Below are positions 1 through 64,000 of a stretch of 64,000 bases of DNA, one piece after another. This DNA is from Chloranthus sessilifolius (taxonomy: Eukaryota > Streptophyta > Magnoliopsida > Chloranthales > Chloranthaceae), in assembly GCA_021018995.1 (NCBI GenBank), contig CM037587.1, forward strand, positions 16,369,366 through 16,433,365, written 5' to 3'. Position numbers and translations under genes: made by a program. Positions within the stretch are counted from its first letter, which is position 1; each line of letters opens with the position of its first letter. The notes under the pieces were generated by a model, which was not told where the DNA came from, did not search any database, and was given only the letters and a program-made list of their open reading frames with translations.

Positions 1-325
1 AATCGGTCAAGTGATGGCCTCGAATGCTATTTCATTTTCGGATGCTGATTTATCAGAGGAAGGAGGTAGTCACTCAGTTTTTGAATATAACTGTTGAGTT
101 CGAAAATATAGTAATTCCCTTGGTTTTAATCGATAATGGGTTTGCGTTGAACATATGCCCACTGAAAATTTCCACAAAGATCGGGGTAGATCCATGCATT
201 TTGAGACCCACGAGAACTAGTGCCCAAGGTTTTGACAATACCAGAAGAGAGGTAATGGAAGAAGTTGACCTTGAGCTGTTGATTGGGCCAATAACTTTCT
301 CCATATTGTTTCAGGTAATGGATAT
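1..325 (+). mobile_element. Outer Tat-like Ty3/gypsy fossil, left part (end of gag linker and protease)
   Basis: The translated sequence matches, at protein level, the protease region of the inner element read from the other strand at 15.9-17.2 kb: it shares the IDNG active-site block, the GVDPC..RPTRTSA segment and SILFQVMD. The match stops at the GATAT duplication at 321-325 and resumes at 24167. The 5' end of this element is outside the window. It is broken, with several interruptions over its whole visible length, and it is older than the inner copy inserted in it. Confidence 0.85.
321..325. repeat. Target-site duplication, left copy (GATAT)
   Basis: GATAT immediately precedes the TG of the left LTR and is repeated directly after the CA of the right LTR at 24167-24171. 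Five bases is the usual Ty3/gypsy integrase footprint. The protease reading of the outer element continues across the pair if the insertion is ignored. Confidence 0.9.
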
Positions 326-1050
326 TGTGCAACCATGGGAATCGATGCGATCCCCGTCACGACGATGCACTCTCTAACGATGAAAAATATAGAGTCGCCA
401 CCCGGAGCTTTTGGTGTCCCGGGATACCTAGTTCATTTTCATGAGCACCGAAGTGCTAAAAATATGACTCTGAATCCGGTCCACACCAAAGGCTCTTGGG
501 TAGGGGCTTCGGTTATCGATTGGGAAGGTGTTAGGTACTCGATCAACCCGCTTAACGCGGTCTCTACTAATGGCTAACAATAAAATAGAGTAAAAGTAAG
601 AAAAATAGCTTCCTCTTGCCCAAAAAGGCTTAGAATCCTATTTGTGCCCCTCCGTTCCTATAAAAAAATCGGTGGTGTAACGGCACAAATGAGAGGATGG
701 AGGGAGCTAGAAAGAGATAGGAGAAGAAAGGGAAGAGCCGGAGCCCTCGGGCCCTTGTAGCACCGTAGAGGAGCCTTGCGTGGCTTGCTTTGATGAGCTC
801 TTGAAGGCTTTGTATGGTGGAAAATGGGGTTCTAACTCCTAGGACTTAAAGCTAAGAGGTGGGGGATGGAGACTAGGGGATCACACACCTAGGTTAAGGG
901 TTTTGGATGCAAGAACAAGCTTAAAATGAGGTTGGGAGGTTCTAAAATATGGGTGAAAATAGTGCACAAAAGGGAGGAAGAACTTCTCACTTTGAGCTCT
1001 TTCCCTCTTAAGCAAATTTTTCAACCCCTAAACCAAGGGGTGGGGGGCTC

Positions 1051-1058
1051 TATTTATA
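1051..1058 (-). promoter_or_regulatory. TATA box of the left LTR
   Basis: TATAAATA on the minus strand sits in a conserved block (CTATAAATAGAGCCCCC) shared by all three LTR copies in the window. In element orientation it lies downstream of the palindrome array, which places the array in U3. Confidence 0.7.
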
Positions 1059-1340
1059 GGAAAGGAGTGGATTAGGAGGCTACTTAGATGCTAATTGGAG
1101 TTAGCAATTAGGTAATCTCAAATCTAAGGTTTCCTAGGATTTCGAGAGCTTGGAAAGGTGTGAAGGTGGCTCTAATGGTGGATGATGGGGTGAGGCTTTA
1201 AGCCACTTGGAGGGTTGCAAATAGATAAGGAATGGGTGCAACAGAACTATCAAAACACACCCCAAAGGTTGAGGTGGTCAACAAGTTAAACCCCAAACAC
1301 AAATTTCGGGGCAAAAACTCATTGTTATTGTTCATATGTC

Positions 1341-1592
1341 TGGCGCAACTAATAGTTGCGCCAAGAAAATGTACAGTAAAATAGTGAGGAACAGTGCTGG
1401 AAGTTAGCTCGCGGGGTGGGGGCCACCATTTAAACTTGGCGCAACTATTAGTTGCGCCAGACTTAAAATTAGGGAGGATTGGCCTGGCGTAACTAATAGT
1501 TGCGCTAGGCAAAATTTATACCTGGTGCAACTATTAGTTGAGCCAGGCCATTTCTGGGGAGAAATAGCCTGGCGCGACTAATAGTTGCGCCA
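1341..1592. repeat. Palindrome array A, in the left LTR (5 units)
   Basis: Units start at 1341, 1437, 1485, 1523 and 1570. The consensus is an 11-base arm TGGCGCAACTA, one central A or T, then the complementary arm. Units 1 and 2 are perfect hairpins. The gap between units 1 and 2 is 73 bp, equal to two spacers plus one unit, suggesting a lost unit. Spacers are 25, 15 and 24 bp elsewhere. Confidence 0.9.
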
Positions 1593-1976
1593 AGTCCCTA
1601 GGGGGCCACCTTGAAATTACCTTCCTGCCCTCCGGGTTCGGATTGCCACATCTTCTGATATATACCTTCGATTGGGGCAATTCTTGGACGGTTGGAAAGC
1701 TGGCGACCTCTACTCTTCAATGGTATAAGAGTTGGTCGCTGTAGAGGGTCGTAACTAGTTTTGGTTGTACCCCTCCTCCTTATTGCCTGGGAAGGTTAGG
1801 TTAGGGTTAAAAAAAAAGGTTGTAAGGGTCGGGGTCGGTTTCTGAAGGTTCGGGGTAGGTTCCTGGGGGATCTAGGGTGATTCCTAAGGATTTTATATAC
1901 GCCATCAAAAGCTCAGAAATGTGCCTCTCACGAAATATGTTTCGATCAGGCCTTGGGCCAAATTTGGGTGTCTACA

Positions 1977-1990
1977 GATGCCCCTCTTTG
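1977..1990 (-). other. Polypurine tract next to the 3' LTR
   Basis: On the minus strand the bases just before the LTR read CAAAGAGGGGCATC. This purine-rich tract directly abuts the TGTAGACACC start of the LTR, the expected position for the plus-strand primer of reverse transcription. Confidence 0.7.
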
Positions 1991-3284
1991 ATATCCGATC
2001 AGTAATGATCGAATGCCAAAGAAAAGAGACAATTGAAGAGGCCCAAATCATTACTGACGGGTCCCCTGTATTCAGAACGAACTTCAAACATCGGATGAGT
2101 AACACGGTGAGAAAATGAAAGCCCTGGAGTGTCAGGCTAATCATTCGTTTCTCGAGGTAATCGGTTCCCAAGTGCTTAGCGACATTACTGGGCATAATCG
2201 AGGTGGAATGAGTTGCGAAAGCCTAATAGCTGGGAAAAACGTTCGCCTCTCGAGATGTTTTGAAGGTGATTGATATTCGAGATTCATTCTGAATGCAACA
2301 GCTTCGTAAGTAAGAGGGGTGATCGACCCACATTCAAAGATAGGCACGAAGCGAACATACGCAAGGCTCCATAGTTTGCATCCAATCCTACAAGGCATTT
2401 GACGACCTCATTGGATTATTTGCGGGTGCCTCTGCTGAAAGCAGGGTTTGAGATCTTTGGGCGAACCCATCGATCCCAAAGTTTATTTAGCATGACCACC
2501 TGAGCGAAGTGAATAGATGTCACAACGCTTTTTAGGGGTGCGCGCCATTTTTCAAAATGCGCCTTAGATCCACATGACCTAGAGCGTCCAGCTTCAAATA
2601 TCACTAAACAGATCCAACCAGTTATCGGGTGCTAACCCAAAATGGACATCCAACCCTAGTTTCTGCCGATAATGATCATAAGCATCAATTAACTATGCAG
2701 AAACATGTACCCATTAGGGGCAATAAGTAACAACAAAGGCGATGGAAGCTCCGATCCGAACCTGCCCGAGTATAATTTACGAGGATAAACGACCATCATA
2801 CAGATACCCAGACGCATGACGTACACTTTATAGGGATACCGCTGCCCATACAGGTTTTAAGCCTGCGGAAAATAAAAGGGAAATGAACCCTTCTGAATGC
2901 ATGATTGTAAATAGTTTGATTGACACATAATCTCATTCTCGACAGGTTAGTTTCAACCAACGATTGACCTTTTTTAACGGAGAATCTGAAGCTTAAGGCA
3001 CTTAAGTCCACATGAGTCCAAGCGCTTGTCGCAAAGATTTAGCAGTGGAGTTGACCTGATCGAAACATTGATTGTTTGACCGAGACCGACACCGTTGCTC
3101 CTGCCTTAAGGCAGGATCCAGAGATCTGAGGTGAACCTCTGACTCAGGACTTTGATGTGGCACAGTTGCATTGCTGATAAAATATTGACGTTTTACCACT
3201 TTATGCTTGTGCGCTGTGCGGGTTCAAATCTATTTTTGATTTTTCTATCATTTTCTGCAATTTTCTAAACTTTTCAACTGTTAT
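1991..3284. other. Non-coding spacer of the inner element
   Basis: No convincing coding region is seen on either strand. The segment lies between the 3' LTR and the tandem repeat at 3.3 kb and belongs to the long untranslated 3' region of the retroelement. Confidence 0.6.
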
Positions 3285-3575
3285 TTTATGGGATTTTTTT
3301 GAATTTTGAATCTATTATCTTATGTGAATTTTTTGGATTTTTGGAGTTATTATTTTATGTGAATTTTTTGAATTTTGGAGTTATTATTTTATGTGAATTT
3401 TTGGATTTTTGGAGTTATCATTTTATGTGAATTTTAAAGATTTTGGAGTTATTATTTTATGTGAATTTTTTGGATTTTGGAGTCATTATTTTATGTGAAT
3501 TTTTTGAATTTTGGAGTTATTATTTTATGTGAATTTTTTGAATTTTGGAGTTATTATTGGAATTTTATAATTTTT
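3285..3575. repeat. AT-rich tandem repeat, about 41-bp unit, six to seven copies
   Basis: Each unit reads roughly TTATTTTATGTGAATTTTTT followed by GAATTTTGGAGTTA, with small changes. It is internal to the retroelement spacer. Confidence 0.85.
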
Positions 3576-3839
3576 GGAGTTGTCTTGTGAATATTTCCGG
3601 CTTCTCTGTGGAGATTATATTATATTTTTTTATTTTCCTTATGTCTAGGACCGGGGTTCTCGTTGTCCTCGACCCGCCCTTATTTTAGCACGGCTTCCTT
3701 GGCAAATCGAAGGATGACCGAAAAGCCGCCTTGGGAGCGCGTGCATCGGTTGGAAGTGACCGAACAAACAAACAAAAGGAAGTGGGGGACCGGTCTTCCC
3801 ATCTGGCCCGTACTAGGCCTAAGACCCGACCTGAGTGCC

Positions 3840-3958
3840 TGGCGCAACTATCAGTTGTGCCAGGCCAATATGGGCTCAAGAACAGCTTGGCGCAACTATT
3901 TGTTGCGCCAAGCTAAAGGGAGGCAAACATTTACCTGGCGCAACTATTAGTTGCGCCT
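3840..3958. repeat. Palindrome array B (3 units, exact 48-bp pitch)
   Basis: Units start at 3840, 3888 and 3936. Both spacers are exactly 25 bp and differ from one another. The units differ from the consensus by one or two bases each. Confidence 0.9.
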
Positions 3959-4290
3959 GTTCATCGGGTATTTAAAATGCAGTCAACTCGGCAAAGGGGG
4001 TCTCATTTCGAATTCTTCCCCCTCTCTTCCTCTTTGAAATCGAAAACCGCTCCCCCTCCCCCTAGGGTTCCTTTACGTTGCCTTTAGCGTGCCCTTTGCC
4101 GTTGTTTTGCTTGCGGATCGATCACGGCCCTACGCTAGATAAAAAACCCCTTTTTCTTCATAAGATAATCTTTTAAACTCTTTTTTCTTGATTTTTCTTG
4201 CTTTTTGTTATGCAAATAGGATCATAATCTTGCATTTCTAGATGAAGAATAGTTTATTTTTGTTGTAGGCATATTGGTTGATGATGTGTG

Positions 4291-4360
4291 AATGATTTTT
4301 TTTTTTTTTTTTTTTATGAATAATGCCTTCTTCTTCTTTTCTTTTTTGATTTTATGCGTA

Positions 4361-4417
<57 letters not shown>

Positions 4418-4686
4418 AATAATAATTTTTTGTTTTTATTTGTGCCTAGAAAAGGGGTTTTATTTATGTTATTTTTTGTTTTTTTATCTCAAAGCGAGGA
4501 TTTTATACATCCTTTTTGACAAATAGTTTAGAAAAAGGGAATTTCTAATGATTTTTGGTTTCTATATATTGAAAACTAATTAAGGAGAAAGTGATTTTTT
4601 TTTTTTTTTATTTCTCTTAACATTAAAAAGGATTATGCTTTTTTTTTTTTGTTTTGTTGTTTTTTTTTGAAAATTATCTAAGGTAT

Positions 4687-4755
<69 letters not shown>

Positions 4756-5460
4756 ATATGTTTTGTTTTAGTTTTTTTTGTAAAAGAGGGATTTTTTTTT
4801 TGGTCACAAAAGGAGGATTGTTTTGGTGTTTTTTTTTTTTTTTTTTTTATATAGTATGTAAGAAGGATTCTTTTTTTCTTGATTTTATGGTCCATGAAGA
4901 ACATGATTCTTTTGTTGTTTTTTTTGTTTCCTGATTTTAGAGGCATAAGGAAAGGATTTTTTTTGTTTTTATGATTTTAGGAACGTAAAATGAAGGACTT
5001 TTTTTTAGTTTTTCTAAACAGAAAGAAAGATTTTTTTGTTTCTTATTTTTAGAGGCATAAAGAAAGGATTTTTTTGTTTTTTTCTAAATAGTAGGAAAGA
5101 CCTTTTTTGTTTTTATGATTTTAGAGGTATAAAGTGAAGGACTTCTTTTTTTTTTTAATTTTCTAAACAGAAAGAAAGATATTTTTTGTTTCCCTAGACA
5201 TAAAGGGAGGATTTCTTTTTCTAAGTATAAAAGAAGGGCCTTTTCTTTTTTTCTTTTTGGAGTGATAAATGAACGATTTTATTTGTTTCTAACTTGCTTT
5301 ATTTTAAAAGATAGGAAGAAAAATTTTTATTTATCATCTTTTTCTGAAGAAAAGATTTTTTTTTTTTGCATTTTCAGCCTAAAAAGGGATTTTTTGTTGT
5401 TTTTTTCTGGATGTGTATCTCTCATTTAAAAAAAAATATATATATATATATATGTGAAAA
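4291..5460. repeat. T-rich tract with two (AT)n microsatellites
   Basis: It contains a T run at 4293, (AT)25 at 4365-4414, (AT)32 at 4689-4752 and many T runs of 7-20. From about 4920 to 5400 a loose 45-60-bp motif recurs: GATTTTAGAGGCATAAAG, then AAGGATTTTTTTG. The Ile-Tyr and Phe-rich open frames here are translations of these simple repeats. Confidence 0.85.
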
Positions 5461-5562
5461 GAAAGGGGGAAGGTGAGCATACTTACCTCCCTTTTTGTAG
5501 CATAGGATATCATGCCTTTTTATCATTGATCTGTTCTGACGTGATTGCTTTGTTGCCCCAGC

Positions 5563-7983
5563 ATGTCGGGCGGTGATGAGCACGTTACCGAGGAGGGCCA
5601 CGAGGAGGGGCCCGAGATAGTGTACGGTCCGCGAGGAGAGCAGTTCCTTTGGGTGGAGCGGAGAGCGGGCCCATGGCTCGAGATGCAGGGTGAGGCTGCC
5701 CGGGTTGGCCTCCTCCATCAGCAGCACACTCATATCTCCAATTTCGGAATAGTGGGCAAGGTAAAAGATAGGTTCAGTTTCTTTCCTTTGCGCAATTTTT
5801 TTCTTTACCTCTGCTATCTGATGTGTATTTTTTTGGGGGTGTAGGAGCTGCCCAACATTGTGTTCCGCGGGGGGTGGCTCGACTTCCATGAGTTCTACCT
5901 TTATGTCCCCCCTATGGTGAAAGTTTTGTTGGAGCAGGTGGGCTTCGGGGAGTTCTTGTCCTGCCCTGCCATGAGGGCGGATGCCGCCTATCTGAAGGCC
6001 CTCATTGAGCGATTTCGTCTCGAGACCATGACGTTCCACATGCCGTATGCCGAGCTGACGCGGACGCCCGTTGATTGGGCCATGATTACAGGCATTAGGA
6101 TTGGCGGAGTCCCGATATCCACCTTGGCAGTACCGAGTTGGGAGGACATCATTCGGTTGATCGGGGCCTATCCTCCTCGTGGGCAGACCCATGGCACAGA
6201 GGTCAAGATGTCCTGGCTGACCTCCCTCTTTTCTGCTGATGAGTTGGTGGACCTGGGCCAGCCAGATCGGGTGCTTTACATCGCGCCAGAGCGGGTGATC
6301 GTTCTAGCCCGCATCACCCTCCTACTCCTGCTGGGCAAGACCCTTTTTACAAATGCCAGTGGGGGACGGGTCAGCCTGGCCCTATTGAGTGTGATGGATA
6401 ATTGGGGCGATGTTCCCAGGCATGATTGGGGAGGGGCAGGATACACCCGGCTGATGTACAACTTATCCCGGGTCACGACCGGGGCCTCGAAGTCTGCCGT
6501 GAGATTTTGGGCCGTTCTGGAGGTAATTCCTCACCCCTTCACTTTTGTTATTGCTATCATCTACTCATCATTTTTCTTTTCTGACTGATCTATTTATATT
6601 ACTGACCTGCTCTCGTGCCATGCCCCTTTTTCAGGTATGGGGATACCACCACTTTCACCTTGAGCGCTCCTTTTCACGGAGGTGCTCACCTATCCCCTCC
6701 TCAGTAACTAGCATCAGGCCCGACGCCATGACGTGGGCCTAAAGCACCTGGAAATGGGCCTAAGGTCCCAGCTTGATTTGATAGTGCCTGAGTTCAGCCT
6801 TTGTTCACTTTCAGCTTGGGCATTTCTTTTGATTGAGGTGTTGCTTACTTGGTCCCTCTTGCCTTTTGATTTTGAGCATATCCTCCCCGATCCGTACCTG
6901 ACATCCCCCTTCTGGGATCAAGCAGCCATGGGTGCCTCCCGCCTATTCAACAACCGCCACATCGTCTTCTTTTATGGAGCGTGGGCCAAATGCTACTATT
7001 TGGGGGAGAGGGTGGTGCATCAGTTCCAGGGCTACTATGCCATACCCGTGGACCCACCGGCTGACGTTTGGAGTCCTGCTAGCAGTATTGAGGAGTTGAC
7101 AGCGGCCTTTTTCAACAATGGGTTCCCCATTCGCGCTCTCCATGTGCCTGGGGATTATCATGCTTGGTACGAGTGCCTCCCCTCCTGGTTCATCTTGCCG
7201 CGTTTTGTCCCTAGCGCTAATTTCCTTGCGTTCGGGGGCCCACTTGGTCAGGTAACTTCTTCTCAGCTTGGATTAATTTCTCTTTCGCTTTTACTCGGCC
7301 TGAGTCTTAGCTAAATAGATCCTTGTCTGGTTCACAATTTGCTCCGGGAGATGGTTCGGATGATGAAGGTGGGCAGTCGCGACATGTCGTGGGTAGATCC
7401 CTCCGGTGTCTGGTCCTTACAGTGCAGTCCCTCGAGGGTTAGTGTCAGTCCGTCGGATACCTCTTAGGCGGGTGTCCCTGGTGGGGGTCCATTTGTAGCT
7501 TATGGGACCTTTCGGTGTCTTGACGATAACTTCCTCTCAAATCTCTGTGTCGACATGGACCGACAAGCACGGCTCTCTGCCGAGGCGGCCTGCATTGCTC
7601 CTCCTGAGGTGGTCCCTGGGGTGAGTTTTCAGATGAGCCGCTTCTCCTTTATTTTGGTTTCCTTCGGTACATGCTTTCAGGGGTGTTCTAACAATTGAAT
7701 ACTGTATCATAGGACTTCAACTTGGCTATGGAATATGCAGAGTACCATCGTCATCTGGCAGAGCTTCGGGAGGTGGAGACGGTGAGTTCCTGACTGCTCA
7801 ACTCCTCTCTTTTTTTTCATTATCATTGGCCCTTGACTGATTTTGTCCTTGACTGTGCCTTGCAGCGTGCCCGGGCTAAGGAGTCGTGTTCCCTGCTCAG
7901 TAGGATTTCACAAGCATGGTCTAGAGTGGGGGATATGAGGACCTATCAGAGCTCCTCTCACCGTCGCAAGAAGTCCAAGTGAG
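5563..7983 (+). pseudogene. Plant-mobile-domain (PMD) gene carried antisense in the inner retroelement
   Basis: A segment at about 5845-6522 reads as a PMD: residues like ERFRLETMTFHMPYAELTRT, then PVDWAMITGIRIGGVPIS, then a W..LF stretch and a VLARITLLLLLGK helix. This is the pattern of the PF10536 family found in plant MAIN/MAIL-type proteins and in transposable elements. Intron-like GT...AG gaps are visible at 5761-5844 and 6523-6634, and a further segment (about 6741-7250) with FNNRHIVFFYGAWAKCYYLG continues the domain. A short basic, serine-rich segment ending in a stop at 7981-7983 follows. The gene lies on the strand opposite gag-pol, so the GT/AG signals would not be spliced from the retroelement genomic RNA. 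Whether it is functional is unclear; it is treated here as part of the fossil. Confidence 0.65.
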
Positions 7984-8442
7984 CGAGCAAGGAATAGGCT
8001 ATTAGTTTCCTTCAACATTTTTGCTTTTTAAAACTCAGTATTTCAGATTCAGCATTATGGGATGGATGATACATTATTTTTTTGGACATGTTTCTTTTGA
8101 AAATATTCATTGTTTTAATGCCTTTCTTTTGAGTTTAGGCCAAGGTTTCCTTGCCTTCTATATTTGTTTCTTCGCAAGATGTGTCTGCCCATTGCCTCCC
8201 TTTTTGAAAAAAAGCGATCTTTATGGGTTGCATGCCTCAATGTAGGATCAATCCTCAAGTAAGTCTGAGACGGCTGTAGAGGGGGGCCTTTTGGGTCGCA
8301 TGCCTCAATGTAGGATCAATCCTGCACATAACAAAATAATTCACAAGCCGTTGATGGTCGGAAGTGCTGACATATATAAAATCAACAAAAAGGGCAGAAG
8401 TCCCTCTTGATCCTCGAGATGGTCGGAAGGGGATTTTAGTCT

Positions 8443-8563
8443 TCATAACTATTAGTTGCGCCAAAGCTAAAGTGCCAGCCAAATTGGGGTTCAATGCATT
8501 GGCTAACTATTAGTTGCGCCAGCCAAAATAGGACAAGAATGTGTCAAGAACTATTAGTTGCGC
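8443..8563. repeat. Palindrome array C (3 degraded units)
   Basis: Half or imperfect units lie near 8443, 8500 and 8545. All keep the CTATTAGTTGCGC half while the left arm has decayed. It sits between the two captured PMD-like genes. Confidence 0.75.
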
Positions 8564-8726
8564 AGTTTGGCTTATGATGGGGCCTTATATGCCCAAATTG
8601 ACCGAGAAATTGTTTCTTTTTGTTTGACTTGGCTCCTTTGACCGACATTTTTAGCTCTTGTTTCTCCAAGGCGGGTCCATCTTCCTACATTGATTCTTAT
8701 CTTCCCAAAATATCCTTGTATGTTCA

Positions 8727-9811
8727 TGGATCCGCCTCCTAACCCTCCCTTATGTGGAGGGTCTAGAGCCAATGTATCCTCTTTGTCGGGCTTGGGGCCC
8801 AAGTTCCTGGCAGCTTGGTTTGGGAGTCTGAACGAGAGTGAGCTCGCCGACTTGGGGCGCCTTGGGCTATCTCGCCTTCCTTCCTTCTTTGAGATTCCTC
8901 TTCGGTGGGAGCTCCTTTATGCCACCGCTTCGTGCTGGGATGTGAACCTCCATGTATTCCGTTTTGGGAAGCGGGAGCTGACCCCAACCCTTGAGGAGCT
9001 ATCCAATCTGTCTGGCCTGAAGCTTCATAGGGACCTTGCAAGAGTTATGCCTAAGCCCGGGTATTGCAGATCCGTTTACCTTACTCTCAGTTTGAAGAAA
9101 TCCGAGTATGAGAAAAGCCTCATCGGGGGGCCCACAAGGTGTTCGTTGAAATTCCTCAAAGAACTTTTCGGTGATGAGAGCCTCCGAAGATTGCCGATTA
9201 GGAGTGTCTTTAACGTGAAAGCTCTAGCACTTGGTCTCATCTCTGAAATCCTCTTCTACATCGGGGGAGAGAGGTTCTCATTGGTAGCTTGTGATATTTT
9301 GATGAAATTGGAGGCGGACCGGTCCATGATGCATTTGGTGCTTGCCGAGCTGTACCGATGCCTTGATTCTTTTGCCTTGGGCAAAGTGGAGGGCCTTCGG
9401 GGATGCCCCTTATTGCTCCAGGTCTGACTGGGTGAGCATTTTGCCGTTTTGGGGCCCGTGCCTTCCTTCTATGTTGCTCGAGGCGAAGTGGCCCACTATT
9501 TTTTGGGTAGATGCCACTTACTCCCCCAAGGTGATACGTCGGCTCTAAAACTTTGGTTGGTCGATGCTGAGCTGACATGGAGGCTTCCTTGGTTGGATCG
9601 GACCTTCCCAGTGATTCGTTCTAGAGACCATGAGGGTATCACCCTCCTAGGATTGACCGACAGCACCTTCTACTTCCCATTCCGGGTGTTGCGTCAGTTT
9701 GGCTGCCCCCAGCAGGTTCCTTGTAAGGCCAGACCCCCTTTATGTGATTTGATCTTTTCTAGGGGATCCTCTGGAGACATAGACCGGATTGCTGCTCATT
9801 GGGAGCCTTGA
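8727..9811 (+). pseudogene. Second captured gene, DUF7745/PMD-like domain, antisense to gag-pol
   Basis: The reading contains FFEIPLRWELLYATASCWD, then NLHVFRFGKRELTPTLEEL, then FNVKALALGLISEILFYIGG, and about 200 residues on RSRDHEGITLLGLTDSTFYF followed by PFRVLRQFGCP. The W-D...F.FG..ELTPTLEEL pattern is typical of the plant DUF7745-type domain, a relative of the PMD that is common in plant transposons. The copy is broken, with about one or two interruptions. It is not a duplicate of the 5.6-8.0-kb gene, because the two share only fold-level features. Confidence 0.55.
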
Positions 9812-9884
9812 CGACCACGATGTGTGATTTTGGCGGGGAGACTCGATTAGAACTTCTCGAGTATAAGGCCTAGTTGTTGAGTCG

Positions 9885-10213
9885 ATGGCCATGATGGCCC
9901 GAATTTGTCAGAGAGCATTGAGACTGGAGGCCCCTGGCCAAAGAAAGAAGCGGCGCTCCGAACCCGTATCGAGCTATTGGTGGATGAGAAGAGGGTCCTG
10001 CAAGAACTCTTGGCATGCTAGAGGGTTAGAGCAGACACAGCGGAGAGCAAGGTTCTCCGTTGGAAAGAATCACTGGGCGTTGCTTTTGGAGCCGCCGACT
10101 CTTCTCGGAAGAGGTTCAAAAGCCTGCATGGCCGTTGGCTGACTGAGAGGAATGTCTGAGAGGATGATCTTCATGCTGAGATTAGCGCTTTGAAGCGCGA
10201 GTTGGGCCGTTGA
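9885..10213 (+). pseudogene. Coiled-coil-like tail of the second captured gene
   Basis: One frame is rich in Lys, Glu, Arg and Leu with heptad-like spacing (for example KKEAALRTRIELLVDEKR) and ends at 10213. C-terminal coiled coils are frequent in plant transposon PMD proteins. It is interrupted, and its assignment to the 8.7-kb gene rests on position only. Confidence 0.4.
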
Positions 10214-10307
10214 CTCCTTCCTGCACACAGAACTTTTTGCACAGATCATATACACAGAAAAAAGGGGCGTAGAAAACCCCTTTACAGATACACACACATT
10301 TTTGGTA

Positions 10308-10350
<43 letters not shown>

Positions 10351-10849
10351 CATTATTTTATTTTTATTTTTTTGTTTTTTTCTATACTTGTAAAAAAGAA
10401 AACACGCTAGTCATCACACCGGCTATTTTTGAGATGTGGTGCAAGTGATACAAAAGGCAGTTATATACATCTATACAGAGCTATTTTTTTTTGTTTATGT
10501 ATTATCTCCTCTTTTTTTCCCTTTTTGTGCCTTAATAATTGGGTGATACGTTGGAAAACCTTGGGTCCACCTTTGAGCATGGTCGACCTCCCCTTTTTGA
10601 GTCAGACCTGGATGGGTTTCTGGATTTTGCCAAGGCCGGAATATTGGTCCCTTTAGATTGAGTTAAATCTTTCTCCTGGCCTCGGGTCATACGTTTGACG
10701 GTGCGGGTTTCACAAAGACAATTCTGGTTGAGGCCTGATTTGAATTAGCATGAGCGGCCCCCAAAAACAAGGGGGCAGGGGTAGTAACCAAGGGGGCTCA
10801 ATAATTTTTATCAGTCCAAACCTTTCCTTTTTCTATATATATATATATT
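10214..10849. repeat. Low-complexity spacer with (AT)n and T run
   Basis: (AT)n lies near 10311-10335 and is followed by a T-rich stretch to about 10385. No coding region is recognised before 10850. Confidence 0.6.
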
Positions 10850-11000
10850 TTACCCGTGGTGCCCTTTCGAGTTTTCACCATGTCCATGAGTTTAGCTCTC
10901 TTACCCCAAGCGCCCTTTCGGGTTTTCACCTGGTCCGCACAAACTCGCTGTTTTTACCCATGGCACCCTTTCGGATTTTCACCACGTTCATCTTGCTTTG
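10850..11000. repeat. Tandem repeat, about 51-54-bp unit, three copies
   Basis: The motif ACCC.TGG.GCCCTTTCG.. followed by TTTTCACC recurs at about 10853, 10904 and 10957. It lies between the antisense genes and the end of integrase. No gene is seen from 11000 to 11430. Confidence 0.75.
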
Positions 11001-11433
11001 AGCTTATATTTTTATTTTATTACATTTTTTTATTCTTTTTATTTTCAAGAGCCACAACATAGACGTCGATTCCGTCATAGCTGGCTGGATGGGGTTCTGG
11101 TGTCGTCTCACGACTTGGCTCATGTTGACTTAACAGATATTATGACTACTTGCGAACCTACAAAGAGGGCTTCCTTCAGGGTGTAGCTTGGACATGGGTT
11201 AGGTTAGGATTTGAAGGTATGCTAGGCTAAAAGGGTTTCCTTGATACAGCTTCAGTTTTCTCAACGTACTTTCTTCCTTAGGGGTTTTTATTATACATGC
11301 CCCGTGATTCTTCTATACACATTTTTTGTTATTCTTTTTCCTCCATTTTAGGCAATCTCTTTTTGAGGTTTTGCTTTTTCGATTTTATTGTACATGCCCC
11401 GTGTTTCATCAATACTTACCTTATCGCGATAGA

Positions 11434-14400
11434 CTAAGAGTAGAACCTTTGGACGTATCCAGTGTTGACGGGCTCAGGAAGATGATCTCCGTCCATGGTG
11501 GTGGGGCGGATGGCGTATCTCGGCAGTACTTCTCGAATGACGTAAGGTCCTTCCCAGTTTGGCTTAAACTTTCCTCTTGGATCGGCATGGAGGGATGGGA
11601 AGATCTTCTTCAGCACAGTGTCTCCTACCTTTAGATCTCGACCGCAGACACGTTTATTATAAGCGCGTGCGATTCACCCCTGGTAAACTTGGGTATGGCA
11701 TAAGGCTAGGAGTCTTTTCTCATCTAGTATGTTCAGCTGCTCAAAGCGTGATCTCTCTCTCTCTTTGCTTCGGGTAAGCCTGATTCCATAAGGATTCGGA
11801 GCGAGGGTACTTCAACCTCTATCGGGAGGACGACCACAGTTCCATACACAAGGGAGAATGGTGTTGCCCCTGTAGTGGTACGGATAGACGTTCGGTAGGC
11901 CCACAAAGCGAATGACAACATTTCACTCCAATCTCGATAAGTGACAACCATTTTCTCAAGGATGCGGACAACTGTCTTGTTCGCGGCTTCCACGGCTCCA
12001 GTAGTTTGAGGCTGACAAGGGGATGAGCGATGGTGCTTGATCTTGTATTGCTCGTAGAAGTCTCTGATGCACTTATTCGCAACGTTTATGCCATTGTCCA
12101 TGATGATATCCTTGGGTACTCCAAATCAGCACACAATATTGTTCGTGAGAAACTTCTCAACGTGACTGGCAGTGATGTTGGCATATGACGCCGCTTCTAC
12201 CCACTTGGTGAAGTATTCAATGGCGACGAGGATGAAACGATGTCTGTTTGATGCTTTTGGATTTATCATTCCGACAACATCAAGGCGCCAGGTAGCAAAT
12301 GGCCAAGGAGTGGTCATGCAGTGAAGATCAATGGTAGGAGCGTGTATCAGGCTGGAGTGTTCTTGACACTTGTAGCATTTTTGAACATGTTTGCAACAAT
12401 CTGATTCCATGGTGGTCCAAAAGTATCCCTGTCGTAGGATTTTCTTAGCGAGCATGTGACCACTGACGTGGGCTCCGCATACTCCCTCATGGATTTCTTT
12501 CATAATATTGACTGCTTCTCTTTCAGTGAGGCACCTGAGTAAGATGTTATTGTATGATCGCTTGTAGAGGCATTCCCCGCAAATGACGTAACCTGTTGCT
12601 AAACGTTGAATGGTTCGTCGGTTCGTCTTGGATGTACCCTCTGGGAAAGTCAGGGTCTCGAGGAAATTCTTGATATCTGAGAACCAAGGTGGCTCATCAT
12701 CAGGCCTTGTAGGTTCCTCAATCTGGAGGCAGAAGGCCGACTCATTCCTCTGCTCGATCACTATCGGCTTCATCTCAACGCCATAGGGGATTTCAATCAT
12801 TGATGCTAAAGTTGCTAATGCGTCGGTAAAGCGATTCCTTATCCAGGGGACGTATGAGAAAGTTACATCTTGGAAGCAAGCTATCAGATCCTCGAGGTGT
12901 TCGTGATAGGGGATCGGTTTCTCGTCTTTCATCTTCCAGTCACCATTCGTCTGACATATAATTAACTGTGAATCGCCAAATACTCGAAGGTGAGTTACAT
13001 TCAGATTGAGAGCTGCCTGCAGACCAGCGACGCAAGCTTCGTACTCAACCATGTTGTTAGTGTAAGGGAAGTTGAGCTTGATAGAGACCGGTACATGGGA
13101 TCCTTTTGGTGAAATTAGGATGGCACCAACTCCTTGGCCCTCGACATTTGCTGCCCCGTCAAAGTGCATTACCCATGATTCTTCTGCCTCTTCTGTTTCG
13201 TCTTCCGTCATGAACAAGATATCTTCATCTGGGAATTTGGTTCTTAACGGCTCATACTCAGGTAAAGGATTATCAGCAAGATGATCAGCAAGCGCCTGCC
13301 CCTTGATCGATTTCTGAGTGACGTACGTGATGTCGAATTCAGATAATAAGAGTTGCCATCGTGCGGTTCGTCCAGTAAGACCTGGCTTTTCAAATAGGTA
13401 TTTTAACTGATCCATTCGGGCTAAAAGCAGAACTGCCTGAGATAGCAAATAGTGGCGAAGCCTTTGAGTAGCCCATACAAGAGCTAGGCATGCTTTCTCC
13501 AAATGAGAGTAGCACGTCTTGTAATCAGTAAACTTCTTGCTCAGATAGTAAATGGCCTGCTCTCTTCTTCCCGTTTCATCGTGCTGCCCCAAGACACATG
13601 CCATCGAAACTTTCGTCGTGGAGAGATACATCAAGAGTGGTCTCCCTGGCTCAGGTGGTACCAAAACTGGTGGATTAAGAAGGTAGCTTTTTATTTTTTC
13701 GAATGCTGCCTGACAATCGTCGTTCCATTCAACGGGCGAATTCTTCCTTAGTAACCTGAAGATCGGTGTGCAGATTGGAGTTAGCTGTGCAATGAATTGA
13801 CTGATATACTGTATTCTGCCTAGAAACCCTCTGACCTCTTTCTCGATAGACGGCGGTGGCATTTCAGTAATGGTTTTAACTTTGATTGGGTCGACCTCGA
13901 TCCCCCTCCTGTTGACGATGAACCCTAGCAGTTTCCCTGATATAGCATCGAACGCGCACTTATGTGGATTCAATCATAGCCGATACTTCCTCAGCCTCTC
14001 GAATAGCTTCTGAAGGTTTATCAGATGGTCGCTTCGCTCCGGTGAGTTGGCTATCATGTCATCAACATACACTTCAATCTCTCGGTGCATCATGTCATGA
14101 AATAGTGCAGTCATAGCTCTCTGGTACGTTACACCGGCATTCTTCAGCCCGAATGGCATGACTCGATAGCAAAAGGTTCCCTAGGGGGTAATGAACGCTG
14201 TCTTCTCGCGATCAACCTCTGCCATTTTGATCTGATTGTATCCTGAGAATCCATCCATAAATGAAAGCATCCCGTGCTTAGCCGTATTATCAACCAAGAT
14301 GTCGATGTGTGGTAGTGGGAAATCATCCTTTGGGCTTGCTCTGTTCAAATTACGGAAATCGATGCACATGTGGACCTTTCCATCCTTCTTTGGCACAGGT

Positions 14401-14730
14401 ACGATATTGGCTAGCCACTGCAGGTATTTGAATACCATGAGAAACCCCGCGTCATACTGCTTGATGACCTCATCTTTGACTTTCAGCATCCATTCGGGTC
14501 AGAGATGTCTCAGCTTCTGCTTGACTGGCTTTATATCAAGGTAGAGGGGCAACTCATGCTCGACCAAATCGATATTCAGACCAGGCATATCCTCGTACGA
14601 CCAGGCAAAAATGTCTTGGTATGACCGAAGGAAGTCGATCATGCTTTTTCTTTCCTCAGGAGACAGCGACGTTCCGATTTTAGTTATCATGGGAACCTCC
14701 TCAGTTCCTAGATTGACATCTTTGGTCACT
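11434..14730 (-). mobile_element. pol region of the inner element: RT, RNase H, archaeal-type RNase H, integrase (fossil)
   Basis: Domains in reading order (right to left): RT about 14730-13900, with VPKKDGKVHMCIDFRNLNRA, the DGFSGYNQI block and the YVDDM catalytic loop. RNase H about 13650-13270, with YLSKKFTDYKTCYSHLEKAC and KGQALADHLADN. A second, archaeal-type RNase H about 13175-12780, with WVMHFDGAANVEGQGVGAIL, NNMVEYEACVAGLQAAL and LRVFGDSQLI. Integrase zinc domain about 12600-12360 (H..H..CYKC) and catalytic core about 12300-11750, with WRLDVVGMI, a DNG block and a GAVEAANK glutamate. The second RNase H is diagnostic of the Tat lineage. The region is broken in several places. Confidence 0.93.
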
Positions 14731-15174
14731 TCGACAATGGGGGTAGGGCCATACTCAAAGTCGGCAAATTGGTCAAGGAGCTCATTGGAGAGCTCCTTGA
14801 AGGGGACATTCTCATTCAGACTCGTGATCCCTACCTCTTCTTGTATTTCTATAGGGAAGGGGTTGATTTCACGTGGGACGGGTATTTTGATTAAGGCATC
14901 CTTTTGTAGGATATTTTCAGGAATTTTAAATGATAATATTTTTGAACTTTGGATTTTTTCAATGTTTTTGGGATTTTATATTTTTTCCATATTTTTGAGT
15001 TTTTATATTTTTTTATGTTTTTGAGATTTTTGTTTTCTTCGGAGACGAACCCTTGGCAAGGCGGGTTTGTGTATATACAAGGTATTGTCTGCCAAGGGCT
15101 TATCCCACTTTTTATAGGTTTTTTTTTTTTGGGAAACGGGCGCCAAACTTTAGGCCACTTCCTACTTTCAGGGT
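14731..15174. other. Protease-RT linker, AT-rich part
   Basis: The minus-strand sequence between RT and protease is an AT-rich stretch repeating GATTTTTT..TTT-type words near 14930-15040. The equivalent stretch of the outer element lies at 25080-25340. No conserved domain is seen. Confidence 0.5.
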
Positions 15175-17218
15175 CTAGGGTAAAGATGCCCAGTTGTGTA
15201 CCTGAGAGGTCGCTGCTTTACCTGATTGGATGGAGGGTGCTGACTGATATGGCTCATTGGAGTCAGCCTCCATCATATTGATCTCCATTTCGTCTGAGAT
15301 AATATCCTCAAACGCTAACACGGCTTTGTGGTGATTCACCACAGGTGGGGTTTGTTCAGGTACTGACCGTCGTTCTTCGAAAAGGGACAACGCGGCCAAA
15401 TCCATCTCCAAGCTGGGAAGGGAGATCTGGAGATTGGTGGGATGGACTGGGGCTTTGGGTTTGTGTGGGGTCAAATGGGTTGCCCCATTTCGATCGATCT
15501 TTATGACCCCTACGCTGACAAAGGAATCCCTGATGTGTGGCCTAGGGCGAGGTTTCTCTCTTATGTTGATTCCTCGAGCTCTTGCAGTCGCGGCGACCCT
15601 AGCTTTCTCTTTGGCCTCTCGGACCTCTTGCTCCGTGGGCTTATATCCTAGCCCGAATCTTACTTTTTGTCCCTTAGCCATAACTGACTCTCTTCTGCCT
15701 TGTAATTTGGGTCCCAGACCCCTCCCTTTCTGATAGCCCCACTTTTAGAGCATTGCCACTGCTGCTTCCATACCGCCTCCTGTTTTAGACATGATGCCCT
15801 CCATGGGTTCTGGGAGTATAGCTGACACCTCATACTCAAAATTGTGGAGGTCGACGTCCTAAGCGGTGTGTGGTACATCCAGCATATTGGGTTTTTCAAC
15901 GCTATTGGCGGCCTTTTCTTTCTCACTGTGCCCCTCTCCAATGATGGTGATAATCTTATGCCCAGATGCAAATTTGAGTTTCTGGTGCAATGTGGAAGGT
16001 ATGGCTCCGACTTCATGTAGCCACGAGCGCCCTAACAACAGATTAAATGAGGATTTGATATCCATGACTTGAAACAAGATGGAAAAGGTCATTGGCCCTA
16101 TCAATATCTCAAGATCAACTTCTCCCAATATTTCTCTCCTAGTATTGTCAAACCCTCTAGCGCTGGTTCTGGTGGGTCTTAACATGCACGGATCAACCCC
16201 AATTTTGGTGGCGGTTCTTAACGGGCATATATTCAATGTAGACCCATTATCAATTAGTACCAAGGGGATAACCATATTTTCGGACTCAACAGTTATATCT
16301 AAAGATTTTGAGTGACTACCTCCTTCCTCAGATAAATCGACATCAGAAAATGAAATGACATTTGGAGCCATCACTTGACCAATTATCTGCCCGACTTCAT
16401 CTGGGCTAACTTGGAGTGATACATGCGCATTTTTTAACGCCCCTATTAATGCTTGGAAATAGAGTGGGGACGTCATCAACAGATCCCATACAGTGATATG
16501 GGCAGGCATTCTTCTCAGCTGAGTCTCCAGTATATGTTCTCGACTCATCTTCTCAAACGGATTCACAATGCTCTCTTTCTTTCCTTCGGATTGGGTCTGT
16601 GCTGCTGCTGGTGCTTTGGGCTGCTTCGATATTCTCCTTGACCTGGTAACAAAATCTACTGCCCCTTCTCTACTACTGCTTCCCGCATTGATATCTGTTT
16701 GTTCGTAGCTTAGCAGGACCTGATGAGGATCATATGTGGGTTTCGAGAGCTGGAAGGGTATGGCTGCCGGTTCTTGAGGTACTTGTACTGTCGTCTCAGG
16801 AGGTGTGGGCAATACTTGATTCACCCCGGTGGCAGTGGGTTGGGTGGAAAGATTGGGCCAAATGGGGGTGGTGGAGCTTGAGGGTGGTGGCATTGGAGGG
16901 AAGGAGGTAAAAGTAGGCGATGTATGGGGGTCTGATGGGCCGTTAGGTAATTGACCGGGGTGGTGGAACTTGCCGGTGGTTGAGCTGGGGGTGATGGAGT
17001 GGGCGCATGCCATTGATAACTGATGGGTGCGGGTGTTGGATTGGGGGCTTGGTGGCTTATTGGGTAATTGATGGGGGTTGTGGTGTATGGTGGTAGTTGG
17101 AATGGGGTGGGCGTAGGCCATTGATGACTGGCGGGTGCGGGTGTAGGATTGGAGGTCTGTTGGCTCATTGGGTAATTGATGGGATTGTGGTGTATGGTTG
17201 GTATGCATTGATATTCAC
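15175..17218 (-). mobile_element. Protease region with proline-rich linker, inner element (fossil)
   Basis: The aspartic protease block is at about 16370-15860, with SENMVIPLVLIDNGSTLNIC, GVDPC, and LLLGRSWLHEVGAIPSTLHQ. The IDNG active site in place of D-S/T-G is normal for Tat elements. Upstream in reading direction (17200-16800) is a Pro/His/Thr/Ser-rich linker. Downstream (15680-15175) is a basic stretch with KVRFGLGYKPTEQEVREAKE, shared with the outer copy. It is broken. Confidence 0.88.
16925..17205 (-). repeat. Repeats encoding the proline-rich linker
   Basis: The linker repeats a module of about 35-40 residues (HQLPN.P..xQS.TRT.Q.SMA.AH), two good copies and one partial. This looks like in-frame expansion of the Gag-Pol linker. 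Confidence 0.6.
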
Positions 17219-18294
17219 CTAATTGACGGGGGTGGGCGATGGAAAGTATGCCTTGAGATCCAAGGGTTCAATTTGTGGAGTCGGATTGGAGAAATAATCT
17301 GACAAATTTAGGGGTTCAACTACCCCTATATTTCTTTCTTCAACGCTTCTTAACAGCGGTGCTACATAACTCTCCCGATCACTGATGTAATCGGATGGGT
17401 CGAATTCAAATTCCTCCTCATCTTCTATCATTTCGATAGTGGGTCTGGGACCTGCTCCTCCGATAGGATGTGGGGATAGTGGTACTTGATGAATATTAGC
17501 ATGCTGAGAAGGTCCGGGGGGAATGATTTTCCCGGCATCAATCAAATCTTGGATAGCGTGTTTCAATGGGAATCAGCGATCAGTAGGGTGACCCAGACCC
17601 TGATGAAAATTACAGTGGGTATTTGAGTCATAGTTCTTTGGGATCGGGTGAGGAGGAGGTTGCGGTTGGCGGATAGCCACTAGTCCCTTTTCTACTAACA
17701 AGGGTAAAAGTACACTTAATGATTGCCCAAGAGGTGTGAAGACTCGGTCGTAGCGGGCTCCTCTGTTTCGGAGTCATTTTCATTCCTTGCCCGTTTCCTA
17801 TTCTTTGCATCTGCTCAGGCCTAACAGGTGCTGGTGGGGCCGCCTAAAATTGAAACGGAGCAGTATTATTATTGGGCCTGATGTTGGCTATGTTCTGGAC
17901 ATCGCCCCCTTTTCTCTTCTCGTTCCTCTGCTCAGAAAATCTTCTGACCCCGCTAGGGCCCCCTGAAGTATTCTTACTTAGCCGCTCTTCCCTGATGGCA
18001 TCCTCTCAACGATTGGCATTCCTCACAAAATCAACAAAACTAGACTGCTGTTGGTATACAAGAAAATCAGAGATCACCGGCAGAGTGTTCTTTGAAATCA
18101 TCTCTATCTGCTCATCATCCGGTATTCTATTTCTGACCTGAGCTGCCAATGCTCTCCATCGCCCTAAGTAGTCACTGAAGGCCTCATTTAGATTCTGCTT
18201 CAACCGGGCCAAATCAGACTTGCGCGGTTCAATATCAGTATTATAGACATACTGTTCCTGAAATAAATGCGCTAAATCTTTCCATGTCTTCATC

Positions 18295-20225
18295 ATGGAT
18301 GGTTCAAGAGATGTGAACCACCTCAGGGCCGGTCCTGTCAAACACTTCTGAAAGACTTTTATTAGCAGTCTTTCGTCCCCTCCGTACTGGCACATGTCCC
18401 CACAATAGGACTTGAGGTGTGCGATCGGGTTGCCTGTGCCATTGTACTTGTCGAATACTGGCATTTTAAACGTGGGGGGCAAGGGGACCTCAGCGAACAG
18501 GCATAGGTCTGTGAAGTCCGTGGCATGAATTTCAGCGCCACCCATTTTCATCAGCTATTTTTATATTTTGTCTAACTGTTCTTTCAGTTGCTCTGACTCT
18601 TTCGATATAGGGGCCGCTTTCTCGGCCGTCAGTCGGACTTCACTCTGGGCTACCAGGGGGTGGGCAATTACTGGTGGAGGGTTGAGGCTGGTCAATGCCC
18701 CAGCATAGGCCCCGCTATTCCTAATCTCGTCCTCTTCATACTGTTGGTCGGCGTAATGTGCAGTGAAGACAGGATTCTTAACCTGTTGCTGCATGGGTTG
18801 GATGGGAATGACATGAGTAAGGGTTGGATGAGCCCATTGGGGGTGAGGAAAGGTTTGTTGGGTGATGGGAATTTGGTGTTGAGGCAGGGCCTGGTAGGGC
18901 CATTGGGTATGGGGGAAGGTTTGGAGATGGCCTTGGGGTGTAGGGCCATGGGAGAATTGGGTTTGGGGGATGATATGGGTTTGACCCAGCTGTGAAGGTT
19001 GGGTTAAGTGTTGGGGGTGTTGTAGAAGGTATGAGTGTGGGGTTTGGGTTTGGGCCATGAACCCTTGATCATTTTGGGTCATGGGCCACTGATAGGTCTG
19101 GGCCATGGACCCTTGGTAGGTTTGGGCCAAGGGCCCTTGATGGGTCTGGGCCACGGGCCCTTGGTGGGTTTGGCCCCATGGGCCTTGATGGGTATGGGCC
19201 ATGGGCCCTTGGAGGGTTTGGGCCATGGATGGTTCAAGAGATGCGAACCACCTCAGGGCCGGTCCGGTCAAACTCTTCTGAAAGACTTTTATTAGCAGTC
19301 TTTCGTCCCCTCCGTACTGGCACATGTCCCCACAATAGGATTTGAGGTGTGCGATCGGGTTGCCTGTGCCATTGTACTTGTCGAATACTGGCATTTTAAA
19401 CTTGAGGGGCAAGGGGACCTCAACGAACAGGCATAGGTCTGTGAAGTCCGTGGCATGAATTTCAGCGCCACCCATTTTCATCAGCTATTTTTATATTTTG
19501 TCTAACTGTTCTTTCAGTTGCTCTGACTCTTTCGATATAGGGGCCACTTTCTTGGCCGTCAGTCGGACTTCGCTCTGGGCTACCAGGGGGTGGCCAATTA
19601 TTGGTGGAGGGTTGAGGCTGGTCAATGCCCTAACATAGGCCCCGCTATTCCTAATCTCGTCCTCTTCATACTGTTGGTCGGCGTAATGTGCAGTGAAGAC
19701 AAGATTCTTAACCTGTTGCTGCATGGGTTGGATGGGAATGGCATGAGTAGGGGTTGGATGAGCCCATTGGGGGTGAGGAAAGGTTTGTTGGGTGATGGGA
19801 ATTTGGTGTTGAGGCGGGGCCTGGTAGGGCCACTGGGTATGGGGGAAGGTTTAGAGATGGCCTTGGGGTGTGGGCCCATGGGAGAATTGGGTTTGGGGGA
19901 TGATATGGGTTTGACTCAGCTGTGAAGGTTGGGTTAAGTGTTGGGGGTGTTGTGGAAGGTATGAGTGTGGGGTTTGGGTTTGGGCCATGAACCCTTGATC
20001 ATTTTGAGTCATGGGCCACTGATAGGTCTGGGCCATGGACCCTTGGTAGGTTTGGGCCAAGGGCCCTTGATGGGTCTGGGCCATGGGCCCTTGGTGGGTA
20101 TGGCCCAATGGGCCTTGATGGGTCTGGGCCATAGGCCCTTGATGGGTCTGGCCCGTGGACCCTTGATGGGTCTGGCCCCATGGGCCTTGATGGGTATGGG
20201 CCATGGGCCCTTGGAGGGTCTAGGC
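18295..20225 (-). repeat. Tandem duplication inside gag, 930-bp offset
   Basis: 18295-19224 and 19225-20225 align at an offset of 930 bp at the gag-domain end (for example 18541 and 19471), growing to about 1006 bp at the other end because the second copy has extra 24-bp repeat units. The copies differ by only a few percent, so the duplication is fairly recent. Confidence 0.9.
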
Positions 20226-20420
20226 CATGGGCCATTTGTGGATCTAGCCCGATGGGCCTTGTTGGGTATGGCCCGTGGGTCCTTGATGGGTCTGGCCCGA
20301 TGGGCCTTATTGGGTCTGGGCTGTGGGCCCTTGTTGGGTTTGGCCATGGGCCATTGGTGGACTTGGGCCGTGGGCCCCTGATGGGTTTGGATTTGATGGG
20401 TTTCGCTCAATGGGCCCTGA
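19035..20420 (-). repeat. 24-bp minisatellite encoding an octapeptide in Gag
   Basis: On the minus strand the 24-bp unit encodes the octapeptide MAQTHQGP with variants (GQTHQGPW, AQTYQGSM). About eight units lie in the first duplicate and roughly twelve or more in the second, trailing into degenerate units to 20420. Confidence 0.88.
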
Positions 20421-21332
20421 GGGATATGGGTAATGGGGTTTTGGGCCAATGGGCCTTGGAGATGATGGGTAGTGGGGTATTGGGCCATTGGGCCCTGGAG
20501 ATCATGGATGGAGGGGTATTGGGCCATGGGGCCCTGAGATGTGTGAAAAGGGGGTTTGGGCCAATGGGCCTTGGGGTACGTGGGTGATGGGGGTTTGGAT
20601 GGTGTGGATTATGGGAGGTTGATGGGGGCCATGGGGGAGTGAAGCATGGAGGTTTGCTAAGGTGTGGGATGGATTCATGGATGTGGGGTGTGGAGGAGAG
20701 ATATTTTGGGAAGCCCTCCATGAGGAGTATGCTTGGAACATCTCCTCCATCATGGCCATGGAAGGGGGGTGGGATGTGGATGGTGGATTTAAGGGGTGAG
20801 GGGGTATAGATGGGGTGGAGGTGGTGGAAAAATTGGGCATGGTCCCAGTATAATTGGGCATGGCCACGGTAGGTGGGGGTATATGGGGTGGATGAGGGGA
20901 TGTATTAGATATGTTTTGGGATGATGGAGGGCATGATAATGAGGGATGAGGAAAGTTGGGCATAGCCCCGGTAAAAATGGGCATGGCCCGGATGGATGGG
21001 GGATTTTGCGGGGGATCTAATAGGGCGGAAGTAGTGTATGTGAACGTAGGTAGATCGGGTCTATAGGGGAATGATGGGAATTGGGGCATGGATATGGATT
21101 GGGAAAATGGGTTTGGCATGGGCATGGTTTGGGCAAAGGATGGGGAATGGGGGGTTGAACTTTGGATATTTTGAGGGGTAGTGGTTGGGAATATGGGGGC
21201 GCCGAATGGGTCGATAACTGTAAAAGGGGGTTGGGTGAGGGGGATGGTGGAAAAGACTTCTCCCGAATGAGAGTGCGTTGGAGAATGTGGCGGGGATGAA
21301 TCGGGATCGGCGTAACTGGGTCCACTACCCAC

Positions 21333-22630
21333 GACATTCTTCGGGAGCGGGTCGGGTAAGGGTGCCTTGGATAAGGCCCAAAAATCCTCCTCCTTCTCCT
21401 ACGGGACGACGGAGGGCAAGATGATGCCGTTGTGCCGGCACCACAAACTAAATATTTTTTGTGTTTTGATTATATTTTTTTTTTGAATTTTATGAAAACT
21501 TTTTGAAAAGCAAAGGTTCCGAGGCCTTGGAATTCCCTTTTCGGGTGGCTCTCGTACCTTAATTCAAGACCCGCGGCGACGGTTCCGATGCACTTTGAAA
21601 GAATTGAAGGAGAACCTTCGATCTATTGAAGACATAAAAATTGAGGCAAACGACTCGAACCCCCGAAATGAGCCAAAAAGAAGTTGCCTTCTCTTGACCG
21701 ATGGGGGCGTATTGGGTGTCGGAGATGGCGGGGCCTAAACAAGGCACTATGCACACTGATCGGGGAACTCGGGAGGTGGAAAGGGCCAAAGATTCGGGTT
21801 GGGTGCTGCCAAACAGACCTGGCGCAACTAATACTTGCGCCCAGGTTGCAGGGGAGGATTTTTACACTGGTGCAACTATTAGTTGCGCCAAGGTAAAAGT
21901 TGGGAGTTTAAAGCTGGCGCAACTATTAGTTGCACCAGTTATAAAATCTAGTGTTTTTACACTTGCGCAACTAATACATGCGCCAGGCAAAAACTGCCTC
22001 TCGATTCTCTCCTCACCTCACCTAAAGGATTGAGTCCGGTATAACTCGCTAACGCGCTCCCCAAGGGTTTTAAGCTTCAGAATGGGAACTCACCTGATAT
22101 ACCTCCGACACAAGCACCTTCTCAGATACTAGGTGGGCTGGGACTTTTCTGGATCATCACCACTAGGGGCTGCCGCCATACTAAGACCTGGGTGTTTGTA
22201 TGTGGGCCTAAACCAACCCTTTTGAAGAATCTACCCGCAAAATAAATTAATTAAGCTCCCTAACTTGGTTCAATTTTAATTTTTTTCAAAGCTTTTCTCT
22301 TTTTTTTGGAAGTTTTCTTTAATTCAAAGACCGGGGATGATTATCCCGTGCCGCCACACGGTCCACTGTTAGGATATGAATAATAAAAAAAGAAGGGGCC
22401 AGTCAAGCGACTAGGTAGAAAATATAAAGTGCTGAAATTTAAAAGGTGTCAGTCAAGTGACTAGGCAAAAATTGCTGAAATTTAAAGCGAAATCGTAGGG
22501 GTGAGTAAAATGACGTAATCGGAGGGGTGAGTACAAAAAAATAGCAAAAATAAAATAGAAAACAACAATAAAATGTTAGAAAAATAAAAATAAAAAAAGG
22601 GCCTAGTTCAAGGGGAAGCTTTACTAGCTA
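21333..22630 (-). other. Leader region of the inner element
   Basis: This lies between the primer-binding site and gag in reading direction. It holds palindrome array D and AT-rich sequence, with no recognised coding domain. Confidence 0.6.
21820..21985. repeat. Palindrome array D (4 units, 47-48-bp pitch)
   Basis: Units start at 21820, 21868, 21915 and 21963. Spacers are 24-25 bp and differ. The two inner units keep the CTATTAG centre, while the outer two have a changed centre. Confidence 0.9.
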
Positions 22631-22650
22631 GTCCCCAGCATAGTCGCCAT
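22631..22650 (-). other. Primer-binding site of the inner element
   Basis: Just inside the right LTR the minus strand reads ATGGCGACTATGCTGGGGAC. A TGGCGACTC..CTGGGGA-type site, complementary to the 3' end of a tRNA(Arg), is typical of Ogre/Tat elements as I recall it. The site fixes the reading direction of the element. Confidence 0.7.
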
Positions 22651-23377
22651 CTGTGCAACCGTGGGAATCGATGTTATCCCCGTCGCGACGATGCGCTCTC
22701 TAACGATGAAAAATATAGAATTGCCACCCGAAGCTTTCGGTGTTCCGGGATACCTAGTTCATTTTTATGAGCACCGAAGTGCTAAAAATATGACTCTGAA
22801 TCCGGTCCACACCAAAGGCTCTTGGGTAGGGGCTTCGGTTATCGATCGGGAAGGTGTTAGGCACCCGATCAACTCGCTTAACGCGGTGTTTACTAATGGC
22901 CAACAATAAAATGAAGTAAAAGTAAGAAAAATAGCTTTCTCTTGCCCAAAATGGCTTAGAATCCTATTTGTGTCATTCGGTTCCTACCGAAAAATCGGCG
23001 GCGTAACGGCACAAATGAGAGGATGGAGGGAGCTAGAAAGAGATAGGAGAAAAAAGGGGAGAGCCGAAGCCCTCGGGCCCTTGTAGCACCGTAGAGGAGC
23101 CTTGCGTGGCTTGCTTTGATGAGCTCTTGAAGGCTTTATATGGTGGAAAATGAGGTTCTAACTCCTTAGACTTAAAGCTAAGAGGTGGGGGATGGAGGCT
23201 AGGGGATCACACACCTAGGCTAAGGGTTTTGGATGCAAGAACAAGCTTGAAATGAGGTTGAGAGGTTATGAAATTTGGGTGAAAATAGTGCACAAAAGGG
23301 AGGAAGAACTTCTCACTTTGAGCTCTTTCTCTCTTAAGCAAATTTCTCAACCCCTAAACCAAGGGGTGGGGGGCTCT

Positions 23378-23385
23378 ATTTATAG
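23378..23385 (-). promoter_or_regulatory. TATA box of the 5' LTR
   Basis: TATAAATA on the minus strand, at the same place as in the left LTR. In element orientation the palindromes at 23763-23657 lie about 270-380 bp upstream of it. Confidence 0.7.
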
Positions 23386-23656
23386 GAAAGGAGTAGATTA
23401 GGAGGCTATTTAGATGCTAATTGGAGTTAGCAATTAGGTAATCTCAAATCTAAGGTTTCCTAAGATTTTGAGAGCTTGAAAAGGAGTGAAGGTGGTTCTA
23501 ATAGTGGATGATGGGGTGATGCTTTAAGCCACTTGGAGGGTTACAAATAGGTAAGGAATGGGTACAACAAAGCTATCAAAACACACCCCAAAGGTTGAGG
23601 TGGTCAACAAGTCAAACCCCAAACACGAATTTCGGGGCAAAAACCCATTATTGGCC

Positions 23657-23763
23657 TGGAGCAACTAATAGTTGCGCCAGGCAAAATTTATACCTAGTGC
23701 AACTATTAGTTGCGCCAGGCCATTTCTGGGGAGAAATAGCTGGCGCGACTAATAGTCGCGCCA
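23657..23763. repeat. Palindrome array E, in the 5' LTR (3 units)
   Basis: Units start at 23657, 23695 and 23741, with spacers of 15 and 23 bp. The 23741 unit is a perfect hairpin in which both arms carry a matching change (GCGCGACTA and TAGTCGCGC). Confidence 0.88.
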
Positions 23764-24166
23764 AATCCCTAGGGGGCCACCTCAAAATTACCTTCCTGTC
23801 CTCCGGGTTCGGATTGCCACATCTTCTGATATATACCTCCGATTGGGGTGATTCTTGGACCGTTGGAAAGCTGACGACCTCTACTCTTCAATGGTATAAG
23901 AGTTGGTCGCTGTAGAGGGTCGTAGTTAGTTTTGGTGTACCTCTCCTCCTTATTGCATGGGAAGGTTAGGTTAGGGTTAAAAAAAAAGGTTCTAAGGGTC
24001 GGGGTCGGTTTCTAAAGGTTTGGGATAGGTTCCTGGGGGATCTAGGGTGATTCCTAAGGGTTTAAGGTGATTCCTAAGGATTCCATATACGCCATCAAAA
24101 GCTCGAAAATGCGCCTCTCACGAAATATGTTTCGATCAGGCCTTGGGCCAAATTTGGGTGTCTACA

Positions 24167-24171
24167 GATAT
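24167..24171. repeat. Target-site duplication, right copy (GATAT)
   Basis: Matches 321-325. The outer element's protease reading resumes here as DIKSLFNLLLGRPWLYEVGA. Confidence 0.9.
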
Positions 24172-27100
24172 TAAATCCCTGTTTAATCTATTATTGGGGC
24201 GCCCGTGGCTATATGAAGTTGGAGCGACCCCCTCCACGTTGTACCAAAAGCTCAAGTTCGTGTCCGGGCATAAGATTATCACCATTATAGGTGAAGGGCA
24301 CATTGAGAAAGAAAAGGCCACCAATAGCGCTGAAAAGCCCAATGTGCTATATGTGCCGCACACAGCGGAGGACGTCGACCTCTACAGTTTCGAATACGAG
24401 GTGTCGACGATACTCTCGGAGCCCAGCAAGGGCATTGTTCCAAGAATCGGAGGGGAAATGATAGCGGCAATGGCTATGCTTCAAAAGTGGGGCTATAAAA
24501 AAGGTAGAGAACTTGGGCCTCGACTGCAAGGCAGAAAAGAGCCCGTCACAACTAAGGGTGGTCAGAAAGTCAGATTTGGGCTAGATTACAAGCCCACGAA
24601 AGAAGAAGTGCGGGAGGCTAAGGAGAATGCCCGTGCGACGACAGCTGCAAAAGCTAGGGACATCCACATAGAGGAGAAAACCCGTCCCAGACCTCACATC
24701 AGAAATTCAATTGTGAGTGTCAGGGTTATAAAGATTGACCGGAATGGGGTAACCCAATTAACGCCACATATGCCCACAATACCTGTTCACCCCACCAATC
24801 CCTACATCACCCTTCGCAGCCTGGAGATAGACTTGACCGCGTTATCCTTCTTTGAGGAATGACGGTCCATACCTGAACAAACTCTCCCTGTGGTGAATCA
24901 CCATAAAACTTTGTTAACATTTGAGGATATCATCTCTGACGAAATGGGGATCAACATGATGGAGGCTGACTCTGAAGAGTCGTATCAGTCAGCACCCTCC
25001 ATCCAAACAGGTAAAGGAGCGGCCTCTCAGGTACGCAACTAGGCATCTTTGTCCCAAACCCTGGAAGCGAGGAGTGGATTAACATTTGGCATCCGTTTAA
25101 AAAAAAAATAACCTATAAAAAGTAAGATAAGCCCTTGGCAGATAATACCTTGTATATATACAGACTCATGCTGCCAAGGGTTCGTCTCCGAAGAAAATAA
25201 AATTTTCAAAAATATTGAAAAGATACAAAGTCTAAAAATATTATTATTTAAAATTCTAAATAAAATCCCATAAAAAGATTCCTTAATTGAAATACCCGTC
25301 CCACGTAAAATCGACCCCTTTCCTATAGAAATATAAGAAGAGATAAGACTTATGAGTCTGGACGAGGATATCCCTTTGGAGGAGTTCCCCCATGAGCTCC
25401 TCGACCGATTTACCGAATTTGAGCATGGCCCTACCCCCATTGTCGAAGAAATCGAGGACGTTAATATAGGGTCTGAGGATATTTTCTGAATTACCAAAAT
25501 CGGAAAGAAGCTATCTCTCGAAAAAAGAAAAAGCATGATCGACTTCCTTCGGTCATACCAAGACGTTTTTGCCTGGTCATACGAGGACATGCCTGGTCTG
25601 AAAACCGATTTGGGAGAGCATGAGTTGTGTCTCTACCCTGATATGAAGCCGGTTAAGCAGAAGCTAAGACGTCTCCAACCCGAGTGGATGTTGAAAGTCA
25701 AGGACGAGGCTATAAAGCAGTATGACGTGGGGTTTCTCATGGTATCTAAGTACCCGTAGAGGCTAGCCAATATTGTACATGTGCCGAAGAAGGATGGAAA
25801 GGTCTACATGTGTATCAATTTTCGTAATTTGAACAGGGCGAGCCTTAAGGACGATTTCTCATTTCCGCACATCGACATCTTTGTCGATAACACTGCTAAG
25901 CACGAGATGCTTTCTTTGATAGATGGGTTCTCAGGATACAATCAGATTAAGATGGTAGAGGCAGATTGAGAGAAGGCGACATTCATCACTCATTGGGGGA
26001 CCTTTTACTATCGAGTCATGCCATTTGGGTTGATGAATACTAGTGTAATGTACCAAAGAGCTATGACTGCACTGTTTCACAATATGATGTACCGAGAAAT
26101 TGAAGTGTATGTCGATGATATGATAGCCAAGTCACCAGAGTGGGGCGATCACTTGATAAACCTTCAGAAGTTGTTTGAGAGATTGAGAAAGTACAAATTA
26201 CATCTGAATCCACAGAAGTGCGCATTTGGTGCTATGTCAGGGAAACTGTAGGGATTCATCGTCAGCAGGAGAGGAATCGAGGTCGACCCAGTCAAAGTTA
26301 AAGCTATCATAGAAATACCACCACCATCTACTGAGAAAGAAGTTAAAGGGTTCTTGGGAAGAATACAATATATCAGTCAGTTTATTGTACAACTGACTCC
26401 AATCTGCATGCCAATCTTCAAGCTACTAAGAAAGAACTCGCCCGTTGAATGGAACGACGACTATCAGGCAATGTTCAATAAAATCAAAGGCTACCTCCTT
26501 AACCCACCTGTGTTAGTATCACCTGAGCCGGGGAGACTACTCCTAATGTATCTCTCCACAATGGAAGTCTCCATGAGATGTGTCTTAGGGCAGCATGACG
26601 AGATGGGAAGAAGAGAGCAGACCATTTATTATCTGAGCAAGAAGTTTACTGATTATGAGATGCGCTATTCTCATCTGGAGAAAGCATGCCTGACTCTTGT
26701 ATGGGCTACTCAGAGGCTCCGCCATTACTTACTATCCCAAGCTGTTCTAATTTTTGCCCGAATGGACCCATTGAAATACCTGTTCGAGAAGCCGACTCCC
26801 ACTGGACGAACTGCACGATGGCAACTCCTATTGTTTGAGTTTGACATCACATATGTCACTCAGAAGTCTATCAAGGGGCAGATTCTCGCCGATCATCTTG
26901 CTGACAATCCTTTGCCAGATTATGAGCATTTGAGAACTGAGTTACCCAATAAAGATATCCTATTCATGACGAAAGACGATACAGGAGAAGCAGAAGAATC
27001 ATGGGTAATGCACTTTGATGGAGTAGCAAATGCCGAGGGTCAGGAAATTGGCGCCATTCTGATTTCACCAAAAGGATCTCACGTACTAGTCTCTATCAAA

Positions 27101-27262
27101 CTCAACTTTCCTTGCACTAACAACATAGTGGAGTACGAAGCTTGTGTCGTTGGTTTGCAGGCGGCTCTCGATCTAAATATAACTCACCTCCGAGTATTTA
27201 ACGATTCGCAGTTGATCATATACCAGACGAATGGAGATTGGAAAATAAAAGATAAGAAACTG
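24172..27262 (+). mobile_element. Outer Tat-like element: protease end, RT, RNase H and second RNase H (fossil)
   Basis: The plus-strand translation parallels the inner element: protease end with LLLGRPWLYEVGATPSTLYQ; a basic linker; RT about 25535-26260 with KDGKVYMCINFRNLNRA and YVDDMIAKS; RNase H about 26540-26930; archaeal-type RNase H about 27000-27260 with WVMHFDGVANAEGQEIGAIL. It has no integrase: LTR sequence follows. It is broken, with several interruptions, and is more diverged than the inner copy. Confidence 0.9.
24450..24545 (+). other. G-patch-like segment after the protease
   Basis: The reading MIAAMAMLQKWGYKKGRELG followed by PRLQGR resembles a G-patch (a hydrophobic residue, then GY..G..LG..LQG). 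G-patch segments downstream of the protease are known in betaretroviruses and in some plant LTR elements. A diverged counterpart should lie in the inner element near 15.7 kb. Confidence 0.5.
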
Positions 27263-27273
27263 ATAGTTGGATT

Positions 27274-27456
27274 TGGCGCGACTAATAGTTGCGCCAAGCC
27301 ATGTCTCCCCAGAAATGGCTTGGCACAACTAATAGTTGCGCTAGTTATAAAGTGGACCCCACCCGCGGGCAGCCAACTTTCAGGCACTGTTTTACTGTGC
27401 ATATGCTTGGCGCAACAAATAGTTGCGCCAGACATATGAATAGTAATATTAGTTGC
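27274..27456. repeat. Palindrome array F, in the outer LTR (3 units and a half)
   Basis: Units start at 27274, 27321 and 27408, with a right half near 27440-27456. The first spacer is 24 bp. The 64-bp gap before the third unit is close to two spacers plus a unit, as in array A. Confidence 0.88.
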
Positions 27457-27740
27457 GCTAGGCATATGAACAGTAACCCTTGATTTTTGCCTCGAATTTT
27501 ATAATTGGGGTTTTACTTGTTGACCATTTTGACATTTAGAGTGTGTTTAGCTAGTTCTGTTGACTCATTTACTATTTATGTGCAACTCCTTAAGTGGTTT
27601 AAAGCCTCACCCTATCATCCACCATTAGAACACCTCTTCACATTTTCAAAGCTCCAAAATTCCTAAGAAATCTTAGATGATCCATTACCTAATTACTAAA
27701 CCCAATTGCCCCTAAGCACCCTCCTAACCTCTTTTTTTCC

Positions 27741-27748
27741 TATAAATA
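27741..27748 (+). promoter_or_regulatory. TATA box of the outer 3' LTR
   Basis: TATAAATA in the same context as in the other two LTR copies, downstream of array F. Confidence 0.65.
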
Positions 27749-28467
27749 GAGAGGCACCCCCCTTACAAATGACTTGAAAAAATTTATAATTAAGAGATTA
27801 AGGAATCCCTTCTCTTTCTCTTCTAGTGCACAATTCCCATATAAATTTTAGAACTCTAAAAATTTCTTTAGACCTTGGCATTTCATTCAAAAGCTCTAGG
27901 TTAGAGGTGTGTTACCCCTTAGCCTTCCTTCTCTACCTCTTAGCTATCAAGTCATAGGAGTTGGAACCTCATTTCTCATCATACAAGCCTTCAAAAGCTC
28001 ATCGCAGTAAACCAACGCAAGGCTCCATAGCGGTGCAACAAGGGCCCGAGTGCTCCGGCTCTCCCCTCTATTCCTCTACCTTCTTGGTTACTCTTCTATC
28101 CTTCCATTTGTGCCGTTATGTCGTCGAATTTTCAATAGGAACAGAGGGGTACAAATAGGATTTTAATATTCCTTTGGGTAAGAGGAAGCCTTTTTCTTTT
28201 CTTTTATATTATTTTTATTTTGACCATTAGTAGAGACTGCACTAAGCGGGTTGCTTGGGTGTCTAACACCTTCCCAATCGATAACCGAAGCCCTTACCCA
28301 AGAGCCTTTGGCGTAGACCAGATTCAAAGTCATATTTGTAGTACTTTGGTGTTTATAAAAATGATCCAGATTTTTCGGGACACCAAAAGCTCGGGGTGAC
28401 GACTCTAAATATTTCATTAGAGAGTGCATCGTCGCGACGAGATCGTCAAAAATCTCACAGTTGCACA

Positions 28468-29350
28468 AAAATTTTAAGTTTGATCAAAGTTTGACTTTTT
28501 ATTTGAGTTTGACTTTTAAAACTCTGACTTATATAATTTGGTAATAAATAGTGATTACTATAGTATTAATTTTCGTAAAAGTAGAAAATATATGATCCAA
28601 ACTTAAAAACTCATTTTCAAATATACTAATGAAACAAGAGAAATCAATTTCTAATGAAAATCATTTCTCAAACACACTAATCAAACAGTGGAAAATCCAT
28701 TTCTAGAGGAAATCATTTCCCAGGAAATTAGCTAAAAAGTTGATTTAATTTCCTCTGTAGAGTTTCATTACTATCAAACAAGGCCTTAGAAAGGACCAAG
28801 AGTGTCGCTCATCAAAGTTACCAAGTCGGGATTCGGCAATAAAACATCTTGGAAAAATCCATCCGGCTAGCGAAATTTTAAAAGAAAGAATGATAACAAT
28901 TGGAAAATACAAAAATGATAATATAAAAAGTATTAGTTACAACTATGAAAATTTAAAAAAATTAGAATAAATAAATTATCTTGAAATAAATGGGAAAAAA
29001 AGAAAAAAGTTGAAAAATTTAAGGATATTCACGACAAATTATTTGTGCAACTCGTAAGTTTTGCAAATAATAGCTAATAGGTTGAATTTTATCCCTTTTT
29101 TTACAAAAATTGGGGAATTATTTTTGTTTTTTAAAAAAGTCGAGAATTTGGTGACTGTGTTGCTGATAGTGTTGAAATGGGTTATGTTGGCTGATACATT
29201 GAGCGATGAGGTTTATGTCTGAAATTGGATGAAATTTCACTGTTGTTGATAGGAAATGGTATAAGTTAGCTGAAAGATTGAACTACGGCGGGAAGGTTTA
29301 TGTCTAAAATTGAATGAAATTTTACTATGTCAGACCTGACTTTTTATGTC
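28468..29350. other. Intergenic AT-rich DNA, no gene seen
   Basis: Stop codons are frequent in all frames. I see no repeat or domain beyond short A/T runs. Confidence 0.6.
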
Positions 29351-29545
29351 AGGCTTTGCTCTAAAATGTAGTATGGTTATTTGAGTGTCACGTGGACGAG
29401 TATAAAGTCGATAGAAATGTTTTAATTATAATTATTAAAATGATTTTTATGCCCGTCTTTGCTCTAAAATGTAGTACGGCTATTTCAGTGTCACCGGCTT
29501 TGCTCTAAAATGTAGTATGGCTATTTGAGTGTGGAAGTATGAAGT
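29351..29545. repeat. Three copies of a 36-bp motif
   Basis: GCTTTGCTCTAAAATGTAGT followed by ATGGCTATTTGAGTGT occurs at about 29351, 29456 (slightly changed) and 29502. The first two are separated by about 70 bp and the last two by about 12 bp. Confidence 0.75.
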
Positions 29546-29569
29546 TGATAAGAAAACCTTAAAAAAGAG

Positions 29570-30640
29570 GTTTTTTTTGTGCAAATACTCCTCTCATGTT
29601 TTATATTTATAAAAAACCCTTTCACTTTGGATATTTATAAAAAACCTAAGAGTTTGTAATTGCATGTTTAAAACTCCACTCTAGTTAAATGCTCTGAGAC
29701 ACCCCGTTAACTTGTCTCTTCTGACCTTTTATGACAATTATGTCCTTTAATGTGCATAATATTACTGTTTGGGTCATAAAGATTTCACATGATGGATCTT
29801 CAGATCATGATCATATCATCATACGATCAACTTTTTTATTTCACATGGTACACTTCTCAAAACAGCGACCTTAATGTTTAAGTGTGTTGAGTGCCACATT
29901 ATGTTAAAACTTCTTTGAGATATGTACCACATGGTACTATCTAATGGAACGCGCAATATCTCAAGATCCCTTGTATGAAAGGTTGGGACGAAAATCTACA
30001 TAGTCTAATTCAAAGCAATCCATGTGTTTGAGTGAGATATCCAATAGGCTAGATCAGTCCTCATCCTACTATTCATACTGTTTATTGCTTTAAATCGGAT
30101 GATAGAGGTCTTTTTTCATTCCAAATCATTGCTGACATATCACTTGGCAAGATATTGATTATAAGTGGAACAAATCTTCAAAATGATCATTGTTGACATA
30201 TCAGTCGGCCATATATTGATTATTAGTGGAACAAATCTTCAAAGTGATACGATCATAGAGTACCATGTTACCCTGTGGTCATAGATGTGCTCCATGTGGA
30301 ATCAAAATATGACCGTATGACATGTGGCAATAATTTCAAGATCTTATACGTGAAAGATTGTTAATAAATCGATCTCTGTCATCTGATTCAAGGCAGTCAA
30401 CGGTGTCAAGAGTGAAACTGTTAGTTGTACCTAAAAGGTTATTTCAGACATTTAAAAACCTTAACTTGTTGAGTGAAAGTTAACCTTTCTCGTGGGTAAT
30501 ATGGCGTGACAGTTCTAGATTTTTTAAACAACAAACATTGAAAATTGGGTTTTTTTTATATTATTATTTATAAGTATGGGAAGTTAAGGAGTTTAAATGA
30601 ATTTAGAACTTGATAGGGGGTACTTGCAAAAAACCCAAAA
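29570..30640. mobile_element. Terminal-inverted-repeat element, non-autonomous, possibly MULE-like
   Basis: The left end reads GGTTTTTTTTGTGCAAATACTCC-like and the right end GGTACTTGCAAAAAACCC, which are inverted copies of one another. There is no transposase. No clean target duplication was found, so the family is uncertain. It contains the foldback at 30060-30445. Confidence 0.4.
30060..30445. mobile_element. Degenerate foldback MITE, relative of 62795-63209
   Basis: The left arm TGTTTATTGCTTTAAATCGG and the right arm ending CTGATTCAAGGCAGTCAACG are imperfect inverted copies and resemble the arms of the 62.8-kb MITE (TGACTGCTTTAAACCGAACG). A second partial arm lies at 29930-30040. A tandem duplication of about 60 bp lies at 30126-30245. 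Confidence 0.5.
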
Positions 30641-30645
30641 AATAT

Positions 30646-32289
30646 ATTTTAATTATGATTATTCAAATGAATAATTAAATTATTTATTTTCATACCATTA
30701 GACCAAAGTCTATATTTCGTAACCTAATCCTTAAGATGATATAGGCTTCATGTGAGCAGTGGGTTCTACATGGTAAGGTAAATGAGCTACATTCGAAGCA
30801 AAAGCCTATGACAATTATATCCCATTTATATATCTGTAGTCAAGGATCAAAATAGCGGTTTCATTTTCGGCTTCGGGCATGACCGAAACCAAATATTTGA
30901 AATACATTTGTGGACCAAAATTTCGGTGCAATATTTCGTTTCGGTGGGGACCGAAATATTGGAAATAAGAGAAAGGCTTTCTGGCCATTGTCACTGAGTA
31001 CGTCAATGTCGAGTGGACCAATTTCTTAGATATCTTCAAGTTTACGAGACACTTTCGGATTTGCTACCAGTTGAGCGTTAAGAGTGACCGGTCGAATCTT
31101 TTTCAAATATATTGAAATAAATAAAAGTTAATCTTGATAGTTGCATCTAATCCACAAGCATGGCTTTTTACGCAGATAAGGTTATGATGATGAATCGGGT
31201 GGTTTACTAATTGGATAAAAAAAACCAAGTTTTAGGCTTTTGATTATATCGAACTGGCTAGGCTCCCGGTTCCGGTCGAATTGGGTTGGACCGGCTAGCT
31301 GGTTGAGATCGATTTTTAAATCAATGCATTGAAGATCCAATGACATTTGATGGTAGTCTAATTTGCTTCCAACCTTACTTTACTGAGAACTTTGAAATCA
31401 CTTGAGTACTTTTCAATCAATCAAACTTCCTAGCCAGACATTATTGTCTTGTCCCATCCGTTTAGGATCGATCGTATCTAAAAGATAAGATGAAGCACAT
31501 TGAAGATGAAATTCTCTTAGAGAGGGCTCTTCATTGCTAAATGACTTTTAAAGGCATTTAACCGGTCCTAAGACTACCACAGAAATATATTGGAAATTCA
31601 ACCTTTTACGCAACAAATCTAAGCATACTTGATAAAAGATGGAGCTATCTTACCTTTTGAAATAAAACAAGTCAATGACTAACTCTTTATTAAAAGATAA
31701 CTAAAGTAGCCACAAGAAAATTTTGCCTACTACTTCAAAAGTAACAACATTTTTTCTCTCCAAAAGACCTTTTTGAAAACTGAGGAATCAAACCGGAGAA
31801 ATGGATCCTCACTAATTTCTTGAGAAATGACTTCACCTGAAAATAACATTTCCGATGTGCTGTTTGAGAAATAAGTTCCCCATGAAATCTTATTTCTATT
31901 ATTTGATTGTCTATTTGAGAAATTGACTTCCTCTAAAACTTCAAAAGGATATTTTCACCAAAACAATAAATTTAAAGGTTATTAATAGGGATATCACGAT
32001 CAAGTGCATTAGATTCGGGTCAAGAGATTGTCCAACAACAGAAGAAACAGAAATAGAGAGTCAGAACGGAAGAGTCGAAAAGAAAAAGAAGATCGTGAAA
32101 GTGATTAAGAGTGCAAATTCGAAGGATTGAAGAGTTTTCACGTCACTTTCTGCGCAATCATCGAAAAAATGATTGTCTATCAATATGTGTCGAAATTGTA
32201 TGATTCTTGTCTTGCTGGAAAGCTATTCTGATAAGCTTTCAAATAAGACCAATTTCACATTAATCGGACATTATTTAACCCTTCACAAG
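30646..32289. other. Intergenic DNA, no gene seen
   Basis: AT-rich sequence with many stops. Repeats of CGAAAT/ATTTCGGT-type words lie at 30850-30970. Nothing can be assigned to a gene. Confidence 0.55.
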
Positions 32290-32640
32290 TGACTGAGTAA
32301 TAAAAGAACGAGATTTTATTATTCAGAGCAAACTTGTCTTTTAATATTTATTTGTTTTAGGCTTTTCTGTCTTTTTTGTGGCCTACTATATAAGCTCTTT
32401 ATAACGTTGTAATAAGTAGTTGATTATTGAATGAAAATTGAGAGTTTGATTTTGTGTAAACCTTAGAAGACTTGCAAGGAGTTTTCGATCGAATGAGCGA
32501 ATTTGTCGAAACCTGAGGAGTGATTCTTCATTTCTCGTAAGACTTAGTGCAAAGACGGCGTACAACCTTGGTGTGAAGCCTCAGAACCCTTGGTGTAAAA
32601 TGTTAAATCCTATCATTCTTTTATCTTTTCTTTATCTATT
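32290..32640 (+). repeat. LTR-like remnant
   Basis: A TATA-like ACTATATAAGCTCT is followed by GAATGAAAATTGAGAG, GAGTGATTCTTC and TTGGTGTGAAGCC. The same order of words occurs on the minus strand at 49640-50010, so the two are probably old LTR scraps of one family. The boundaries are not defined. Confidence 0.3.
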
Positions 32641-33371
32641 ATCTGGTAATATCTTCCCTTGCTTTGATAAATTCCTAAATTTCAAATCTAAAAATTTAAA
32701 TATTTTGTTCTCTCTCTTTTGATTAATTAATCCCTTGAGCGTTCTGTGACGGAGCCAATACTCGAGTTTGCAGCATGACTTTGTTGCATGCGGTGGCTTA
32801 CCCGCAGACGGGTTGGTAGCGTCGAAGAAGCATACAAAGTTGATATCAAGTAGTGACTTAAGCGCAATGACTATTAAATGCCTGCGGAGATGAGGTTGCG
32901 CGATGTTGTGACAGTTCACTTTCCCAAACCTTAGAGGAGTTAAGAGACGACATTATAATTATTATTTAATGCCCTAAACTAGATCGAAACTCAAATCCTT
33001 CATCGAATTCGTTTCTCTAGATCGAGAATATCGATGCATGTGAGCATTAAAATTGAATTAACTTAATTACTTTATTGAATTCATTAAATTTATTTTATGT
33101 GTTTTGGTGATTTCGATTATTTCCATTAATCAATTAAATCCGAGGTTAATCCCAACCTTACATAATCAGGATTTAGCGTTTGTCCAGCATTAGTTGTGGA
33201 TCAATTAAGATAACTAAATATTATGAAAATTAGTAAAGTAAAGAGGAAATAGTGAAAGAGCCCTTAGTATAAAATAATGGGGAAAATTGTCTTTCAACCA
33301 AATAGGGCACAAACGTGATTTCCGCCCAATCAATGTAAGAAAATTTCATTTGTAGTCATTTCCATATTTAG
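32641..33371. other. Intergenic DNA, no gene seen
   Basis: No conserved coding frame on either strand. Simple AT-rich sequence. Confidence 0.5.
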
Positions 33372-33640
33372 TTCAGGAGCAACACTTGCAGAATAAATTT
33401 AAAATAAATCACTCATCTTTGTTAATACAAAGAGAAAGAGCATCGCTTGGGGAATAAATCTCACGCAACAAATCACTCACCTTGTTAATACAACGGGAGA
33501 AAGAGCATCACATGAGAAATAAATCTCGCACAACAAATCACTCACCTTTGTTAATACAAAGAGAGGGAGAACAACACTTGGAAAATAAATCTCACACAAC
33601 AGATCACTCACCTTTGTTAACATAATGAGAGGAAGCAAAC
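33372..33640. repeat. Tandem repeat, about 70-75-bp unit, four copies
   Basis: Units carry AACAAATCACTCACCTTTGT, then TAATACAAAGAGA and AGAGCATCACTTGGGAAATA. Copies begin near 33372, 33435, 33505 and 33575. Confidence 0.8.
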
Positions 33641-34427
33641 ATAAAGTGTAGAACCCACGACCTCATGCCCCACAAAGAGAGGGGAGGGGGGATACCAAAA
33701 CTAAGCTAATGCTCAATCAATGGGCCCACTTCAATTCTTTTGTGGCCCTTAAAGTTGCTTCAAACAAAAAGCTTGGAAATACAACTTCACTTCCACCTTG
33801 AAGTTGTATTTCCGAGCTACCAAACACAAATTAAGATGAAAAAGGATGAATACATAATTTTCCCATTATTGTCGTGCTCCTATAAGGAACACCACACCTG
33901 CAGGTACCACGGGTTCGATTCCAGTTCAGTGATGACCCGTCGCAATGGCGCCCCTGCTCAAGAATAATATGTGATGAAAACTTTCTTCTACTCTAGGTAT
34001 GCACCTACTGCTGTCATCTCAAACTAAACCCAAAAAATTTGAATGGGATAGATGCATAAAATACAAGGGGGGGTTACAATTAATCTAGATTTGATTACAT
34101 AGTCAACACACCTCACCTCATGAAGTACAAAAATAAGCCATATTTTTTAAAGATACATGAAAAGTGCGTTCAACTTGTGCCTCACTAATACTGCAAAGAA
34201 GGAAAAAGGTTAAAGACTCACCTATGCAACGTATTTATAACAGCAATCCATCAGTCGGCGAACTTTTTCAATGTTAGGACCATCGCCGACCAATTCTTTT
34301 TCCGAAACGTCACATCTCGTGTTGTTCCACTGATCTAGAATATGAAAGATCCTGCTAAGCTATTGCAAGAGTTAAAGGAAACACAAGAATTTATAACAGT
34401 AGGTCAATTGATACGTGTAAAGACTCG

Positions 34428-34570
34428 GGTCCCAACAACCCACTTGATAGCTCGAGTGGTATAAGTCTTTGCTTTCCCTCCTTTGAGGTCAAGGGTTCAA
34501 TTCCCTTTAGCATCCTTCATAAAGGGTTGGCCGTGTAGCTCAGCTAATCCATAAAAATGTAAAAAAATAA
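34428..34570 (+). mobile_element. tRNA-derived SINE with 9-bp target duplication
   Basis: A box A-like GATAGCTCGAGTGGTATAAG and a box B-like AAGGGTTCAATTCCC are about 40 bp apart, with an A-rich 3' end. AAAGACTCG occurs on both sides (34419-34427 and 34571-34579), a typical LINE-driven insertion footprint. Confidence 0.75.
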
Positions 34571-34843
34571 AAAGACTCGTGGCAGGATCATTTGAAAGTC
34601 AAAGTATACCCTAACTTTTTGCAGTAATTTTTTTATAAGTTGAAACCATAGTCCAGGAAAGAAATTTGCATTGTCATCGTTAAGATCACTTTAACAAAAA
34701 TTAATTGATATAAATACACTACAGAATACCCGATAATGATGGAATAAACCCCCGTTTCTGAGAAGGGAACATTCTGAGAACTTGATCCAATAATCGATAT
34801 CAATGGAACAACACCCCCATCATGGAGTATGCATTTATACTAT

Positions 34844-37800
34844 TTAAAAGGGAAAAAAGGATTGAGAATTCATGTCTTTTGTGAAGCAGGATACAGATGT
34901 AATTCTGGCATTTAATTTACTGTCCAAATCATTAGAGCTCTTATCATCTTCAGTGGAGTCCTCTCCCCGGTAATCATCAAGGTCTTCTTCAATCAAATCT
35001 GATTTATCTATTAGAATCGATGCATACTGCTGTACACGCAATGGGCTCATCTCATTTTCTTGGCCTCGAATCAATATCCTTACCAAGATGCTCCAAAGAG
35101 CAATCCGTGCTTGGGAATCATCAGAAACAAACGGGAAAATGTCAAGCAGACCCTGTAGAAAAGGCAGATCTGGATGGACCACAACAATAATTCTAGTTGT
35201 GCACAAGATAACAGAATCCAAAAAAAAATTTGCAGAGGTAAAACCGAAACAATTGCCTTGTGAAATCTTGGATGCTAGACCCGGTTCATCTGTCAGAAAA
35301 TTCGCAATTGTAACAATGGCAATAACACGAGAGTTGGCCACCTATTACAAAAGCAAAATTGTCAGCATCACTGCAAATAATGTGGTTAGCTCAAATATAA
35401 GGTTGAGACGATTTCATCTTTAATTCAAGTAATATATTCTTGCACGATATTTACAATGCTTGTCTTTTGATTCCATCTCACATCTCATTTGCTTTCTTTA
35501 TTTATTGCCAATCACAAAAAACAATACTAAAACCCTAAATCGGGCCCGGGTTCGACCACTTTTGTTTACTAGTCGATACATATGTGCCATGTGGATACAA
35601 GCTGCCAAAATTGACCAAATACAGGGGAAATCTCTCTCTCTCTCTCTCCCTCTAACACTGGGACGGCCTCCAATTGTGGTGCCACATGGCACCACTCCCC
35701 ACTATGGTTCACCCCTCCTTAAAGGGTTTAAAAAAAAATTATAAAATAAAAAATAAATATACGTCCTTGATTGAATGGCGTGAAAATGAACAAAGACTTG
35801 ATTTTTCAATTCACCTTTCATTTTTAAGGCATTTACCACCATTGACTATAGTGATTAAACTTTTTCTAATGATATTCAATCGACCTTGCTCACATCCATT
35901 TGGCACTCAAACATATGTTAACGTGATGCTCAACTGGGATTGTCCCAAAGTTAAAATCTGAGAAGCTGTCCTAGGTCCCGGCGTGTGTGTGCATGGACAC
36001 AGTATAGGCAGTCTGAGGACTACCTTCACATTAGTCCCAACCTCAAAAAACAGAGCCACGTGGCTTCCAAAACATGATTTGGGCGCGGCATGGACCAAGA
36101 GGACATTGCATCGACCAGTTTAAAAGAACATGAAAAATCATCTCCACGGAAAAAGTTAAAAAATTGACTATTCAACGGTCCAATTTTCAAACAGGAGAAA
36201 TCGCACGGTAGAGATCAGATTTCAATTTTTTCTTTGTTCTTTTTCTAAATTGATTTATGAAGTTCCCGGGACACCAAAACAGTGTCTTTGGTGCCATGTG
36301 GTACCTTCTTTAGAGGTTGGGACCTCGGTGAAGGTAGTCATTGAGACTACATAACCTTTTTCATCATACATGTATAGGACAAAAGATACATGCTCACCTG
36401 GAGCTCCACGTGGCACCCAAAACGTTGTTTGCTGTCACGTGGAGCTGGGGGCAGGCAATATAGATCAGGTTTTAAAAAAAATCGAAAAAACTAGATTTCG
36501 ATAATGACAAGTCAAAAAATTGATTGAACTTCAATGGTCCTAATTTCAAGCCTAAAAAATGCAAGGTCTAGATGCATTTTTGAAAGTATTTTTTTTTTTT
36601 CAAAGATGATCCAAACAATGCCCCCTTGGTCTCCGCCAGAGGCATACCAGATATATTTAAGCATCTGTCTTGGGATCATCAACCATGTGACACGTGATCT
36701 AAAAACATTATTTTTATGACTTTTTTGTCCTTCAAAACCCTGGTCAAAGTTTCTCATCCACCAACCTAAACCTGGTGCATTGAAATTTTTCCAAATTTGA
36801 CTAGGTTTTGGACGCTGGATAGATGTACTTTTAATTTTTTTTTTTATGGGCCTTATCGACCTTGTGCACATTGCCTTGGCACCAAATGGCACTAGTGTAG
36901 GGTTGAGAGAGAGAGGGCCAGGATGCTACCTATGAGATCGTTGGAAGACACGTGACACTTAATCTAAAGATTGGATGTAACGGCAACTTGGGCAAGAACA
37001 ATCAGGCCCCACTCAAAAAATTTGAGCAAAATCCGATACTTACCACCGTTAAAAATGTGGTCAGAGTTGGGGAAAAATCAATGCACTTGAATAGGTGGGC
37101 ATTACCCTATGTAGGCTATGTTTGATCCTTGATTTGAGAGGCAAAACAGTCACAAAAAATATATTTTTTATAAATCCCATGCCCCATGGGAGTACCATAG
37201 AAAACGGATGCTTTTTGGTTGATCATATGCCACATGGCATGTGATCTATGGACGCTACCCTTGTAGGTAGCATCCCTTTTCCCACCCCCACACCCGCACA
37301 CGCACACACACACACACATATATACACGGGAAATGATCCTCTCACTTGAGTCATGGGATTAAAGTCATGATTCGACCTCTCATTGGCTCAATGACTGCCT
37401 TTGACTTTTCAAAGGTAGTTGAAATGACATGCAGCCAATGAGATCCCGAGTCATGAGCTTGCATCCCATGACTCAAGTTACGAGATCATTTCCCTATAAA
37501 TATATATAGCTAGTCCTATTGGGTAATCCCATGACTCCAAGGGCGTAGCCAAGAATTTTTATTGGTGGGGGCTATAAATGATAAATATAATGTTAGTAGT
37601 TATTTTACCATCGATTCGGAGGCTTCTACATCATAGATTTGGGGGCTTAATGGCTAATAAGCCTCATATACAAACAAAGATTGTATAAGAACCATACTTA
37701 ATAGAAACTCTAGAGTTACATGGGCGCTTGAGCCGATTTGAGGGCTTCCACATAGATTTGGGGCCTTATATACAAACAAAGGTTGTATAAGAACCATACT

Positions 37801-40800
37801 TAATAGAAACTCTAGAGTTAAATGGGGCTTGAGCCCCCACACCATTCTATGAGGCTACGCCAGTGCATGACTGGATCTACCATTAGCTAGCTGTCACATC
37901 ATGTTGACTTTTGAGTAACCTGATGTGACATGCAGCCAATAGGAGCTCAAGTCATGAGCCTATTTCCCATGACTCGAGTGAGAGGATCATTTCCTATATA
38001 TATATACACATTGAGAAACAAGCAAGTTTTTCTATTCAACAAATTAAAATCGGGTACAGAGATAGAGAATTTAAAAAAAAAAAAGAACTAGCTAAAACCG
38101 AAACATTGGAAGCTGCATTCGATCACCAACAAAGCATCTTCGGCAGAGAATTGGGAGATCAGCAAGCTGATTGAAGATAATAGTACCACCCTAACCTTCC
38201 ACATTAGCCAGGCTATCAACAGTACTATTCACTTCTCTGTGTACATGAGACATTTTCCAATTGAGGCCCAGCTAAGGGTTACATTATGCAATGAAACCAA
38301 TGCCCAACAAACCGTGGCTTTCCTTTACTAAGAATCACTTGCACAAGGATTTTTGAAATGGATTCAATATGTATTTTTTATCTTCACTAGGAATCCATGC
38401 CAAGCCAGCAGAGAGATCTAAATGTTGATACCATAACTTGCAACAAACACATGCACAAAAGATCCATCAGCTCCTCTTAGAATACATCCACCTGAGCAAG
38501 AGCCTAGATTACCACGACTGGCTCCATCCACATTAAGTTTCAACACTCTTCTTCAGTTACAGTCCATTCCACCAGAGTAATTTTCGGAGAGCAACCAAGC
38601 TGAGATATAATATGATTTTCATCAGCAGTAGACCTCTTAAAAGGTTTCAATCTAGTAGATCTGCCAAATAACCATCTGTTAATATGATTAATAATACCAT
38701 CAACAAAAGTAGAGATGGCATGTTGACACCTGTTTCTCTCTAACAAAGTTTCCCAAACCAGTAACCAGGGGATTTGATGCTTCACAATAGAGAGTTGTGT
38801 GATGGAGGTACGCAACGTGGCTACCCAGGCCATCCGTAGCGCCACTTAGAGCTGCTTGTACTCCGCGTAGAGGCAGTGGCGACTTGGTGCCTGGGGCACA
38901 CGATGTGGTGCCAAGAGGGCACGCGGCATCTTAGTGCCAGGACGGCACAACATGTGGTGCCAGGAGGGCATACGACATAGGGCCAGGAGGGCCTCGCAAC
39001 GTGGTCGTGCTGCGGTGGTCGCGACACGGTCGCAGGGGAAGATGATGCGGGGAGTCACGGGTGTGATGGTTGGGACTTGACACTGTGTGCCACGGGCAGA
39101 AGACGTGTGCCATGGAGGTATGTCAAACCAACGTGTTTGAGGTCATTTAGTTGTTTACCCATAGATGGTGTTTGGACCATCTATGTGGGAGAGGTGTTGG
39201 AGAATGTCTTCCACCCACACGAGGCCTTGCGTTGCCAGAGGGGGCGCAAGTGTCTCCTAGGCCTGAAAGGGTGGGCCTATGACGTCGACGTAGTGATGCC
39301 GTGTGGCACCCATGGTGAGGTTGAAGTATGGCCCCGGACTACGCTTCGCGGTGCATACGACTGGGCAACTTCACGAGCGCTGCGTGGGATTCAGTAGAGC
39401 ACGACAACATGAGGGCTGGGTGGGACTCCGATCATGAGGTAGGCACACGACTGTGGGCTTGGTTTGGTATGCGAGCAAGACATGATGGCATGGGGAGCTG
39501 CATGCCAATACTATTGCGAAGCGAGGTACTAGTGCAGTGCACAGGGTGAAGCTTGAGCAGGCCAAGTATGGAATAGTGGTACAATCGAGTGTATCGTAAG
39601 GGGCACGATACATCGGATGGTAGGCTGTGACATAGAGGTAACCACGAGGGGGAGTTCCCGTCCTCTAGGCGGGTGGTATCAGAGCTGATAAAGAGATTGG
39701 TTGGCTTCGTTGCATGAGGTAGAGAGGCACCGCGCGGGTTGATGGCGTGTCGAAGGACGCCCCCGTGATAGTTGGTATTAGAGACAGGCTGACTTAGCGC
39801 ATCGGGCGTTAGGTGCCGCACGGACTGACACTACTGGACGAGTGACTCGTGACAGCTGGCGCTGACATTGCCAACTATCGGGCTAAGGACAAAGAAGCTA
39901 TCACAGTCCATTTAGACTTGCCTTAAATTAGCATAGTAGCTCCAAACCACCTTGAATTATCACTAAGTTGGTGTGTGCGAGTTCTTTTGTTCTTTGGTTT
40001 ACTCTTTACATGTAAGTGGGTGTGTGGCCAATAGTTTGTTAAGTTAAGTGGTATATATACTAATAAGAGAAGGGTTTGAATGATTATTGAACTCAACCCT
40101 AGTTTCTCCCTATTTCTTTCTCTCTTTCTCATCCTTTTCCTCGTCCTCTTCCTCATCTATCCTTAACCCTAATTACCTCTTACACAAATTAACTAAACAT
40201 AGGTCTAAGAGTCTTCCACGCTGACCTGGTAGTAAATTTCCCTGATCTATACTTTGAAATCATTTTTTCATAGCCATCTTCTAGTAGCGGGCTTCGAACA
40301 ACATCAGCTGTAACCAAACCCAATCTAACAGTGCTCTCTTGCAGTTTCTAGTTACCATTATCCATAGCTTTGGAGATTAGCATATTAGTAGATGATGGAA
40401 CTTGTACTTTCAAGCTTTTGATGAGGCTCCTGCTCCCAACCTACCACACGCTTCATGCTACTTCCGGTAACTAAGATCCCACCTAGTTATGGTTCAGGAG
40501 GAAAGTGGAATCACCATGACCAATGTCCCATTTGGAGTTATTGATGGTATATTGAATTAAGGGGCTGGCAGCTTCCATATTTTAGAATTGGTAGATTTAG
40601 CTTTGGTTACCCACAAATGTTTCCCAAAATTTATATTTATTAAGAATAACCGTCCTCTAAGGAGAGTCTTCTGCAACAAGCTTCAAACATAGCTTTATCA
40701 TAGGCACATTGCGAACATCTTCCAACGATCTTATACCCCAACATCCCTCTTTTTCTGATCTTGTGATCTAGTCCCAAGAAACCCAATGACCTTTGCTTTG

Positions 40801-43800
40801 CCTTCATTTTCTCACCAGAAAAAGTTTGATATGCATCTTTCAATTTCCTTCTTAACAGGCTACGAAATTTGAAAATTGAAATCAAGTACATAGGAATGCT
40901 AGAAAGCACATGTTTCGAAAGGATTTTCCTCCTACTTTCCAATAGAAACTTCGACTTCCACCCTGTAACCTTTTTGTTAACTTTATCCACCATAGACTAA
41001 CAAACCTCGTTTGTGAGGCACCAAGAAAATAATGGAACTCCCAAGATAAATTGAAGGAAGGAAGCCTATAGAGAACCCAATAATTCTATTCACCATGGAA
41101 ACCCTATAGGAGGCCTTTTTTTAAAAGAAAGAAACTACTTATTGTAAAAATGATAAATTGACCCCATGAGGTAGCATAGTCATGGAGGAACGATTTCACT
41201 TGAGAAAGGGAGTTTTTGGTGCATTTAGTAAATATATTATCGCGAACAAAAGATAACTAGGGCACACAATATTACGTGACGAGGAGTATCTTTCGACAAG
41301 ATTTAAGTAACATAAACATGAGAGACCATGACTAAGAACTTCTTCGGCTATTATAAAGAGGCTTGGAGATAAAGGATCTCCTTGGTGGAGCCCTCTTGAA
41401 CTTTGGAAATAACATAAGGGGGGACCATTAACCAATGTAGAAACCAATTATTTGGAACACAACCCTTTACAAGTTAATAATAAAAAAGGGGGAGAAGCCA
41501 AATTTGATGAGAAATCAAATAGGAAATATCACTCAATCCGGTTAGGCTTACACATGTAAATTGTAAGGGCTATGTTTCCCCAAAAGTCTTCTTATCTAAG
41601 TCTTTGACTATTTGGTGGGCAACAATCAATTATGGAGAACCTCTAACCAAAGCACCTTGTTCTTTAGAAATAATAAAAGGAAGTACTTTCCCAATACGCA
41701 AAGCAATGATTTTTTAATTATTTGATGGAGAAAATTGCAAAGATTATTGTCCTAAATTCAGAAAGAAAAGAAGGGTTACCCATTACCCGTCTTCGGAATG
41801 AGTGTGATACAGTTGGAACTCACAACTTTCAGACTAATTGCTTCTTCAGCAACATTCACCACGACGGCTACCACGTCAAATTTAATAACTTGCCAACAAG
41901 CTTTATAAAGGGATCCTGGAAACACATCAGGTCAAGGCGCACTATCACCGATTGTCAAGGCAATCTCATCATGGGAGGAATAGCAAATAGGCTTGGATTT
42001 TTTTGAATAGTGACAAGTTTAGGAATGACATAAAAAAGGCTTTGATTCATAGGGTGATTTTTTTTTTATTATCAATAAATGCAAATTGTATTAAAAAGCA
42101 GCGAGAAGCTGGTAAAATACAAGAGGAAACCGACCAAAAGAAGAACAAAAACAAGCGGTAGCCCCCCAAGCTCCCACATCAGAGGAGGCAGGGACACAAC
42201 CTAACTACCCGAAATCGAATAGCTCCGGGATTGCAGCTGGCCCAAATTTAACCAGACTAACCCACATACACATCAGATCTCTGATGACCTTTAAAATCAA
42301 CCCCACCAGAAGCCTCCTCCTACGGAAAATGCGGTTGTTCCTTTCAAGCCAAATACCCCACAAGACCACAAAGAAACCAAAAATCCCTCTGCTGCACCTC
42401 GGACTGGATCCCATACTAGGAGAGAAAATGACTCGGAATATACCCAGGAATAGCCCATCGCAGCTCAAAAGATCTTAATAGGATAGTCCATCGCAGTTCC
42501 GATGCAACCCAGCAATGAAGGAATAGGTTATTGGCCGACTCTTCGAATTGTAAGCACATCACGCACCTATTTGGCACATCACTACCTCTCGCAATCAGCT
42601 GGTCCACGATCAAGATCTCACTCCGCATGACTGTCCAGGCAAAGAATTTCACTTTGGGGGGGATAGGAACTTTCCACAACATTACCCAATCCACCTTAAT
42701 AAGAGATCTAATGGCTAGCATCGGCAGGAGTCAATTGAGAAACTACAGTTAGTGCTAGGGCCAACACCTAGAATCGCAACGCATATAGTTTCTCTTCGCT
42801 TCATAAAAAATTATTATAAAGGAGCATTTCGAGAATCGAACTCCAGACCTTTTGCACCCAAAGAAAGAATCATAGGGTGATCTTTTGAAGGCAATAAATC
42901 CCCAAATTCTTCGAAAGCAAGATTTCCAATGTTTTCTTGACCCACAGTCCATCTTCTATCCACCTTACTCAATTTATGGTGTTCCTCACAACACTTACCT
43001 TAGTAGTAGCATGGAATTTGATTTGAAAAGAAACTTCAGGCAGATCTTGAAGCTCGTTCTGATGAGTTAAAGTCTCGTGAAGACATGGCAGCGAAGGAGC
43101 ATGCGATTTTGAAGAGTAAACTCAACGATTAGGAATGAAATAAAAAGAGTGAAATAAAGCTCAAATTATTCAGATGTTGTGAAGAAGGAATCAACAACTC
43201 AAGGATTTCACATGAATCTTCCGAGGCCAAGTCCCAACTCATTGATATAGAGAAAACCATTAACAGAGACACGAGGCCATATCTTCATAACAAAGAAAGA
43301 TTACTAATGTAGAAGAGTTAGCTGACCAAATTGGTCTAGAGCTTGTATAATTTTGGAGATCAATGAAATGATTTTGTCTTCGCCATTACATGCTTTATAC
43401 TTATGTGGATAGGGATCAAATTTTTATAATATATATGTTACACAATCCTAATTCGTAGGAATAGGAGTGTCAAATATATTCTAACGCAGTTTATACTCGT
43501 ACAAGTAAGAGTTTATATTTCAAATATCTCTAACACAGTATATACTCGTGTGAGTAGAAGTTTATATACTTGGTTACCATTCATTTAAAGTGTGGTTTGA
43601 CAAAAGAAGAGAGTAAAGGTATATGTTTCATCTTCTTTTGGTTTATTCTGATGACTATAGATTTTTTCTAGATGGGCATTTGGTTTTGGTGTATTGTTTT
43701 GGCATTCAACTTTGGGTTTTATGATCACCGTCACCCTCTTGATTTTCTATAGCAGTTGCCGGGGTAGTTGGTTCAGGTTGTCTAATATCCCTATCAAAAC

Positions 43801-44602
43801 AATGGTTGTCTAATGCCAACAATTTTCTTGTATTTCGATGAATATCTTGAAAAACATGAACTTTGATTTTGTGAAGTCACTTTTGGAAAAGTTTCCCTGG
43901 GTTATAATCGTCAAACCTATAGACATTATCTATTGTGGAAGATGTTCGGGTTATCATAAACTTTGACATCTGCAAAATGTGTTTCATTTTTGGAGAAAGG
44001 ATGTTCGTCTGCAAAGACCCTTCTTTGTTCCCCAACCTTATAGTAATTAGAAATATTGATGAAGAGTTGAAGGAATAACTTCGGCTTTATAAAGCCAAGG
44101 ACGTCCTAAAAATGTGTTGTATGAAGTGTATACATCTCTGTGGAAGTCACTTTCTATGTCTAACTCACCTATTTTGAGTTTAGAACAAGTTGAACCCAAT
44201 GTTGGCTGACTGCTCTGGTTGAAACCTTGAATCATTAGACAACTAAGTGTCAAATCAATTATGGAGAACTCTAATTGTTTTAGTACCTTTAATGGTAATA
44301 GGTTCGACCGATCTGCCATCTACCACGATTCAGTTAACTCAATTATTCCTCATATATCCTGAGATGAATAAGTGTCTCTTGTGATGTTAACCCCTAACTA
44401 AGTCATAATCAGTAAGATTACCGTAGCAACAACTTCTTGTGTAGATGATTTGATTGGGTCTACTTGATGGATTTATTGAACAAAGTCATATGAGGTAGTT
44501 AGGGCAGGTATTAACGAATGTCTTAGTTCATTTGGTTGTTTGTAATAATTTCCTACTTAATATAAAAGCTAGTGGGAGATCTTTCCCATCAAACCATTTA
44601 TC

Positions 44603-44654
<52 letters not shown>

Positions 44655-47600
44655 TCATATATGTGATTGTACCTTAAATAGCAAAATATTCGTTTATATT
44701 GGGCAGGAACAAATTCAAACCAAAAGTACATTTGTGGACTAATATAGCTTAAATGGTCTTTCTCAACACCAACTCGCATGTCAAAGCTACTATCTGAATG
44801 GTATGACTGCAATTTTATTAGGCAACCTCGCTTTATTAGTTGAAACGAGAAGATGAATATCTGATACAAATGCCAATTGGCACCTAATCTGAGGATCAGG
44901 TGCCACAAAAAATTGAAAAAGCATCTTATCCACCGTTAAAATGATGGTGTAAGTTGGAAAAAAAAATGCACCAGGTATGTTGAGCCTCACCCAATATTTT
45001 ACCATGTTTTTTGAAGGCCAGTAAAAAAAAACAAACAAAAAAAATTTAGACCATTTGTCACGTGGCTGATGACTCCAAAATGGGTGCTCTTTTGGTGAAC
45101 ATGCCACGTGCCACGTGATCTCGTAGAGGTGCAACGTTGCACCTCTAATGCAGGGACCCCTTAACCTATATATATATATATCCAAGGACTATCTTCACCA
45201 TGGTGCCAACCCCTAAACATGGTGCCACATGGCACCCAATACAGGGTTTGGGTTCCTCATGGACCAAGGGCACATTACATACATCAAAACATTTTTGAAA
45301 AACAATTTGAAAACTCATCTTCCTTACAAAAGTAAAAAATTGATTACATTCAATGGTTCAATTTTCAAATAACATTACACAATGGAGATCAGATTTCAAT
45401 TTTCTTTTATTTAGATTGATCTATACAATGTCCCTTCAGTCCACGTGGCACCAAAAAAGGTTTTCGAGTGCCAAAGGGAACCTTTTCCAAGAGGTGGAAA
45501 CAACGGTGAAGGAAATCCCTGGGACTATAACCTTTTTCCAAGATCATCTCGAGCTCCATGTGATACCCAAAACACTTTTTTATGCCACCTGGAGCTCCAG
45601 CAGGTTATATAGATCAATTTTAAAAATAAAAAAACTGAAAACTGAATTTTAAAATTAAATGTCAAATATTGACTATGTTCAATGGTCCACATTTTAAGTC
45701 TCAAAAAATACGCAATGGAGATTTTTTTTAAATATCTTTTTTTAGAAATGATCTAAACAACGGTATCTTGCTCCACATGGCACCCAAAACATGTTTTTGG
45801 TGCCATGTGGAGCTCCATGTGGACGTTGGAGTAGGTGAAGGTACTCCATCGGAATACCTTCCCAAGATCTTATATATAATATATAATACAAGTTGCAAGA
45901 GGAAGAGAATATATCATTCTCAATATAGGAAAAAATTAAGTACCCACACAAGCAGGAGTGATATCATCATCGTCACGTTGATGGTTCACATTATATGTAT
46001 TTTTTATGAAACTAGTGTTCAGAAAATGGGTAGTGAAACAATATTTTCTCAAGGAGATCCCAATCATCATATGATAAGAGATTGACAGGGGTAGTAAAAA
46101 TATGGAAGTGATGGATATTAATATCCAGAATGTTACACTCGATAAACATGAGAAACTATGTAACGGGATTTGCAGTGATGAGCAGCAAAAAAAGTTCCAA
46201 TCTTTTCTTCATGTGAAAGGATTGTTTCAGAAGATCTACTTTCTCAATTAAATCAAATTGTGAAAAAACATTTATGCCATGAAAAAAAGTTAATGATATA
46301 ATACACAATTCTAGCTCCAAGCATACCTCAACTTTATCAGGAAATTTCACTACAGTACAGACTAGCCGAAAAAGCTCCTTATTTGAAGAAATTACACTTG
46401 AATAATTTTCAATAATAGAAAGTTCTTCAGTTACACAAAGAATGAGATCAATCACAACGTCCCTGGAAATTTCAACAAAAAGTACTTTAGTGTCATACAC
46501 ATGCCAATTGCCAAATATATTTATGATATAATATATCTGTCTCTTCAAACTATCTTTCCTAGTTAAAGATTAACATAAATTACATTTACTAAAAAATATC
46601 CCAATAATACCACTAAAAGTATGATTTTATTTGTATTTTGATGCCATAATTATACTCTGTTAAGGGCATAAAAAGTTGGAAAGTCATTTGAGATGCTTTA
46701 AGCATGTCCATCAGAGACCTGACATAGCACTTGTATTAAAGATAGAAATGGTATGGGCAAAAGGAAGTTAAGAGGAACACTAATAAAGACATGGGGAGAA
46801 AAGGTGAGAAGTACCATGAAAATATATGGCTGTTTTTCGTTGATCACTTTACTGCTGGTATTAATATAGAGTTGGTATAGGGTATAGTGGCAGAGTCGTT
46901 GGTTCTGTACATGTGGCACTATTTTTTCATCAGTTACCGACATGTAGTGCCCAAAACCAACATCTAGATCAGATTAATCGTAAAGATTGCATGAAAAAAC
47001 TACTATATCATGTGATTAAGACTTAAGGGCTTACATGCACCAAAAATGGATAACTAGACATGGTTTAAAGAGTTACAAGACAACTGTTCATTTTTTGGCA
47101 CTTGTACACTCTAAATCACATGATATAAATGAATTTTCGATGCCCTATACTGCTTATCTGATCAAGGCAACGACTTTGTGCACCATCTGGCACCACTCGA
47201 TGAAAAATAGTGCCATGTGTACAGAACCAATGCCCGTCCACTCTCACAGAGTAAATGGATTGGTTACCCATTACCAACTCTTTAATATAGATAATATTTC
47301 TTCTATATACACTCATTGATATAAGATCTTGTTTCTTCTCCAACGGATCTGTGGGAGAATTGTCATAGGCCAACCAGAAACACTTTGGTAACTATCTGGG
47401 GCTGGGCAATATAAAAAATACAGAAATGAGCTATTTCAACAGTACGCTTGTGCCGAAGATCAAATAATACATAGAATAACAGTGGCAGTGTGCCTGAACA
47501 CGTGTGGTTTTAAGGAATATCCATCCCTGTTTAGATCTTTAATTGGAAATTGGCCTACAGGTGTTCTATTCCGGGTTGTTGTGGTATGGACTACTCCACC

Positions 47601-48651
47601 AAATGGTTGGATCAAATTCAATTTTGATGGCTATAACAGAGGTAATCCTTATATCATTTGTTGGACCTAAGGGCACCACAAATTCCATCAAAGCAAAGGT
47701 TGAGGCCCTATGGATTGGAATTGGAGTTGTCTTCAGAGACAATAGGGGGGGAGGAGATCATATCTTTTGTTGGATCTATGGGCACCACTAAAGCCATCGG
47801 AGCAAAAGTTGAGGCCCTGTGGACTGGCTTTTCTTTCCTCACTAAGGGTAATGCATCAAAACTATGGATTGAGGGAGGCTCCATCAACATCATTACTTGG
47901 CTAGATCATCTATCTTGCCCACCATGAAAATTCGTTGCCAAGTTTGGAGATAATGAACCTATGCTTAATGATCTAGAAGAAAAGCATCTTTCTCATGTTT
48001 AAGGATGGGAAATTCTAAAGGCTTACACATTGGACACCAAAGGAAAAGGTAGAACTATGCTAAAGGCTCACAAATCTTATATGTTCTCTTCGGATGAGGT
48101 AATTTTGGGAGTTGTTCCACAATGTAGCCATAGAAAGTTTGACTAAAATCTTAATAATTGTTTGTATTTGAATTTTCTACGTTGTTTGGTAATTTCCTGT
48201 TAGAGTACAATAATCAATTATGTATATATCTAAATAATAATAATAAACCATTATTAGACAACTAGGGAATGCCCAAAAGCACAAAGTAATGACTAAGCTT
48301 AAAGAAATTATCCTCTAAGAAATAAAAAATTTAAAGAAGGAATAATACAATAAAGTATATTCAAGGACAAGAAGTAAAACTGAATACTTGTACGATTGTT
48401 ACATATGATCGGTCTCAAACAACTTAGATGGCGAAACTTAAATAAATAACGCATGTAAATATTATATAATAGGGGGTGAAGACATCAAGTGCATAGTACC
48501 TGTCAGCCATTTTATCATCAGTTAATCTGCCCATCTCACATGCCAAAAGATCAACCAGAAGAGTTGGCAAACCCAATCTCATCAATGGTGGAAGAAGAAT
48601 TGATGTTACTTCTTTATTACTATCTACAGCGGCTAGCAATAACTCAATGCT
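34844..48651 (-). CDS. ARM/HEAT-like protein, 3' part of gene, tentatively SAAL1-like
   Basis: Four exons join in phase on the minus strand: 48651-48500, 46462-46327, 35341-35257 and 35169-34844, with a stop at 34846-34844. All borders are GT-AG except the third intron (35256-35170), which is GC-AG. An Arg codon is split AG/G between exons 48500 and 46462, and the join restores MADRDVVIDL. The product is helical and leucine-rich: [57 protein letters not shown], then [18 protein letters not shown] and an acidic Asp/Glu/Ser tail. The C-terminal helix pattern recalls SAAL1 (EDFIKIL..VDKALADDL in the human protein), but this is from memory and weak. The 5' exons are not identified. The middle intron is about 11 kb and is full of mobile elements. 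No interruption is seen in the four exons, so the gene may be active. Confidence 0.6.
35930..36660. repeat. Dispersed repeat with hairpin core, copy 1
   Basis: Two related units in tandem each contain CAATGGTCC.AATTTCAA and a G-box-containing hairpin. The clearest hairpin is AGCTCCACGTGGCAC at 36402-36416, pairing with GTCACGTGGAGCT at 36434-36446. The array is homologous to 45180-45870 and 60480-60640. Related sequence extends to about 37320, where a (CA)n lies. No transposase is present and the class is unknown. Confidence 0.65.
37328..37494. mobile_element. Foldback MITE, 167 bp, copy 1
   Basis: The arms of about 60 bp start GGGAAATGATCCTCTCACTT and end as the inverted copy ATGACTCAAGTTACGAGATC followed by ATTTCCC. 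No coding sequence. No clear target duplication. Confidence 0.75.
37503..37994. mobile_element. Foldback MITE, copy 2, split by a hAT-like element
   Basis: The right part ends CCCATGACTCGAGTGAGAGG followed by ATCATTTCC, as in copy 1. The inner stem is TGTCACATCATGTTGAC paired with AACCTGATGTGACA. The left part is separated from the rest by the insertion at 37537-37864. Confidence 0.6.
37537..37864. mobile_element. hAT-like MITE nested in the foldback MITE
   Basis: Ends CCAAGGGCGTAGCC and GGCTACGCCAGT are inverted copies. 8-bp flanks CCATGACT (37529-37536) and GCATGACT (37865-37872) agree at 7 of 8, which fits a hAT target duplication. Inside, a block of about 86 bp is tandemly duplicated (CATATACAAACAAAG.TTGT at 37663 and 37749). 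Confidence 0.65.
38100..38850 (-). pseudogene. LINE 3' part: RNase H-like domain remnant
   Basis: The minus strand shows a [10 protein letters not shown] segment typical of plant L1 elements, then, in another frame, [10 protein letters not shown]-like words and a GG.LR...G stretch typical of the RVT_3 RNase H domain at the C terminus of plant LINEs. Frame changes and stops are frequent, so it is dead. Confidence 0.6.
38870..39860 (+). other. GC-rich remnant, possible LTR-element end with primer-site-like motif
   Basis: It is much richer in GC than its surroundings and has recurring GGTGCCAGGAGGGC words (38890-39000). At 39668 the sequence GGTATCAGAGCTGATAA resembles a tRNA(Met) primer site, and a second, weaker TTGGTATTAGAGAC lies at 39771. 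Together they suggest the junction of an old LTR element, but no protein domain supports it. Confidence 0.3.
39861..40639. other. Intron DNA, no gene seen; LTR-like CT-rich stretch
   Basis: 39900-40180 has a CT-rich segment with TTTCTCTCTTTCTCATCCTT followed by AACCCTAATT, in the style of an LTR R/U5 end, similar in style to 53030-53110. No protein support. Confidence 0.35.
40640..43000 (-). pseudogene. L1-type LINE A, reverse transcriptase region (dead), interrupted by LINE B
   Basis: Minus-strand readings in pieces: 43000-42881 ends [16 protein letters not shown]; 42040-41480 has decayed fingers/palm words; 41447-41196 has [20 protein letters not shown] followed by [13 protein letters not shown] (the RG..QGDPLSP motif of plant LINE RT); 40993-40640 has [16 protein letters not shown]. 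Stops and frameshifts separate all the pieces. Between 42059 and 42868 it is interrupted by LINE B. Confidence 0.75.
42059..42868 (-). mobile_element. LINE B, 5'-truncated L1 (zinc-finger RVT end), nested in LINE A
   Basis: On the minus strand it reads [20 protein letters not shown], then [20 protein letters not shown] and [17 protein letters not shown], the zf-RVT region that follows RT in plant L1 elements. It ends in a poly(A) (T run 42059-42069 on the plus strand). TCATAGGGTGAT flanks it on both sides (42047-42058 and 42869-42880). The tail and long duplication are classic target-primed insertion marks. Confidence 0.85.
43025..43370 (+). pseudogene. Coiled-coil-like fragment, unrecognised
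   Basis: One frame reads [20 protein letters not shown] followed by [11 protein letters not shown], strongly heptad-like, then degenerates with stops. Similar coiled coils end many plant transposon-borne proteins. The parent gene cannot be named. Confidence 0.35.
44030..44350 (-). mobile_element. Ty3/gypsy protease fragment (fossil)
   Basis: The reading [13 protein letters not shown]...[14 protein letters not shown], then [20 protein letters not shown] followed by LHQ, matches the aspartic-protease stretch of plant gypsy elements. It differs from the two Tat copies in this window (NLLPL instead of NICPL), so it is another family. Only a fragment remains, and it is broken. Confidence 0.65.
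44602..44655. repeat. (CT)n followed by (AT)n microsatellite
   Basis: About 18 CT units, then about 9 AT units. Confidence 0.9.
44890..45870. repeat. Dispersed repeat with hairpin core, copy 2
   Basis: Several related units. The best hairpin is at 45770-45813, where GCTCCACATGGCACC pairs perfectly with GGTGCCATGTGGAGC across a 14-base loop. Others are at 45551-45598 and near 45226. It shares order and sequence with 35930-36660. Confidence 0.7.
46855..47310. repeat. Inverted repeat, arms about 80-110 bp
   Basis: GGTTCTGTACATGTGGCACT followed by ATTTTTTCATC (about 46898-46928) is the inverted copy of GATGAAAAATAGTGCCATGT followed by GTACAGAACC (47200-47229), and the match continues outward through AGAGTTGGTA. 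The spacer is about 270 bp. It may be a decayed TIR element; no coding sequence is seen. Confidence 0.55.
47480..48010 (+). pseudogene. LINE RNase H domain remnant
   Basis: Readings [16 protein letters not shown], then [12 protein letters not shown], then [20 protein letters not shown] and [11 protein letters not shown] fit the RVT_3 RNase H of plant LINEs (D..G..RGN, GG..RD..G, E..A...G). A block of about 105 bp (GGGCACCAC...GAGGCCCT) is duplicated at about 47668 and 47779. Frames change, so it is not functional. Confidence 0.6.
48011..48499. other. Intron DNA, no gene seen
   Basis: AT-rich. Lies between the LINE remnant and the 48500-48651 exon. Confidence 0.5.
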
Positions 48652-48915
48652 CTGTCCCAAATAACAGGCCAGCATCAGAAATATACCAAAAGAAATTGAT
48701 CAAATTAAAGAAATGAGACGCATGATAAAGATAAAAATTATAAAGTAAATGATATGCATGATAAAGAGATTTAGTTTTAATAGCGAGTTTAGAAACATAC
48801 TTCAATAAGAGAATCTTTAACGAACTAGCTAAATAAGCTCACTGGGAAATTTACAAGAACAACAAAAAAGTTTCAAATGATTCATTAACATAAAGATTGA
48901 CATCGACAATAGTAC

Positions 48916-49045
48916 AGTACATATGATGAGGAGTTTCTCTTGATCAGCCATTTTGACGGGATAGGTGGTGTTGCCGGCTTCTCCCTGTGCAAATCCAGAT
49001 TTCTGACAGGTCCCAGAGTCAACATGGTCAAGCACGTCAAACAAT
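48916..49045 (-). CDS. Possible further upstream exon of the ARM-like gene
   Basis: An acceptor-like TTTGAAG precedes a frame reading LFDVLDHVDSGTCQKSGFAQ followed by GEAGNTTYPVKMADQEKLLI. Composition and position fit an exon of the gene at 34844-48651, but no donor that joins in phase to the 48651 exon was found, so a small exon may be missing or this is chance. Confidence 0.3.
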
Positions 49046-49177
49046 CTTCAAACTTTGGTCATATGAAAGGTGAATTGACCATTACCTTACATGTAGAAAC
49101 TTCAAAAATAAAACCTCCTTAATTTAGGAACCAGCCAATGTGACAAAGTCACATATGGTGCTTAATTTACAAAATAC

Positions 49178-49374
49178 GAGTTAAGCGAGCTGGCCAAATA
49201 CCTCCTTCCGAAAGGAGGAGACCAGAGTTTGAATCTCCTCCCCCTTGAGGCCACCCTAGGGATTTATATCTTTTGCTGACCCGACATATGTTGAATTTGG
49301 AATGCGCATGTGCCCTTGGAATTAGGTGGGTGCTCTAAGAGGCCCGGATACCCAAATTATCAAAAAAAAAAAAA
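49178..49374 (+). mobile_element. tRNA-derived SINE with poly(A) end
   Basis: Box A-like TTAAGCGAGCTGGCC and box B-like AGAGTTTGAATCTCC, then a body ending ATACCCAAATTATC and a run of 13 A. No clear target duplication. Confidence 0.65.
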
Positions 49375-49639
49375 GAAAGCGTTTGTCTGATATAAGGGCT
49401 TTAACTTATTGATGCAGGACAAACACTGAAACCTTAATTATCCGATTGGAAATTAATTTTTCGATTTAACTTCGCACATAGTCCTTCCCGATCTAGAAAT
49501 TAAGGTCCAATAATAAACTCTAATTTTCGATCTAGTCTAGGGCACCAAGCGACAATCTCGATGTTGTCTCGTGACTCCTTGCTAGGGTTTGAATAATTTA
49601 AGGCTCGGATAGTTTAAATTGTTCAAAGGAATCAACGGA

Positions 49640-50280
49640 TTAAAGTTGGGAATTAGAAATCAAAATCCCAGCAACAAAAATTAAAAGAAAAGACGTTTTG
49701 ATTTTTTTGTGGTTTTCAATAGAAGAAACAAAACTATATTCAATTACCTGACAATAAAAAAAGATAGATAGAAAAGATAAGAAAATCCGCGGAATCGCTC
49801 CAAGGAAGATATTGGCTTCACACCAAATCCCACGGGGAAGAAGAATCACTCTTCGGTTGAAAGAATCGCTCTCTCAATGAAAACTCATCTTAAGTTCTCT
49901 AGAATTTTCCTCAAAGAAAAACCACTCATTCATTAATCAAAGCTAATTGAAATTGTTCTTACAATGCTTTATATAAGCAAATAAAACTCTAACCTAACAC
50001 TAAACTCGGAAATAAAACGTCCTAGTCTAAACAAAGCTAAAAAGGGAAACTTTTCACCTAAAATTCGTTCAGCCTCCTACGGGTCGGCCTGATCTCGCTC
50101 GAGCAAGAATGGAGCTTGCTCGGGCAAGATTGTTAGTGGCAATCGTCGCTCTTGAGTCGATCTCGCTCAAGCGAGACTGGAGCTCCCTCAGGTGAAGGCG
50201 AGAGTCGATCTCACTCATGCAAGAATAGGGCTCACTCGAACGACTCCAAACAGAGAGCAATTTCGTGTCTTTTTTTGAAC
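49640..50280 (-). repeat. LTR-like remnant with tandem stem-forming words
   Basis: The minus strand shares the TATATAA...GAGTGATTCTTC...GGTGTGAAGCC order with 32290-32640. At 50093-50250 three related units of about 50-65 bp start GATCTCGCTCGAGCAAGAAT and contain complementary CTCGAGCAAG/CTTGCTCG words. No coding domain supports the assignment. Confidence 0.3.
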
Positions 50281-50380
50281 GTTTTTTCTTCTTTGCTTTC
50301 TTCGCATGTGCACGCCTTCCCGTAATGAGGTGTCTTCTCGCATGATGCACACGTGCAAAAGGGTCTTTAATCCTCTCCCT

Positions 50381-50898
50381 GAGTGTTATGACGAGCCTCG
50401 ACATTTTAGGCCTCTTCTTATGCTTTCCATACGTCACATATCGGTTGATGTTGTTAGAATATGTAGGTGTTACTGTTGGTGTGCAGTTAGTATTATGTAC
50501 TTAAGATGGTGTATGGGTATGTTATCTGTTATATGTAAGAGTGGGTGTGTGTAGGTAAATATGGGTGTGCATATCAACTTGTAAGTTTGCTATAAATAGT
50601 AATGGTAAAGTGTGACGGCCCGACCTTTCCCCTTATATTATACGGGAAAGGTCGCGTCGTTGGATCACCTAACATGATCTTTTCTTACAAGTGTATCGTG
50701 TACAAAGTATTAAATTGCGGAAGCGAAATAATAACTCTTACATGGACACACATATGACATACATCTGATATTCATTTTTTTCTATCTATAATAGTAAAAT
50801 AAACAAAGAGGTATAAAATAGGAGCCAACAGGTGCAATGTATAGCTTTCCACCGATGACGGTTATCCGTCATCTAAACAATGGAAAGAAAACCTATAC
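50381..50898. other. No gene seen; GT-rich stretch and possible LTR start at 50624
   Basis: 50450-50590 repeats GGTGT/GGGTGTG words. TGTGACGGCCCGACC at 50622 resembles the start of some plant gypsy LTRs, but the partner end was not found. Confidence 0.3.
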
Positions 50899-51391
50899 AT
50901 GCATAATAATAAGTATATCAAAAACATTATACTATTTCTTACACAAGTTTCTTTTTCTCAAAATATGTTTCTCTCTCTACCAAGTCTAAGGAAAGTAGTC
51001 CTTAGCAGACTCTTTTCCCTCCTCGTCTTCCTCCTCGGGTTGGTAATTGGGATCACCGTTGTGCTTAGGGATCAAGGCCTGAAATTTGACATGGAGTCGT
51101 GGGATGAGCTATCATCACAGTTCAGTAGAGAACTAATAATGCTAGCCTATACATTAGTATGCCCATTCATGTTCTTGGTGCATAAAATACAAAACAAAGT
51201 GCATCATATAACACATTATATCTATTCTAGCAACTTGCAATATAACCAACAAGTAATCATGCTAAAAATTTCATCATGCAACGGAATCATGTTGGAACAA
51301 GTACAAGGAGTCATATTGAAATATGTTTAGCTTAAACAAGCTATAAGACATAAAATAGAATACAAAACCACATAAATATACAAGAAACAAG

Positions 51392-51515
51392 ATTTTTAAG
51401 CTCCTAAGTTAGCGGGATCACTTGGACCAAGACATTAAGCTCCCGAGTTAGCGGGATCACTTGTGTTCAAGAACACGTAGTCAAGCTCCCAAGTTAGCGG
51501 GATCACTTAGCACAA
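51392..51515. repeat. Three copies of a 28-bp motif
   Basis: AAGCTCCCGAGTTAGCGGGA followed by TCACTTG occurs at about 51399, 51435 and 51484, with different spacers. The unit contains the stem CCCG...CGGG. Confidence 0.8.
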
Positions 51516-52980
51516 AACGAAACAAGCATATACAAGAAATCAAGAGAAAACAAGACGTGACAATTGCATGGTATCAGGCAGGTGAGAGCATTATATATAT
51601 CGATCATGAGGTTATGGAATCAATACAAGACAAGACACAAGCATATTCATACATCGAAACTGAAACTAGTATAATTAGATGATTAATAATCAGGTACGTA
51701 TAACTTACTATCAAAATTTAGAATGAGAAACAACATATAAACCAGCAAGGTCAAATCCCTACCTTGCGATCAAGTCTATGTGTTACACGTATAAGAATCC
51801 AAGCTAATGTCCATTTTTACGACCTCCTCGTGAGCACCTAAGATGCATATTAACATGTTTAGTATGCTTAGCATACATAATGGGTCACTACAAACCCTTG
51901 TAGAATATTAGACCTAACACTCAACACATCTCACACACACATGTACACAGGGTTGCCGCGGCAAGCCCTTCAGCTCACAACCCTTACCGCGGCAAGCCTG
52001 ATAGGCTTAGCTTGCTGCGTGTTTTTTTGTTTGGTTTTTGGTTATCAGGACTTTGGGCTTTCTACCTATGCACACATGTCTTTCACACTAGTTTTTAGGT
52101 TAAAAATTCTAACAGATACTCTTTGGTATTATTGAATTGGTATGCAAGGTTCTGGAGTGGGGAAATCGAAGATTTCGCCTCCAAAACCCTTACACAAACC
52201 CGATTTCTTAGAATTGTTGATCCGATCGCATGGATTCGGCATCAATAACCTATAATCTATTACACAAGGAACTAATTTAATATGTGGCTCGCGTTACGGA
52301 GTATCTTTTTGTGGATTCCTTGGTTGCGATGGTGTTAGAATAGTGTTGGTGTCGAAATCGTGAAGTTGTTTTAGAAGATAGGGACACGAGAAAATTCCAG
52401 AGATCAGTCGGTCGCCTTCCGCAATTTCTCCCGGCCGAAACGTAGGGTCACCGTGTGATCCATAGGTTTGAAGAGATTAAATTTGGGATATGAGCTTCCC
52501 TTAACAAGAAATGGGTTTGAGAGGTAGAAGAGAGGTTTTTGTCTCTGTGAGGGTTCATTGTTTTTGCAGTTCGAATTGGAAGGGATGAGAGGGGTAGTAG
52601 GAGGTTTTATCTCTTTTGCACTTTGACGTGCATGGGATTTGAATATGAGCGTAAATAAGGTTATAAGCCTTATTGGGTTGGAATCCCATGCATTGCTTAT
52701 ATAGGTTTTCAATATATATATTTTCAGTTTATAAGCCTTATAAGGCTTAGCTTTAGTGTAATTCTATTACATTGGTTATAAGTGTATGATTGGTGTAAAA
52801 ACTCAAGTGTATATTTAATACACAATATTTGAGTGTATGGGGTACCTGATTTTGTTTTAATAAATGTACTAAGCCACAAAGGGCCCCATTATTTAACAGT
52901 TATCTTCACTAAATCCAAAACAGCTATGTGTCCCAATGATAGACACATCCGACCCCACCCGAGTCCATATCCAATGTATC
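51516..52980. other. No gene recognised
   Basis: It has two CCGCGGCAAGCC words near 51958 and 51990 and otherwise AT-rich sequence with TATAAGCCTTA-type repeats at 52660-52750. No domain is found on either strand. Confidence 0.45.
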
Positions 52981-52989
52981 TAGGCACAT

Positions 52990-55900
52990 TTTTGTCACCT
53001 GTTAAATAAAGGGGTTTGAGTTACAACAACTCAACCCTATTTCTCTCCATCTCTTTCTTCCTCTTTCCTTCCTTCCAAACCCTAATCTTAACTTCCTAAT
53101 CTTAGAACTTAACTTGGTATCTGAGAGGAACCATCCTGATATTCTCTTGCCTCTGAGGTCAGCATCTGATTGCTGACATCACTGTTGACATCAGCATGAT
53201 GTCATCAGGTCAAAGTTTGACCTCCATTCATGACAAAGAGTACATCCCTAAAATCGAAATGCTATACTGAGCAACATTAATGAAGAGTGTATGGTGGTTT
53301 TGTCAACATATAAAGAGTTTTGATTGGATTTGTAAAATCTGTATGGTTCACGGTTTTTGTTGCATCTGGGCTTTGTGAGACCTTAAAGTGGATGTTATTG
53401 ATTCAGATCTTGACCGGTATTCATTAGTAAGTCTCTAATATGGTGTTTATTTTCGGATATGAAGTGATTAGAGTCGTGATTTTATAGTTTTTCAGTTTGG
53501 CAAACTTTCACACAGTTTTGTTGTTTTCAAGATCTTGTAGCGTTTAGATCTGTTTTTCTGGTGGGTTTGTATCGGTTTTCCATCCCCTCCCTTCCAGTTG
53601 TGATCTTGCCTCATTTGGACCAGAGTGGAGCAAGACGTGGTGTATTTCGTCGAGAGGTGAAGCCACGGTTCATCTCTTGGGGGTTTGCCTTATAGGTATT
53701 TGACAAATTGCTGCTGAGAAATCTGCAAAATTGCAGAGTTGCTGTTTGGTTACTGTAGAACTGTGGGTCTGCTTTGAAATTGGTTACTTTAGCCATGGTT
53801 AAGGGGCCGTAGGACTTAGTGCTTTAGTGCTCAATATTGTGGCACTTTATCACTGATTAATCTGCTATGTGGTGGTATAAATCAGCAGAGTTGCAGTTTT
53901 TTGGGACTCTGTTAACAACTCGAATAACTGGTGAAACAGTCTAGTTTCAATGTGGAGTGTTTATGATGCGATCTGTTGTTTGATGGGAGTATGGTTTGAC
54001 TACTATATCAGAAGTGCTATGGGTTGAATCTGAAAGGTCACATATTGGTGTTTGCAGCGATAAGAGAGCATCATTTTTATTTTTTTAGAGCAGTAAATCG
54101 AAATTGTAGTAAAGAGAAAGAGATGCAAAGGCATAGCGAGGTGCTCAGCCGGAAAAAACAAAAGCCAAAATTAAAGAGGAAAAACAGAAGGCTAAAAAAT
54201 AGGATTAAATGGCAGCATAGGACTCAAGCCAAGCGGTATCGGAACCCTCCCTGCCCTCCTTATGAAGTCAAACCCAATCCAACATCAGGTCCTTGATGGA
54301 TTTCATGATCATGCCCACAGGTCTGCAAATTTTCCGAAAAACTATCATTTTTTTCTTTCCATAGACCCCAGAACACCGCGAAAAGGCTGACTCTGCAAAA
54401 AGGGTCCCTGAAGTCTCCGAATCTGAAACCTTCCCAACTTGCAATCATCCCAGGGATGCTATCTGGAAGCACCCACACCATCCCGAAGGATTTTAAGAGA
54501 ATTCCCCAGATGGAATGAGCAACCCAGCAGTGAAGAAGTGGCTGGCTGCTTCCTCGTTCTGAAGACAGAGAGCACAACAGTTCGGCATATCTCTACCTCT
54601 CTTGATCAGTTGGTCCGTTGTAAGAATACGACCCCACACGAGACATCAACAAAAAACTTTGATCTTAGGTGGAATAGGGACTCGCCAGAGGGGCATCAAG
54701 ACTTGATTGACTAACCGAGAACACCCCTTTAGCATTGGGGAACCAGATCCTGAGGTCACAGTGGCTTCTATTCAAGGAGCCCCATCAAGTCGACGAACTG
54801 CAGGATTTCACCCTCTCTGAGGTTTCTTCTAGTGGGGATAGACCAGATCAAGGACCCATTTACTACCTGAAACACCTGATCCACAGATCAGTCCACATGC
54901 ATGACGATGCCATGAAGAAGCGGGAAGGTACATCTGAGACTCCGGAAGCCCAGCCACACATCATTCCAGAAATTGATTCCATCTCCATGGCCCCAGCTGT
55001 AGTGAAAGTGATTTTTGAAGTTTGAACTAAAATCGCAGAAATGCACGCCTTTATCCATCGTATCCATTTCTCCCCGAAACCAAACCTCTTCATCATATAC
55101 AACAGACAACGCCAATCCACCCTATCGTATGCTTTGTCCATATCGATCGTCCAAACCAACGGCGGCTGCCAGCTAATAGATGTGGAATGGACAACCACTT
55201 CCGCCCCCGCCACCGTATCAGTGAGCAACCAACCAGAAACATACACCCCTTGGTGTCGAGAAATAATTCTGTGCATGAGAGGTTTGAGTCTATCAGTGAA
55301 GACTTTAGCTAATATCTTGTATAGGCAATTGGTGAGGCAAATTGGCCTAAAATCTCGGACGTCCTCCGCACCATCTTTCTTAGGGATCAGGGTAATGAAG
55401 GCCGAGTTGAGGCTCCTCTTGATGTTGCCCCTAGCATGAAATTCTCGGAAGGCAGCCAGATTCGTCTTAACCATACCCCAATAATATCTAAAAAATTCCA
55501 CCGTATAGCCATCAGGACTCGGGAATTTGTTTTTCCCACAAGACCAAATGGCTCTTTTGATTTCCTCTTCTTCAAATGCACTTTCGATCGAAGTCAGGTT
55601 GTTCGCCGCTAATGAGTTGAAACGTAAGCCGTTTAGGGTGGGTCTGATCCAGCCATCATCCGAGTAAAGGGATTCGTAGAATTGAACAATCTCAGCTATG
55701 ACACGATCCTTCTCTTCATACAGGATATCATCAACCACAATACTCCTCAACAGTTTTGGACTTCGCTCTCGACTTAGCAACCGTGTTGGTTTGATTGTTG
55801 GAACGTGGAAGTATTGCTGTGACACGATCCTTCTCTTCGTACCGCATACCATCAACCACAAATATCCCCAATGTCGAGTATCATTGAAGCTGAAATTCTA

Positions 55901-56600
55901 TATAAATCTGAGCAGCGGTACTGCTGGGATTCACGAGTATTATCACCTCCTTTTTTTCTTGCAGCTGTGTTGCTAGTGGTCGCATCAGTCTTGGTTTGAT
56001 TGTTGGAACGTGAAAGGGTATCTCAACAAAGGAAGGCTTGAATTGATTGGAAGGGGTATATTGCAGCGTTTGTGCATAGCAGCTGTTCGAAAAATTGCCC
56101 ATGTATAGGCTGTTGTTGCCTAGGTGAGATCTCTCACAAATGGAAGAAGTCACCAACGTTGTTACGCTCAACAGAGACAGTATCAGGACCTTGTGCAGCG
56201 TGCCTCGAGTTCCCCTTATTTCTCTCATTTTGATGAGACTGGTATTGTTGGGTCTGCCCATGCCATGTCTCATCTCAGTTATCTTGGATCATTCGGGAGC
56301 TACATATCACATGACGGGTATGTCTAATATGTTTGATTACATTTCTCCCATGCCTTCTCGGTGTCATACCAGAGTTGCAAATGGTCTCTTGTTCCTGTAC
56401 AGGGGCAAGGAACTATTCAGCTCGGTAGTTTCTCTCTCTCCTCTACACTTCATATTCCACATAGGCCTCGGTGTCATATCAGAGTTGCAAATGGTCTCTT
56501 GTTCCTGTATAGGGGCAAGGAACTATTCAGCTGGGTAGTTTCTCTCTCTTCTCTACCCTTAATATTCCACAGAGGCCTCTTAGCACCTTTCTGTTAGTAA
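52990..56600 (+). mobile_element. Ty1/copia retrotransposon fossil, incomplete
   Basis: An LTR-end-like CT-rich stretch (53030-53105) is followed by AACTTGGTATCTGAGAGGA, close to the tRNA(Met) primer site used by plant copia elements. At 56270-56480 the sequence resembles the copia protease start (an HMTGMSNMF block and a PVQGQGTIQLGSFSLSSTLH stretch). A 108-bp segment there is tandemly duplicated (56360-56467, 56468-56576). RT and integrase are not seen, so only part remains; it is heavily broken. A LINE lies within it. Confidence 0.5.
54285..55735 (-). pseudogene. L1-type LINE, RT and zf-RVT regions (dead), within the copia remnant
   Basis: Minus strand 55730-54870: EKDRVIAEIVQFYESLYSDD, then LNSAFITLIPKKDGAEDVRD followed by FRPICLTNCLYKILAKV, SRHQGVYVSGWLLTD and TIDMDKAYDRVDW, the standard plant LINE RT order. 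54720-54285 has LLHCWVAHSIWGILL and LFAVFWGLWKEKND of the zf-RVT part. The expected YVDD stretch between them is missing, and frames shift. A stretch of about 100 bp at the 5' side (55695-55760) is repeated at 55815-55860. No poly(A) end or target duplication was found. Confidence 0.8.
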
Positions 56601-57206
56601 ACTGACAAAAAATCTGAATTGTAGCATAACCTTCTTTCCTTCCGACTGTGTATTTCAGCAGTTGACCATGGGGAGGACCTTTGGCCATGGGCGGGAGGAG
56701 AGGGGCTCTACATTTTTGATGATCCGAGGTTACTTGGAGCAGCTGCCCTCTACTATTTGATGCTATGGCTAAGATTAGGATTAAAATTAATTTAATCAAT
56801 TAAAAACAACAATTTCTCATAACAAATTTCCACGAAAAATTCTAGAAATCTAATTAGATGCTTTAACTCCGGCCTAAAATAGCGTTACTTTCGTATACGT
56901 TCCCTATCGCGGATCTAAAAGACTAGGGTTCCTATGAATGGCTAGATCTTCAATAGTTTTAAGGCGTCAAACGAACTTGCAAGCAGGTTCTCTCGATATC
57001 GTACAAAATAAAAGGCTGCACTACGTGAAAATGAAGAATAAACAACGCTCATAACTTAAAAAGAACCACTGTATTCGGCCGCTGTAGACAAATCCACGGT
57101 TACAACGGCTCAAAACAGCGGTTTAATAAAAAGCAACGGCCCACTATGTAGCAGGTTTTGTAGGTAAGCGGGTTTGAACCTGAGACCTTTGAACTCTAAA
57201 AAATAA
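56601..57206. other. No gene recognised
   Basis: CACTACGTGAAAA at 57019 resembles the CACTA transposon end CACTACAAGAAAA, but no partner end or transposase was found. Confidence 0.3.
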
Positions 57207-57660
57207 TTGCAATTACCTCCTCTCATGACCTTACGAAACCCTACCTCTCTTCTTCTTCAAGTGAGACGAAACAGACCCTCACCTCTCCTTTTCATCTCTA
57301 CTATTACCACAACCCTACAACCCTACCTCTCCTTTTCTTCAAGTGAGACGAACCGCACCTCTACCTCTCCTCTTCACCCGAAATCAGTTGCAGCTCCAAG
57401 CTCCATTCTTCTTTGCGCCCACCGTTGTTCATTTCGCTGTCGTCCGACCCTACAACGGTGTTTTGTTGTTGGTGCTGTTGCTGAGGAGGCCATTTCTGAA
57501 ATGGGGGTTGTTGGAAACCGCCGCCACGCAGGCTGTGTCGGTGGAGCCGCCCAACGACGATGATGACAGGATTGATGTGGTGGTTGGTGGGCTTGGGCTT
57601 CTTCGGTTATCCAGAACAGAAGTGGGCTCGTTCCTCTTATTTACGAGATGGTTATAATTT
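57207..57660 (+). other. CT-rich open stretch, unrecognised
   Basis: Two overlapping frames stay open for about 105-118 codons with Thr/Ser/Pro/Arg-rich, low-complexity translations; a repeat TCTTCAAGTGAGACGAA is at 57256 and 57336. It could be a 5' exon or a repeat-derived frame. No domain is recognised. Confidence 0.25.
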
Positions 57661-57970
57661 GTGAGTTTTTTTTGTGAATTATTATTATTATTATTAGGTT
57701 TATATATCTCTGATTACAATCTTTTTCTGTTTGGTAGAAGCTTCAGGAGTCCTGTTTCTCTGTTGGTTCATCTAATTTGCTCTGAACGAAAAATCAGGTA
57801 ACTATTTTGCTTCTTACATTATTATTGGAATCTGTTTTAGATCCCCCTTTATGTTTTATTATTTATTTTTTAATTCTCGAGGTTCTTTTCTTGGGTGGTT
57901 CTGTCGGAGATATTTGGGATTTATATGAGCAAGGTATTCCATTCAGATCGGTTTGGAATCAATAAAGAAT

Positions 57971-57972
<2 letters not shown>

Positions 57973-58046
<74 letters not shown>
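57973..58046. repeat. (AT)n microsatellite, about 37 units
   Basis: Uninterrupted TA repeat. Confidence 0.95.
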
Positions 58047-58049
<3 letters not shown>

Positions 58050-59209
58050 CATAAGATGTTTGATATATTTCCTATAAAAGCCCCTAATTTTCTGTAGGCC
58101 CATTGTTCTAAAGCCGAGGAATTTAGAGCAACAGGAAAATGTTTGTATATATTATTTTTTTGGTTTTCTCTATTCCTTGAAGAACTATAGTTTGAGAAAT
58201 TTACTTATACGGATGTTGAGATGTTGATGTTGTGACTGCAATCATCTAAAATTAGAAACTGCTCCATCCATCCTCTTACGGATATGTATGATTAGTTTTA
58301 ACTTTATGAGCTAGTTGATGTTAAAAGTTGGTGTCTTGTATCTTGCTATATGAAATTAGCTATATAAGCTACTAGATAGGGGTTGGATTTACAAGTCATA
58401 AGACTTCGGTTTTGAATAGAAATATCCGTTAGATTTACCAATCATTTTTTTCCCATGGATGTAGACACATGATGATGAACTACATAAATCGATTGTTTGT
58501 GTGCAATTGCTTTTTGTTTACTTAATTATTTCTTAATTCCCTATGAAAAAAATAACCCTCTTTAATTACTACAAAATTTTAATTGCTACGAAATAGTTCG
58601 GAACTTGCAGTTATTTGAATTTCTATATTTTTTTGAGCAGTTATGATTTGCCCATTGAAATTATTCGCCTGGATTTCAAGTCTGGCATATAGACTCTACT
58701 GAGGGAAAAACCTATCAAAGCTATTTTCCTTGGTACACGAATTGGTGATCCTAATGCAGTAAATGAGTTTTCTCACTGTATGTTGTCTAAATGTCATATT
58801 TCATGTCGTATAGGAACACAGGAGAAGGGAGTTTATTCTCCAAGATATTACCCTTCCTATCTATCTAGAGGATCTTACAGGACTAACAGAGTTGATGGAA
58901 TTGGGATAATGAGATTAGTGAGGTTGTCGTGTTCTCTACTAAATATCTTATTTACAATTAGCCAAGTTTATTTATTAATTGCATATTTTTTAAGGACTTT
59001 GATATTTTTTCGTAGTAAAAAATTCACAGAAATTTCTTCATTTAGAGTTTAGATATGCCATATGTTGTTTTCCGTTCAACATGTGATGGTTGAATTGTGC
59101 AAGAAAAAATAGCGACAATTTAAAAAAAAAAAGGCAGCTTGAGAACCTACCAGCAACATCTATGTTCTGAATGGATTCTCTGTCTTCCACCTTTATGATT
59201 TAAAAATGG

Positions 59210-59290
59210 TATTTATGGGATTGATCCTGCAACCTCAAGGTTGCGTCATCGTGCACTCTCCAGTTGAGCCTCTAGGCTAAGCCCATTGCT
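59210..59290 (-). mobile_element. tRNA-derived SINE or tRNA relic
   Basis: On the minus strand, box A-like GAGGCTCAACTGGAGAGTG and box B-like GGTTGCAGGATCAATCCC lie at near tRNA spacing. No acceptor stem pairs, so it is not an intact tRNA. Confidence 0.45.
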
Positions 59291-60479
59291 TGTGTATGGG
59301 CTTATTTGATGCATTTCTTAGGGAGGAGTCATAGATCAATCTGTAGATTCCGTGGTTGCTGCAAATGGTGGACAGAAGGCAGCAATTGGGCTTCTACTTC
59401 TACAGCAATGTAGTTCCTTCTTTAGAAGGAATTCTTGTAAACACTAAATGCTTGATTTTTTTGTGGGACCATGCATTGGTTTTAATCTTTTAGCAATTTC
59501 TTTTTAATTTATACAATATTCTTCCAATTGCACATTCGGCCAGCAATGACAGCAACAACAGTCATCCTGATTGGTAAAACCTGAGAACTACATAAATAAA
59601 ACTCAGTTTCTTTTTAACCTTATATGCCAAGATTTCCATATTGGTTAGAAAATTAGGTTACATCAGTTAAATGACTCAGAGAGATCACTTTTTCATTTTC
59701 TTATTTATTTTTCACCTGTTATTGATGTGGGTATTTGACTAGATTTATTAGGATACATGCTCGATATGAGATTGCTAGCTCTAGCATAGGGTGCAGCGAT
59801 CAATCTCTTGATGATTTACCGCACTAGATTTGAAGTACCCTTCCTTAGTTCTTGCAGCTTACACTCGATCACTCCTCAAAGCAGTTGTATAACCTGTTGC
59901 AGTATTGTAAGTTTTCAATTTTATTTTATTTCTTTAAGCTGGTATTAGATGACCAAAGCCTTTTTTTTCAAAGCGAGAGGACTATTTCCTTTTACCGATA
60001 AAAAAAAAGTGAGAGGATCATTTTTTGAACTCCTCTATATAACCTTATTTTGTCAAAAGCAAGCCTATATAAATTAAAATGTTAACTAAATTACCGAGTT
60101 GGACTGAGTCGAGGTTTACCTGAGTCTTCAAGTTAACTCGAGCTGGCTGAGTTTCAAGTCGGTACGAGTCAAGTTTTTGGATTTCAAACCATGCTGCTAG
60201 TTACTATGTTTGCCCACGAACTTGCTCTCAACAGTTTTCTTTTTGCAGCTATGCATTGAGAATTACTTCTCAAAAAGCTTTGCATTGAGGGTCAGTATGA
60301 TCTGAATCTTATACTTTGACATATTGCACGTTTTCTTATTGTCAATGCAGGTTGGTCAAAAACAGTTCTCCCAAAGTTCACCTGGATGACCTCCTTTCAT
60401 GAGAGTGAACCCTATCTTGGATTGGTCATAGAGGTTTTTTTTTAACTTCATCTGCATATATATAAAAAAAAGGTTAGGG

Positions 60480-60640
60480 TCCACCTGGAGCTCCATATGG
60501 CACCCAAAACGCTATTTTGGTGCCACGTGGAGCTCGGGTGCATTGTTTAGATCAATTTAAAAAAAATTTAAAGCAAAGTTCAAACATTAAATGATTTTAA
60601 TGGTCCATATTTCAAGGCTAAAATAAACATGGTGGAGATC
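60480..60640. repeat. Dispersed repeat with hairpin core, copy 3 (single unit)
   Basis: Hairpin 60488-60535: GAGCTCCATATGGCACC pairs with GGTGCCACGTGGAGCTC. It is followed by the family's AATGGTCCATATTTCAAG and GGTGGAGATCAG words. It abuts an (AT)n tract. Confidence 0.7.
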
Positions 60641-60642
60641 AG

Positions 60643-60643
<1 letters not shown>

Positions 60644-60720
<77 letters not shown>
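60644..60720. repeat. (AT)n microsatellite, about 38 units
   Basis: Uninterrupted AT repeat at the end of the hairpin-core repeat. Confidence 0.95.
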
Positions 60721-60722
<2 letters not shown>

Positions 60723-61455
60723 TGATGTTGGTTACTATTGTGGAGAAAATCATTTTTTTTAATGCTTTATTGACAGGGAGGTGTGGGCTTTTCTCTTAAC
60801 TTGCAATGTTCAATACTGCAGTCTTTATGATCAAGGGTAATTTTCTTCTTTAATTGGCCTCAAGTATTCTTTTCTTTCTTTTTCTTTTTAATTGGTAACT
60901 GGTCTGCAAATTATCACAAAAAGGTTTTGATTTTCCATCTTTGTATAATTGATGTTTGTATCCTTTGGCTGGTGCTAATTTTGGGAAATAGGCACAACCT
61001 TGAGGTCGTCCCTTAAATCCCAACTCTACCCAAACCAGATGATAACAATAATAATCAAATCAACTCTTCCTAATCTTTAACTGAATTATACAATATTAAT
61101 TCTATGGATTTCAGAGTTCAATATAATATTAGCAAGCATATCATTAACATATATTGACAATAATGGTGCATTAACATTTTGCAAGCGTACAATTCTCATA
61201 CCTATGCAACAGATGTAGCATCCGCGCACTGTATGTTCTTGAGTTCTGCTTCATAGTTGATGTGTATATGCTTGATGGCTGATGCAGTCTTGGAAGTTTA
61301 ATTCATTGAGAAATCAAATGAAGGTGGTATATAGCAGATACTACCAGTAAATTGGCAGAATGAAAGTACAGCTAGTTCAATTTTTAGCAACTCCAAGGAA
61401 ACTAAACCAAATTTGCAGAACTAATTATGGTACATGGCTGATCCAGAACACAATA

Positions 61456-61460
<5 letters not shown>

Positions 61461-61494
<34 letters not shown>

Positions 61495-61515
61495 GGGTGG
61501 GGGGTGGGGGGGAGG
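61461..61515 (+). repeat. (GT)n followed by a G-run tract
   Basis: About 14 GT units, then four or more runs of 4-7 G separated by single T bases. The combination could adopt Z-DNA and G-quadruplex forms. Confidence 0.85.
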
Positions 61516-61839
61516 TGGAATTGGTGCTACATGGCACTAAAGGGCCAAAACTCTGTTTCACAATATGATGCTCATCATTTGCATATATGTCCTGTCAAAT
61601 TCTTTTTTGTTTAGTTTTCAATTGTTATTGATAATGAAGTTGATTTCAGCCTATATTTCATATGATGTTCCATGCTTATTAATCAAAGTATCTTGTACGG
61701 TGTGGCAATTCCGTAATGGGATGTCCGTCTTGGTTTCTGGCCTGACAAGGAAAACAACTTGATATCCATCATGGCATTTTGGTCATTTTACCTACTTGAC
61801 ATGGTGGGGGACCAAATCTATGAACCATCTCTGTTTTTT

Positions 61840-62060
61840 TGGAACCCACACGTCTCTCACATGATTGGGACTCCCACACAAGACTTTCTATTTTCAAGAA
61901 CTTGACCATATCTATGATGTGCAGTTCTTTGACAGGCAGAGGCTGTTTACCACCATTTTCAATCAGACCCATCTCGCCAACGGAGAAGGTTCCACCCTTG
62001 GCACTCTTATATTCGATGTCGAGTTGGTCAGCCTGAGGCATCCTTTAGATCAACCCTCCT
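61840..62060 (+). other. Unrecognised open stretch, both strands open
   Basis: Plus frame: FQELDHIYDVQFFDRQRLFT, then GEGSTLGTLIFDVELVSLRH. The TLIFDVEL words recall the last strand of FKBP-type prolyl isomerases, but the rest does not fit. The minus strand is also open for 90 codons. This may be a decayed exon. Confidence 0.2.
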
Positions 62061-62499
62061 GAATTTTGAAATTGACAACTTTATTTGGGAAGTCAAAGGC
62101 GGAAATTGCGTTCATTTGATCCTGCATATCTCCATCTTCGAGCATTCTGGTATGTTGTAGACTCTTTAAGAGATAATATGTACAGTTGTTCAATGAATGA
62201 ACCTATATCTGTGCTCTGAATAAGTAATCTTGTCATTGACTACAGTTGCTGGTCTCAGATTCACTAGTTCTTGATTGTTAGCTTTAGCTATTTGCACCTC
62301 TTATGGTTCTCTCTGTATTATTAGCTTTAGCTAGTAATACATCCCCCTAATTTTTTTTCTCGAAAAGTTGGATGCCCATGCTGAGTACTATTGAAACTTA
62401 TTTCCCCTCGCAAATGTAGATATTGAGTACCCATTGTGCTAGAATTGGGGTATCAAGAAAGATATCTGGTGTTGAGCGTACCCGCTTAAGAGTCATTGT

Positions 62500-63340
62500 G
62501 AAACGTTGCAGCCACCAGGTTTTGGTTTGACAGTAAAAACTGTTGCTGTTGGCCATTCCTTCAAGGAATTGCTGAAGGACCTGGAGGTGATTTCTTAGTA
62601 ATTGGAAAGATATAATTGAACATGCTAAATCTGCAGCTCTTGCTGCAGATGAGGGTGTAGATGGTGCCATTCCTGTCATCTTGCATAGAGCAATGGGTCA
62701 GACTCTCTGTTGCTCAAGATTATTTTAATGAGAAGGTGGTTCTACCTCTCTTTTATATGTATTTCTATTAAACAACATATTCATGTTATTTTTAGGCTGA
62801 TGTTACCCCCACACCAGTTTATGTTATAGCTACCTCACTTAAACAAAGGAAAAATCCATTGACTGCTTTAAACCGAACGATGGAGATTGTTTTTCATCCC
62901 AATCTTCCACACAACAGATCTCGAGATCATAGACCTACCGTCAGATGGTCAGATGTTAATTCACACATACCAAAAAGTGAGCATATCGTAGCGTACCATC
63001 AAACATGGTTCATGCTCACTTTTTCGAATGTGTGCCATGTGGAATCAACATCTGACCGTCTGATGGTAGGCTGGTGATCTTAAGATCTATTGGGTGGAAA
63101 ATTGGGACGAAAAACGATCTCCAACGTCTGATTTAAAGCAGTAAACAGAATTTTCCTTTGTTTAAGTGAGGTGGCTGTTACATAAAGTGGTGTAGTAGTA
63201 ACACCAGCCTTTCTTTATAAACTAACTTTTCATCTCTATATTCTTCTAGTAATTAGGGTCTCTAACTTAACTATGCATTATGATTTATCTATTTCCAGGT
63301 TAAGAGCATGGTTGTTGAATCTCCTCGGACTTATCATGAG
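62500..63340 (+). pseudogene. Unrecognised exon-like pieces of a host gene
   Basis: 62510-62720 has segments such as PPGFGLTVKTVAVGHSFKEL and AKSAALAADEGVDGAIPVIL in different frames with stops between, so it is decayed. 63299-63340 is a clean 42-bp exon-like block (VKSMVVESPRTYHE) with TTTCCAG before and GTAAG after. The gene is not recognised. A MITE at 62795-63209 lies between the two. Confidence 0.3.
62795..63209. mobile_element. Foldback MITE, 415 bp, hairpin over its whole length
   Basis: The left end GGCTGATGTTACCCCCACAC and the inverted right end GGCTGGTGTTACTACTACAC match, and the complementarity continues almost to the centre, near 62990. There is no coding sequence. Flanking 8-mers TATTTTTA and TTTCTTTA agree at 6 of 8, weakly suggesting a hAT-type insertion. 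It sits between the two exon-like pieces of the feature above. Confidence 0.85.
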
Positions 63341-63608
63341 GTAAGATATCATGACAACAAAATAGAGATCTTAGTAAAGTAATGATACTGTTATGTTTGA
63401 TATGGATACGTAATGTGAGCAGGGCTATGACTCGACTGCATCCCCCGAGAATATGGGATCCCATGGGACATTGATGCCATGCTAAATCTAATGAAACTAA
63501 AAAATGTATTCTCTTTAAAGGAAAATTCTTTGTCATCCCATTTATATTTTTTGAGGACAAGGAATTCGGAAAGGAAGATACTTTGTAGGACATTAGAGAA
63601 ATTTTTAG

Positions 63609-63765
63609 GGGCCATTGCTTAGTGCAATGGCAAAAACCTGAAGATGCAGATTTGTGTCCAGTGAGCAGCCACTTTGTGTGTAAACAACCAAAGGTTAGGT
63701 TTGCATCCCGTCCACCCCTCCCAGCACCCCGTACAAACGGGATCAACACTGGTTAATGGCCTTTT
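63609..63765 (+). mobile_element. tRNA-derived SINE
   Basis: Box A-like TGCTTAGTGCAATGGC and box B-like AGGTTAGGTTTGCATCCC about 80 bp apart, body words ACCCCGTACAAACGGGATC, and an A-rich end near 63765. The layout fits an Au-like plant SINE. No clear target duplication. Confidence 0.6.
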
Positions 63766-64000
63766 TAAAAAAGATAAATCGTGGTTTTTATACTTCATCT
63801 GTATATCAGTATTTTGTTATATCATTTCAATATTTACGAGATTAACATATAATCATGTCTCGGCACCCTATCTAATGTAGGGAATGCAACAACCAAAGAA
63901 TTTTATGCTCTCTATTCAGAATTATTAAGTTTTTATGAGCATTAAAACTTACAGCAAGTCATTTATTTTTTGGATCACTCATCATAAAATAACATACAAA
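63766..64000. other. No gene seen to window end
   Basis: AT-rich sequence with no recognised feature. Confidence 0.5.

Follow-up and report, generated by a model that had tools for sequence, protein, structure and literature searches.

Arrays of a conserved 23-bp palindrome in a Chloranthus sessilifolius Ty3/gypsy retrotransposon family: a putative regulatory site

A 64,000-nucleotide stretch of the Chloranthus sessilifolius genome (GenBank assembly GCA_021018995.1, contig CM037587.1, positions 16,369,366 to 16,433,365 of the forward strand; hereafter, the window) contains a retrotransposon in which one 23-bp palindrome recurs at regular intervals. This raises the question of what keeps the palindrome, and why it is repeated at these places. 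We examined its counts and layout, its divergence between and within copies of the element, and its position relative to promoters and genes.

The palindrome and its arrays

The inner Ty3/gypsy element, which has two RNase H domains, spans 326..24166 with its sense on the minus strand, as delimited by its junctions, TG...CA ends, and Pfam domains, and is flanked by a GATAT target duplication (321-325 and 24167-24171). The host of this insertion is an older, oppositely oriented relative, an interrupted outer element recognized by inverted-repeat continuity, in which a deletion joins the pol region to the LTR at about 27264. On the minus strand, the inner element carries a 3' LTR (326..1976), a gag-pol region with broken frames (11434..21398; gag at 18006-18554), and a 5' LTR (22652..24166) that is missing a portion of its array relative to the 3' LTR. 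In Ty1/copia elements integrase precedes reverse transcriptase, whereas RNase H ahead of integrase is the Ty3 order. Within gag-pol, an RNase H, a second RNase H, and an integrase zinc-binding domain lie at 12126-13973 (minus strand), and in one frame the RNase H domains stand ahead of the zinc-binding domain, the Ty3 and not the Ty1/copia order. Pfam matches RT_RNaseH and RVT_3 in tandem, so that the element has the dual RNase H described as a feature of the Tat clade in the available part of PMC9289625. All 20 loci sampled elsewhere are members of this same Ty3/gypsy family, which is characterized by the double RNase H and a pair of antisense genes.

The repeated unit, TGGCGCAACTA-W-TAGTTGCGCCA, was matched 18 times in the window at ≤3 mismatches, compared to a mean and a maximum of 0 across 100 shuffles of the window. 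Fifteen of these matches fall in the inner element and three in the outer element; a scan at ≤7 mismatches added only two one-sided remnants, at 8441 (5 mismatches) and 8499 (4 mismatches), which brings the inner element to 17 units. The first-pass annotation had therefore overcounted in placing at least 18 units in the inner element, but the three that it added for the outer copy are present, in an LTR array at 27274..27430. The motif is greatly amplified across the host genome (2.17 Gb), where we detected 58,168 matches at ≤3 mismatches and none to a backward-read control pattern. Exact arms enclose an A/T center, the exact palindrome, 8,901 times and a G/C center 66 times. Among half-sites at ≤1 mismatch in the window and the 20 loci, 201 of 213 lay within a palindrome of ≤7 mismatches. 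The exact 23-mer had no match in the viral_contigs and genome_contigs collections; a literature text search with the half-sites and the whole unit gave, among the matches listed, only half-sites, in publications whose titles look unrelated.

Five units (1341, 1437, 1485, 1523, and 1570) make up array A (1341..1592), which lies in the 3' LTR, within its presumed U3. Array B (3840..3958) has three and precedes the first frames of the antisense gene aPMD1 by 1.6-1.9 kb, and the two decayed one-sided units (8441..8521) stand immediately before the second such gene, aORF2. The place matching these remnants holds four units each in two other copies, L022 (5012-5177) and L023 (9461-9626). Array D, in the 5' leader (21820..21985), has four units at a 47-48-bp pitch, and array E (23657..23763) retains three in the 5' LTR, again within the presumed U3.

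Of 82 neighboring spacings of ≤130 bp in the window and the 20 other loci, 51 were 47-48 bp, in agreement with the pitch first reported, and two were 46 bp. Spacings of 37-38 bp (11 of 82) were found exclusively in LTR arrays, and these two pitches would differ by one helical turn. The remaining spacings were one of 58 bp and 17 of 81-130 bp, 12 of them 96-101 bp. Neighboring spacers do differ, as had been noted, yet those occupying equivalent places in other copies are recognizably related, and the arrays can fairly be called an old 48-bp tandem repeat. Spacers were also considered as palindromes in their own right (complementarity of 0.40 versus 0.28 when shuffled); shuffling destroys their AT-GC-AT layout, and we make no claim from the difference. 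Breakage at palindrome centers was likewise set aside, since the 9 of 13 truncated units that break at positions 10-14 are too few and the detection rule is limiting.

Conservation between copies and decay after insertion

At two internal sites, the difference between diverged copies is two- to threefold lower in the units than in the spacers. Among the six copies compared at site B, the pairwise difference was 0.075 for units, 0.238 for spacers, and 0.300 outside; at the leader site (8 copies), it was 0.143, 0.291, and 0.373, respectively. The window's own L064 was left out of these comparisons, in which many pairs are not independent. In the LTRs, the difference of the last unit rose from 0.106 to 0.135 while that of the LTR rose from 0.083 to 0.254 (excluding LTRs in which the first or last unit was not anchored; five elements contributed one LTR each). 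In a sliding scan of 12 of 27 LTRs, the last unit ranked about 155th of 1459 windows, other LTR stretches being more conserved. The earlier proposal that the units are constrained holds for the two internal sites and the last LTR unit and is less clear for the first.

Could this apparent conservation arise from sampling loci by the motif, the arrays being a passive tandem repeat passed down since the founder of the family? The 20 loci were selected for holding an exact unit, the comparisons at site B and the leader likewise include some exact units, and the advantage of the first LTR unit disappears once exact units are dropped (0.176-0.195 versus 0.167-0.257 for the LTR). The last LTR unit, however, keeps its advantage under the same treatment (0.138 versus 0.255), and the size of the unit-spacer differences at site B and the leader also counts against a passive repeat, as does the persistence of units at matching places in copies with ~25% LTR difference. 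We consider this explanation quite unlikely.

Setting the LTR pairs of one element (decay) against diverged copies (constancy) offers a simple test of selection on active elements versus mutational bias. Twelve LTR pairs, each treated as belonging to one element, gave a changed fraction of 107/1034 (10.3%) in units compared to 733/11679 (6.3%) outside. Partners were assigned by distance, strand, and similarity, with the target duplication confirmed for the window element only; the pair L015/L016, 47 kb apart, was retained on the assumption of nested insertions, whereas L110/L111 (ambiguous unit alignment; 12.7% outside) and L112/L113 (no LTR in L112) were dropped from the totals. Protection of units from methylation decay was rejected, as seven pairs gave no significant difference by context (CG, CHG, or CHH; for CG, 17/110 in units versus 142/707, P = 0.30). 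Equal divergence of units and spacers, named at the outset as evidence against constraint, describes the period after insertion but not the comparison of diverged copies. The LTR pairs indicate that the conservation is not mutational; units that stay constant between diverged copies and decay faster once inserted point to selection on replicating elements rather than self-repair.

The center base behaves differently from the arms. A↔T flips there are roughly tenfold faster than at other A/T bases of the LTR; among 41 close LTRs, 13 of 202 units carry a flip, as do 9 of 63 at site B. Other comparisons are less favorable to this rate: in a slice alignment of the 41 LTRs, A/T diversity was 0.118 at centers, 0.029 in other A/T columns, and 0.008 in the arms. 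Within single elements, 3 of 47 centers had flipped versus 32 of 6287 A-T exchanges elsewhere; two of the three came from one pair (L040/L041), and restoring the two dropped pairs changes the count to 6 of 53. Turnover of the center may proceed through inversion of the palindrome.

These flips (permutation P = 0.0016), together with observed losses between units, are what would be expected if the palindrome had no function and perfected itself by template switching or by gene conversion between arms or units. The available part of PMC8604942 describes template-switch mutation at inverted repeats as a known source of spacer inversion, as at the center base here; its other predicted product, arm homogenization, was not detected, symmetric double changes in units being close to chance (16 seen, 12.9 expected). 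Moreover, units decay faster than their surroundings after insertion, and alike at CG, CHG, and CHH (7 pairs); only 1 of 72 centers differs in the leader array; and conversion from arm to arm would not preserve identical letters across diverged copies. Already largely refuted by the LTR pairs, self-perfection is very unlikely, and preferential gene conversion, one of the causes first suggested for the pattern, receives no support from these comparisons.

The symmetric arms, one-base center, center flips, and losses between units would also suit recognition sites for a recombinase or the integration machinery. No recombinase domain was found in the nine element frames scanned, however, nor any spacer inversion by eye among homologous arrays, and the element encodes an integrase zinc-binding domain and is flanked by a 5-bp target duplication. 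Such a role seems extremely improbable.

Array position and candidate binding proteins

Arrays precede a conserved TATA box and both antisense genes, and a further one lies in the 5' leader. In the LTR sense coordinates of the window copy, units occupy 388-639 and the TATA box is at 922. The TATA box of the 3' LTR (1051..1058, minus strand, within TCCTATAAATAGAG) lies about 281 bp sense-downstream of the last unit; that of the 5' LTR (23377..23384, minus strand) lies 271 bp past the last unit of its own array. We surveyed 42 LTRs, of which four without a TATA match were left out. The unit-to-TATA distance was 279-283 bp in 31 of the remaining 38, with exceptions of 271, 271, 272, 275, 309, and 367 bp and one mis-called case; pairwise identities in the sampled set range from about 70 to 95%.

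Judging from these sequence comparisons, the palindrome is probably a site for a symmetric, likely dimeric, regulatory protein, and the arrays would constitute a repeated operator or enhancer serving the element's promoters. A symmetric protein, presumably a dimer, would bind the 23-bp unit, and many dimers bound together could switch on the retrotransposon promoters or keep them open, which would account for the repetition. The effect may be activation or protection from silencing, and the arrays may cooperate. Candidate binders are a host transcription factor and either of the element's own antisense plant mobile domain (PMD) proteins. The motif, which recurs tens of thousands of times in the genome, supplies an exact 23-bp probe with which its binding protein could be sought.

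Two aspects of the layout sit less easily with a regulatory site: the distance of array B from its gene, which counts against it, and the leader array, which is downstream of the promoter, where an enhancer role fits less directly.

Protein binding and RNA structure had both been offered at first; array position favors the former, and we regard action in RNA as unlikely. In that case, the unit would form a 9-bp hairpin with a UAWUA loop in the leader, 3' region, and U3 of the genomic RNA, serving packaging, dimerization, or export. Every array would indeed lie inside the presumed genomic RNA, and the first LTR unit shows a compensated change (A7G with T17C) in 20 of 22 close LTRs, which is equally compatible with a DNA dyad. 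A hairpin does not, however, require a loop that is itself symmetric (TA-W-TA) and as conserved as the stem (122 units). Nor would it explain the nearly fixed distance from LTR unit to TATA box or the arrays that also mark the 5' side of the antisense genes.

Both antisense genes look to be under selection, judging from substitution patterns. aPMD1 (5545..7698, plus strand) consists of frames at 5545-5844, 5845-6588, 6712-7314, and 7468-7698, probably exons; 5845-6588 encodes a PMD (Pfam E = 8e-16) with a dN/dS of 0.09-0.32 against four copies. aORF2 (8642..9811, plus strand; frames 8642-9427 and 9428-9811) is weakly PMD/DUF7745-like, with a best Pfam match (E = 1.2e-5) below the curated cut-off and others up to 0.01. 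Its dN/dS was 0.30 and 0.17 against L022, the sole distant copy compared. Three dN/dS values for the antisense frames against the close copy L023 exceeded 1, with few changes behind them. Pfam scans of 5845-6588, 6712-7314, and 8642-9427 returned PMD, nothing, and PMD/DUF7745, respectively, and no TRP28 (PF04195). A structure predicted for the PMD fragment without an alignment was unusable (pLDDT of 37).

A more specific and tentative possibility is that the palindromes are the target of these antisense PMD proteins, which would act as activator or anti-silencing factor of the sense promoter and of their own genes. If so, PMD proteins would gain a defined DNA site. The PMD is the most frequent atypical domain reported in plant Gypsy elements, and its function is called unknown, in the available part of PMC9289625; given that the antisense genes look selected, the motif makes this question testable. 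The "DOWN" motif from Arabidopsis PMD mutants (CATGCAGTTT; PMC9899485, consulted in part) was compared by eye and is not similar to the palindrome.

Parallels in other plant transposons

The first-pass annotation knew of no description of such arrays, but a close published parallel exists in the "RM boxes" of Sireviruses (Ty1/copia), as reported in the available part of PMC2829016. Each element carries at least 8 of these palindromic motifs, and some carry as many as 32. They mostly begin at 200-400 bp within the LTR, ahead of a conserved TATA box, and elements that possess a 3' envelope-like gene have additional clusters in front of it; the flanks diverge, unlike the motifs themselves. Shared with the element described here, by that account, are the repeated LTR palindrome upstream of a conserved TATA box and clusters before an accessory gene that lies beyond pol, ahead of the 3' LTR (here array B and 8441/8499). 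The differences are that (i) the element here is Ty3/gypsy; (ii) its accessory genes are antisense and of PMD type rather than envelope-like; (iii) RM boxes measure 10-20 bp and, with one exception, contain a CGG-CCG core, whereas our unit is 23 bp and lacks this core; and (iv) the 37/47-48-bp pitch and the leader arrays are found here, unlike in the Sirevirus account. Because of the common layout, we interpret the arrays as a variant of a known design. Two unrelated plant LTR superfamilies appear to have come to one promoter design, in which a single palindrome is present in many copies in the LTR before the TATA box and again before an accessory gene, which points to a common regulatory logic.

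VANDALs are DNA transposons. Those of Arabidopsis likewise combine a short motif, tandemly repeated in noncoding regions of one transposon family, with encoded accessory proteins, the VANC proteins (PMC5735166 and PMC10398659, both in part). In anti-silencing of the VANC type, a protein encoded by the element binds the motif and removes DNA methylation. In the same sources, the VANC21 motif (YAGTATTAY) has one orientation and targets diverge rapidly, in contrast to the conserved palindrome here, and VANC proteins are anti-silencing factors tied to their motif, whereas our binder is only a candidate. If PMD proteins do bind the palindromes, the element would be a retrotransposon counterpart of the VANC system.

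Retand elements, as described in part of PMC11963269, are also Ty3/gypsy. They have antisense genes and a long stretch separating pol from the 3' LTR, and roughly half of those surveyed contain tandem repeats within this stretch. They differ in having antisense TRP28, LTRs of 315-1,194 bp, and family-specific repeats; the element here has PMD-type genes, a 1.65-kb LTR, and a single palindrome common to all arrays. For PMD-carrying plant Gypsy elements, words in "palindrom-" are absent from the main text of PMC9289625, as available.

Sirevirus motif clusters are described as CpG islands (PMC2829016, same part). Here, the observed/expected CpG ratio was 0.80 in array A and 0.54 elsewhere in the same LTR; among seven other LTRs, the array ratio was higher in four, about equal in one, and lower in two.

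Distribution and placement of the palindromes

The inner element (positions 326 to 24166, minus strand; TG...CA ends, target duplication GATAT) is inserted into an older relative of opposite orientation. Pfam analysis identified a gag domain, an RNase H linked to the reverse transcriptase, a second RNase H, and an integrase zinc-binding domain, with the pol domains in Ty3 order; according to PMC9289625, a dual RNase H characterizes the Tat family. The interval between pol and the 3′ long terminal repeat (LTR) houses two antisense genes. The first (5545 to 7698, plus strand) encodes a clear plant mobile domain (PMD; Pfam E = 8e-16), and the second (8642 to 9811, plus strand) has a weak PMD/DUF7745 match under the curated cut-off. 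PMD is already known as an extra domain in plant Gypsy elements (PMC9289625). Within gag of the window copy, we also observed a direct duplication (18294 to 18593 and 19224 to 19523; 98% identical, 930 bp apart), and the gag region carries 24-bp tandem repeats of the GGTTTGGGCCATGGGCCCTTGATA type (19045 to 19229 and 19975 to 20390), whose sense-strand translation is a repeated Q/G/P/A-rich peptide.

Scanning the window for TGGCGCAACTA-W-TAGTTGCGCCA with up to 3 mismatches returned 18 palindromic units (0 in 100 shuffles), 15 in the inner element and 3 in the outer one. The first-pass annotation's "at least 18" thus does not hold for the inner element, to which it had been assigned. A looser scan added two one-sided remnants (8441 and 8499). 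The search for the 23-mer that the annotation had proposed, run across this genome (2.17 Gb, 32 contigs; the window is C4:16369366-16433365), detected 58,168 sites at ≤3 mismatches, 8,901 of them exact, whereas the pattern read backward gave 0 matches. All 20 loci fetched, each from contig C1 and chosen around a listed exact unit, matched the window's element, either in the LTR or in internal sequence.

Arrays occupy four sites. In the LTRs (1341 to 1592 and 23657 to 23763), the array of the window copy lies at 388 to 639 in the sense direction, followed by a TCCTATAAATAGAG box at about 922. Array and TATA box were both present in 38 of 42 LTRs, separated by 279 to 283 bp in 31 and by 271, 271, 272, 275, 309, and 367 bp in six others, with one mis-called. 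The second site is the 5′ leader (21820 to 21985), the third (site B, 3840 to 3958) precedes the first antisense gene by 1.6 to 1.9 kb, and the fourth lies directly upstream of the second such gene, where the window retains the two remnants and the related copies L022 and L023 have four units each. The 47- to 48-bp pitch described earlier was borne out, and a pitch of 37 to 38 bp is confined to LTR arrays. Arrays differ in length through losses between units, and the window element's own two LTRs differ in this manner. In the outer element, a deletion that ends at a unit has joined the RNase H region directly to the first palindrome of that element's LTR (27264 to 27274). In most of 8 aligned leader arrays, from the window and from homologues that include L005, L009, L016, L018, and L020, one arm of the outer two units has off-consensus letters in common (CAAGTATTAG or CATGTATTAG type). 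A 34-bp AT-rich tandem array of 8 copies (3281 to 3558) lies between the 3′ LTR and array B.

Variation at the center base

The center was A or T in 121 of 122 units, and exact units genome-wide had a G/C center at 66 sites versus 8,901 with A/T. For the arms, T-to-G/C changes numbered 40 sites per position (80 for two positions) and T-to-A changes about 62 (123 for two). Among close copies, A and T were exchanged at the center in 13 of 202 units (41 LTRs); the corresponding counts were 9 of 63 at site B and just 1 of 72 in the leader. Across 22 full LTRs, A/T diversity averaged 0.138 at centers, whereas A/T columns outside the centers averaged 0.013 (P = 0.0016). Between LTRs of the same element, 3 of 47 centers differed, two of them in one LTR pair, versus 32 of 6,287 A/T sites elsewhere.

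The first LTR unit is distinguished from its neighbors by a compensated arm change (A7G with T17C, sense direction), found in 20 of 22 close LTRs of the window's subfamily; of the window's own first units (1570 to 1592 and 23741 to 23763), that of the 3′ LTR has just one of the two letters. All three center-flipped first units retain at least one of these letters, and two retain both, which makes inversion within the palindrome a likelier origin of the flip than copying from a neighbor. Spacer inversion is a known product of template switching at inverted repeats (PMC8604942). Arm homogenization, its other product, was not detected (16 symmetric doubles versus 12.9 expected).

Conservation between copies and decay after insertion

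In 12 LTR pairs, each assumed to belong to a single element (two more pairs were left out), units differed at 107 of 1,034 sites versus 733 of 11,679 elsewhere. In 7 of these pairs, decay by sequence context was alike in units and surroundings (CG transitions, 17/110 versus 142/707; P = 0.30). Between diverged copies, differences at units, spacers, and outside were 0.143, 0.291, and 0.373 in the leader (8 copies) and 0.075, 0.238, and 0.300 at site B (6 copies), in comparisons that include the exact index units used to pick loci. The earlier claim that units diverge less than spacers therefore stands between diverged copies but fails after insertion. Gene conversion, proposed as a cause, is contradicted by this decay and by the count of symmetric doubles. 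Unit conservation reflects selection, not self-repair.

Choosing loci by the motif could itself make units appear conserved, as the index units in the leader and site B comparison would allow. With exact units dropped, the first LTR unit differed by 0.176 to 0.195, against 0.167 to 0.257 for the LTR; its conservation is not clear, because many of its exact copies decided locus choice. The last LTR unit, however, rose only from 0.106 to 0.135 as LTR difference went from 0.083 to 0.254, and reached 0.138 with exact units dropped, and we consider such an artifact very unlikely. In a scan of 12 LTRs, the last unit ranked about 155th of 1,459 windows. Several other LTR stretches are more conserved, and the unit is therefore one of several constrained LTR features, distinguished by being present in roughly 15 to 20 copies in each element.

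Putative operator function and related systems

The site has dyad symmetry and occurs in many copies, its distance to the TATA box hardly varies, both antisense genes are preceded by it, and it stays constant only as long as the element replicates. It is therefore probably a repeated operator or enhancer that a dimeric DNA-binding protein would bind. Candidates for this protein are a host transcription factor, the type of factor proposed in the case of Sireviruses, and the antisense PMD proteins. Sirevirus elements carry 8 to 32 palindromic RM boxes each, which precede a conserved TATA box within the LTR and recur ahead of the envelope-like gene (PMC2829016). Their plan is the same as that of our arrays, whereas our element belongs to another superfamily and its motif differs in sequence. 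Searches of an open-access library, several of them covering the best 10 to 20 papers, showed neither the motif nor arrays of this kind in Ty3/gypsy elements; they may be described elsewhere.

The bolder reading, that an antisense PMD protein may bind the palindromes, has as its basis their arrangement and the selection on both parts; among tested systems, VANDAL/VANC comes closest to a repeated motif being read by a transposon protein (PMC5735166). In its main frame, the first antisense gene gave dN/dS values of 0.09, 0.10, 0.22, and 0.32 (related copies L022, L019, L014, and L023, respectively), and the second gave 0.30 and 0.17, both against L022. For gag, values were 0.04 to 0.06 (four copies). 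Three comparisons exceeded 1, all against the close copy L023 and with few changes. Elsewhere in the window, a reverse transcriptase remnant (54863 to 55897, minus strand; Pfam RVT_1) appears LINE-like by eye.
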